From Pusillimonas sp. TS35 (GTDB lineage: Bacteria; Pseudomonadota; Gammaproteobacteria; Burkholderiales; Burkholderiaceae_B), in the NCBI RefSeq assembly GCF_009857885.1, contig NZ_WWER01000013.1, positions 1-38,817 of the forward strand: a stretch of 38,817 bases of DNA, written 5' to 3'. This document shows positions 1 to 38,817 of the stretch, piece by piece. The notes under the pieces were generated by a model that was given only the letters and a program-made list of their open reading frames with translations, did not search any database and had not been told where the DNA came from. Position 1 is the first letter of the stretch, and every line of letters starts with the position of its first letter. The translations under genes and the position numbers were made by a program.

Positions 1-77
1 TACTCATCACGATGCTCCTGAACCAAGCGCACCGCGCGTTCACGTACTTCAGGGGAAAACTTGTTGTTCTTGCTCAT
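1..77 (-). CDS. IS3-family transposase OrfA, N-terminal 25 residues (partial)
   Basis: The frame starts at the ATG complementary to 75-77 and encodes MSKNNKFSPEVRERAVRLVQ followed by EHRDE before leaving the window. This is the typical beginning of IS3-family OrfA proteins, which carry a helix-turn-helix that binds the element's ends and are joined to the OrfB integrase by programmed frameshifting. Only the N-terminal tip is visible, so the subgroup and intactness cannot be judged. The gene is transcribed away from the methyltransferase that the element interrupts. Confidence 0.75.
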   Translation of the reverse strand, partial: MSKNNKFSPEVRERAVRLVQEHRDE

Positions 78-127
78 GACTCCATTCTCTCAAGAATTGA
101 AGCCTCCTCAAAACCCGGTTCGATTCA
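1..127 (-). mobile_element. End of an IS3-family insertion sequence (runs off the window)
   Basis: On the minus strand the first 77 bases encode the start of an IS3-type OrfA. Between that start codon and about position 127 lies a short leader whose outer end reads TGAATCGAACCGGG, the TG-starting terminus typical of IS3-family inverted repeats. From position 128 the sequence becomes a DNA methyltransferase reading frame that resumes in the middle of a conserved block. The boundary at 127 is inferred from the TG end and from the point where the methyltransferase homology resumes. The rest of the element lies left of the window. Confidence 0.75.
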
Positions 128-1779
128 CTTACAAAGAGCTGCGCAAGCTTGAAATGGAAATCATTGATGCCCTGAACGCGGTCAGTAAACAGGATGTCAT
201 GTATTACTCGGGCATTAGCCTGACCCAGTTCTACGGCATCGAAATTGATGATTTCGCCCACGAAATCGCCACGCTTTCGCTGTGGCTGGCTGAACACCAA
301 ATGAATATGGTGTTCAAGGACAAATTCGGCTACGCAGAAGCGGTATTGCCACTGAAGGACGGCGGCAATATTGTCTGTGATAACAGCCTACGGCGGGACT
401 GGGAAGAAGTCTGCCCACCTGCAGATGAACATGGAAATGTCTGTGAGGTCTACATATGCGGTAACCCCCCGTTCTTGGGACACGCAGGACGCACTCAGGA
501 TCAGAACGAAGACATGAAAGACGTATTCTCTGGCCTCCCAGCCTATGGGAACCTAGACTTCGTCACATGTTGGTTCATGAAAGGGGCTCAATACATCACA
601 GGAAAAATTGCTGAATGTGCTTTTGTAGCTACCAACTCCGTGAGCCAGGGAGAACAAGCCTCGATTCTGTGGCCGCACCTATTCAATATGCAAGTAAGCA
701 TTAGGTTCGCATATCAAACATTCTCATGGAAAAACCACGCCAAGCAAAACGCTGCCGTTCATGTTGTCATCATTGGACTTGCCAATCAATCTCTCATCAA
801 TAAAAGAGTGATTTATAAAGAAATTCAAAGAGACACGGTCCAGTTAGCAGCAGATAACATTAGCCCTTATTTACTAGATGCCGGCAACACTGTAATTGAG
901 TCACGCCGGACGCCCTTATGCGGGCAGCCAGAGATGCTTTTTGGAAATATGCCCAATGATGGTGGCCATCTCCTGCTTTCCTCGGAAGAGAAAGATACTC
1001 TCATCGCGCAGGAACCAACAACGGTTAAGTTTATAAAACGATTTCTGGGGGCTCAAGAGTTTATTCAGGCCAAGGATCGATGGTGCATATGGCTTACAGA
1101 TGCTAGTACCGAAGAAATTGAATTAAACCCGAGAATTTCCGCGAGGATTGCACTGGTAAAGGCGACTCGCAGCGAAAGCACCCGAAAATCAACCCGAGCC
1201 CTGGCAGATACCCCCCATTTATTCGGAGAAATCCGGCAACCCAAAGATGGTCACTACATTCTCGTTCCAAGTGTGTCGTCAGAACGGAGAGCATACGTTC
1301 CCATCGGCTTTCAGAGCGCAGAAGTCATATCCAGCAATCTGAATCTGATGATCCCGAACGCCACCCTCTACGAATTCGGCATCCTCACCTCAGAAATGCA
1401 CAACGACTGGATGCGCACTGTGGCCGGTCGCCTGGAAAGCCGATACCGCTATTCCGCCACCCTGGTCTACAACACCTTCCCCTGGCCGGAAGCCTCTGAA
1501 GCCAAACGCAAGCACATTGAAGCTCTGGCCGAGGAAGTATTGCTCATCCGCGAAGACTACCCGGATAAATCCCTGGCAGACCTCTACGACCCGGACAAAA
1601 TGCCCGCCCCGCTGCTGGCCGCCCATAAAACCTTGGATCGTGCGGTGGAAGCCCTGTATCGCGACCGGCCTTTCCGTGATGCCTCGGAACGGCTGGAACA
1701 TCTGTTCGCCCGCTACGAAAAACTGATTGCCGCCGAGCGGGCCAAAAAACCTGCCAAGAAATCTAAAGGGAGCAAATGA
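61..1779 (+). pseudogene. MmeI-like class I SAM-dependent DNA adenine methyltransferase, 5' part removed by IS3
   Basis: The open frame of 572 codons starts at an ATG inside the IS end, so the first 22 codons are not native. True homology begins at AYKELRKLE (about position 128), which in this family directly follows the SAM-binding motif I (DPACGxGNF). Motif I is therefore missing. Still present are FYGIEIDD (ORF residues 58-64, ribose-binding acidic motif), the catalytic NPPF (135-138), a target-recognition region, VYNTFPWPE, and the family's C-terminal pattern (MPAPLLAAHKTLDRAV). Full-length relatives have roughly 900 residues. The gene overlaps the helicase by ATGA at 1776-1779, so they were one operon. 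Without motif I, methylation is not expected. The lost 5' part may survive on the far side of the IS. Confidence 0.85.
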
Positions 1780-3833
1780 CCATGGCCGACCTGTTGACCG
1801 TCACGTACAAGCAAACCGGCAAAAGTTCGAATCTGAATGCCATGGGAATGCGGGAGATGCAAGCCCGTGCCTACGAATCCCGCCATGCACAGTACCTGCT
1901 GCTCAAAGCTCCCTCGGCATCAGGCAAGTCACGGGCGCTAATGTTCCTAGGCCTGGACAAGCTGCGCAACCAGGGGCTGAAAAAGGTGATTGTGGCTGTA
2001 CCGGAAATGTCCATCGGCAGCTCGTTCAAAGACACCCGGCTGACAGAACACGGCTTCTTTGCCGACTGGAAGGTGTTGCCCAGCTATAACCTGTGCATAC
2101 CCGGTGGTGAGGCTGGCAAGGTCGATACCTTCATCCGGTTTATGTCTGACCCTCACGCCAAGACCCTGGTCTGCACCCATGCGACCCTACGTTATGCGTA
2201 TCAGAAAATGTCACCGGCAGACTTTAACGATACGCTGCTGGCCATAGACGAGTTCCACCATACCTCGGCAGATGGTGAAAACCGCCTGGGCGCGCTGATC
2301 GACGGCATTATGGCCGGTTCCAATGCCCATATTATCGCCATGACCGGGTCGTACTTCCGTGGGGATGCCGTTCCTATTCTGCTACCGGAAGATGAAGAAA
2401 AATTCACCCAGGTCACCTATTCCTACTATGAACAGCTGAATGGCTACAAACACCTGAAGTCATTGGGTATCGGCTACCACTTCTACACTGGGAAGTATCT
2501 GGATGCACTGCATGAGGTGCTGGATACCGGCAAGAAAACCATCATCCATATCCCCAACGTCAATTCTGTGGAATCGACCAAGGATAAATACTCGGAGGTG
2601 GATCACATCCTGGATGCCATTGGCGAAGTTGTTCGCAGGGACCCCACGACCGGCATCATCACGGTCAAAGACAAACAGGGCCGACTCTTGAAAGTGGCTG
2701 ACCTGGTGGATGACAACCCCATGCGGGTGGAAGTACAGAACTATCTGCGCCAGGTATCCCAGGCCGATGATATGGACATCATCATTGCCCTGGGCATGGC
2801 CAAGGAAGGCTTTGACTGGCCCTGGTGCGAGCATGTGCTCACGGTAGGCTACCGCTCTTCCCTCACCGAAATCATTCAGATCATTGGCCGCGCCACCCGC
2901 GACTGCGAAGGCAAGCCGCACGCCCAGTTCACCAACCTGATTGCCCAGCCCGATGCTGAAGACGACGATGTAAAAGTCTCGGTGAACAATATGCTCAAGG
3001 CCATTACCGTGTCGCTGCTGATGGAGCAGGTTTTGGCCCCTTCGGTGAACTTCAAGCCCCGCTCACGCATGTTGCCGGGCGAGGTCGCTGCGCCGGGTAC
3101 GGTGGTCATTGAAGACACGGCCGCGCCCGTGTCCGACAAGGTCATCAAAGCCCTGGAGAACATGGACAACATCAAGGCGGCTATTCTGCAAACGCCGGAA
3201 ATCATGGCCCCTGCGGTGACCGGCGAAGCCGACCCCGAGATTCTGGAGACGGTGGAAATCCCCAAGATCGTGGAAAAGCTCTACCCTGATCTGGAACCCA
3301 GCGAGGTCATGACCGTTTCCGAAGCCGTCCATGCTTCCCTGGGCATACAGTCTACCGGCGGCCTATTTGACGAAGACGACCTGCCGGAAGGGGCTGAAAT
3401 CCTGGTGCCGCCCGGCGTTGCCCCTACGCCTGGCGCTACAGAGACAGGCCAGAAATCCGCGCAGCCTGGCGACGCCGACCCCAAACCCAACCGCAAGTTT
3501 GTGCTCATTGGCAACAAGTTTGTGAATATCGAGCACCTGAACATTGATCTGATCCGGCAGATCAACCCCTTCCAGGGCGCCTACGAGATTCTGTCCAAAG
3601 CGGTCACACCCGCCGTGCTGAAGACCATTCAGGAAACCGTCGTGGGGATGCGCTCCAATATGTCGGAAGCCGAAGCCGTCATACTGTGGCCACGCATTCT
3701 TGAATTCCGCAAGGAAAAAAACCGGGAACCCTCCGTGACTTCTGGTGACGCCACGGAACGGCGGTTGGCCGAAGCGCTGGTCTACGTCAAGCGTAAAGCC
3801 CAGGAACGCAAGGCTCAGGCCCAGGAATCATAG
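1776..3833 (+). CDS. SF2 DEAD/DEAH-type helicase of a restriction-like module
   Basis: This 685-residue protein has superfamily 2 helicase motifs: Walker A APSASGKS (45-52), motif II DEFHH (158-162), motif III MTGSYFRGD (189-197), motif V GMAKEGFDW (about 340-348) and motif VI QIIGRATRD (368-376). The DEFH and IIGRATR forms resemble helicases of restriction and defence systems. A region rich in Pro, Glu and Asp (about 420-570) leads to a C-terminal domain of unknown role. The start overlaps the methyltransferase stop (ATGA), which implies translational coupling. A second ATG lies two codons further in. The GIY-YIG gene begins 8 bases after its stop. The protein probably moves on DNA using ATP for the adjacent nuclease; this role is inferred from context. 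Confidence 0.85.
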   Translation: MTMADLLTVTYKQTGKSSNLNAMGMREMQARAYESRHAQYLLLKAPSASGKSRALMFLGLDKLRNQGLKKVIVAVPEMSIGSSFKDTRLTEHGFFADWKVLPSYNLCIPGGEAGKVDTFIRFMSDPHAKTLVCTHATLRYAYQKMSPADFNDTLLAIDEFHHTSADGENRLGALIDGIMAGSNAHIIAMTGSYFRGDAVPILLPEDEEKFTQVTYSYYEQLNGYKHLKSLGIGYHFYTGKYLDALHEVLDTGKKTIIHIPNVNSVESTKDKYSEVDHILDAIGEVVRRDPTTGIITVKDKQGRLLKVADLVDDNPMRVEVQNYLRQVSQADDMDIIIALGMAKEGFDWPWCEHVLTVGYRSSLTEIIQIIGRATRDCEGKPHAQFTNLIAQPDAEDDDVKVSVNNMLKAITVSLLMEQVLAPSVNFKPRSRMLPGEVAAPGTVVIEDTAAPVSDKVIKALENMDNIKAAILQTPEIMAPAVTGEADPEILETVEIPKIVEKLYPDLEPSEVMTVSEAVHASLGIQSTGGLFDEDDLPEGAEILVPPGVAPTPGATETGQKSAQPGDADPKPNRKFVLIGNKFVNIEHLNIDLIRQINPFQGAYEILSKAVTPAVLKTIQETVVGMRSNMSEAEAVILWPRILEFRKEKNREPSVTSGDATERRLAEALVYVKRKAQERKAQAQES

Positions 3834-3841
3834 GGGGTCAC

Positions 3842-5176
3842 ATGGCGGCAATCCGACACGATAAAAGCAAAGCCTTCTCCCGCCCTACGCTGGATGACAT
3901 TCTCAATGGGCCTGACGAATTCGGGCTGCTGGATGTTCAGGCCCGGCGTGTCGGCAGAAACGCACCGCTGGAGTTGACCAACTTCGAGGAAATCAGCGCT
4001 TTTGCAGATGTGCATGGCCGGCCACCCAGCCAAGAAGGCGATTTGTCAGAGAAGCTGCTGGCCCGCCGCCTGGCAGGCTATCAGACCAACCCGGCGCTGC
4101 ACGACACGCTGAGCCCCTATGACCGGCATGGCCTGTTGATCGTGGCTGACGCGGCTCCCGCCAACGAAACCCTGGGGTCTTCTCCGGCTGCTGTACGCGC
4201 GGATTCCGAACCCTCCGGCGCGGCGACTGACCACGGGCCTATGCGCAAACCCAGCATGGATGCGGAAGAGGTCACTTCGCTGGATGATATTTTCGCCAGC
4301 GCCGAGTTCAGCGAACTGGACCTGGGCGATGACAGCATTTTCGACATCCGGCACGTGCCTGCCGTGTCTGATCGGGAGCAACCCGACGAAATCGCACAAC
4401 GCACCGTCTGCCATGACTTCTATGAGTTTGAGCATATCTTCCGCGACCTGCACGAAGGCTTGAAGAACGGAAGCATTCAGACCACACGCTTCCAGCAGTC
4501 ATCGAAGGTCCAGGAAGGCGATGCCTTCATTATGGAAGGGGTGCTGTGCCTGATCGACAAAATCGGCGAACACCGGCTGGACAGTACCGGAAGGTATGAT
4601 CCACGCCTGCGCATCATCTTTGAAAACGGCACCGAATCCAATCACCTGCTGCAATCGCTGGCAAAACGGCTGTTTGCCGACGAAACTGGGCGGCGCATCG
4701 TGCGCGACCCTGAATCGGTGGTAGACGCCTTCAACAACATTTCACACAGGGATAAGCGGGCCGGGCAAATTTATTTCGTGTCCTCGCTTAGCGACAACCC
4801 CACCCTGAAAGCCATTCCGAACCTCATCAAAATCGGCTACACCGAACAGACGGTTGAAGAACGCACCCGGAACGCAGCCCGCGACATCGCCTTCCTGGAA
4901 GCCCCGATAAAGATTCTGGCCTCCATCGAATGCTACAACCTAAACCCCAATAAATTCGAGACACTGATACACGGTTTTCTGCACGCCCAGCGTTTGACAA
5001 TGACCCTGACCGGCAGAGACGGCAAAACCTACAACCCCCGCGAGTGGTTTTCCGTGCCCTTGGACACGGCACGGGAAGTGGTACGGCGCATTATCGACGG
5101 CAGCATTGTGCAGTACCGCATGGATAACACCACCAATCGGCTGGTAAAGAAGCGCGCTACCGATACACCTGCCTGA
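3842..5176 (+). CDS. GIY-YIG (T5orf172-like) nuclease of the same module
   Basis: The 444-residue protein carries a C-terminal GIY-YIG fold of the T5orf172 type. It shows GQIYF (308-312), LIKIGYT (328-334), a conserved arginine in EERTRNA (R341) and the likely metal-binding glutamate E373 in NKFETLIHGF, ending with EWFSV. The N-terminal 200 residues have no domain I recognise, although the first 70 look helical. GGGGG just before the ATG supplies a ribosome binding site 8 bases after the helicase stop. With the methyltransferase and helicase it forms a compact three-gene operon, so it is probably the DNA-cutting part of a restriction or defence system. The set resembles modules I associate with ICEs, but I cannot give it an established system name. 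Confidence 0.82.
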   Translation: MAAIRHDKSKAFSRPTLDDILNGPDEFGLLDVQARRVGRNAPLELTNFEEISAFADVHGRPPSQEGDLSEKLLARRLAGYQTNPALHDTLSPYDRHGLLIVADAAPANETLGSSPAAVRADSEPSGAATDHGPMRKPSMDAEEVTSLDDIFASAEFSELDLGDDSIFDIRHVPAVSDREQPDEIAQRTVCHDFYEFEHIFRDLHEGLKNGSIQTTRFQQSSKVQEGDAFIMEGVLCLIDKIGEHRLDSTGRYDPRLRIIFENGTESNHLLQSLAKRLFADETGRRIVRDPESVVDAFNNISHRDKRAGQIYFVSSLSDNPTLKAIPNLIKIGYTEQTVEERTRNAARDIAFLEAPIKILASIECYNLNPNKFETLIHGFLHAQRLTMTLTGRDGKTYNPREWFSVPLDTAREVVRRIIDGSIVQYRMDNTTNRLVKKRATDTPA

Positions 5177-5214
5177 AGTTGAGGCCGCCGTAGCGATTAT
5201 GCAGTTGGACAGCA

Positions 5215-5253
5215 GCGGCCTTGCATGCCTGATGCACCAATCATGCAGGCCGC
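5215..5253 (+). terminator. Stem-loop after the GIY-YIG gene (possible terminator)
   Basis: Left arm GCGGCCTTGCATG (5215-5227) pairs with CATGCAGGCCGC (5242-5253), giving 12 base pairs with one bulged T and a 14-base loop. It lies 39 bases after the nuclease stop. No T-run follows, so it may be a stabilising 3' hairpin rather than a complete intrinsic terminator. Confidence 0.4.
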
Positions 5254-5277
5254 GTGTAGTGTTCATGAAGTCAGCAC

Positions 5278-5645
5278 GTAGACGAGGCGCCGTCAGCGTG
5301 TAGCCGCATGACTGCGGAAAGCATTCCTCCCGCCGTCTACGCCCCGAAAGGCCACACCTGTGGCCTTCCCTTCCTCTCTACAATCAACGGTTTACGCAAT
5401 TCTGTATCCCTGTTTGTCCTGCATCGAAGCCAACAACGGCTTCCCGCTAAGCATTTGAAAACACAACCTTTTCCTCACCCCGTCGGGGGTGCGTCATGTG
5501 TGGGACTTTTAAGGCCACAAATGAGCGAAGGCGAATTTGGGGACGGAAAGTCCCAGCCAGGCCGGGAACCGGGCTGGCATCGTCACCGGACAGGGTCCCA
5601 GGCGCTGCCTGGGAACTGTAGGGCACCAGCAGCGCAAGCTGCTCC
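5278..5645 (+). ncRNA. Candidate structured RNA or leader upstream of the SRAP gene
   Basis: No convincing gene lies between 5177 and 5729, but the spacer holds a row of stems. GTAGAC (5278-5283) pairs with GTCTAC (5335-5340) around CCGCA/TGCGG (5304-5317). Then follow AAGGCCAC/GTGGCCTT (5348-5367), GAAGCC/GGCTTC (5426-5443), CACCC/GGGTG (5476-5491), GGGAC/GTCCC (5540-5554), CCAGCC/GGCTGG (5553-5577), TCCCAGGC/GCCTGGGA (5596-5614), and AGCAGC/GCTGCT closed by a GCAA tetraloop (5628-5643). Strand is assumed from the SRAP gene, whose ATG is 85 bases downstream. It may be an ICE-encoded small RNA or a long structured leader. I do not recognise a named RNA family. Confidence 0.4.
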
Positions 5646-5729
5646 AACATGCTCACCCAACCGCAACCACCCGCAGAGAACAGCAAGCCCGACATTGCAC
5701 ACCCGCAGCAAACACGAGAGAATTTCTCC

Positions 5730-6404
5730 ATGTGCAATCGCTACGTAACATCCGACCAGGCGGCTGTTGAACGCTACTGGCATGTCGGCCGCCAGAACCC
5801 ACCGAGGCTCTGGGGACCACTGGTGCATCCCCGGGGTATGGGGCCGTTTATTCGTGCAGGCGGCCAGGGGCGGGAACTTGTCGTAGGCCAGTGGGCGCTG
5901 ATTCCCCCATTCGCCAAGGATGCCAAATTACCCTATTCCACCAACAACGCACGCGCCGAAGAACTGGCGCAAAAGCCCACCTTTCGGCAAGCCTGGGCGC
6001 GGGGGCAGCGCTGCATCATTCCGGCGGAATCCTTCGATGAACCCTGTTGGGAAAGCGGCAGCAATGTGTGGTGGCGGTTCCGGCGCGCCGATGGTGCGCC
6101 CTGGGGGCTGGCCGGTTTGTGGAATACCTGGGTCAGCCGGGAAACCGGCGAAGTGGTGGAAAGCTATACCATGCTCACACTGAACGCGGACGCTCACCCC
6201 CTGATGAACAGGATGCACAAGCCTGATCCTTCCAGGCCTGTCGACGCGCAAGATAAGCGCTCGGTGATTCCGATTGAGCTGGCCGATGTCGATCAATGGC
6301 TGAACGGCAGCCAGGACGACGCGCAGGCGCTGTTTACTCTGCCGCCCGCTGCGGCATTCGATGCCATCCCGCTGGAACCGCCGCGACAGTCCAGCCTGAT
6401 TTAA
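5730..6404 (+). CDS. SOS response-associated peptidase (SRAP/YedK-like), intact copy
   Basis: SRAP proteins form a covalent bond through Cys2 with abasic sites in single-stranded DNA and so protect replication intermediates. The start at 5730 is chosen because it gives MCNRY, placing the catalytic cysteine at position 2; an upstream in-frame ATG at 5649 would bury it. The 224-residue product has NNARAEE (72-78), the active-site glutamate in IIPAESF (E100) and HPLMNRMH with H156, the expected catalytic set. An adjacent ssb gene points convergently towards it, which fits a shared role with single-stranded DNA during conjugative transfer. The 3' part (from 6012) belongs to the 936-bp repeat whose other copy is at 35357. 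Confidence 0.9.
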   Translation: MCNRYVTSDQAAVERYWHVGRQNPPRLWGPLVHPRGMGPFIRAGGQGRELVVGQWALIPPFAKDAKLPYSTNNARAEELAQKPTFRQAWARGQRCIIPAESFDEPCWESGSNVWWRFRRADGAPWGLAGLWNTWVSRETGEVVESYTMLTLNADAHPLMNRMHKPDPSRPVDAQDKRSVIPIELADVDQWLNGSQDDAQALFTLPPAAAFDAIPLEPPRQSSLI

Positions 6405-6947
6405 TGATCTGTGTCGGTCAGCGCGAGGATTCCGGCGACACACGCAACAAAGCCCGGCAAAGCCGGGCCAGTCGCGGTTTTCGCCAGGCCGGTGTTACCC
6501 GGCCTGTGGTGGGCTGTCGATTAGAATGGAATATCTGATGGTTCGATTTCGTCAGGCGTTGCAGTGGGTGCCTTCGCCTTGCTGCTGCGGCCTTTCGGGC
6601 GGGCTGCCGGCCCAGGCTGGGCGGTGTGAGCCTGGGCCGTTTCCCTGCCGCCCAACATCTGCATTTGGTCTGCAATGATTTCCATGGTGTAGCGGTCCGT
6701 GCCCGTGTCTGCGTCATGCCACTTGCGGGTTTTCAGGCGGCCTTCCACGAATACCGTGCGGCCTTTGCGCAGATATTCACCGGCAATTTCAGCCAGTCGG
6801 CCATAGAAAACGACGCGGTGCCATTCGGTTTCTTCGCGGCGCTCGCCTGTGGCCTTGTCCTTCCATTGGTGAGTCGTAGCAATCGACGCTGAGCAGACGG
6901 CTGCACCTTCTGCGGTGTAGCGGACTTCGGGGTCTTTGCCAAGGTTG
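6012..6947 (+). repeat. 936-bp direct repeat, left copy
   Basis: This segment recurs at 35357-36292 at a constant offset of 29,345 bases with no indels. I count 8 mismatches: one near 6068, one at 6402, and the others between about 6430 and 6690. It starts at TGCATCATT inside SRAP and ends at CCAAGGTTG inside ssb. The left copy has the complete SRAP 5' end but loses the ssb 5' end, which is replaced by a helicase fragment. The right copy is the mirror case. Confidence 0.95.
6452..6506. terminator. Two hairpins between convergent SRAP and ssb genes (left copy)
   Basis: GCCCGGC (6452-6458) pairs with GCCGGGC (6462-6468) around an AAA loop. CAGGCCGG (6485-6492) pairs with CCGGCCTG (6499-6506). 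They lie between the SRAP stop (6404) and the ssb-chimera stop (6521) and probably end transcription from both sides. Confidence 0.6.
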
Positions 6948-7231
6948 GCGGCGCGAACCCCCATCCGTTCTGCCGCTGCGATCTGGTTTCGCATCAGCGC
7001 CAGCAGCGGCGAGATCAATAACGCCGGGCCGGCTCCAGCTTCCCGCAGCAACTTGGTCGCGATGAAGTAGACAAAGCTCTTACCCCACCCGGTTTTCTGC
7101 ACGACCAGCAAGCGCCCTTTGCCTTCGACGATGTGACGAATGGCATCTTCTTGGCCGTCGCGGAAAGTGGCATCGGCGCGTCCGGAGCCGATGCGGAGAA
7201 GTTCCAGCGCGCGTTTTGGGTCGTAGGCCAC
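6521..7231 (-). CDS. Chimeric frame: RecQ-like helicase N-terminus fused to SSB lacking its first strand
   Basis: Residues 1-95 match the start of a RecQ-like SF2 helicase: FRDGQEDAI (23-31), Walker A QKTGWGKS (45-52) and [11 protein letters not shown] (74-84). From N96 onward ([14 protein letters not shown]) it is SSB from SSB residue 12 to the C-terminal DIPF tip. The joint is in frame at about 6947/6948, exactly where the 936-bp repeat ends. The GTG start at 7231 lies 1 base from the WYL gene stop, which suggests co-transcription. The helicase lacks motif II onwards and SSB lacks its first beta strand, so both are probably inactive. The chimera could still carry the SSB protein-interaction tail. 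It is a recombination product, not a known family. Confidence 0.85.
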
Positions 7232-7232
7232 G

Positions 7233-8138
7233 TTATTGCTCTCCCTTGTTTTGGTCGGGCGAGCGGTACCCCGGCGCCAACACAGCGTTCTTGACGCCGT
7301 ACAGCGCCAGGTGATCTTTCAGCCAGAGCCTGAATTCATAACCGCGCAGACTGTGGTCCGGAGAGCAGTCCACACTCCACTGCCGCAAGATGTATCCGGC
7401 GGTGGCAGCACGCAGCTTCATCCGTAGTGACCCGCGAACCATACCGTAATCCATCTCCGTAATTTCAGGGCGGGGCTGGTCCGGGTGCGGCACCATCTCC
7501 AGCTCCACGATCCGGGTCCATTGGATGTCCTGATCACTGCGCTCATGGGGCTGCACATCTGCATCCCTCATAAGGAACGGGCGCTTGATCCGCGTGATGA
7601 CGAAATCCCGGAACTCTTGGCATTTCCGGTCGAAGGCGCGGACGTGCCAGCGCAGGCCGTTGTCGATCAGCGCGAACGGGACGATCTCCCGCTCGGTGCG
7701 GCCACTGGAAATGGAGTGGTACTCAATACCGAGCGGACACTCCTGGTGAATCGCACGGGTCACGCTCGCAAGCACATCCAGATCCGGATGCGTGAGCCGT
7801 GACGGGCTCTCGCTGGCTACCCACGCCTTGAGCCGCATCGGCTCACCGTCGCCAAAGCCCTGGGTCAGCCACGACAGCACCCGCTCCGGGGGGAAGTCGA
7901 ACACGGGCCGGAAATCCGGCCCCATGACGTAGGACTTGCCCTTGGGGTCGTAGTCGATGTTGCCCGAGGCCAACTCCTTGTACAGCGCCAGATCCCTGGA
8001 TGCGGCGGCGGACTGGATGCCAAACCGCGTGACCAAGTCCTGACGGCGTATCTCCCCGATGAAGCGCACGCGCAACTCCACGAACGCGAGCCGGTCGCGT
8101 TGTGGCTGGGTGACATTCGCAAGCTTTTCTAAATGCAT
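7233..8138 (-). CDS. WYL-domain transcriptional regulator (CapW/BrxR-like)
   Basis: I place the start at the internal ATG at 8138 ([17 protein letters not shown]), giving 301 residues like related regulators; the longer frame to 8192 adds 18 unlikely residues. An N-terminal winged helix (about 12-60, ending [20 protein letters not shown]) is followed by a WYL domain (about 125-195; [27 protein letters not shown]) and a C-terminal WCX-like region. WYL regulators of this layout often repress defence operons and may sense nucleotides or DNA ends. The gene directly precedes the RecQ-like helicase fragment, so it probably controlled a defence operon whose remainder was lost. A divergent small gene begins at 8445. 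Confidence 0.8.
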
Positions 8139-8158
8139 TGTGACGAAATGGGTCCAAG

Positions 8159-8188
8159 TATTACTACGTAGATATCGACGACAGTATA
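8159..8188. promoter_or_regulatory. Imperfect inverted repeat upstream of the WYL gene (possible operator)
   Basis: TATTACTACGTAGAT (8159-8173) and ATCGACGACAGTATA (8174-8188) match as inverted arms at 9 of 15 positions around a central GATATC. The site lies 21-50 bases upstream of the WYL start on the minus strand, where autorepressing WYL regulators commonly bind. The symmetry is weak. Confidence 0.25.
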
Positions 8189-8390
8189 TCAATCATATAA
8201 ACATACGCCCATCGTATTATTTTGATATGCACCTGGAGCCTAGTTTGATAACTACCGTTTTTAGTCCCGATGGCTTTGGCGTTGCCAGGCCGGGGTAAGG
8301 CTGGACTCAGCGGGGCGAGCGCACTACAGCTCGAAAAATAGCCTGACTCGGATCGCAGATTTTTTCACTCACATATCACCTTGATGAACG

Positions 8391-8410
8391 CAGGCAGCAA
8401 TTGCTGTCTG
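8391..8410. promoter_or_regulatory. 20-base inverted repeat before the zinc-ribbon gene
   Basis: CAGGCAGCAA (8391-8400) is followed directly by TTGCTGTCTG (8401-8410). The arms pair at 9 of 10 positions with the central 12 bases fully palindromic. It sits 34 bases upstream of the ATG at 8445 and may be an operator or mRNA hairpin. The rest of the 8139-8444 spacer is AT-rich near the WYL gene and shows a small GAGC/GCTC stem near 8320; I see no gene in it. Confidence 0.35.
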
Positions 8411-8444
8411 CTTCTGCCGTCTTCCTCTTCATCAAGGAGCTCCA

Positions 8445-8831
8445 ATGTCTGAATCCTTCGCTACCCCGCATCCGGGTGAGCAGCAGGCTCCGCATCCCTC
8501 TCGAGGCATCATCTTCTGCCCGCGCTGCGGCTCTCCCCAAACCCAGGCCAAGAATCGCGCCAAGAAGCTCGGTGGCGCCTTCGGTACGTGCTTCGGTATC
8601 GCCAATTCGTTCTCTGGCGCTGCCAAGGGTGCCGCTGCCTGTGCTGCCATCGGCCTGAGAGCAACTGCCCAAACTTCCTCTCTGAACAGCATCACCGCCG
8701 CCGTGCTTAGCGCACTGGCCGGTGGTGCGATAGGTTGCGCCACTGGTGCCACTCTGGGCCAAGTCATCGATGACACGGTGCTGAACAACTTCCTATGTTT
8801 CCACTGCGGCCATTCCTTCCCGACCCCATAA
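8445..8831 (+). CDS. Small protein with a split zinc ribbon around a glycine-rich hairpin
   Basis: The 128-residue product has CPRC at 25-28 and CFHC at 118-121, two CxxC knuckles of the kind that form a zinc ribbon. Between them lies a hydrophobic Gly/Ala-rich segment (about 42-112) with glycine-zipper character, for example GGAFGTCFG and ALAGGAIGCATGATLG, which could insert in a membrane as a hairpin. AAGGAG at about 8435 is a good ribosome binding site. The DUF932 gene follows after 21 bases in the same direction. I do not recognise a named family; the location suggests an ICE accessory protein. Confidence 0.65.
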   Translation: MSESFATPHPGEQQAPHPSRGIIFCPRCGSPQTQAKNRAKKLGGAFGTCFGIANSFSGAAKGAAACAAIGLRATAQTSSLNSITAAVLSALAGGAIGCATGATLGQVIDDTVLNNFLCFHCGHSFPTP

Positions 8832-8852
8832 CCATTCCTCTGGAGAACCCTC

Positions 8853-9815
8853 ATGGCTCACCTCGTTGAACAGATGGCCTATGTCGGCCAAACGCCCTGG
8901 CATGGCCTGGGTAATGAACTATCCGCCAACCAACCCCTTGAAGTCTGGCAAAAACAAGCCGGAATGGATTGGGACATTAAAGAAGCCCCTGTGCAATTCA
9001 CCGATGTGGTGGACGACACGCAAAGCCGCCTGATTACGTTCCCGCAAAGCAAGGTGCTGTACCGCTCCGACACCCACGCTCCGTTGTCTGTTGTCAGTCA
9101 ACGCTATCAGGTCGTGCAGCCTCGCGAGCTTCTGGAGTTCTATCGAGATCTCACGGAAGTCTCAGGCTTTCAGCTGGAAACCGCAGGTGTCTTGAAGGGT
9201 GGCAAGAAAGTCTGGGCATTGGCACGTACAGGGCATACGGCCACGATTCAGGCGAACGATGTCACCAACGCCTATGTGCTGCTGGCTACGGCTTGTGATG
9301 GCACGCTGGCGACCACTGCTCAGTTCACAGCGGTTCGAGTCGTCTATAATAACACGCTGGCTGTAGCCATCGATGACAGCCGTGGGGCCGTGAAAGTGCC
9401 GCACAGCACGACCTTCGATGCAGAGGCCGTCAAGCGTCAATTGGACATTTCCGTATCCAGTTGGGACACTTTCATGTACCGCATGAAAATGCTCAGCGAG
9501 CGCCCGGTCAAGCACTCGGAAGCGGAAGCGTTCTTTCGGCAGCTGTTCACCGAACCCCGCCAAGACGTTTCCACACAGCCCAATGAACGGGCCATGTCCA
9601 AAGCACTGGACATCTACAACGGTCGGGGCCGTGGTGCAGAACTGGGCTCATCGAAGGGAACCGCCCTTGGGCTACTCAATTCGATCACCGAGTTCGTGGA
9701 TCACGAACGGCGTGCCCGTAACACCACCGACTACCGCCTGGATTCAGCATGGTTCAGTCAGGGCGCCGCACTGAAGCAGAAGGCACTGGATCGCACCTTG
9801 GCGATGCTTGCATGA
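8853..9815 (+). CDS. DUF932 (TIGR03299-type) phage/plasmid-like protein
   Basis: The 320-residue protein starts MAHLVEQMAYVGQTPWHGLG and continues through LSVVSQRYQVVQPRELLEFYRDL and VYNNTL, features of the DUF932 family common on conjugative elements and phages. The molecular role is unknown; members often sit beside single-strand-annealing or recombination genes. GGAG at about 8840 precedes the ATG. A strong hairpin follows the stop at 9842, and the next gene, which might have been the functional partner, is cut short at about 9930. Confidence 0.8.
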   Translation: MAHLVEQMAYVGQTPWHGLGNELSANQPLEVWQKQAGMDWDIKEAPVQFTDVVDDTQSRLITFPQSKVLYRSDTHAPLSVVSQRYQVVQPRELLEFYRDLTEVSGFQLETAGVLKGGKKVWALARTGHTATIQANDVTNAYVLLATACDGTLATTAQFTAVRVVYNNTLAVAIDDSRGAVKVPHSTTFDAEAVKRQLDISVSSWDTFMYRMKMLSERPVKHSEAEAFFRQLFTEPRQDVSTQPNERAMSKALDIYNGRGRGAELGSSKGTALGLLNSITEFVDHERRARNTTDYRLDSAWFSQGAALKQKALDRTLAMLA

Positions 9816-9841
9816 AACACTCTCTTTCCACCACCACGGCA

Positions 9842-9874
9842 TAAGGCCCGGCGACTTAATTGCGCCGGGCCTTA
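9842..9874 (+). terminator. 12-bp hairpin between DUF932 and the truncated next gene
   Basis: TAAGGCCCGGCG (9842-9853) pairs perfectly with CGCCGGGCCTTA (9863-9874) across a 9-base loop, followed by TGTCTTTTATGG. The stem is strong and the T-rich tail short, so it could be a terminator or attenuator before the next start at 9896. Confidence 0.6.
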
Positions 9875-9895
9875 TGTCTTTTATGGAGTTCGATT

Positions 9896-9988
9896 ATGAA
9901 TACCGCTGTCCAAGTTCAACCACACGCACTTGTCCGGGGACTTGTTCAGATCGATAAACAAACTGGAGTGGGTCCACGTTCCTTATAA
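9896..9988 (+). pseudogene. Start of an ICE gene cut off by the catabolic block
   Basis: After GGAG (9885-9888) an ATG at 9896 opens MNTAVQVQPHALVR, then runs out of frame through Bug-receptor DNA to a stop at 9988, 30 codons in all. Only about the first 10-12 codons seem native to the ICE. The ribosome binding site and position after DUF932 show that a real gene was here. Its identity cannot be told from the stub. It marks the left edge of the catabolic DNA at about 9921-9930. Confidence 0.5.
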
Positions 9989-10406
9989 AGGCACTGCCCC
10001 CGCGCTGTCCGACCTGATGGGGAACATGGTGTCCGTCATGTTCGTGCCGCCGCCCGCCACCTTGGGACCGGCGGCAGCTGGGCGAATCAAGCTCATCGCG
10101 GTGTCCGGCGACTCGCGCATTCCCGCACTGCCCGACGTTCCCACGGTGAGCGAGAGCGGCATATCGAACTACAGCGTCAACAATTGGTATGGTCTGTTCG
10201 CGCCCGCGGGAACCCCCGAGGCCGTGCTTAATACCTTGTCCAGCGCGGTGGCCGACGCCTTGAAAGACAAGAAAGTGCTGGACACCCTTGCAAAGCAAGG
10301 AGGCGAGGCCGGAAAACTGGATCGGAAGCAGTTCTCGGCCTATGTTGCGGACGAGGTGGCAAAGTGGGGCAAGGTCGCCAAACAGGCTGGCGTGAAACCA
10401 CAGTAA
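9930..10406 (+). pseudogene. Bug-type tripartite tricarboxylate transporter receptor, C-terminal half only
   Basis: The frame encodes HLSGDLFRSINKLEWVHVPYKG, then PTVSESGISNY and APAGTPEAVLNTL, the second half of a Bug (TctC-like) periplasmic binding protein. Normal members have about 320 residues; about 158 remain, and the signal peptide and first lobe are missing. The break coincides with the left edge of the catabolic DNA. TTG at 9930 could serve as a start, but without a signal peptide the product would not be exported. It is the truncated end of the block that once extended further left in its donor. Confidence 0.85.
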
Positions 10407-10427
10407 GGCTGCCGCCTGCCGCTTCGA

Positions 10428-11255
10428 TCAACCATCCCGGTCCGCCGCCGGGATTTTTCTATTCGGCTGGCCTCGGCTTTTCAGCCCCTTCTGTTCTCGT
10501 TGCTGGCTCCCCGAGGCCAGGTTGATCGTGTAGTAGTAGCGATCAGCCCTGAAATAGGATTTGAAGAGAACGAAGGAAGCACCGCTGCCCAGGCGGCATA
10601 AACGGCTAATCAGCAATACCGGCGCCCCCACCGGGACCGCAAGCAGCTGCGCCATACCGGTATCCGCAACGAGCGCATCGATGAACTGGCGTTCGTCGAT
10701 GCATTTCAGGCCGAGCCGGGTTTCAAGGATTTCGCTGATCGGGGCGTTTTCAAGATTTTCCCGCACGACCCGGGCTCCGGTCTCGACCGACATGAACGCA
10801 TGGTGCACCACCAGCGGCTGGCCTTCAAAATACCTTAGCCGGGCGATCTTGTAGACTTCGGCGGGATCGACCTGGGCCAGCCCCGGCTCCAGGTCGGCGG
10901 GCACGCGCACGGTTTCCAGAACTCGCGCGTAGGTGTCCAGATGCAGGCTGGAAAAATCCTCGACCATGCCGGTGAGCCGCTTGCTGGTGGGCGCATCCGG
11001 ACGGCGTTTGAGGAAAGTCCCCCTGGCCCGGTGACGCTCGATGATTCCCTCGTGCTCCAAGCCCCGCAAGGCTTCCCGCACGGTCTCGCGGGACACCCCG
11101 AACTCTTCGCAAAGCACTTGCTCGGTGGGCAGTCGATCGCCCGGCTGGTATTCCAGGCTCATGCGGCGTTCGAGAATATGCCGCACCTGCAGATACTTGG
11201 GAAAAGGATTGAAGAACGGCGCTCCGCCGGGCTGTTGCTTGTTTTTTTCGGTCAT
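10428..11255 (-). CDS. GntR-family transcriptional regulator (HutC/UTRA type)
   Basis: The start at 11255 (MTEKNKQQPGG) is preferred over a frame extending to 11372 because the winged helix begins at NPFPKYLQVRHILERRM and CAGGA sits just upstream. The 275-residue protein has a GntR winged helix (about 18-85; LPTEQVLCEEFGVSRETVREALRGLEHEGIIERHRARGTF in two helices plus wing) and a UTRA ligand-binding domain (about 100-250) of the HutC class. Such regulators usually repress catabolic or transport genes until a small acid or sugar ligand binds. It converges with the Bug fragment and lies 130 bases beyond the dienelactone hydrolase stop. Confidence 0.85.
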   Translation of the reverse strand: MTEKNKQQPGGAPFFNPFPKYLQVRHILERRMSLEYQPGDRLPTEQVLCEEFGVSRETVREALRGLEHEGIIERHRARGTFLKRRPDAPTSKRLTGMVEDFSSLHLDTYARVLETVRVPADLEPGLAQVDPAEVYKIARLRYFEGQPLVVHHAFMSVETGARVVRENLENAPISEILETRLGLKCIDERQFIDALVADTGMAQLLAVPVGAPVLLISRLCRLGSGASFVLFKSYFRADRYYYTINLASGSQQREQKGLKSRGQPNRKIPAADRDG

Positions 11256-11387
11256 TTCCTGAAACGACGCATATCGACATGCGTGATGCCCATTGGTGAA
11301 CTCTTCGCATGGAGCGGCCCGGGCGGCTTGGCGCTCTGGTTTGGAACGCCGGGAGACGCCCGATGCGGTCACACAAAGTTTACCAAA

Positions 11388-12275
11388 CTACCGCAGATAC
11401 CGATTGAACCAATCCAGGGTTCGGCTCCAGGCGAGATCCGCCGCCGCCTTGTCATAGCGTGGCGTCGAGTCGTTATGGAAACCGTGGTTCGTGCCGGGGT
11501 AGATATAGGCCTCGTAGGTCTTGCCGTGCTGCTTCAGCGCCGCCTCGTACGCAGGCCAGGTCTGATTCACGTTGGGATCGTTTTCAGCAAATTGCAGCAG
11601 CAAGGGCGCCTTGATGCGAGGCACGTCTTCAGGCTTGGCCTGGCGCCCATAAAAGGGAACCGCCGCGCCGAGCTCGGGATAGGCGACAGCGGCAGCGTTG
11701 GCGACGCCGCCCCCATAGCAGAACCCGGTGATGCCGACTTTTCCGCTTGCACCCTCGTACGCGGCCATGAACTCGACGGCGGCGAAAAAGTCGTTCATCA
11801 ATTTCACGGGATCGACCTTCTGCTGCAGCTCGCGGCCCTTGTCGTCATTACCGGGATAGCCGCCCTGCGACGTGAGCCCGTCTGGCGCCAGCGCAACGAA
11901 CCCGGCTTTGGCAAGGCGCCTGGCCACATCTTCTATGTATGGGTTCAGGCCACTGTTCTCGTGCACCACGACGATCGCGGGCGGCTTGCCCTCGGACTTG
12001 GCGGGCTTGACCAGATAGGCCCGCACCTGGCCATTGCCTTGGGCGGAGGGATAGGTGATGTATTCCGAGACGATATCGGGATCGGTGAAAGAAACCTGTT
12101 GTGCAAGCGCGTAGTTGGGGCGTAGCGAAGCCAGCAGGGCCGAAGCCGTCAGGCCGCCCAAGGCGAACTTGCCGGCCCGGCTGAGAAATTGGCGCTTGGT
12201 GATTTTTCCGTGCACGTAATGGTCGTAAAGTTCGAGCAACTCGGGTGCGAAATCTTTGGCTGTCAGTCTCGTCAT
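11388..12275 (-). CDS. Dienelactone hydrolase family protein with N-terminal export-like segment
   Basis: The 295-residue protein has an alpha/beta-hydrolase fold with nucleophile Cys in GFCYGGG, acidic residue in AENDPNV and histidine in TNHGFHND, the Cys-Asp-His triad of dienelactone hydrolases. Residues about 27-58 (KRQFLSRAGKFALGGLTASA and then LLASLRPNYALAQ) look like a signal or anchor ending in an ALA-type cleavage site, preceded by a longer N-terminal segment than usual. It is therefore probably periplasmic. AAGGAGG gives a strong ribosome binding site. The substrate is not known; ring-cleavage lactones are the classic one, but many members act on other esters. Confidence 0.85.
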   Translation of the reverse strand: MTRLTAKDFAPELLELYDHYVHGKITKRQFLSRAGKFALGGLTASALLASLRPNYALAQQVSFTDPDIVSEYITYPSAQGNGQVRAYLVKPAKSEGKPPAIVVVHENSGLNPYIEDVARRLAKAGFVALAPDGLTSQGGYPGNDDKGRELQQKVDPVKLMNDFFAAVEFMAAYEGASGKVGITGFCYGGGVANAAAVAYPELGAAVPFYGRQAKPEDVPRIKAPLLLQFAENDPNVNQTWPAYEAALKQHGKTYEAYIYPGTNHGFHNDSTPRYDKAAADLAWSRTLDWFNRYLR

Positions 12276-12363
12276 GGCGCCTCCTTTTTATTGGCAGGCG
12301 CGAATGAACCCGCGTGTTTCGATTATGAAGCCATCGCCATGGATGATCCAGGATTTTTTCAAT

Positions 12364-12393
12364 GGGGTCAGACCCCATGCGGGGTCTGACCCC
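12364..12393. repeat. GGGGTCAGACCCC palindrome, copy 1
   Basis: GGGGTCAGACCCC, an ATGC loop and GGGGTCTGACCCC form a perfect 13-bp stem. It lies between the divergent dienelactone hydrolase and Hsp20 genes. Related copies occur at 12930, 12980, 13021, 32349 and 34794, all inside the catabolic block and none in the ICE parts. Confidence 0.9.
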
Positions 12394-12500
12394 TCCCGCT
12401 CTTGAAAATAAAACGCCAGCCCACATATACATGCCAAGCAAGTCGGCGCCATCGATCGGCCCAACGCCAATCTTGTAATGATGATTTCAGGAGAATCAAC

Positions 12501-12920
12501 ATGAGCAACATCACCCGCCGCGACCCCTTCGGCGATCTCTTCCGTGGTTTCTTCGTCAGGCCCGTCGACTTCGGTTTTGATGCGGCGCTCGAATCGCCGG
12601 AAATGAGAGTGGATGTCAAAGAGAATGCCGAAGGCTACCAAGTCCAGGCCGAGCTGCCCGGTGTCAAGAAGGAAGACATCCATGTGCAGATCGACGGTCC
12701 CCGCGTTTCCATCGGCGCCGAGCGCAAGCAGGAAAGGCAGGAAAAGGATGGCGAACGCGTCCTGCGCACCGAGCGCTACTTCGGCAGAGTGTCCCGCAGC
12801 TTCCAGCTCAGCCAGGACGTGGACGAGTCCACCGCCACCGCCCGGTTCAACGATGGTGTTCTGGAGCTGACGCTTCCGAAAAAAGCACAGGCTCAGGCCA
12901 AGCGTCTGACCATCGCTTGA
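12501..12920 (+). CDS. Small heat shock protein Hsp20 (alpha-crystallin family)
   Basis: The start at 12501 follows AGGAG (12489-12493) and gives 139 residues. A short N-terminal arm (MSNITRRDPFGDLFRGFF) leads to an alpha-crystallin domain (about 33-130) with the conserved VQAELPGVKKEDI and the family signature NDGVLELTLPKK. It would hold unfolding proteins in an ATP-independent way as cytoplasmic oligomers. The C-terminal IxI anchor is not obvious. Palindromic repeats flank it on both sides, and it has no clear metabolic link to its neighbours. Confidence 0.93.
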   Translation: MSNITRRDPFGDLFRGFFVRPVDFGFDAALESPEMRVDVKENAEGYQVQAELPGVKKEDIHVQIDGPRVSIGAERKQERQEKDGERVLRTERYFGRVSRSFQLSQDVDESTATARFNDGVLELTLPKKAQAQAKRLTIA

Positions 12921-12929
12921 GGCGGTGAA

Positions 12930-13047
12930 GGGGTCAGACCCCGTACGGGGTCTGACCCCAGTCGAAGGAGGGGTCGGGAGGGGTCGGACCCCATTCGGGG
13001 TCCGACCCCGGCTGAAGTGGGGGGTCAGACCCATAGGGTCTGACCCC
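12930..13047. repeat. Three GGGGTC-palindromes in tandem, copies 2-4
   Basis: Copy 2 (12930-12959) has the standard arms with a GTAC loop. Copy 3 (12980-13009) has GGGGTCGGACCCC/GGGGTCCGACCCC with an ATTC loop, so the central A-T pair is replaced by G-C on both arms. Copy 4 (13021-13047) has arms one pair shorter (GGGGTCAGACCC) and an ATA loop. They fill the space between the convergent Hsp20 and IclR genes and may act as a bidirectional terminator. Confidence 0.9.
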
Positions 13048-13059
13048 TTAAGTAATTCC

Positions 13060-13872
13060 TCAAGCCGGCAAGCGTTCGAGATCGCGTGAAATCTCTGCGG
13101 ACACCTGCAGCAGGCGGGGGCCGATTTCGTCGATCAGTTCCCGCTCCCGATCATTCCCACCCAGAGACATGGCCGCCAAGACGTATGTTGGAGCGCCTCG
13201 GTCATACAAGGGCGTAGCAACGGAATTCGATTGACGCGTCACCGGCGAGGCCATGAAACAGAAGCCCCGCTCTTCGAGTTCCTGAAAGGCCGCATAGATG
13301 CCAGGCATGTACTTGTGCGTACCCTCCGCGCTGACGTCCTTAAGAGCCTCGAACAATTCCGCCTGCACGGCGGGCTTCTGCGCCCACAAGTAGGCGCGCC
13401 CCGATGCCGAACGGGCGATCGGCGCCAACGCGCCGGTAGCCAATCCGAGGTGGCTGAGCCCGCTGGGAACGGCATGTTCCAGTACGAGCATCTGCAGGCG
13501 CTCACGCGCCATCAGGCTGACATGGACACCGAACTCTTCAGCGAACCGCATCATTTGAGGGGATGCTGCCTGCACGACCGGAAGCCCGCGCTTGACAACG
13601 CGCCCCAACGCCAGGCAAGCGACGTCGGGGCCGTAGGCACCGCTGGCATCCTGCCTCAAGAAGTTCGCGTCGACCAAGGTGGCGATCAGCTTGGACGCCG
13701 TCGTCCGTGGCAAACCCAGGCGCGTCGAAATTTCAGCATGCGTGAGCAGCGGTTCCCGGCTGTCGAACAGATGGAGAATATCGAGCCCTCGTTGCAATGA
13801 ATTCACTTGGCCGCCGGATGGCGTTTCGAGCCCAAGCGCGGACGGATTTACTTCAGCGGTCCTGCGTCTCAT
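13060..13872 (-). CDS. IclR-family transcriptional regulator (distal of a pair)
   Basis: The 270-residue protein has an N-terminal winged helix (about 23-85; SLQRGLDILHLFD, HAEISTRLGLPRTTASKLIATL) and the IclR effector-binding domain (about 100-265; SASGRAYLWA, SVATPLYDRG). Its ATG overlaps the stop of the upstream IclR gene by ATGA (13869-13872), so the two are translationally coupled. IclR proteins control aromatic, fatty-acid or terpene breakdown by binding paired half-sites and sensing a pathway metabolite. The pair lies downstream of the AtuA-carboxylase operon and is the best candidate controller of the block. Confidence 0.9.
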   Translation of the reverse strand: MRRRTAEVNPSALGLETPSGGQVNSLQRGLDILHLFDSREPLLTHAEISTRLGLPRTTASKLIATLVDANFLRQDASGAYGPDVACLALGRVVKRGLPVVQAASPQMMRFAEEFGVHVSLMARERLQMLVLEHAVPSGLSHLGLATGALAPIARSASGRAYLWAQKPAVQAELFEALKDVSAEGTHKYMPGIYAAFQELEERGFCFMASPVTRQSNSVATPLYDRGAPTYVLAAMSLGGNDRERELIDEIGPRLLQVSAEISRDLERLPA

Positions 13873-14675
13873 CCTATGCTCCTGCGTGCGACATCGCGCT
13901 CCAGGCGATGTTTGATTTCCAGCAGCCTTGGCGCGATCGCCTCCGACAGATGCTCCGCCGTCACCTGGTTGGCCGGAACGGCAAATCCCAGCGCGTAGGC
14001 GTGGGGCCGATCAGGCATGTCGATCACGACCGCGATGCCGTTGGTTCCGGTTTCCAATGTTCCTGTAGCGATGCAATAGTCGTGCGCCTGCATTTCGCGG
14101 ACGCTGGCCTGGATGGCCGGCTCCAGGCCCGGCCAATGCTCGGGATGCGCCTGCGCGATGGCGCCCAGCAACTTGCTGCGTTCGTTTTCGCTCATTGCGC
14201 CGATAACGGCCCTTCCCAGGGCGGATCTTGACAGGCTCAGGCGCGAGCCCGGATGCACGCGCAATGCAAACAGCATGCTCCGTCCATGGCAGACTTCCTG
14301 GCAAACCATGCTCAACCCGTCCAGCGATGCCAGCACGATGGACCCATTATGGTCGTCCGCCAGTTCTTGCATCAAAGGCCGCGCCTGCGTCGTCAGCTCG
14401 CCAATCGAGGCAGCCAGGTAGCCTAGAGCCAGCACTGACGCGCCCAATTTGTATTGCGCGTTCTGCGGAGAATAAATGAGATAGCCGGAAGCAGTAAGGT
14501 GCGCCGTAATCCGCGAGACAGTGGGTTTGGGCACACCCGTCATGGCAGCCAGCTCGGCATTCGAGCGCCAAGCATTGTCGGGCTCGAATGCTTGCAGAAT
14601 GGCAAGCCCCCGCGCCAAAACACGGACGCCGGCTCCACCGCTGTCCGCGTCGGAGCGGTCCTTGATCTGGTTCAT
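13869..14675 (-). CDS. IclR-family transcriptional regulator (proximal of a pair)
   Basis: The start at 14675 (MNQIKDRSDADSGG) follows ACAGGA; an in-frame ATG at 14720 adds a poor N-terminus. The 268-residue protein has the IclR winged helix (about 16-78; GLAILQAFEPDN, AELAAMTGVPKPTVSRITAHL) and effector domain (RSALGRAVIGAMS, ETGTNGIAVVIDM). A TATAAT element sits upstream on the minus strand near 14701-14706, which suggests its own promoter separate from the carboxylase operon 155 bases away. Two IclR proteins in one operon might form a heteromer or divide control between the two catabolic branches; this is inference. Confidence 0.9.
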   Translation of the reverse strand: MNQIKDRSDADSGGAGVRVLARGLAILQAFEPDNAWRSNAELAAMTGVPKPTVSRITAHLTASGYLIYSPQNAQYKLGASVLALGYLAASIGELTTQARPLMQELADDHNGSIVLASLDGLSMVCQEVCHGRSMLFALRVHPGSRLSLSRSALGRAVIGAMSENERSKLLGAIAQAHPEHWPGLEPAIQASVREMQAHDYCIATGTLETGTNGIAVVIDMPDRPHAYALGFAVPANQVTAEHLSEAIAPRLLEIKHRLERDVARRSIG

Positions 14676-14829
14676 GTAGGTCCTGTAAGTCGAAAATGGA
14701 ATTATAGGCCACCATGTCAAGATGAATTGGCTATGCGACGGATTTTTAAGAGAAACAAGTCTTCGCTGACACCGGTTTAAAACAAAATTTGCCTCGTTGA
14801 TCCGGAGACCGCGCTATTGATCGCCAGAT

Positions 14830-16809
14830 TTACGAGCCGCCCTGGGGCTCGGCCACCTCCACTTCGACCAGCAGATCGCCGACATTCACGTTGGCACCTA
14901 CGGGAAAATGGATGGCGGTTACCACTCCGTTTGCCGACGCGAGCACTTGGTTCTCCATCTTCATGGCCTCCACGACGGCGAGTACTTCGCCCTCGGCTAC
15001 CAGGCTCCCAATTCGAACAAGTAGTGCCGTGACGATGCCAGGCATGGGGGCAACGGCGGCGCCGGCGGCCTTGACTTCGCCGGGGCTGCGCAAACGAGCA
15101 GGGACCAGCGCATAGCGGTTGCCATCTATTTGCAACTCGATGGCAGCGCCCGTATCGCAAGCAGCCCATTCGCTTCCGTTGACCGTACCCCGAGAGATAT
15201 CGCCGCCGGCCGATGACACGCCTACCCGGAAAGCCTCTCCGTCCACACTCAATTGAACACCGTTTTCGTGGAGGCCCGTCAAGCCTGCCTGGACCAATTG
15301 GTCGCCCGCCCAGAAACCCAGCATTCCGAGAGGCGCTGTTGCGCTCAACGAGCTGCGATCCAACACACCGTGTCTACCGCCCGCGGCCCAAGGCGAGAGC
15401 GATTCGGCCGGCGTGCACGAGCAGGCGGCCGCGCAAGCGATGGCAGCGGCCGCCACGCCGGCTTGCGGCTTGTGAAGCGCCGTTGCCTCGTCCAAGTACT
15501 GCGTATGAACATCCCCGCTCTGGACTGCGGGATCCTCGAGCACCCGGGTCAGGAATCCGAGATTGGTCGTCAGACCAAGCAGCGCCGTGCGCCTCACGGC
15601 ATCACGCATTTGCCCCAGCGCTCGGGCGCGGTCCTCACCCCGAACCACCAACTTCGCCACCATGGGGTCATAGAAGGCGGGGACGCTGTCCCCGTCAGCC
15701 ACCCCGGCCTCGACCCGCACGCCTTGCGGCCAAGCCACGCGCGATACGCGGCCCGGCGCCGGCCGGAAGCCTTCTACCGGATCCTCCGCATAGATTCTGC
15801 ATTCGATCGCGCAACCCGAGGCCTTGATTTGCGACTGCGACAAGGGCAAGGAACCGCCCGCGGCAACCTGAAACTGCCATGCGACCAGATCCTGGCCAGT
15901 GATTTCTTCCGTAACAGGGTGCTCGACCTGCAGGCGCGTATTTACTTCCAGGAAGTAAAAATTGTGCTCCTGATCAACGATGAATTCGAACGTTCCCGCG
16001 TTTACATATCCGATACTGCGAGCGCCTCGCACCGCCGCATCGTGCAGCCGCATCCGGACAGCCTCGGGCAACCCGATAGCCGGCGCTTCTTCCACCACCT
16101 TTTGATGACGCCGCTGCAAGGTGCACTCGCGCTCGAACAGGTGCACCACCTTGCCTTGCTGGTCGCCGAACACCTGCACCTCGATGTGCCTGGGCCGCTC
16201 GACGAAACGTTCCACGATCAGCCGTCCATCGCCAAAGCTGCTGCGCGCCACCCGGATCGCCGCTTCGATCGCGGGGCGCAGCCCGGCCAATGACCGCAGG
16301 ACCTGCATGCCCTTCCCGCCTCCGCCGGCGCTGGGCTTGAGCAGCACCGGCAGTCCGATCTCGCTGATCATCCGCTCTATTTGCGCCGGATCTTCGCTGG
16401 CCTCGACCATGCCTGGCACGGTAGGCACGCCGGCGTCCCGCATCAGGGATTTGGCGCGGGATTTGTCGCCGAGCGCCAAGATCGTCTCCGCTCGTGGACC
16501 GATGAAAGTCAGCCCCGCATCCTGCACCGCTTGAGCGAACTCCGCGTTTTCGGAAAGAAAGCCGTATCCGGGATGGACCGCCTCGCAGTCATGCTGCAGG
16601 GCAGCAGCGATGATCGCCTCCCCTTTCAGATAACTGTCGGTGGCCGGACCCGCGCCCAGGCAAACCGTCGCTGCGGCGCCCTTCAAATGCAATGCGCCCG
16701 CATCGGCAGATGAATGAACTGCCACGTACTCCATCCCAAGCTGTCGGCAAGTCCGGGCGATACGGCAGGCGATTTCACCGCGGTTGGCAATCAATATGCG
16801 TTTGAACAT
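14830..16809 (-). CDS. Acyl-CoA carboxylase alpha subunit (biotin carboxylase plus biotin carrier)
   Basis: The 659-residue subunit charges biotin with bicarbonate using ATP. Visible are the biotin-carboxylase N-terminal domain (MFKRILIANRGEIA), the ATP-grasp loop GGGGKG (162-167), ERECTLQRRHQK (226-237), EVNTRLQVEHPVTE (288-301), and a C-terminal carrier domain with EAMKMEN, where K617 takes the biotin. Length and layout fit the alpha subunits of methylcrotonyl- and geranyl-CoA carboxylases. The start is 2 bases past the beta-subunit stop. With AtuA-type partners upstream, a branched alpha,beta-unsaturated acyl-CoA is the likely substrate. Confidence 0.93.
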   Translation of the reverse strand: MFKRILIANRGEIACRIARTCRQLGMEYVAVHSSADAGALHLKGAAATVCLGAGPATDSYLKGEAIIAAALQHDCEAVHPGYGFLSENAEFAQAVQDAGLTFIGPRAETILALGDKSRAKSLMRDAGVPTVPGMVEASEDPAQIERMISEIGLPVLLKPSAGGGGKGMQVLRSLAGLRPAIEAAIRVARSSFGDGRLIVERFVERPRHIEVQVFGDQQGKVVHLFERECTLQRRHQKVVEEAPAIGLPEAVRMRLHDAAVRGARSIGYVNAGTFEFIVDQEHNFYFLEVNTRLQVEHPVTEEITGQDLVAWQFQVAAGGSLPLSQSQIKASGCAIECRIYAEDPVEGFRPAPGRVSRVAWPQGVRVEAGVADGDSVPAFYDPMVAKLVVRGEDRARALGQMRDAVRRTALLGLTTNLGFLTRVLEDPAVQSGDVHTQYLDEATALHKPQAGVAAAAIACAAACSCTPAESLSPWAAGGRHGVLDRSSLSATAPLGMLGFWAGDQLVQAGLTGLHENGVQLSVDGEAFRVGVSSAGGDISRGTVNGSEWAACDTGAAIELQIDGNRYALVPARLRSPGEVKAAGAAVAPMPGIVTALLVRIGSLVAEGEVLAVVEAMKMENQVLASANGVVTAIHFPVGANVNVGDLLVEVEVAEPQGGS

Positions 16810-16811
16810 GT

Positions 16812-18416
16812 TTACATCCTGAATACGCCGAAGCGCGTGCTTTCGCGAGGTCCGTTATGGGCCAAGGCCAGTCCCAAGGCGAGCCATTGGCGGGTATCGA
16901 CCGGGTCTATCACGGAATCCACCCATAGCCGGGATGCGGCATGCACCGGCGTGCTATGGGTTGCGTAGTGGTCGCGGATCGGTTGCTTGAAGGCCTCCGC
17001 CTCTTCCGCCGTGAACGTCTTGCCCTGACGTACAAGCTGTTCCTGGCGCACAAGGGCAAGCACGGTGGCGGCCTGCTCGCCTCCCATGACCGACGTACGG
17101 GCATTGGGCCACATTGCCATGAAGCGGGGGCCAAAGGCGCGGCCGCACATGGCGAAGTTTCCCGCTCCGTAGCTGCCGCCGATGATCACGCTGAACTTGG
17201 GCACACGAGACGTGGATACGGCGTTTACCATCTTGGCGCCATCCTTGGCGATTCCGCCATGCTCGTATTCCGCGCCCACCATGAATCCGCTGATGTTATG
17301 AAGAAACAGCAGAGGAATGTCGCTCTGGGTGCAGAGCTCGATGAAGTTGGCCGCCTTCTGGGCACTCTCTGAAAAAAGGGGGCCATCATTGATCAGGACG
17401 CCCACCGGGTATCCCTCGATCGCGCCCGTACCGCATATGAGCGACGGCCCGTAGCGTTCACGATACAGATTGAGCTCGCTTCCATCCATCAAGCGGGCAA
17501 GGATTTCGCGCGCTGGAATGGGCTGCTTGGGGTTGGCCGGAATCAACCCCGGAAGCTCGGCTGAATCGTAAAGCGGCGGCACCGGCGCTCTGGGCGGCGG
17601 CAGCAAGGGCTTCGGCCCTGGACGAGCCACGATTTCTCTGATGATGGAAAGGGCGTGTGTATCGTTGTCGGCAAAATGATCGGCCACGCCGGACAGGCGC
17701 GTATGCACGTCCGCTCCGCCCAGCGTTTCCGCATCGACCACGACACCTGTCGCGGCTTGCACCAGCTGCGGTCCGCCCAGGAAAATCGTGCCATTGCCTT
17801 TTACGATGACGGTCTCGTCGCACATGGCGGGGATATAGGCACCGCCTGCCGTGCAGGACCCCATGACCGCGGCGATCTGCTTGATTCCCATTGAGGACAT
17901 CTCTGCAATGTTGCGGAAGATACGTCCAAAATGATGCTCATCAGGGAAGATCTCTTCCTGCAAAGGCAGAAAGGCGCCTCCCGAGTCAACCAGATAGATG
18001 CACGGCAGGCCGTTCTCGCGCGCGATGGCTTGCGCTCTAATCTGCTTCTTGATGGTGATGGGGTAGTATGTGCCGCCCTTGACCGTCGCATCGTTCGCCA
18101 TCACCATGCAGGGCCGTCCTTCGACCATGCCGATTCCGACGATCAGCCCACCGGAGGGGACCTCGTCTTCATACAATCCGTGCCCGGCCAACTGGCCGAC
18201 TTCCAGGAACGGCGTCCCCGGATCGAGAAGTTCATTGATGCGTTCGCGCGGCAAGAGCTTTCCACGCCCGATATGGGTCTTCGCATACTTGCCGCCGCCA
18301 CCCCGGACGGAAGGCCCTTGAGCCGCCTCCACTTCCTTCCTGAGGCTTTCATAAGCTGCCCGGTTCCGATCCAGATCGTCGCCGGCATTGCGCAGCATGG
18401 AATGAAGTATCGCCAT
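16812..18416 (-). CDS. Acyl-CoA carboxylase beta subunit (methylcrotonyl/geranyl-CoA type carboxyltransferase)
   Basis: The 534-residue protein moves carboxyl from biotin to an acyl-CoA. It shows the two carboxyltransferase halves: KLLPRERINELLDPGTPFLE, YLVDSGGAFLPLQ and GSCTAGGAYIPAM in the first, and LFLHNISGFMVG, GAKMVNAVS and GGSYGAGNFAMCGRAF in the second. These patterns fit the methylcrotonyl/geranyl group rather than propionyl- or acetyl-CoA carboxylase beta. The ATG lies 1 base after the stop of the AtuA-C gene. Sequence alone, without alignment of the acyl pocket, does not tell geranyl- from methylcrotonyl-CoA. Confidence 0.93.
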   Translation of the reverse strand: MAILHSMLRNAGDDLDRNRAAYESLRKEVEAAQGPSVRGGGGKYAKTHIGRGKLLPRERINELLDPGTPFLEVGQLAGHGLYEDEVPSGGLIVGIGMVEGRPCMVMANDATVKGGTYYPITIKKQIRAQAIARENGLPCIYLVDSGGAFLPLQEEIFPDEHHFGRIFRNIAEMSSMGIKQIAAVMGSCTAGGAYIPAMCDETVIVKGNGTIFLGGPQLVQAATGVVVDAETLGGADVHTRLSGVADHFADNDTHALSIIREIVARPGPKPLLPPPRAPVPPLYDSAELPGLIPANPKQPIPAREILARLMDGSELNLYRERYGPSLICGTGAIEGYPVGVLINDGPLFSESAQKAANFIELCTQSDIPLLFLHNISGFMVGAEYEHGGIAKDGAKMVNAVSTSRVPKFSVIIGGSYGAGNFAMCGRAFGPRFMAMWPNARTSVMGGEQAATVLALVRQEQLVRQGKTFTAEEAEAFKQPIRDHYATHSTPVHAASRLWVDSVIDPVDTRQWLALGLALAHNGPRESTRFGVFRM

Positions 18417-18417
18417 G

Positions 18418-18729
18418 TCATTCCACCACGGTCAAGCGCAGCAATGCATGCCCGAGCGACTTTCCGGTTTGATCCAGGCGGAGCGTCTTCGTTGCTCCGC
18501 CCCCCAATGCCCCGTGCATCACCACCACCACGGCCTGTATGTTGTCCATGGGATGGCAGTGGACCTCTCCCTTTACCCAATCGCCATACAGCGCCTTGAC
18601 CGCCGCAGGCGTAACGCTTGCGAGCAGAAGCGGGTAATCCTCGGGGCTCCTGGCCACCAGGCCCGCGGTGCAAACATCCCCCTTGTCTCCGGACCTGACA
18701 TAGGCAATTTCATGAAGCTGGCGTGTCAT
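18418..18729 (-). CDS. AtuA-like C-terminal ferredoxin-fold domain protein
   Basis: This 103-residue protein carries the signature AYVRSGDKGDVCTAGLVARS, which marks the C-terminal domain found fused to AtuA in many species. Here it is a separate gene, 12 bases after AtuA and 1 base before the carboxylase beta gene. AAGGAAC precedes its ATG. It probably forms a complex with the AtuA subunit. Its biochemical role, like that of AtuA, is not established; Pseudomonas AtuA is required for growth on acyclic terpenes such as citronellol. Confidence 0.85.
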   Translation of the reverse strand: MTRQLHEIAYVRSGDKGDVCTAGLVARSPEDYPLLLASVTPAAVKALYGDWVKGEVHCHPMDNIQAVVVVMHGALGGGATKTLRLDQTGKSLGHALLRLTVVE

Positions 18730-18741
18730 ATCGTGTTCCTT

Positions 18742-20118
18742 TCAGGCTACAAAGATGTCGGTGGTTTGACGCACGAATTCGCGCGGAATCAATGTCGGCC
18801 ACAGCGCCACGATGGGCCGCGACTTCATCGGCGTGCCAAATGACGTGCCGCCTGGGCCCATGATCCATAGGTGAGTGCCGGCGCGCCGGACTTTGTCGGC
18901 TTCTTCACGCGTTCTCGTCCGCACCGCGCAACGCAGCCCCACTTCGCTCATTTGATTCGCTCCGTTTCGCTCTGGAGCAGGCGCCGCCGGGCCATGCAGC
19001 ATGTTCAAGCCGACGAAGTCGAAGTGAATTTGATCTGCGGCCAGGCCCATCCGCTCGAACCGCTCGAGCATGGTGTCACGCGCCTTGCAGGCGCGGTCGT
19101 AGGCGTTCGGCCAGGGGAAGAACGCCATGGTTTCCCCTATCCATCCATCCTGGTATCCGACTACGAGCTTGAGCAGGTCCGGCGCCGGCTTGCCCTTGAC
19201 GCCCGACACCCGGACACGGTCGGTGCCCACGGCATCCAGGCTCAGCGAAGTAAAGTCCGCAACGGCATCCGGCATGAGGTAATTGCGCGGATCGGAAATC
19301 TCGTAGACCAGATGCTCCTTGACCGTGAAGGTATCGACGCGCCCCCCCGTGCCCGGCAGCTTGGTGATATCGGCGCTGCCGTCACGGCGGAACTCCGCGA
19401 TGGGGAAGCCGACCTGGCCCATGCGCGGCATATCTGCGAAACGTGACGACATGCCGCCCGTGCAGCCGGCGGCGCACTCCAGGATATGGCCTACCGTCAC
19501 CGATGCGGCCAGCAAGTCGGCATGGGCCGCATCCCGTTGCCAGCCGAACTCGTGCACGACCGGGCCGACGTACAAGGCGTTGTCCGACACACGGCCTGTG
19601 ATCACCACATCCGCGTCACCCTTCAGGCTTTCGACGATACCCGAGCTGTCCGTATACACGTTCGCGGAAACCACGCGCGGGCGTATCGCGGAGAAGTCCT
19701 CATCGCCGGTGTCCATGTTGGTCAAAGGCACATTGCCGGCTGTCAGCAAATCCAGCTTGCCCAGAAGATCATCACCTTCCACCAGCGCTATACGCGCACC
19801 GGCCAGCCCGTCCTTTCTTGCGTTCTCGACGATGCGCTGCGCCGCGGCGCGAATATTGACCCCGCCTCCGTTCGATATCAGGCGGGTCCCGCGTTCCCGC
19901 GCTTGAGGCAACAGCGCGCTCATGCACTGCACGGCGTCCGGTATATAGCCGGCGTCGGGATTCTTCATTTTTTGGCGCTGAAGCAGCGCCATGGTCAGTT
20001 CGGCCAGATAATCGAAACACAAGTAATCCAGCTCGCCTTTCTCCAGCAACTCTACGGCCGGATCCTGAGCGTCGCCCCAAAAACCAGACCCTGCCCCAAG
20101 TCGCAGAACGTCTTTCAT
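18742..20118 (-). CDS. AtuA family protein (acyclic terpene utilisation, DUF1446)
   Basis: The 458-residue protein begins VLRLGAGSGFWGD and continues through LDYLCFDYLAELTM, ISNGGGVN, DVVITGRVSDNALYVGP, GHILECAAGCTGGMSSRF and VYEISDPRNYLMPDAV, all typical of the AtuA (DUF1446) family. AGGAG precedes the ATG. It opens the operon AtuA, AtuA-C, carboxylase beta, carboxylase alpha. In Pseudomonas the family member is needed for terpene breakdown, but a catalytic activity is not settled. Relatives are also common in acid-catabolism clusters of Burkholderiales, so a terpene substrate is possible, not proven. Confidence 0.88.
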   Translation of the reverse strand: MKDVLRLGAGSGFWGDAQDPAVELLEKGELDYLCFDYLAELTMALLQRQKMKNPDAGYIPDAVQCMSALLPQARERGTRLISNGGGVNIRAAAQRIVENARKDGLAGARIALVEGDDLLGKLDLLTAGNVPLTNMDTGDEDFSAIRPRVVSANVYTDSSGIVESLKGDADVVITGRVSDNALYVGPVVHEFGWQRDAAHADLLAASVTVGHILECAAGCTGGMSSRFADMPRMGQVGFPIAEFRRDGSADITKLPGTGGRVDTFTVKEHLVYEISDPRNYLMPDAVADFTSLSLDAVGTDRVRVSGVKGKPAPDLLKLVVGYQDGWIGETMAFFPWPNAYDRACKARDTMLERFERMGLAADQIHFDFVGLNMLHGPAAPAPERNGANQMSEVGLRCAVRTRTREEADKVRRAGTHLWIMGPGGTSFGTPMKSRPIVALWPTLIPREFVRQTTDIFVA

Positions 20119-20423
20119 CGCTATCTCCTAGCTTTATCGATACACGGCGGATCGCCGCAATAACCTTGGTCTCCCGCGCAGCTGCGCAGCCCACGATTTC
20201 CGTTTTAATATATTGAATTTCATTTTAAATAAAGCGACTGACGAAGTCAACGCCTTAACGGCTATTTCCCAGCATGGCTATATTCAACGTGAACCTGGCA
20301 TACGGTATGTGATGAACAAGGCCATATCCTGCCAAGGTCTTGAATTGCTTCTTGACAGATCCGATTCAAAACCTATAATTCCGATTAGTCTAATTTAATT
20401 TCATTTTCATTGGATTCAATCAA
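20119..20423. promoter_or_regulatory. Divergent control region with two AATTTCATTTT sites
   Basis: The spacer between atuA-like and SDR genes is AT-rich and contains the 11-mer AATTTCATTTT twice, at 20216-20226 and 20397-20407. The first lies about 100 bases upstream of the AtuA start; the second lies just downstream of the SDR -10 element, where a repressor could block transcription. The TTTCA half-site resembles the TGAAA/TTTCA halves of IclR-type operators. No gene is seen in the spacer. Confidence 0.45.
20341..20379 (+). promoter_or_regulatory. Sigma-70 promoter of the SDR gene with upstream TGAATT box
   Basis: TTGACA (20352-20357) and TATAAT (20374-20379) are both consensus and 16 bases apart, 45 bases before the ATG at 20424. 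TGAATT (20341-20346) lies exactly 5 bases upstream of the -35, the same spacing as TGAAAT or CGAAAT boxes at three other promoters in this block. Confidence 0.7.
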
Positions 20424-21236
20424 ATGCTTGCAGCCGGAACGTTCTCGAACAAAACGTTTTTCATCACCGGCGCCGGGACGGGCATCGGAAAAGCGTTCGC
20501 ATTGCGGGCGGCGGCGCTCGGGGCCACGGTTGCATTGGGCGGCAGAAGAGAAGACCCATTGCGCGAAACATCGGCCGAAATTGCCGAGTCGGGAGGCCAG
20601 TCTTTGATCTGCCCCATCGACATTCGCAATCCGGACGACGTCGACGCCACCATCGCTCGAGTCGTGGCCGAGACAGGGCATATCGACGTGCTGATCAACA
20701 ACGCCGCGGGGAACTTCGTGGCCCGCGCCGAAGATATTTCTCCCCGGGGTTGGAACGCGGTCATCAATACCGTGCTGAACGGCACTGCATACTGCACACT
20801 CGCCGCAGGCAGGCACATGCTGAACCAGGAATCCGGGAAGGTGCTGAGCATCTCCGCCGCGTACGCTTGGCATGGCGGTCCGGGAACGGCTCATTCGGCT
20901 GCCGCCAAGGCCGGCGTAATCGCCATGTCTAAATCGCTGGCAGTGGAATGGGGACCGCGCAACGTGCAGGTCAATTGCCTTTGTCCGGGCTTCGTGGATA
21001 CCCCGCAGTCGCGCACGGCGCTTTGGCCGACCGCCGAAGGCCGGCAACACATACTGGGTTCGATCCCCGCCGGGCGCTTCGGCACCATCGAAGAAACCAT
21101 TGAAGCCGGCTTGTTCCTGTGCAGCCCGGCGGCGGACTACATCAATGGCGAAGTGCTGGTCATAGACGGCGGGCAATGGCTGAACAAAGGCGCTTTCGTG
21201 CTTCCCGAGCCAGGACATCGCTACGATAAGGTTTGA
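20424..21236 (+). CDS. Short-chain dehydrogenase, 2,4-dienoyl-CoA reductase-like
   Basis: The 270-residue Rossmann protein has the cofactor loop TGAGTGIG (15-22), NNAAGNF (92-98) and lysine K162 in AHSAAAKAGV. The usual catalytic Tyr of YxxxK is serine (S158), as in peroxisomal-type 2,4-dienoyl-CoA reductases, which lack that Tyr. WGPRNVQVNCLCPGFVDT matches the same group. It would use NADPH to reduce conjugated dienoyl-CoAs formed while degrading an unsaturated substrate. The gene runs opposite to AtuA and ends 5 bases from the convergent acyl-CoA dehydrogenase stop. No clear Shine-Dalgarno is seen, only the consensus promoter upstream. Confidence 0.85.
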   Translation: MLAAGTFSNKTFFITGAGTGIGKAFALRAAALGATVALGGRREDPLRETSAEIAESGGQSLICPIDIRNPDDVDATIARVVAETGHIDVLINNAAGNFVARAEDISPRGWNAVINTVLNGTAYCTLAAGRHMLNQESGKVLSISAAYAWHGGPGTAHSAAAKAGVIAMSKSLAVEWGPRNVQVNCLCPGFVDTPQSRTALWPTAEGRQHILGSIPAGRFGTIEETIEAGLFLCSPAADYINGEVLVIDGGQWLNKGAFVLPEPGHRYDKV

Positions 21237-21240
21237 TGAC

Positions 21241-22407
21241 CTAGTACGATTTCGGCAGGCCCAGCACCTTCTCCGCGATATTGCACAGAATCAGATGCGG
21301 GCTGACCGGCGCTATGCGCATGATCATGGCTTCTCTCAGATATCGCTCGACATGATATTCCTTGGCGTATCCGAATCCACCATGCGTCAGGATCGCCGTC
21401 TCGGATGACCTGACGGCGGCCTCCGCCGCCAGATATTTGGCCGCGTTGGCCTGGGGGCCGCAAGGCAATCCACTGTCATACAGGCTGGCGGCACGCTGCG
21501 TCATCAACTCCGCGGCCTCGAGTTCCGCCCAGCATTGTGCGAGCGGATGCTGTATTCCCTGGTTTTGACCGATAGGCCTGCCGAACACGACCCGCTCACG
21601 CGCGTAGTCGGCCGCGCGTGCCAAGGCAAGCCGCCCGATGCCCACCGCCTCGGCTGCAACCAGGATCCGTTCGGGGTTCATGCCGTGCAAGATATAACGA
21701 AAGCCCTCACCTTCCTCACCGATGCGGTCCTCGACCGGCACCGGCAATGCGTCGATGAAGAGCTCGTTGGAGTCGACCGCCTTGCGGCCCATTTTCTCAA
21801 TTTCTCGCACCTCTACATGGCTCCGGTCCAGGCGCGTATAGAACAGGCTCAAGCCCTTGGTCGGAGATTGCACGTCTTCTATAGGAGTGGTCCGCGCAAG
21901 AAGCAGCATGTGGTCCGCCACCTGCGCGGTGGAAATCCATACTTTCCGGCCGGTGACCAGATAGTGATCGCCATTGCGGACCGCGCGCGTGGTCAGCTTG
22001 GTGGTGTTCAAGCCCGCATCGGGCTCCGTTACGGCAAAACAAGCCTTGGACTCACCCCTGATCAGGGGCGGCAACGCACGGGCTTTCTGCTCTTCCGTGC
22101 CGAACACCACCACCGGGTTCAGGCCGAAGATATTCATGTGCACCGAAGATGCCGCCGACATGCCGCCGCCCGACTCCGCAATCGCCTGCATCATCAGCGC
22201 CGCATCCAGGATGCCCAGCCCGGCCCCGCCATAGGCCTCGGGCATTGCAATGCCCAGCCAGCCGGCATCGGCGACTGCACGATAGAACTCCTCGGGGAAG
22301 CCCCCATCGCGATCCTTGTCCAACCAGTACTGGTCATCGAAGCGCCGGCACAGATCCACTATGGCGGCCCGCAGTTGCTGCTGTTGTGAACTGAGTTGAA
22401 AGTCCAT
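21241..22407 (-). CDS. Acyl-CoA dehydrogenase (last gene of the leftward operon)
   Basis: The 388-residue flavoprotein has the substrate/FAD loop CFAVTEPDAGLNTTKL, KVWISTAQVADHMLLLART, RVVFGRPIGQNQGIQHPLA and GGFGYAKEYHVERYLREA. It ends RIAPVSPHLILCNIAEKVLG, where medium-chain enzymes would have the catalytic glutamate of YEGT. The base must therefore come from another position, as in isovaleryl-type enzymes. AGGA lies 6 bases before the ATG. It closes the operon that starts with MaoC at 28357 and probably makes a double bond in a branched acyl-CoA. Confidence 0.9.
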   Translation of the reverse strand: MDFQLSSQQQQLRAAIVDLCRRFDDQYWLDKDRDGGFPEEFYRAVADAGWLGIAMPEAYGGAGLGILDAALMMQAIAESGGGMSAASSVHMNIFGLNPVVVFGTEEQKARALPPLIRGESKACFAVTEPDAGLNTTKLTTRAVRNGDHYLVTGRKVWISTAQVADHMLLLARTTPIEDVQSPTKGLSLFYTRLDRSHVEVREIEKMGRKAVDSNELFIDALPVPVEDRIGEEGEGFRYILHGMNPERILVAAEAVGIGRLALARAADYARERVVFGRPIGQNQGIQHPLAQCWAELEAAELMTQRAASLYDSGLPCGPQANAAKYLAAEAAVRSSETAILTHGGFGYAKEYHVERYLREAMIMRIAPVSPHLILCNIAEKVLGLPKSY

Positions 22408-22479
22408 GTTTTTCCTGTTTCATGTCCATGCGCGGCGCTTGCCAACAAGCGCCCGGCTGGGCGTGGTCCGATGGGTGAA

Positions 22480-23280
22480 TCAGCCGGCGTTCTTCACCGG
22501 CCATGAGTAAAGAGACGGGGACCCCGACCGCAGGCGCTTGACGGCGTCTTCGTGGTAGGCCGTCGAGTACGCTATGGCCTGGCCCGCCATCTCGGTATCG
22601 GCCATGGCTCCCAGGTCCGATGACATGGACCGCAGCATGGCGGTCTTCATCAGGGCAAAAGCCGTTCGCGGCAAGTTCGTCATGGCCAAGGCAATTTCCC
22701 GGGCACGCGCCTGCAGCGCCTCGGGCGCCGCCAGTTCGTTGACCATTCCGTATTCCAGCGCTTCGCTGCCACCGACAGCCCGGGTCGAATACAACATGTC
22801 CTTGGCACGGAGCCATCCCACCACTCGTGGCAAGGTAAACAAACCACATGCGTCCGGGATCAACCCCAGGCGGAGGAAGGACATGCAGAAACGCGCGCGC
22901 TCCGTAGCGACGACGAAATCGGCCGCCAGCGCCAGGCTGCATCCGGCGCCATAGGCGCATCCGTCGACCGCCACCACGACGGGCTTCGTCGTTTCCAACA
23001 GGCTTTGAGCCCCCTTGCTCACAGGGGCAATGCGGTCACGGCCCGCCTCGGCATCCAGTTCGCCGGGACGCATCTCGCCGATATCGCCCCCCGCGCAAAA
23101 ATGTTCTCCCGCGCCCGACAGCAATACGACACGGACCTCGTCGTCCTTGCCGGCCCGCGCTATTGCCTCCCATAGCGCGGTCCGCATATCCAGGCTCAAG
23201 GCATTCCGCTTTGCCGGGCGGTTGAGCCTGATATGGCCAACCCCTTGTGCCAGGGAATATTCAATCATGGAATCCGTCAT
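22480..23280 (-). CDS. Enoyl-CoA hydratase/isomerase family, PaaG-like isomerase signature
   Basis: The 266-residue crotonase has the oxyanion motif HFCAGGDIGEM and VDGCAYGAGCSLALAADF. At the position of the first hydratase glutamate it has Ser (GAGCSLA), and at the second it has SFLRLGLIPDACG, in which an aspartate matches the catalytic Asp of PaaG-type enoyl-CoA isomerases (GLVPDAGG). It is more likely a double-bond isomerase than a hydratase. The ATG overlaps the alpha/beta hydrolase stop (ATGA at 23277-23280). Confidence 0.88.
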   Translation of the reverse strand: MTDSMIEYSLAQGVGHIRLNRPAKRNALSLDMRTALWEAIARAGKDDEVRVVLLSGAGEHFCAGGDIGEMRPGELDAEAGRDRIAPVSKGAQSLLETTKPVVVAVDGCAYGAGCSLALAADFVVATERARFCMSFLRLGLIPDACGLFTLPRVVGWLRAKDMLYSTRAVGGSEALEYGMVNELAAPEALQARAREIALAMTNLPRTAFALMKTAMLRSMSSDLGAMADTEMAGQAIAYSTAYHEDAVKRLRSGSPSLYSWPVKNAG

Positions 23281-24173
23281 GCGTCGTTCCCGGAGCCATT
23301 TTCTTCAAGAGACCAATTGGCCAACTGGGTACGCAGGGCAGCGGCCAGGGCCAAAGGCTCGTCGAGCATGACGTGATGACGGCAGTTGGCCAGCTCTATG
23401 ACAGGCATAAGCCTGCCAAAGCGGCTGCGCATGTAGGCCCGAGTCTCGCCATCGACCCGCTCGCTATGCTCGCCGACGAACAACGCAACATTGCAGCGCA
23501 TATCGAGCAGCGCCTGGGTGAACTCCGTGGGCCGCGGATACCCGACGGCGGCCGGGTCGAATTTCCATCGCCACCCGCCCGTCGTTTCGACGACGGAATG
23601 AAAGGCGATATGGTCCAGATAGAACTGGCACCCGACCCGCTGCTGGGGGATCAGGCGAAACCGTCGCAAGGCCTCGGCCCGGTCCGCATAGATATCGCCC
23701 GGCGTCTTGACCTGAACCGAATACGGGGGGCTATGCTTTTCAGGCGGCTCGATCGGGGAATCAATGACGATGATGCCGGCAAGGCGGTCGCCGTGCGCGG
23801 CGCCCGCCATGATGGTGACGAAGCCTCCCAAGCTGTGCCCGACGATGAATGCCGGGCGTCCCGGCGCAGCGGAATCCAGCACCGCCATGACTTGTTCAGC
23901 ATAGCGTTCCCGCTCGTAGCGGCCGCAATGGCTACTGTCGCCCATGCCGCCCAGGTCGATGGCCAGCACGTAGTACTGATCGGCCAACAGCGGCGCGATG
24001 AAGCGCCACCATTCGGCATGAGCGGCATTGCCATGCACCAGCATCAAGGGGGGCAGACCGGGATCGCCCCAACTCAGGTAATGAACACGGCAGCCGTCGA
24101 CATCAACATACCGGGATTCATTGGGCATCGCGAGAGCCGTCTGGGCCCATTCCGGAATCGATAGCTGCACCAT
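23277..24173 (-). CDS. Alpha/beta hydrolase
   Basis: The start at 24173 (MVQLSIPEWAQ) has AAGGA 13 bases upstream and avoids overlap with the receptor gene that the longer frame to 24320 would need. The 298-residue product has the oxyanion loop LMLVHGNAAHAEWW, the nucleophile elbow GHSLGG (S114) and a C-terminal histidine in CRHHVML. This places it among Ser-His-Asp hydrolases, which may cleave an ester, lactone, carbon-carbon or thioester bond. In the operon it might release a free acid or CoA from an intermediate; the substrate is unknown. Confidence 0.88.
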   Translation of the reverse strand: MVQLSIPEWAQTALAMPNESRYVDVDGCRVHYLSWGDPGLPPLMLVHGNAAHAEWWRFIAPLLADQYYVLAIDLGGMGDSSHCGRYERERYAEQVMAVLDSAAPGRPAFIVGHSLGGFVTIMAGAAHGDRLAGIIVIDSPIEPPEKHSPPYSVQVKTPGDIYADRAEALRRFRLIPQQRVGCQFYLDHIAFHSVVETTGGWRWKFDPAAVGYPRPTEFTQALLDMRCNVALFVGEHSERVDGETRAYMRSRFGRLMPVIELANCRHHVMLDEPLALAAALRTQLANWSLEENGSGNDA

Positions 24174-24214
24174 ATTGCCGTGTCCTTCTGCCACTTCTGC
24201 CTCCTGCGTGTCGT

Positions 24215-25198
24215 TTAGGTGGGCTGGATGCCGGCCGCCTTGACCAGACGCGCCCACCGATCGATCTCGATCGCCTGGAATTTCGCGAGGTCTTCCGGCG
24301 AGCCGGCAACCGGGGTCCACCCCTGGGAACCGAACTGCTTTTCCGCCTCGTCCGACTTCATGGCGCGAACGATGATCTCATTGAGGCGGCTTATGATTTC
24401 CGGAGGCGTGCCATTAAGGCCGAAAGCAGCGATCCAACCCGTGACTTCATACCCTTTCACTCCCTGCTCCGCGATCGTTGGGATGTCGGCGTACTTCGCG
24501 ATACGTTTGCCCGTGGACACACCGAGCGCTTTCAATTTGCCGCTTTCCACCAAGGGCATGACGGCGGGGGCATCGCCGAATACCATGTCGATCTGACCAC
24601 CGATCAGGTCGGTGAGCGCGACAGGAAGCGTCTTGTAGGGAACATGCAGGATGTCGACGCCCGCGAGTTCGCGCATGACCTCGCCACCTGCGCGCGAAGA
24701 GGAGTTACCGGCACCGAACGTCATGCCGCCCGGTTTCTTCTTCATCATGGCAACGAGTTCCTGGACGTTCTTTGCGGGGTGGTCCGCCCTTACCACCAGA
24801 ACGACCCCGCCAATGATCAGATTGCTGATCGGCGTGAAATCCTTGACCGGATCGTACGGCAGTTGCTTGAACAGGCTGACGTTGGCCGCATGCGTGGTAT
24901 TCGTGCCAAGCACGAACGTATATCCGTCAGCGGGCTGCCGTGCCGCGAACTGCATGCCGATCGAACCGCTGGCCCCGGCCTTATTGTCAATGACCACCGG
25001 CTGTTTGAGTTCGGTGGACAAGTAGGGACTGAGGAAGCGCGCAACTTGATCGGTGGTGGTGCCCGCACCGAAGGGCACAACGATGGTTATGGGTTTGTTG
25101 GGATAGCCGCTCGATTGAGCATGGGCCTGCGTACCAAGCAACGTGGAGCCGAGTAGCGCTGCGCTGGCGGCTAGAAAACTTCTGCGGTTCGTGTTCAT
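24215..25198 (-). CDS. Bug-type periplasmic receptor with twin-arginine-like signal
   Basis: The 327-residue protein begins MNTNRRSFLAASAALLGSTL and continues to AQSSGYPNKPI, a signal peptide with an RRSFL twin-arginine-like motif. YPNKPITIVVPFGAGTTTDQVAR, GYTFVLGTNTTHAAN and HVPYKTLPVALTDLIGGQIDM are typical of Bug/TctC receptors that bind carboxylates for tripartite tricarboxylate transporters. AAGGAG precedes the ATG. No TctA/TctB membrane genes occur in the window, so transport must use partners elsewhere or the protein senses its ligand. The gene sits inside the catabolic operon, so its ligand is probably the pathway substrate. Confidence 0.92.
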   Translation of the reverse strand: MNTNRRSFLAASAALLGSTLLGTQAHAQSSGYPNKPITIVVPFGAGTTTDQVARFLSPYLSTELKQPVVIDNKAGASGSIGMQFAARQPADGYTFVLGTNTTHAANVSLFKQLPYDPVKDFTPISNLIIGGVVLVVRADHPAKNVQELVAMMKKKPGGMTFGAGNSSSRAGGEVMRELAGVDILHVPYKTLPVALTDLIGGQIDMVFGDAPAVMPLVESGKLKALGVSTGKRIAKYADIPTIAEQGVKGYEVTGWIAAFGLNGTPPEIISRLNEIIVRAMKSDEAEKQFGSQGWTPVAGSPEDLAKFQAIEIDRWARLVKAAGIQPT

Positions 25199-25264
25199 GT
25201 TGCGTGTCTCCTTCGAGGTATCGTCATATGACTGTGTAATTACTGCGCTTGCTTCAGCATGGCG

Positions 25265-26668
25265 TCATCTTCCCGCCATGATGGCCGCGAGCGTGCGAGC
25301 ATCGGTGCCGTCGTTCCAGATCTTTCTTCTGCATGCGTCCACATCGACCTTCGACTCGATTTCCATAAGCAGATTCCGGGCTTTTTCGGCGATCTGGTCG
25401 GCCGTCATGGGTTTGGCCGGCGTACCAAAACTGTCTTTCACCAATGAAGTTTTGATCGAGCCGTCGGCGAACGTGATGGTGACCGCTGTGGGGAACTGCT
25501 TCGGATACATGGCTTCCAGCTCGGCGTCATACTCGAAATGCACGAGATCGGCGATTTCGAGTATGCGCGGATCGTCGAGATGCGCTTCACTGTATGCGTC
25601 GTAGCGCGAGGGGCCGTAAGCCAGCGACGCGCCGATCAGATAGGGGCAGCTGTATTGGGCCGCCATGACGGAGCGGGGCCGGCGCATCATGTGCTGATCC
25701 TCGATCAATTGCGGGCCGCGCACAACGATGCGGCGAATCTGCTCCACCGATGTACTGTACTTTTCGGTTACCTCGCCCAGGGCGTCTATGGTGGAATGGA
25801 AGATCCGGCAGCAGGAATAAGGCTTGAGACTGATGCAGTGTATTTGTAAGGGATCCTGCGCCGCACGCGACACCGCCGCCGCATGGATTTCACCGCCGAA
25901 CATCTTGGCAAGGCCATAGCGTCCGTCCAGCGAGCGCCGCGGCGTGCCGATTCCGGACTCCATGGCCAATTCGGCGGCGATCACGCCGTTACGCGCCGCG
26001 TACCCGGCATGCAGCCGCTTCACGGCGCCGCCGGTGGGATCCACGGAGAACTGCATGGTTCCGCTCGTCTGGGACAATGCGTGCCCCCAAGCGGTGATGA
26101 GCCGATCCGCATCGATCGGGCGGCCTTCGCCATGCAGCAGCACCACGCAAGCCGTCGCGGCGCCGAACGAGCCGAAGATCGGCGTGGGATGAAAGCCGCC
26201 TTCGATCACATGCAGCCCGTGCGCCATGATGCCGACGCGCGCCATGGCTTCGTAGCCGGCTGCGATGGCGACGAACAGGTGGCGCTGAGATGCTCCCGTT
26301 TCAGCCGCGACTGCAAGCGCCGCGGGAAGCACGGTACATGCGGGATGGCTCATTGTTTCATCGTGCGTGTCGTCGAGCTCGTAGCCGTGCGCCGCGGTGC
26401 CGTGAACCAGCGCAGCGACCGATGCGGCCGCCGAAGCGTCGGTCCCGATGACCGGAGCGGTGCCCGTGCCGAAAAAACGCTGGGACCATTTCGCGATATC
26501 GCGGGCCCATGGCAGGGCGGCTCCGCGCAGCGTCACGCCAAGCGAGTCCAGCATGAGCCGTCTGACTTGCTCGATGTCCGGGTCGGCCAAGCCCCGGTTT
26601 ACGATTTCGACGATCTGATCCGCGAGGCTCGCGGTCAGATCGCATTCGGGAACGGACGAAGTTGTCAT
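25265..26668 (-). CDS. MmgE/PrpD family protein
   Basis: The 467-residue protein shows the family pattern GYELDDTHDETMSHPACTVLPAALA, GFHPTPIFGSFGAA, and the C-terminal domain with ITVKFADG-like TVTFADGSIKTSL. Members include 2-methylcitrate dehydratase, cis-aconitate decarboxylase and related lyases, most acting on tri- or dicarboxylic acids. A perfect AGGAGGT ribosome binding site precedes the ATG. It lies between two acyl-CoA pathway genes and a carboxylate receptor, which suggests a polycarboxylic intermediate or substrate. The exact reaction is not deducible here. Confidence 0.9.
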   Translation of the reverse strand: MTTSSVPECDLTASLADQIVEIVNRGLADPDIEQVRRLMLDSLGVTLRGAALPWARDIAKWSQRFFGTGTAPVIGTDASAAASVAALVHGTAAHGYELDDTHDETMSHPACTVLPAALAVAAETGASQRHLFVAIAAGYEAMARVGIMAHGLHVIEGGFHPTPIFGSFGAATACVVLLHGEGRPIDADRLITAWGHALSQTSGTMQFSVDPTGGAVKRLHAGYAARNGVIAAELAMESGIGTPRRSLDGRYGLAKMFGGEIHAAAVSRAAQDPLQIHCISLKPYSCCRIFHSTIDALGEVTEKYSTSVEQIRRIVVRGPQLIEDQHMMRRPRSVMAAQYSCPYLIGASLAYGPSRYDAYSEAHLDDPRILEIADLVHFEYDAELEAMYPKQFPTAVTITFADGSIKTSLVKDSFGTPAKPMTADQIAEKARNLLMEIESKVDVDACRRKIWNDGTDARTLAAIMAGR

Positions 26669-26708
26669 GAGACCTCCTGTGGGCGGTGCGTTAAGCGGGG
26701 ATAGCGGT

Positions 26709-27848
26709 TTAAAGACGCAGGGATTTGGCGATGATCGTCCGTTGTATCTGCGAGGTACCTCCGCCTATGGTGGATTGCATTCCTTCGCGGAAGTAGCGCT
26801 CCATGTCGGCTTCGGGCAGCATGCTATGGCCGCCGAGAATCTGCATGCCGTTACGCGTCACGGTCTGCAGCGTTTCGGACGCGAACAACTTGGCCATGCT
26901 GACTTCGCGGCTGCAGGCCTCGCCGCGCGTGGCCATATCGGCTGCCCGATACACCAGGAGGCGCGCCGCATCGACGCTGGTTTGCATATCGGCGAGCATG
27001 TGGCGCAGCACCTGAAACTCGAAAATCGACTTATCGAACTGGACGCGCTCGTGGGCGTAGCGCAAAGCATCGGTGACGGCTTGCTGTGCATTGCCGACGT
27101 AGGCGGCCGCAACGGCGATACGCTCGAGCTCGAGGTGATCCGTGATGATGCTCCAGCCCATGCCTGGCGCACCGAGCATATTGCCGGCCGGCACCTTGGC
27201 GCCATCGAGGAAGATTTCCGTCGTGCCGGTCGCCCGCCTTGCCATGGTTGGCAGCTTGCGGATGTCGACGCCCGGTGTGTCGTTGGGCACCAGCAGCACG
27301 CTCAGTCCACGATGCTTCGTTGCCTCTTTATCGGTCCTGACCAGCATGGCGATGACGGCATCTTTCGCCGCGGCGCCGGAGCACCACAGCTTTTGCCCGC
27401 GTATCGTCCAATGGTCGCCATCGGCCTCGGCCCGCGTCTTGGTGTTCGCTGCGTCCGACCCCGCCGAAGGCTCCGAAATGGAAATGGAGAAGCGGACTTC
27501 GCCCTTCATGAACGGCACCAGGTATTTTTCACGCTGTTCGGGCGTGCCGTACTTGACGATGTTCATGGCAGTAAAGGTGGAAACCATGAATGCGGTCGCG
27601 AAATCGAAGCCATAGCGAGCCAGCCCTTCGCACATGAGCGCGTAATCGAAAATGGTGCCGCCGTCGCCGCCCTGCTCTTCTGGAATAAGCAAGCGCAGCC
27701 ATCCCATGCGGGCAATCTTTTCGTAGGCCTCGTAAGGATACTGGCGGTCGATATCGCACTGGCGCACGTACTCGCGCGTTACTTCCTTCTCCATCACCCG
27801 CGCAACGGTTTCATGCCAAAGCGTTTGTTCTTCTGTCAAGAAATTCAT
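26709..27848 (-). CDS. Acyl-CoA dehydrogenase (second gene of the leftward operon)
   Basis: The start at 27848 (MNFLTEEQTLWHETV) has GGAG 5 bases upstream and is preferred to 27866. The 379-residue protein has FSISISEPSAGSDAANTKTRA, KLWCSGAAAKDAVI, RVQFDKSIFEFQVLRHMLAD and GGHSMLPEADMERYFREG. It ends in IGGGTSQIQRTIIAKSL, the GGGT form with Gly where medium-chain enzymes have the catalytic Glu. It would oxidise an acyl-CoA to the enoyl-CoA using FAD. The presence of two distinct dehydrogenases in one operon implies two oxidation steps. Confidence 0.92.
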   Translation of the reverse strand: MNFLTEEQTLWHETVARVMEKEVTREYVRQCDIDRQYPYEAYEKIARMGWLRLLIPEEQGGDGGTIFDYALMCEGLARYGFDFATAFMVSTFTAMNIVKYGTPEQREKYLVPFMKGEVRFSISISEPSAGSDAANTKTRAEADGDHWTIRGQKLWCSGAAAKDAVIAMLVRTDKEATKHRGLSVLLVPNDTPGVDIRKLPTMARRATGTTEIFLDGAKVPAGNMLGAPGMGWSIITDHLELERIAVAAAYVGNAQQAVTDALRYAHERVQFDKSIFEFQVLRHMLADMQTSVDAARLLVYRAADMATRGEACSREVSMAKLFASETLQTVTRNGMQILGGHSMLPEADMERYFREGMQSTIGGGTSQIQRTIIAKSLRL

Positions 27849-27901
27849 AAAGGCTCCGTGAATCAAAATTTCCTTACTTCGCCCACAGAAGGCGACGATG
27901 T

Positions 27902-28357
27902 CTATTCTTGCGGGGATACGATCAGGCGCTCGCGGCGAAGCAACAGACTGAATTCACAGCTCATTACCCGTTCATGCCGCTGATTTACCGCCGTCAACAA
28001 CGCCGTGGCGACCCCGTGGTTTTCCCCCTTGTCGCGAAGCGCGATCACTTCGCTTTCGGCATACAAGGTGTCACCGATGAAGGTCGGCTTCAGGAACCGC
28101 AGCTTGTCGACGCCATAGAAGGCTTCCACCACTTCTGAGTCGAAGCCGAGCAAGGCGTTGCTGATGACGAAGACCAAGCCGCCCTGCACGACCCGCTGCC
28201 TGTACATCGATTTGGAGCTGAATTCCGCATTGGCGTGGATTTCGAGCCAATTGCCGGTCAGCATGCAAAAGTTGACAACGTCTGTTTCAGTGATCGTGCG
28301 CCCCCGAGACCGGGCGCGCTGACCGATCACGAGTTCACCGTACGGCAGATTCATCAT
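27902..28357 (-). CDS. MaoC-like dehydratase (first gene of the leftward operon)
   Basis: The 151-residue hot-dog protein starts MMNLPYGELVIGQRARSRGRT followed by ITETDVVNFCMLTGNWLEIH. The R-specific hydratase motif normally has catalytic Asp and His; here the Asp position is Asn (N36) and the His is kept (H41), followed by VVQGGLVF. Activity may therefore be changed or weakened. It begins the operon, 54 bases before the dehydrogenase and downstream of a TTGACA promoter. A second MaoC-like gene, even less canonical, lies in the divergent operon, and the two products could pair. Confidence 0.85.
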   Translation of the reverse strand: MMNLPYGELVIGQRARSRGRTITETDVVNFCMLTGNWLEIHANAEFSSKSMYRQRVVQGGLVFVISNALLGFDSEVVEAFYGVDKLRFLKPTFIGDTLYAESEVIALRDKGENHGVATALLTAVNQRHERVMSCEFSLLLRRERLIVSPQE

Positions 28358-28415
28358 GGCGAATTCTCAAGTTGGAAGGCCGTCCACCTGGGACGAGCAA
28401 GTCATATGAGTTGAA

Positions 28416-28455
28416 ATGGTAAGGAATGAATTTCGATATGTCAACATCAATTTCA
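28416..28455 (-). promoter_or_regulatory. Promoter of the MaoC-led operon with TGAAAT box
   Basis: On the minus strand TGAAAT (28450-28455), 5 bases, TTGACA (28439-28444), 17 bases and TACCAT (28416-28421) line up, 59 bases before the MaoC ATG. The box-to-minus-35 spacing matches the other promoters of the block. Confidence 0.6.
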
Positions 28456-28857
28456 TTATAAACCCATAACGCCATAGCACTCCATAATGTACCCTATAGC
28501 AATAGATGCTAAGATCGCTGCACAACCGCCCTAATCATTCCATTTAGATTTTTTTGATTTCGTTTTATTCTACAGCCATTCAAGTTTTGCCTGCTGCGGA
28601 CGCGCCTGTCCGCCGCAGGCCGGTAGACAGATGCTCAACGCATGCACGCCGGCCGTTGCGAAGGAAGCTTCATTTGAAATCATACTTCTATCTATAAAAT
28701 GAAATGACTAATATAAAAATAGAATTTGAATAAATTTCTGCTTGAGAAACGACAATTTCCCGCCCAAGCATACAGCGCCATCTTCCCTATAACGTTCTTA
28801 TGCATTCGATTGATTCTGGTTTTAAAAATCAATCCCTCATTTCTACTCATTAGATAA

Positions 28858-28897
28858 CGAAATTTAAATTGACATAACAGAACATTCAAGATATCGT
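28858..28897 (+). promoter_or_regulatory. Promoter of the CoA-transferase-led operon with CGAAAT box
   Basis: CGAAAT (28858-28863), 5 bases, TTGACA (28869-28874), 17 bases and TATCGT (28892-28897) are present, 37 bases before the CaiB-type ATG at 28935. The -35 is consensus and the -10 matches TATAAT at 4 of 6 positions. Confidence 0.6.
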
Positions 28898-28934
28898 CTG
28901 TTCTTGTCGATCACATTCCATCTACGCATTCGCC

Positions 28935-30155
28935 ATGGCAAAAACGCTGTCCAACATACGGGTTCTGGATTTATCACGCATTCTCGCGGGTCCCTGGGCG
29001 ACTCAAAACCTCGCCGACCTGGGCGCGGAGGTCATCAAGGTCGAACGACCCGGCAGCGGAGACGACACCCGGCACATGGGCCCGCCATTCCTGCATGCCG
29101 CCGAAACGGACGAGCCGGGCGATGCCGCTTATTTCATGTGTTGCAACCGCGGCAAGCAGTCCGTCACCATCGACTTCAGCAAGCCAGAAGGCCAGGCGCT
29201 CGTGCGCGCCCTTGTTGCCGACGCCGACGTACTGGTCGAGAACTACAAGGTCGGGGCGCTGAAGAAATATGGCCTGGACTACAACTCCTTGCGCGAGCTC
29301 AATCCCGGGCTGGTGTACTGCTCGGTCACCGGCTTCGGACAGACAGGGCCGTACAAAGACCGGGCGGGCTATGACTTCCTGATCCAGGGAATGGCCGGCC
29401 TCATGAGCGTCACGGGCGAACGGGACGACCTGCCCGGCGGCGGCCCTCAGCGCGTGGGCGTGGCCGTGGCCGACATCCTGACGGGCATGTACGCGACCGT
29501 GGCGATTCTGGCGGCACTGCGCCACCGCGATCAAGGCGGCGGCGGCCAGCATATCGACATCAGCCTGCTCGACTGCATGGTCGGCTCGCTGGTCAACCAG
29601 GGAATGAATTACCTCACCAGCGGCGTTGCTCCGGTCCGCATGGGCACCGGCCATCCCAACATCGCCCCCTATCAGGTGTACCCGGCGCTGGACGGCCACA
29701 TCATCCTGACGGTCGGCAACGATACGCAGTTTCAACGCTTCTGCAATGCGGTTGGCGATCCCGATTTCGCTAGCGACCCCAGATTCAAGACGATCCGCGA
29801 CCGGGTCGCCAACCGCGCTGCGATGAACGAGCGGCTGGAGGCCATCACGCGCACGCGCAGCGTCGAAGACTGGGTGGCGCTTCTGGAAGAGGCGCAGGTG
29901 CCTTGCGGGCCGATCAATACGATAGACCGCGTATTCAACGATCCTCATGTCGTGGAACGGGGCATGCGCCTGGATCTTGCCCATCCCCTGTATGGGCAAG
30001 TCCCACTCATCAACAGCCCGATACGCTTTTCCGAAACACCGCTGAAGCTGACCGAACCGCCGCCCGTGCTCGGGCAGCATACCCACCAGGTCCTGGCGCG
30101 CCTCGGATTGAGCGACGATGAACTTGAAAAACTTCAACAGGCCGGCATCGTCTGA
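28935..30155 (+). CDS. CaiB/BaiF family (class III) CoA-transferase, first copy
   Basis: The 406-residue protein begins with the family pattern IRVLDLSRILAGPWATQNLA and DLGAEVIKVERPGSGDDTR, followed by FMCCNRGKQSVTID and AGYDFLIQGMAGLMS, in which D147 corresponds to the catalytic aspartate that forms the acyl anhydride. QVPCGPINTIDRVFNDPHV is the typical C-terminal segment. It would move CoA from a donor to the pathway acid without ATP. It opens the rightward operon with MaoC-like and crotonase genes, so it probably activates the substrate or recycles CoA. No strong ribosome binding site is visible. Confidence 0.92.
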   Translation: MAKTLSNIRVLDLSRILAGPWATQNLADLGAEVIKVERPGSGDDTRHMGPPFLHAAETDEPGDAAYFMCCNRGKQSVTIDFSKPEGQALVRALVADADVLVENYKVGALKKYGLDYNSLRELNPGLVYCSVTGFGQTGPYKDRAGYDFLIQGMAGLMSVTGERDDLPGGGPQRVGVAVADILTGMYATVAILAALRHRDQGGGGQHIDISLLDCMVGSLVNQGMNYLTSGVAPVRMGTGHPNIAPYQVYPALDGHIILTVGNDTQFQRFCNAVGDPDFASDPRFKTIRDRVANRAAMNERLEAITRTRSVEDWVALLEEAQVPCGPINTIDRVFNDPHVVERGMRLDLAHPLYGQVPLINSPIRFSETPLKLTEPPPVLGQHTHQVLARLGLSDDELEKLQQAGIV

Positions 30156-30197
30156 GCACATCACACATAGCACACATCAACAGAAAGAGACATCTAC

Positions 30198-30695
30198 ATG
30201 AAACACCTGCCCATCTCAAAAGACAAGAACGGCCTGGACATCTACGGCATCGGCCTTTACTGGGACGACGTCGAAGTCGGCTATCGTTTCCGCACACTGG
30301 GACGCACCATAACAGAGGCCGACATCACCATGTTCGTGGGTGCAACCGGGATGGTCGAAGAAATGTTCACGAACGTGGAATACATTTCCGAGGTGTCGGT
30401 GATCGGCTCTCGCCCCGCCCCCGGTTCGCTCGTGTTTTGCATCGCGGAAGGCCTGCTGATGCAAAGCACCATGCAACGCACGGGCATGGCTTTCCTCGAG
30501 GCCGACCTAAAGATTCATCGCCCCACCACGGCAGGCGACACCATCCACGTGGAATGCGAGGTCGTGGAAGCGCGCGCAACCAGCAAAGCCGGCCGGGGCC
30601 TCATGCGCACTGCCAACAAGGTCGTCAACCAGCGGGGCGAAATCGTAGCAAGCTACAACCCGCTGCGCATGGTCAAGAGCCGTCCGCAACAGTAA
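30198..30695 (+). CDS. MaoC-like hot-dog protein lacking the usual catalytic residues
   Basis: The 165-residue protein has hot-dog features (DDVEVGYRFRTLGRTITEADI, SRPAPGSLVFCIAEGL, LKIHRPTTAGDTIHVECEV). Where active MaoC hydratases have Asp and His (DxNPxH), this protein reads GATGMVEEMFTN, with neither residue. It may be a non-catalytic partner of the other MaoC protein (27902), or it may use another mechanism. AAAGAGA precedes the ATG, 42 bases after the CoA-transferase stop. The crotonase gene follows in the same operon. Confidence 0.8.
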   Translation: MKHLPISKDKNGLDIYGIGLYWDDVEVGYRFRTLGRTITEADITMFVGATGMVEEMFTNVEYISEVSVIGSRPAPGSLVFCIAEGLLMQSTMQRTGMAFLEADLKIHRPTTAGDTIHVECEVVEARATSKAGRGLMRTANKVVNQRGEIVASYNPLRMVKSRPQQ

Positions 30696-30713
30696 AGCCT
30701 CGCCGGAAGAAAG

Positions 30714-31520
30714 ATGTCAATCGGAGCAAAATCCATGGTCCAGACCGATGCGGTACTTTTCGATGCCGACGACGGCATTGCGACCATTACCATCAACCGT
30801 CCCAAACAGCGCAATGCGCTGTCCATAGAAGTCGGCAACCGCCTGCTCGATCTCTGGGAACAGGTCGATTCAGATCCCAGCATACGGGTGGCGATCCTGA
30901 CCTCTTCGGATTGCGGCACGTTTTGCGCCGGCATGGACCTCAAGGAAGCGTCGAGAGTCAAGGCCGAATCCAATGTAGATATCCTGGACCTGTTCCGCGA
31001 TCCTTTCCATCAGCGCATGCGCGCCGTCGAAAAACCGATCATTGCAGCCATGACCGGGCATTTCACGGCGGGCGGCATGGTGCTGGCGGCCAACTGCGAC
31101 TTGCGCATCGGCACCGCGGGCACGCTGGGCGGCATATCCGAAGCAAAGGTGGGCAGGGGCGCGCCCTGGGCCGTGCCCATGCTGTGGATGCTCCCCCAAC
31201 CGTTCTTGATGGAGCTCATGATGTCCGCCGAGCTGCAGCCCATCGAAAGATTCCATGAGTTTGGCTTCATCAACCATGTTGAAGCCACGCCCGACGCCGT
31301 ACGCGAGCGCGCCCGAAAGCTCGCCAAAAGCATACGCGACAATGCCCCGCTGACCGTATGGGCTGCAAAGCAAAGCATAGGCGCCGCCATGGACCTGGGC
31401 TGCAAAGAAGGCTTCGAGGCGGCCAAACGCATACACGAACGCGTCTATCACAGCCAGGATGCGATCGAAGGCCCGCGCGCCTTTGCGGAAAAGCGCGCCC
31501 CCCGATGGAGCGGCACATGA
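30714..31520 (+). CDS. Enoyl-CoA hydratase/isomerase family protein (second crotonase)
   Basis: The 268-residue crotonase starts at 30714 after GGAAGAAAG; an ATG eight codons downstream is possible. It has ITINRPKQRNALSIEVGNRL, the oxyanion segment GTFCAGMDLKEASR and TGHFTAGGMVLAANCDLR. The first hydratase Glu position is Met or Val, while a glutamate remains in GGISEAKVGRGAPW. It is probably a hydratase or isomerase on a branched acyl-CoA. Its stop overlaps the next crotonase start (ATGA at 31517-31520). Confidence 0.88.
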   Translation: MSIGAKSMVQTDAVLFDADDGIATITINRPKQRNALSIEVGNRLLDLWEQVDSDPSIRVAILTSSDCGTFCAGMDLKEASRVKAESNVDILDLFRDPFHQRMRAVEKPIIAAMTGHFTAGGMVLAANCDLRIGTAGTLGGISEAKVGRGAPWAVPMLWMLPQPFLMELMMSAELQPIERFHEFGFINHVEATPDAVRERARKLAKSIRDNAPLTVWAAKQSIGAAMDLGCKEGFEAAKRIHERVYHSQDAIEGPRAFAEKRAPRWSGT

Positions 31521-32323
31521 CGAAAGATGCGGGCGGCCTGGTGCAAACCGAGAGGCGCGGGGACACGATCATCCTTTGGCTGAACAGGCCGGAAGAACTG
31601 AACCGGCTGTCGACCGAAGGCCAATTCCTCGAGCTTGCCGACAAGATCCGGCAAGCCAATCTTGATCCTACCGCGCGCGCCTTGATCATCACCGGGAAAG
31701 GGAAGGCATTTTGCGCGGGCGGCGATTTGCACAAGATGGCGAACCGGGAAGGGTTCTCGGCGGGAACACCCCAAGACATCCGCATGCGCTACAAGGAAAC
31801 CATCCATCAGGTGCCTCTTGCGCTGAACGACGTCGATATCCCCACCATCGCGGCAGTCAACGGGCCTGCCTACGGCGCCGGATGCGATCTCGCCTGCATG
31901 TGCGACATCCGCATTGCGTCCCCCGATGCGACCTTCTGTGTCAGCTTTGCGGAACTCGGCATCATATCCGGAGACGGCGGCTCATGGATTCTTCCACGTC
32001 TGGTCGGACGATCCACCGCAATGGCCATGACCTTCACCGCCAGTCCCATCGACGCCGTCGAAGCGTTGCGATGCGGGCTGGTGACACAGCTTGCAGAACC
32101 CGGACAACTGCTGGAAAGCGCGCTGGCGCTCGCGGACAGAATCGCCCGCCACCCAAGGAACACCATACGCATGGCCAAGCGCCTGCTGCGCAGCGCGGAA
32201 CACACCAGCCTTCCCGATCACCTGGACATGGCTGCCGCGCTGCAGGCCATCGCCCACACCTCGGAAGAACACATTGCAGCCGTCAACCGCTTGATCCAAC
32301 GACTTCAGAACAAATCGACCTGA
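31517..32323 (+). CDS. Enoyl-CoA hydratase/isomerase family protein (third crotonase)
   Basis: The start at 31517 (MTKDAGGLVQTERRG) overlaps the upstream stop by ATGA; a longer frame from 31358 only reads through the neighbouring gene. The 268-residue product has GKAFCAGGDLHKMANREG, NGPAYGAGCDLACMCDIR and SFAELGIISGDGGSWILPRLVG. It keeps acidic residues at both catalytic positions (Asp and Glu), so it is the best hydratase candidate of the three crotonases. It ends the rightward operon before a palindromic repeat and the convergent CoA-transferase. Confidence 0.9.
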   Translation: MTKDAGGLVQTERRGDTIILWLNRPEELNRLSTEGQFLELADKIRQANLDPTARALIITGKGKAFCAGGDLHKMANREGFSAGTPQDIRMRYKETIHQVPLALNDVDIPTIAAVNGPAYGAGCDLACMCDIRIASPDATFCVSFAELGIISGDGGSWILPRLVGRSTAMAMTFTASPIDAVEALRCGLVTQLAEPGQLLESALALADRIARHPRNTIRMAKRLLRSAEHTSLPDHLDMAAALQAIAHTSEEHIAAVNRLIQRLQNKST

Positions 32324-32348
32324 TGCGCCGGCCGGGGCCGGATTGCCG

Positions 32349-32378
32349 GGGGTCAGACCCCGTACGGGGTCTGACCCC
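32349..32378. repeat. GGGGTCAGACCCC palindrome, copy 5
   Basis: A perfect copy with GTAC loop sits between the convergent crotonase (stop 32323) and CoA-transferase (stop 32384). In this place it would act as a bidirectional terminator. Confidence 0.9.
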
Positions 32379-32383
32379 TACAC

Positions 32384-33526
32384 TCAACCCTCATGCTTGG
32401 GCAATTCGCTCGCCCATGACCGGATTCCGCCCGGAGTCCGGGAAAACCGCGTGGGGATGCCTGCGGCGCGCAAGCGGCCTTGCGTTGGATGATCGTATTC
32501 GAATAATGTGCCCGTAGCCTGTATGTGGGGATCGTCCAGCAGCGCATCGAACGCCTGCACCACGCTATGCGGGATATCGGCCTCGGCCAGCAAGCCGAGC
32601 CAATCGGCCGTTGATTTGCCCTCGAGGATGCCGGCCACCACGGCATAAAGCTCGTCGATATTCGCGTTCCGTGCGGCGGCATCCACGTACTTGGACTCTT
32701 GCGCCAAGTCCCGCCGCCCCGCGACGATGAAGAAACGCATCCACTGCTCGGTGGTATATGGCATCAGGGCGATATGCCCGTCCTTCGTCGCATAAGGCTT
32801 CCGGTGCGGGGACATGACCCGAGGGTATCCGGACGAGCCGTCGCCCGATACGAACGTCTTGCCCGCCAGATGCTCGACCGCAAGAAAGGAAACCATGGTC
32901 TCGAACATCGGAACCTCGATGGCCTGGCCAAGCCCGGAACGCTCTCTTTCGTACAAAGCCATCGGAATCGCATATGCCGCCGTCAGGCCCACGACTTTAT
33001 CGACCAGGATCGTATTGACGTACCGGGGGCCTTGATCGTCGTTCGCTCCCTGGAAATGTGCCATGCCGCTCTTGGCTTGTATGATGTCGTCGAACGCGGG
33101 CAAGCCTGCATAGGGTCCCGATTCGGAATAGCCATATGCGCCGCAATAGATGAGCCGAGGGTTGCCGGGTCGCAAGGACTCGTAATCCAGCCCGTGCCGA
33201 CGCAACGATGCCGGCCGGACGTTGGACACAAATACGTCGGCGTCAGCGATAAGGGACTTAAGGCGAACCAGATCTTCGTCGCGCCTGATATCCAGAACCA
33301 GGAAGCTCTTGTTTCGATTCAGGTTGAGAAAGCAGGCGCTCATTCCCGCATTGCGCACCGGTTCCGTATAACGCAGGACATCACCCCCCGGCGACTCTAT
33401 CTTGATGACCTCTGCGCCCATGTCGCCGAGAATCTGGGTGGCGTAGGGTCCCATTCCCACGGTGGTCATGTCCACCACCCGAATTCCCGTCAAGGGTCCG
33501 CATGCCGAAGCACCCTGCGTTTCCAT
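32384..33526 (-). CDS. CaiB/BaiF family CoA-transferase, second copy
   Basis: The start at 33526 (METQGASACGPLTGIRVVDM) follows CAGG; the frame extends to 33565 but that would overlap the receptor gene. The 380-residue protein has GPYATQILGDMGAEVIKIESPGGD, NLNRNKSFLVLDIR, NVRPASLRRHGLDYESL and AFDDIIQAKSG with D146 at the catalytic position. It is clearly diverged from the first CaiB copy, so the two probably act on different acids. It lies 25 bases downstream of a Bug receptor gene in one short operon, which links uptake of an acid to its activation. Confidence 0.9.
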   Translation of the reverse strand: METQGASACGPLTGIRVVDMTTVGMGPYATQILGDMGAEVIKIESPGGDVLRYTEPVRNAGMSACFLNLNRNKSFLVLDIRRDEDLVRLKSLIADADVFVSNVRPASLRRHGLDYESLRPGNPRLIYCGAYGYSESGPYAGLPAFDDIIQAKSGMAHFQGANDDQGPRYVNTILVDKVVGLTAAYAIPMALYERERSGLGQAIEVPMFETMVSFLAVEHLAGKTFVSGDGSSGYPRVMSPHRKPYATKDGHIALMPYTTEQWMRFFIVAGRRDLAQESKYVDAAARNANIDELYAVVAGILEGKSTADWLGLLAEADIPHSVVQAFDALLDDPHIQATGTLFEYDHPTQGRLRAAGIPTRFSRTPGGIRSWASELPKHEG

Positions 33527-33551
33527 CGCTCTACCTGCTAAAGACTTGGCG

Positions 33552-34553
33552 CTACAGTTGCGCACCGGAGCTTTTTATGACCGGCCCCCACTTTTCCCGT
33601 TCCTTGGCGAGAAAGTCGGCGAACTCCGCTGGGCCTCGTCCTACGGGGATCAGCTTGGCATCGTGAAACTTCTGCTGGATTTCGGGCGAAGTGACAATTT
33701 CAACAATGGCTTTGTTTAGCTTGTCGATAATCGCGGGTGGCGTGCCCGCGGGGGCCATCACGCCGCCATAGATGTCGACTTCGTATCCCTTGACGCCTGC
33801 TTCCGATACGGTGGGAAGATCCGGAAATGCGGGCGAACGATATTGGTTGGTCGTTGCCAGCGCCTTGATTCGTCCAGCGGCAATATGAGAGGCGACTGCA
33901 GTGGCCGAGCTGATGCTCATGTCTATCCGCCCGCCCGCCAGGTCTGTCGCGGCAGGAGCCTCCCCTTTGTATGGAATATGCAGGATGTCCACTCCCGCCA
34001 TTTGCTTGAAGAGCTCCATGGCCAAATGCTGAGGCCCGCCGCTGCCGGAGGAGCCGAAGCTCATTTTGCCCGGATTCGCCTTCGCCATTTGCACCAACTC
34101 GGCGACCGAGTTGACTCCCAGGTCGGAACGCACGACCAGCAGATGGTCATAAGTCACGACATGATTGACCGTCGCCAGATCGCGCTCGGGCTTGTAGGAA
34201 AGATTGGGATCCATCAAGGGGCGCAGTGTCACGTTGCCGGCGCCTCCGAACAGCAGGGTATACCCATCCGCGGGCTGGCTGGCCACATATGCGGCGCCAA
34301 TGGCGCCCGCCACGCCGGGCTTGTTCTCGACCACGACCTGCTGGCCCAGCCTGGCCGACATTTCGTTAGCAAGCACGCGTGCCGTGACGTCGGTAGCGCC
34401 GCCCGTGGCATAGGGCACGATGAGGCGTATGGGCTTGTCTGGATAGGCAGCCGACGCGGCGGCAACCTGGGGCAAGCAGGATATGCCAAGGGCCGCAGCT
34501 GAAACTGCCGTTATCAACCTTTGCGCTTTACGAAGCAACCTGCCGATCGTCAT
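33552..34553 (-). CDS. Bug-type periplasmic receptor, second complete copy
   Basis: The 333-residue protein has a Sec-type signal peptide (about 1-35, ending VAAASAAYPDKPI) and the Bug/TctC pattern YPDKPIRLIVPYATGGATDVTAR, GYTLLFGGAGNVTLRP and HIPYKGEAPAATDLAGGRIDM. It would bind a carboxylate in the periplasm. No transporter membrane subunits are near. ACAGGAGAAG precedes the ATG and a TTGACT promoter lies upstream. It is co-transcribed with the CoA-transferase. Confidence 0.92.
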   Translation of the reverse strand: MTIGRLLRKAQRLITAVSAAALGISCLPQVAAASAAYPDKPIRLIVPYATGGATDVTARVLANEMSARLGQQVVVENKPGVAGAIGAAYVASQPADGYTLLFGGAGNVTLRPLMDPNLSYKPERDLATVNHVVTYDHLLVVRSDLGVNSVAELVQMAKANPGKMSFGSSGSGGPQHLAMELFKQMAGVDILHIPYKGEAPAATDLAGGRIDMSISSATAVASHIAAGRIKALATTNQYRSPAFPDLPTVSEAGVKGYEVDIYGGVMAPAGTPPAIIDKLNKAIVEIVTSPEIQQKFHDAKLIPVGRGPAEFADFLAKEREKWGPVIKSSGAQL

Positions 34554-34587
34554 GTCTTCTCCTGTATGAATTATGTTGATACAGCGA

Positions 34588-34627
34588 AGAATAGACAGAG
34601 TAGTTCATTAAGTCAATAGTTATTTCA
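34588..34627 (-). promoter_or_regulatory. Promoter of the receptor/CoA-transferase operon with TGAAAT box
   Basis: On the minus strand TGAAAT (34622-34627), 5 bases, TTGACT (34611-34616), 17 bases and TATTCT (34588-34593) are present, 35 bases before the receptor ATG. The rest of 34628-34790 is AT-rich with no visible gene. Confidence 0.6.
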
Positions 34628-34793
34628 ATTTAATTTATTGAGTTTTAATAGGATTAACAGCTATTTACTTGCGTAATATTAATAACACACCAACTATTTC
34701 TGTAATTTTATTGTTAATTTCGTTTTGATCTGATGTCGAAATGCCAATTTCCTGGAGGCCCGCCCCTGCAGGGTCGGACCCCGGACGAAAGGA

Positions 34794-34822
34794 GGGTCAG
34801 ACCCCGTACGGGGTCTGACCCC
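34794..34822. repeat. GGGGTCAGACCCC palindrome, copy 6, with a degenerate half copy
   Basis: GGGTCAGACCCC, GTAC and GGGGTCTGACCCC form a 12-bp stem. A half copy, GGGTCGGACCCC, lies at about 34771-34782 just before it. The GntP fragment begins about 45 bases later. Confidence 0.85.
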
Positions 34823-34866
34823 ACCGCCTGATAAACTGACGGCTTTCTATTCGTCAAAGGAATTCC

Positions 34867-35356
34867 CATACGATTTCCCGCTGGATCGTCGAAAAGCTCG
34901 GCGACCGGCACGCTATTGTCACCGTCGTGCTGGCTTGCGGCATCTTGACCTACGGAGGCGTGTCGCTCTTCGTCGTGGCATTTGCCATCTATCCGATCGC
35001 CAAGGATCTCTTCCGCAGCGCGGACATTCCGAAACGGCTGATCCCCGCAACGATCGCCCTCGGCTCGTTCACCTTCACCATGACCGCGCTGCCCGGCACA
35101 CCTGCCATACAGAATGCGATTCCGATTCCCTACTATGGCACCAATGTCTTCGCGGCCCCAGGACTGGGACTGATTGCGGGCGCCATCATGTTTCTTGGGG
35201 GGCTGTGGTGGCTGCGCGGCAGAGCTGCGCACGCCCATGCCGTCGGCGAAGGCTACGGCACGCACGAAGACGACAGCGACGCCTCCGCGGCCGACGCGGG
35301 CCAGGAAGGAGCCTTGTCCGTCATGCCGCTGCCATTGGCGCTGCTGCCGCTCGTAT
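34867..35356 (+). pseudogene. GntP-family permease, internal fragment cut at both ends
   Basis: The frame from about 34867 encodes HTISRWIVEKLGDRHAIVTV, CGILTYGGVSLFVVAFAIYP, TMTALPGTPAIQNAIPIPYYG and LIAGAIMFLGGLWWL, which match the middle of GntP-type gluconate/organic-acid symporters. At least three hydrophobic segments are visible. Full members have about 450 residues; about 160 remain. The left edge lies just after a palindromic repeat. The right edge at 35356/35357 is an exact join to the SRAP repeat, out of frame. It is non-functional and marks the right end of the catabolic DNA. Confidence 0.85.
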
Positions 35357-35752
35357 TGCATCATTCCGGCGGAATCCTTCGATGAACCCTGTTGGGAAAG
35401 CGGCAGCAATGTATGGTGGCGGTTCCGGCGCGCCGATGGTGCGCCCTGGGGGCTGGCCGGTTTGTGGAATACCTGGGTCAGCCGGGAAACCGGCGAAGTG
35501 GTGGAAAGCTATACCATGCTCACACTGAACGCGGACGCTCACCCCCTGATGAACAGGATGCACAAGCCTGATCCTTCCAGGCCTGTCGACGCGCAAGATA
35601 AGCGCTCGGTGATTCCGATTGAGCTGGCCGATGTCGATCAATGGCTGAACGGCAGCCAGGACGACGCGCAGGCGCTGTTTACTCTGCCGCCCGCTGCGGC
35701 ATTCGATGCCATCCCGCTGGAACCGCCGCGACAGTCCAGCCTGATTAAATGA
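35357..35752 (+). pseudogene. SRAP/YedK-like protein, 3' part only
   Basis: The reading frame matches residues from IIPAESF to the end of the intact SRAP at 5730. The catalytic Cys2 and the NNARAEE segment are missing. One base change (T to A at 35747) turns the TAA stop into a lysine codon and the protein ends one residue later at TGA. It is preceded by out-of-frame GntP sequence, so no functional product is expected. Confidence 0.92.
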
Positions 35753-35795
35753 TCTGTGTCGGTCAGCGCGAGGATTGCGGCGACACACGCAACAA

Positions 35796-35851
35796 GGCCC
35801 GGCAAAGCCGGGCCAGTCGCGGTTTTCGCCAGGCCGGTGTTACCCGGCCTG
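35796..35851. terminator. Two hairpins between SRAP fragment and ssb (right copy)
   Basis: These are the same hairpins as in the left repeat. The A-to-G difference at 35796 extends the first stem to GGCCCGGC/GCCGGGCC. The second is CAGGCCGG/CCGGCCTG (35830-35851). They lie 14 bases after the ssb stop and probably terminate ssb transcription. Confidence 0.6.
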
Positions 35852-35865
35852 TGGTGGGCTGTCGA

Positions 35866-36324
35866 TTAGAATGGAATATCTGATGTATCGATTTCGTCAG
35901 GCGTTGCAGTGGGTGCCTTCGCCTTGCTGCTGCGGCCTTTCGGGCGGGCTGCCGGCCCAGGCTGGGCGGTGTCAGCCTGGGCCGTTTCCCTGCCGCCCAA
36001 CATCTGCATTTGGTCTGCAATGATTTCCGTGGTGTAGCGGTCCGTGCCCGTGTCTGCGTCATGCCACTTGCGGGTTTTCAGGCGGCCTTCCACGAATACC
36101 GTGCGGCCTTTGCGCAGATATTCACCGGCAATTTCAGCCAGTCGGCCATAGAAAACGACGCGGTGCCATTCGGTTTCTTCGCGGCGCTCGCCTGTGGCCT
36201 TGTCCTTCCATTGGTGAGTCGTAGCAATCGACGCTGAGCAGACGGCTGCACCTTCTGCGGTGTAGCGGACTTCGGGGTCTTTGCCAAGGTTGCCGATCAG
36301 AGTGGCGCGGTTCAACGATGCCAT
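35866..36324 (-). CDS. ssb: Single-stranded DNA-binding protein, intact
   Basis: The 152-residue protein has a complete OB fold ([53 protein letters not shown]) followed by a flexible tail and the acidic C-terminal tip DTSDIPF that recruits replication and repair partners. It coats single-stranded DNA as a tetramer; ICE copies probably help after conjugative transfer. AAGGAGAAG precedes the ATG. Residues 12-152 are also present in the left chimera with few changes (there the tail reads EPSDIPF). The DUF3560 gene lies 66 bases upstream in the same direction, so they may share an operon. Confidence 0.95.
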
Positions 36325-36390
36325 GGTGACTTCTCCTTTGTGTCAGTCGGGGGGAATGTCTGGGCGACCCTCCGCCCAGACAGGAAAGGC

Positions 36391-37200
36391 TTATTGCTGT
36401 CGCTGGGCGAGTTCCAGGGCGCGCATGAAATCCATGGCGGCCCATTGGGCGTTGCCGGTCAGTTGCCGCACCCAGGCGCTGCGTGTGGGACTCCAGCGGA
36501 ATCCGTAGCGCTTGAGCAAGTCGCGCGTTTCCTTGGCGGGTTTGCCGTCAAACAAGAACATGGCGCGGTTTTCCTGCGGATCCTCGCGGTAGGTGTAGCC
36601 GGGGCCGCTGCGTTCAAACTCGGGCCGGTCAGCCACTTTCTCCAGGTCTTTGATGCGTTGGGCAATGCGGCGAATATTGGCGTTGTTGTTCTGCAGTTGG
36701 TACGGTGCAAAACCGATACGACCCATAAAATCGGGCTTGACCAGTTCGCGGGCGCGAGTATCGTCCACCAGACCGCTGGCTACGAGGGCGCTGATGCAGG
36801 TTTCCGGCTCGGCCTTGGCATGGCGGCGAAGAACCCCATTCAATTTCTTCATAGCGTCCTGCCATGCCTGCAACGATGCCAGCCTAGTTTTCAGCTTTTC
36901 GATGGCCTGCGGGTCATCGCTGGAGATGCCGCCCTTGCCTACTGCTGCGGCCTTGTCTGCATAGTGTTCGGCCTTCTTCTGCAACTCAAAGGATTTTTCA
37001 TAGCCCTGCTGGATGCGCTCCCGATAGCGGCGGTCGCCACGTTCGGAGTGATGGCCCACCAGAATTGGTTGACCAAAGACAATGGCCTGTGCCATGTCGT
37101 GCGCCTGGGCGTGTGCCGCGTCTGCCTGTCGTTCGGCCTGTGCGGCCTTGGCCTGATACCCTGCTTTCCGTGCTGCTTGCTTCGCTTCATAGGTGTTCAT
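36391..37200 (-). CDS. DUF3560 domain protein
   Basis: The 269-residue protein has a charged, Ala/Lys/Gln-rich N-terminal region (about 1-35, probably coiled-coil), a middle with GHHSERGDRRYRERIQ, and a C-terminal domain with FLFDGKPAKETRDLLKRYGF and RWSPTRSAWVRQLT, typical of DUF3560 proteins on plasmids and ICEs. The function is not established. It lies upstream of ssb in the same direction, so a role in DNA processing during transfer is possible by context. The start at 37200 is followed closely by KQAARKAGYQAKAAQAERQA. Confidence 0.85.
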   Translation of the reverse strand: MNTYEAKQAARKAGYQAKAAQAERQADAAHAQAHDMAQAIVFGQPILVGHHSERGDRRYRERIQQGYEKSFELQKKAEHYADKAAAVGKGGISSDDPQAIEKLKTRLASLQAWQDAMKKLNGVLRRHAKAEPETCISALVASGLVDDTRARELVKPDFMGRIGFAPYQLQNNNANIRRIAQRIKDLEKVADRPEFERSGPGYTYREDPQENRAMFLFDGKPAKETRDLLKRYGFRWSPTRSAWVRQLTGNAQWAAMDFMRALELAQRQQ

Positions 37201-37286
37201 GATCTGATCTCCAAATGAGGTTTCGGGTTTTCAGCTGACCGAATCCGAAGATTCTTGAGCCGGAACGTAAATCCGCCGTATGGGGT

Positions 37287-37352
37287 TTACGCTGGCTCTC
37301 CGGTCTTGCCGCCGTCTTCCGTGAGTTCCGTCGCCGTGCCGATCTGGATCAT
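37287..37352 (-). CDS. Possible 21-codon micropeptide (ATELTEDG type)
   Basis: An ATG at 37352 opens a short frame MIQIGTATELTEDGGKTG plus three residues, ending TAA at 37287. A related frame occurs on the opposite strand at 37458, and their common codons differ mostly at third positions. No clear ribosome binding site precedes it, and the frame is open upstream, so it may be the tail of a larger reading frame. It points towards DUF3560, 87 bases away. Confidence 0.25.
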   Translation of the reverse strand: MIQIGTATELTEDGGKTGEPA

Positions 37353-37380
37353 GTAGCGCCGACCGGAAAGGGGCGGGAAC

Positions 37381-37720
37381 AGAAGCCGCAGCCCGAAGCG
37401 AAGCGGAGGGACCGGGTGAGTACCCGGCGAAGCGAATCCCTTGGAGGGAGAAGCGCAGTGATACAGTCGGCGGTTTTGGCGACAGAACTCACGGAAGACG
37501 GAAAAACGGCCCGCCCGAGCGATGACCCCGCACGGCAGCCGCGCGGCGAGCGCCCACAGCCGCGCCCGGCGCGGCTCTTACTTGGGCCAGCGGCCCGGGG
37601 CAAGCGCAGCGCGCAGCGCCGGCAGGCGCGAAGACGTGAGGGATGGAAGCCCGAAGGGGCAAGACGCCGCAGGCGGCTTGATGCGAAGCACGACAGCCCG
37701 GCCTGGAGCCGTCAGGCGGA
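37381..37720. ncRNA. GC-rich structured spacer between DUF3560 and HNH genes
   Basis: This part of the 638-base spacer (37201-37838) has many stems: CCGGGT/ACCCGG with GAGT loop (37412-37427), TCCCT/AGGGA (37437-37449), GCCC/GGGC with GAAG loop (37649-37660) and GCCGC/GCGGC (37666-37677). GCGAAG-like repeats recur. A 23-base inverted repeat (37312-37334 against 37479-37501, one mismatch) could form a long stem. It may be an RNA, a transfer origin or a mobile leftover. I cannot name it. Confidence 0.3.
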
Positions 37721-37829
37721 GGGACACGCCCTGGAAAATTTGTATTACTTCACTGGAAAGACCGTCGAGAACGACATCTTCACCATGAGGATTGGCTGCC
37801 TACAATATGGCCAACGAATAAAGAGATAA
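37458..37829 (+). CDS. Possible GTG-started small protein (ATELTEDG type), doubtful
   Basis: GTG at 37458 follows a strong GGAGGGAG seven bases upstream and opens VIQSAVLATELTEDGKTARP, then a long arginine-rich stretch to 37829. The first 16 residues resemble the micropeptide at 37287. The arginine-rich remainder looks like translated structured GC-rich DNA, so only the beginning may be meaningful. The HNH gene starts 9 bases after its stop. Confidence 0.25.
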   Translation: MIQSAVLATELTEDGKTARPSDDPARQPRGERPQPRPARLLLGPAARGKRSAQRRQARRREGWKPEGARRRRRLDAKHDSPAWSRQAEGHALENLYYFTGKTVENDIFTMRIGCLQYGQRIKR

Positions 37830-37838
37830 AGGGTGACC

Positions 37839-38735
37839 ATGCTGCAGGACGTGCAATCGGGGCCAGTCAAAACGTCTGACATGCTAACGCCCGGCGGCAT
37901 CTATAGTCGGGCGCAACTGCGGGAGATGTTTAATATTTCGGACGCAACGATTAATACCGGCGTGTTCCGACCGAAGGAACATGATTCGGTCTGGCTGTTC
38001 GTGACGGAACGAAAGACTCCAGATCGAACACAGTATGAGGACGTTCTGGACCATGACACGCTTTATTGGCAAGGCCAGACTTCCGGTAGAACAGATGACT
38101 TGATCCGTGAGCACCACCTCCGCGGGCTGGAACTACTCTTGTTCTACCGTCACGCTAAGTACGAGCACCCTGGTGCCGCGTTCCGTTACGAAGGGCCGTT
38201 TTCCTATGTCAGCGACGAAGGAAAGAATCCAGCGTCCTTTGTGTTGAAACGTGAGCACACTGACCTTATGTCGGCGGCAGAGGACGAGGCCCAGCACAGT
38301 GATATGTTCGATCCGCAAAGCATCGAGGACGGGCGAAAACGCATCGCCGCAAACATCCTACGTCGCCGAGGGCAGCCCGCTTTTCGGCAGCAGTTATTGA
38401 CGGCGTACGGTGGCCGCTGTGCGGTCACCGGATGCAATGTCATTGACGTGCTGGAGGCTGCGCATATCTATCCGTATCAGGGCGCGGAGACCAACGTCGT
38501 CGCAAACGGATTGCTGTTGCGCGCCGATATACATACCTTATTCGATTTGGGCTGGATCACGATTAACGCTGATGATTACACGGTTTCCGTGCATCATAAT
38601 CTTCGACACTCTGAATACGGCCAATGGCATGGCAAGCCGCTGGGCCTACCTGATAACGTCATTCTGAGGCCAAGTAGAGAGGCCTTGGCGGAGCCTATCC
38701 GTAATTTTGTGGGTGAGGCATATCATAGGGGTTAA
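37839..38735 (+). CDS. HNH endonuclease with an N-terminal possible reader domain
   Basis: The ATG at 37839 has AAAGGG 5 bases upstream; a GTG two codons earlier is possible. The 298-residue protein ends in an HNH nuclease domain: AYGGRCAVTGC (two Cys), EAAHIYPYQG, then NGLLLRADIHTLFDLG, the expected H-N-H layout (about residues 186-245). The N-terminal half (about 40-140) has FRPKEHDSVWLFVTERKTP, TQYED and LYWQGQT, resembling DUF3427/ScoMcrA-type domains linked to reading modified DNA. A modification-dependent restriction role is therefore plausible but inferred. It is a single gene with no methyltransferase beside it, in line with that idea. Confidence 0.8.
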   Translation: MLQDVQSGPVKTSDMLTPGGIYSRAQLREMFNISDATINTGVFRPKEHDSVWLFVTERKTPDRTQYEDVLDHDTLYWQGQTSGRTDDLIREHHLRGLELLLFYRHAKYEHPGAAFRYEGPFSYVSDEGKNPASFVLKREHTDLMSAAEDEAQHSDMFDPQSIEDGRKRIAANILRRRGQPAFRQQLLTAYGGRCAVTGCNVIDVLEAAHIYPYQGAETNVVANGLLLRADIHTLFDLGWITINADDYTVSVHHNLRHSEYGQWHGKPLGLPDNVILRPSREALAEPIRNFVGEAYHRG

Positions 38736-38740
38736 AAACC

Positions 38741-38817
38741 ATGGATATGCCAATGAAGAAGAAGCGTACTGTTGCCGCTCAGGCAGCTGCCCGTGGGCCG
38801 TTGCCTGATCTACCCAC
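38741..38817 (+). CDS. Start of a further ICE gene (runs off the window)
   Basis: An ATG 5 bases after the HNH stop opens MDMPMKKKRTVAAQAAARGP and continues to the window edge without a stop. Three ATG codons lie within the first five codons, so the true start is uncertain. The basic, alanine-rich beginning gives no family. Its closeness to the HNH gene suggests one operon. Confidence 0.45.
   Translation, partial: MDMPMKKKRTVAAQAAARGPLPDLP

Follow-up and report, generated by a model that had tools for sequence, protein, structure and literature searches.

A catabolic insert between two copies of a SRAP-ssb fragment in a putative ICE of Pusillimonas sp. TS35, possibly integrated as a circle

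Introduction

F-prime and R-prime plasmids are mobile elements with one unbroken piece of chromosome whose cut points are arbitrary. The locus of Pusillimonas sp. TS35 presented here resembles them in that a probable chromosomal segment, contiguous and with arbitrary cut points, lies on a putative mobile element; it differs from them in that neither side has an evident attachment-site boundary and a repeat of ICE genes flanks the cargo. The insert also appears to work like an unconventional circularizable structure (UCS, so named by Palmieri et al. 2013 according to PMC9241890 and PMC7843796), with an unusual repeat and an unusual cargo. In the case outlined in PMC9241890, a UCS circle enters a second plasmid through homologous sequences of 849 and 2,470 bp. 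As in the UCS so outlined, a segment without its own recombinase gene lies here between long direct repeats. However, the repeat in TS35 consists of parts of ICE housekeeping genes, whereas the recombining sequences outlined in PMC9241890 contain TnAs1 or IS26; moreover, the cargo here is 25 kb from another genus and its excision is predicted. The IS26 translocatable units and pseudo-compound transposons, as treated in PMC11102541, offer a further likeness, since a segment flanked by repeats can give rise to a circle with one repeat, and such a circle can amplify there, but at our locus no insertion sequence lies at either insert end and the repeat is SRAP'-ssb'. Finally, in MMBIR as outlined in PMC2621351, unrelated pieces are joined at 2-5 bp and the return point of synthesis gives duplication or deletion; that model concerns human copy number, whereas its action here is something that we infer.

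Insertion sequences often obscure how chromosomal pathways first reach conjugative elements. At this locus one can read a near source of the cargo, the site in its uninterrupted form and all joins, and the boundaries are without insertion sequences. In our literature search, no paper was recognised as describing the element or strain CAII-53, and no wider absence is claimed.

Results

The window analysed is one entire contig of 38,817 bp from a 25-contig draft assembly; it fits the gene order of the host element and ends in apparent insertion sequences. It holds two direct copies of a 936-bp fragment, R(L) and R(R), which are 99.1% identical with 8 mismatches (6068, 6402, 6432, 6451, 6541, 6542, 6628 and 6684) and lie at a start-to-start offset of 29,345 bp. 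Such a pair is far beyond chance, and the repeat is real: directly outside either end the ungapped identity drops to 3-8 per 20 bases, and the longest exact stretch inside R reaches 333 bp (6069-6401). Each copy is broken on its inner side and passes, on its outer side, into intact genes (Table 1). In R(L), SRAP is whole and ssb has lost its first 11 codons, being read in one frame with about 95 codons from a RecQ-like helicase gene; in R(R), ssb is whole and SRAP, without its N-terminal part, is joined to a fragment of a GntP-type permease. The first-pass annotation had described both the repeat pair, with its constant offset and eight mismatches, and this division of whole and hybrid genes between the two sides; sequence comparison confirmed the former, and ORF and domain content the latter. 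A third near-identical R copy was not found in the TS35 genome, whose sole further match, on contig C18, is a partial one to ssb at 78%.

Table 1. Features of the insert and of its flanks in the window
Feature	Position	Strand	Remarks
SRAP gene, whole, host element	5730..6404	+	PF02586, E 1.4e-30; full-length 93-99% protein matches in six relatives
Left repeat copy, R(L)	6012..6947		
Hybrid ORF, RecQ-like N-terminus/ssb	6521..7231	-	one ORF with both SSB and DEAD domains; in G087 an ORF of 692 aa spans the cut point
Junction J1 (ssb/RecQ)	6946..6947		2 bp common to both parents
Segment A, mobile-element-like DNA	6948..9922		RecQ', WYL, x, DUF932, start of next gene
WYL-domain protein	7233..8192	-	PF13280
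Protein x, 128 aa	8445..8831	+	no Pfam match at E 0.001
DUF932 protein	8853..9815	+	PF06067, E 1.3e-68
First 9 codons of next gene	9896..9922	+	frame of 331 aa in G204
Junction J2 (segment A next gene/TctC)	~9922		
Segment B, 25.4 kb	9923..35358		~98.7% to contiguous G027:C13:126291-151723 (Alcaligenaceae strain CAII-53)
TctC receptor gene, C-terminal fragment	9930..10406	+	PF03401 profile positions 129-273; 327-aa ORF in CAII-53
Catabolic cluster	10428..34553		regulators, enzymes and receptors
GntP-type permease fragment	34864..35358	+	"GntP family permease" annotation under the match in H32; 364-aa ORF, internal start, in CAII-53
Right repeat copy, R(R)	35357..36292		
Junction J3 (GntP/SRAP)	35357..35358		2 bp common to both parents
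SRAP fragment without N-terminal part	35357..35752	+	original stop codon gone
ssb gene, whole, host element	35866..36324	-	full-length 88-100% protein matches in six relatives
DUF3560 gene, host element	36391..37200	-	PF12083; adjoins ssb in the six relatives

The uninterrupted SRAP-ssb-DUF3560 order, which the first-pass annotation had proposed to seek in complete ICE genomes, is present with the same flanks in six genomes of the family; the site in TS35 was therefore invaded. The left and right flanks are also contiguous in a diverged second copy in G041. Joining the flanks in a script gave 0 gapped columns against G006, G083 and G014, 1 against G041, 1 against G072 and 3 against G061, which agrees with the earlier claim that a crossover restores both genes. 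Partial matches only were seen in G169, with SRAP absent between them. A class-wide genome search with a SRAP-ssb query gave a match in 1 of 369 genomes, that of TS35 itself. In G006, a TrwC relaxase is encoded about 0.5 kb to the left of SRAP, and the gene for a coupling protein of the TrwB type lies at a distance of about 28 kb; DNA matching both is present on contig C21 of TS35, which is tied to the window by gene order only. With a relaxase and a coupling protein near the SRAP-ssb locus, the host element is probably an ICE. A tRNA scan of 12 loci found none.

The insert (28.4 kb between the R copies) consists of two pieces, segment A of about 3 kb and segment B of 25.4 kb. Positions 6946-8124 are 94% identical to contig C6 of G087, 7209-9924 are collinear with contig C1 of G204 at 83%, and 7270-9919 are 83% identical to contig C6 of G027. 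In G045, x-DUF932 homologues lie close to the same MmeI-helicase-T5orf172 genes. The TS35 genome as the source of A was unsupported, a second copy being absent at E 1e-60.

Segment B is probably chromosomal DNA of a Parapusillimonas-like bacterium. TS35 holds one full copy, its other matches being at most 75% over at most 1.1 kb, short repeat hits aside. The cluster encodes a GntR regulator, two PcaR/IclR-type regulators and a YghX hydrolase, a biotin carboxylase, a carboxyltransferase, AtuA, an SDR, two acyl-CoA dehydrogenases, enoyl-CoA hydratases, MmgE/PrpD, MaoC and two CoA-transferases, as well as two TctC receptors. From AtuA and the carboxylase genes, one may guess at branched-chain or terpenoid-like acids as candidate substrates. 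ORF 34927-35385, which overlaps the GntP-type fragment, had no Pfam match at 1e-5. A mobile-island origin of B, with ends at the cut points, was rejected, as Parapusillimonas granuli (G061) is collinear with CAII-53 beyond both cuts, although the stretches with the cut genes themselves are absent from G061. In G088 the shared part stops inside both cuts, and this genome therefore gives no support against the island. In the plasmid collection, 1,184 records matched 5000-10500 (distant mode; gene-level only among the matches listed, best 20) and 14 matched 10400-35300 (near mode; gene-level only), and a plasmid source was not found, 0 records covering 80% of either query. The first-pass annotation had spoken of a catabolic circle: the catabolic block is indeed present, but the insert also holds the mobile-element-like segment A, and its catabolic part is a raw fragment, both ends of which fall within genes.

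At the three joins the genes for RecQ, TctC, GntP and one further protein are interrupted; in relatives their reading frames continue across the cut points. The parents of J1 and of J3, the two joins with close parents, share 2 bp only. The hybrid RecQ-ssb and GntP-SRAP joins, which the first-pass annotation had proposed to seek on a separate replicon, did not turn up: among the matches listed, none extended more than about 10 bp across J1 in 149 other genomes and none crossed J3 in 10 genomes, and an exact search of viral_contigs gave 0 matches for each of the two junction patterns. The first-pass annotation had also seen here a way to move pathways without insertion sequences or integrase. 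Consistent with this, the insert proteins scanned (some small ORFs lay outside the scan) included no transposase, integrase or recombinase, and the window showed no inverted-repeat pair of at least 40 bp.

R(L) and R(R) share one recombinant haplotype and are otherwise identical; their 8 differences compare with at least 14 between either copy and any of six relatives. Both alleles segregate among the four nearest relatives at 3 of the 8 mismatches (two events, 6432 and 6541-6542), with a chance P of about 0.016 to 0.12 that depends on the assumptions. Derived-looking changes stand at 6068 and 6402 in SRAP' of R(R) and at 6451, 6628 and 6684 in R(L). Four of the six coding differences are best read as changes, that is decay, on the broken copy. 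The adjacent 6541-6542 are ambiguous: outgroups carry the left-copy bases there, so that it is not clear that the change lies on the broken copy. That four of the six, rather than all, are clearly on broken copies might slightly favor standing variation, within uncertainty. The eight mismatches had been taken to indicate a different ICE. The two events with both alleles in relatives fit this idea, but the shared haplotype and the decay-like coding differences weaken it, and the evidence is weaker than first claimed.

Discussion

Since the insert lies between two copies of the element's own genes, homologous recombination could insert it and remove it with no need for its own transposon or integrase. 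Our preferred reading, to which we give about an even chance, is that a circular molecule bearing R integrated by a single crossover into an ICE with an intact SRAP-ssb-DUF3560 locus. The circle would have carried one R (SRAP' to ssb') between GntP' and RecQ', and a single homologous crossover in R with the ICE would have left two R copies around the 28.4 kb, with SRAP whole at left and ssb whole at right. The contents of the circle would have been built first, by illegitimate joining of three DNAs (the ICE fragment R, fragment A and the 25.4-kb B), and the circle may have been either the 29,345-bp molecule or a larger replicon with R that afterwards lost DNA in a deletion, of which J2 would be the trace. 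While both R copies persist, homologous recombination should excise the 29,345-bp circle and restore the element, or lead to tandem amplification. In favor of the circle, a crossover between 6402 and 6451 would put the derived-looking changes on circle-donated segments. The two mismatch events with both alleles in relatives, the hybrid joins not met among the listed matches of other genomes and the lack of a recombinase among the scanned insert proteins also speak for it. Against it, neither the junction search of viral_contigs nor the search of the TS35 genome for a third R copy yielded a circle or an R-bearing replicon, and at 6541-6542 the outgroups side with the left copy. Changes on broken copies are also expected from decay after a one-step duplication, and R copies closer to each other than to relatives equally suit a fresh duplication. 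Moreover, the circle needs three illegitimate joins and a crossover, whereas one-step capture needs the joins alone. The first-pass claim of a circle and a single crossover agrees with the geometry and with the site uninterrupted in six relatives, but a one-step capture predicts the same structure.

Such a capture without a circle fits the structure almost as well, and we consider it a possible, rather unlikely course of events. At ssb, a template switch by microhomology would have led to A, to B and back to 936 bp upstream, in the manner of MMBIR; in a variant that shares this estimate, a staggered break 936 bp wide would have been filled in around captured DNA. R would then be a by-product duplication, and the mismatches would reflect later decay and some exchange with other ICEs. 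The mere 2 bp shared by the J1 and J3 parents, the single haplotype common to both R copies and the four coding differences that look like broken-copy changes are all consistent with this, and in the MMBIR model as outlined in PMC2621351 a return point before or behind the collapse decides between deletion and duplication. The alleles at 6541-6542 and 6432, which segregate in relatives, would nevertheless call for an extra exchange, and a 25-kb template of another genus would be needed in the same cell, which is equally true for the circle.

It is improbable that the assembler linked an uninterrupted element and a free 29.3-kb circle, or artefact joins, through R. The assembly is a draft, the contig ends look like insertion sequences, and exact stretches in R of up to 333 bp mean that the phase rests on reads. 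However, assemblers need overlaps far longer than the 2 bp found at J1 and J3, and the contig agrees with the host element in gene order; a free-circle isomer, if true, would lend further weight to the circle reading. Exchange between two related ICEs or within a tandem ICE array, followed by deletions, with A and R from the second ICE and B from its flanking chromosome, is very improbable, as the mobile-element likeness of A and the x-DUF932 neighborhood in G045 would suit it but ssb next to RecQ-WYL was not seen in the relatives searched and B is cut inside genes at either end, not at an evident attachment site.

Integration of a circle or template switch alike would show the uptake by an ICE of 25 kb from another genus with ends cut inside genes. 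Beyond the circle itself, a conserved ICE-gene fragment might serve as a homology address: chromosome-derived circles that have acquired one could use plain recombination to insert into any ICE of the family, to exit from it and to multiply there. We regard this generalization as doubtful; if true, it would provide an integrase-free route moving whole pathways between ICEs and, via conjugation, between genera. The long repeats make pathway loss and amplification directly testable.

Results

The two 936-bp direct repeats (R) described in the first-pass annotation are present at an offset of 29,345 bp with 8 mismatches, and the window that carries them corresponds to the whole of contig C4 in a 4.10-Mb draft assembly of 25 contigs. 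On the left side of the insert SRAP is whole and ssb lacks its first 11 codons, being fused in frame to about 95 RecQ codons; on the right side a truncated SRAP is attached to a GntP fragment and ssb is whole. The uninterrupted SRAP-ssb-DUF3560 order expected by that annotation also exists, contiguous with the left flank (from 5299) and the right flank, in six genomes of the family: G006, Pusillimonas minor (G083), Paracandidimonas soli (G014), Yanghanlia caeni (G041), Parapusillimonas granuli LMG 24012 (G061) and Alcaligenaceae CAII-56 (G072). When the window flanks were joined at R in a script, the alignment over R plus 300 bp was free of gapped columns for G006, G083 and G014 and had 1 such column for G041, 3 for G061 and 1 for G072. 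A SRAP-ssb query matched 8 of 268 genomes of the family at E 1e-120 or better (its own, these six and G169, the last by two partial matches only, with the SRAP part absent between them), and class-wide only its own among 369.

Y. caeni holds a second SRAP-ssb-DUF3560 copy, 77-78% identical (loci L030 and L031; about 77% DNA identity of the second to the window), so that two related elements are able to share one cell. About 70 bp separate the left-flank from the ssb sequence (about 86-87% identical) at G169:C9:44655-45594; SRAP is absent from this stretch, possibly an element from which the gene was lost.

Coordinates of the features in the window
Feature	Positions	Description
Left contig end	1-77	
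R, left copy	6012-6947	
Frame across RecQ-ssb join	6521-7231	possible 236-aa fusion
Segment A	6948-9922	
Segment B	9923-35358	
Near-palindromic repeats in B	12363-12394, 12930-12959, 32349-32383, 34794-34829	GGGTCAGACCCC type
Unaligned with CAII-53	12960-13020	about 60 bases
R, right copy	35357-36292	
Right contig end	38741-38817	

The insert consists of two segments. In segment A, the RecQ/WYL part is 94% identical to G087:C6, and WYL-x-DUF932 is collinear with G204:C1 and G027:C6 (83% identity). Because x-DUF932 homologues in G045 occur close to counterparts of the MmeI-helicase-T5orf172 set, which forms the left flank of the window, segment A would be mobile-element-like DNA of that general kind. 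Segment B matches one contiguous stretch of Alcaligenaceae strain CAII-53 (G027), on contig JACCEN010000003.1 (G027:C13:126291-151723), in three alignment pieces of 98.7-98.9% identity; on this 323,750-bp contig it is probably chromosomal DNA. P. granuli, which has the same genus label here as CAII-53, is collinear on both sides of both B cut points (83-86% identity), and the stretches holding the cut genes are absent from it; G088 has in common only the part inside both cuts. Positions 28800-35356 had no match at E 1e-100 in the same-genus genomes G001-G004. Segment B also contains a near-palindromic short repeat, to which hits in the CAII-53 region are related; the alignments of window and CAII-53 break beside one copy.

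At the ssb/RecQ (J1) and GntP/SRAP (J3) joins, TG is common to both parents. At the A/B join (J2) the start of a further gene meets TctC, and the shared bases cannot be fixed because the left parent is represented only by sequence of 83% identity. In relatives, open reading frames continue across the cut points: 692 aa for RecQ in G087, 331 aa for the J2 gene in G204 and, in CAII-53, 327 aa for TctC and 364 aa, from an internal start, for GntP. Among the matches listed for J1 in 150 genomes, its own included, none from other genomes extends more than about 10 bp across, and the G087 match starts at the join. None of the 11 listed matches crosses J3 (10 genomes, 7 with matches), and G027 matches the two sides of J2 on different contigs. 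The RecQ-ssb join stays in one frame, for which the chance is about 1 in 3, and might encode a helicase-N-terminus/SSB fusion protein.

Discussion

The eight mismatch sites were compared with the six relatives. Private bases occur at 6402 in the right copy and at 6451, 6628 and 6684 in the left copy; the right-copy base at 6068 is otherwise found only in G072 and the diverged G041 copy. In the broken SRAP, 6068 is silent and 6402 loses the stop, and 6541, 6542, 6628 and 6684 are amino-acid differences in ssb, 6628 and 6684 being changes on its broken copy. Both copies show the same mosaic (G083-like, followed by G014-like and G041-like parts), which none of the six relatives has, and at no site do they have in common a base absent from all six. 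They differ from each other at 8 positions; compared with G083, the nearest relative, the left copy has 18 differences and the right copy 14. The copies are thus close kin, and decay accounts for much of their difference. The earlier proposal that the mismatches mark the copy of a related ICE is therefore kept only in part: at 6432 and 6541-6542 both alleles are present among the four nearest relatives, which hints at a second ICE as source of one copy. The direction at 6541-6542 is ambiguous, since the broken copy agrees there with G014, G061 and G072 but lies within G083/G041-like sequence.

As to how the insert arrived, we consider the integration of a circle by single crossover, as first proposed, about as likely as not. 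A crossover within R would leave the copies broken at their inner and whole at their outer ends, would account for the position of the private changes if placed between 6402 and 6451, and would require no insert-encoded enzyme. A one-step template switch, or a filled staggered break, would yield the same arrangement in fewer steps; it would need an extra exchange to explain the segregating alleles, and we consider it less likely. An assembly isomer (a free circle plus an empty element) or a chimera is improbable. However the insert arose, homologous recombination between the repeats should now permit excision and tandem amplification.

Unconventional circularizable structures (UCSs) are described as carrying no recombinase genes and exiting as circles via long direct repeats, and homology is reported to have let one UCS circle integrate into another plasmid (PMC7843796, PMC9241890). 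Our locus shows the two sequence features, long direct repeats and no recombinase gene among the insert proteins scanned; in contrast to UCSs, its repeat is made of ICE core genes and its cargo is a stretch of another genus's DNA. Since the sequence features match while repeat and cargo differ, the locus may be a variant of the UCS kind, new in these two respects.

The G006 element encodes a TrwC relaxase some 0.5 kb to the left of SRAP and a TrwB-type coupling protein about 28 kb away; in the genome studied here, DNA matches to both are on contig C21. Because the left end of C21 matches the MmeI start and upstream DNA in G045, and C24 overlaps the right end of the window by its first 55 bases, gene order would place the window inside the host element between C21 and C24. 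The left contig end resembles the beginning of a minus-strand gene for an IS3-type transposase; the MmeI-like gene may be disrupted by it, and in G045 the upstream part of that gene matches the end of C21. At the right contig end the sequence resembles the beginning of the G006 Mutator-family transposase (L026:13219-14496), a region also matched by C9. Between its coupling protein and relaxase genes, the G006 element (L036, L026) has duplicated ORFs that resemble resistance-type cargo.
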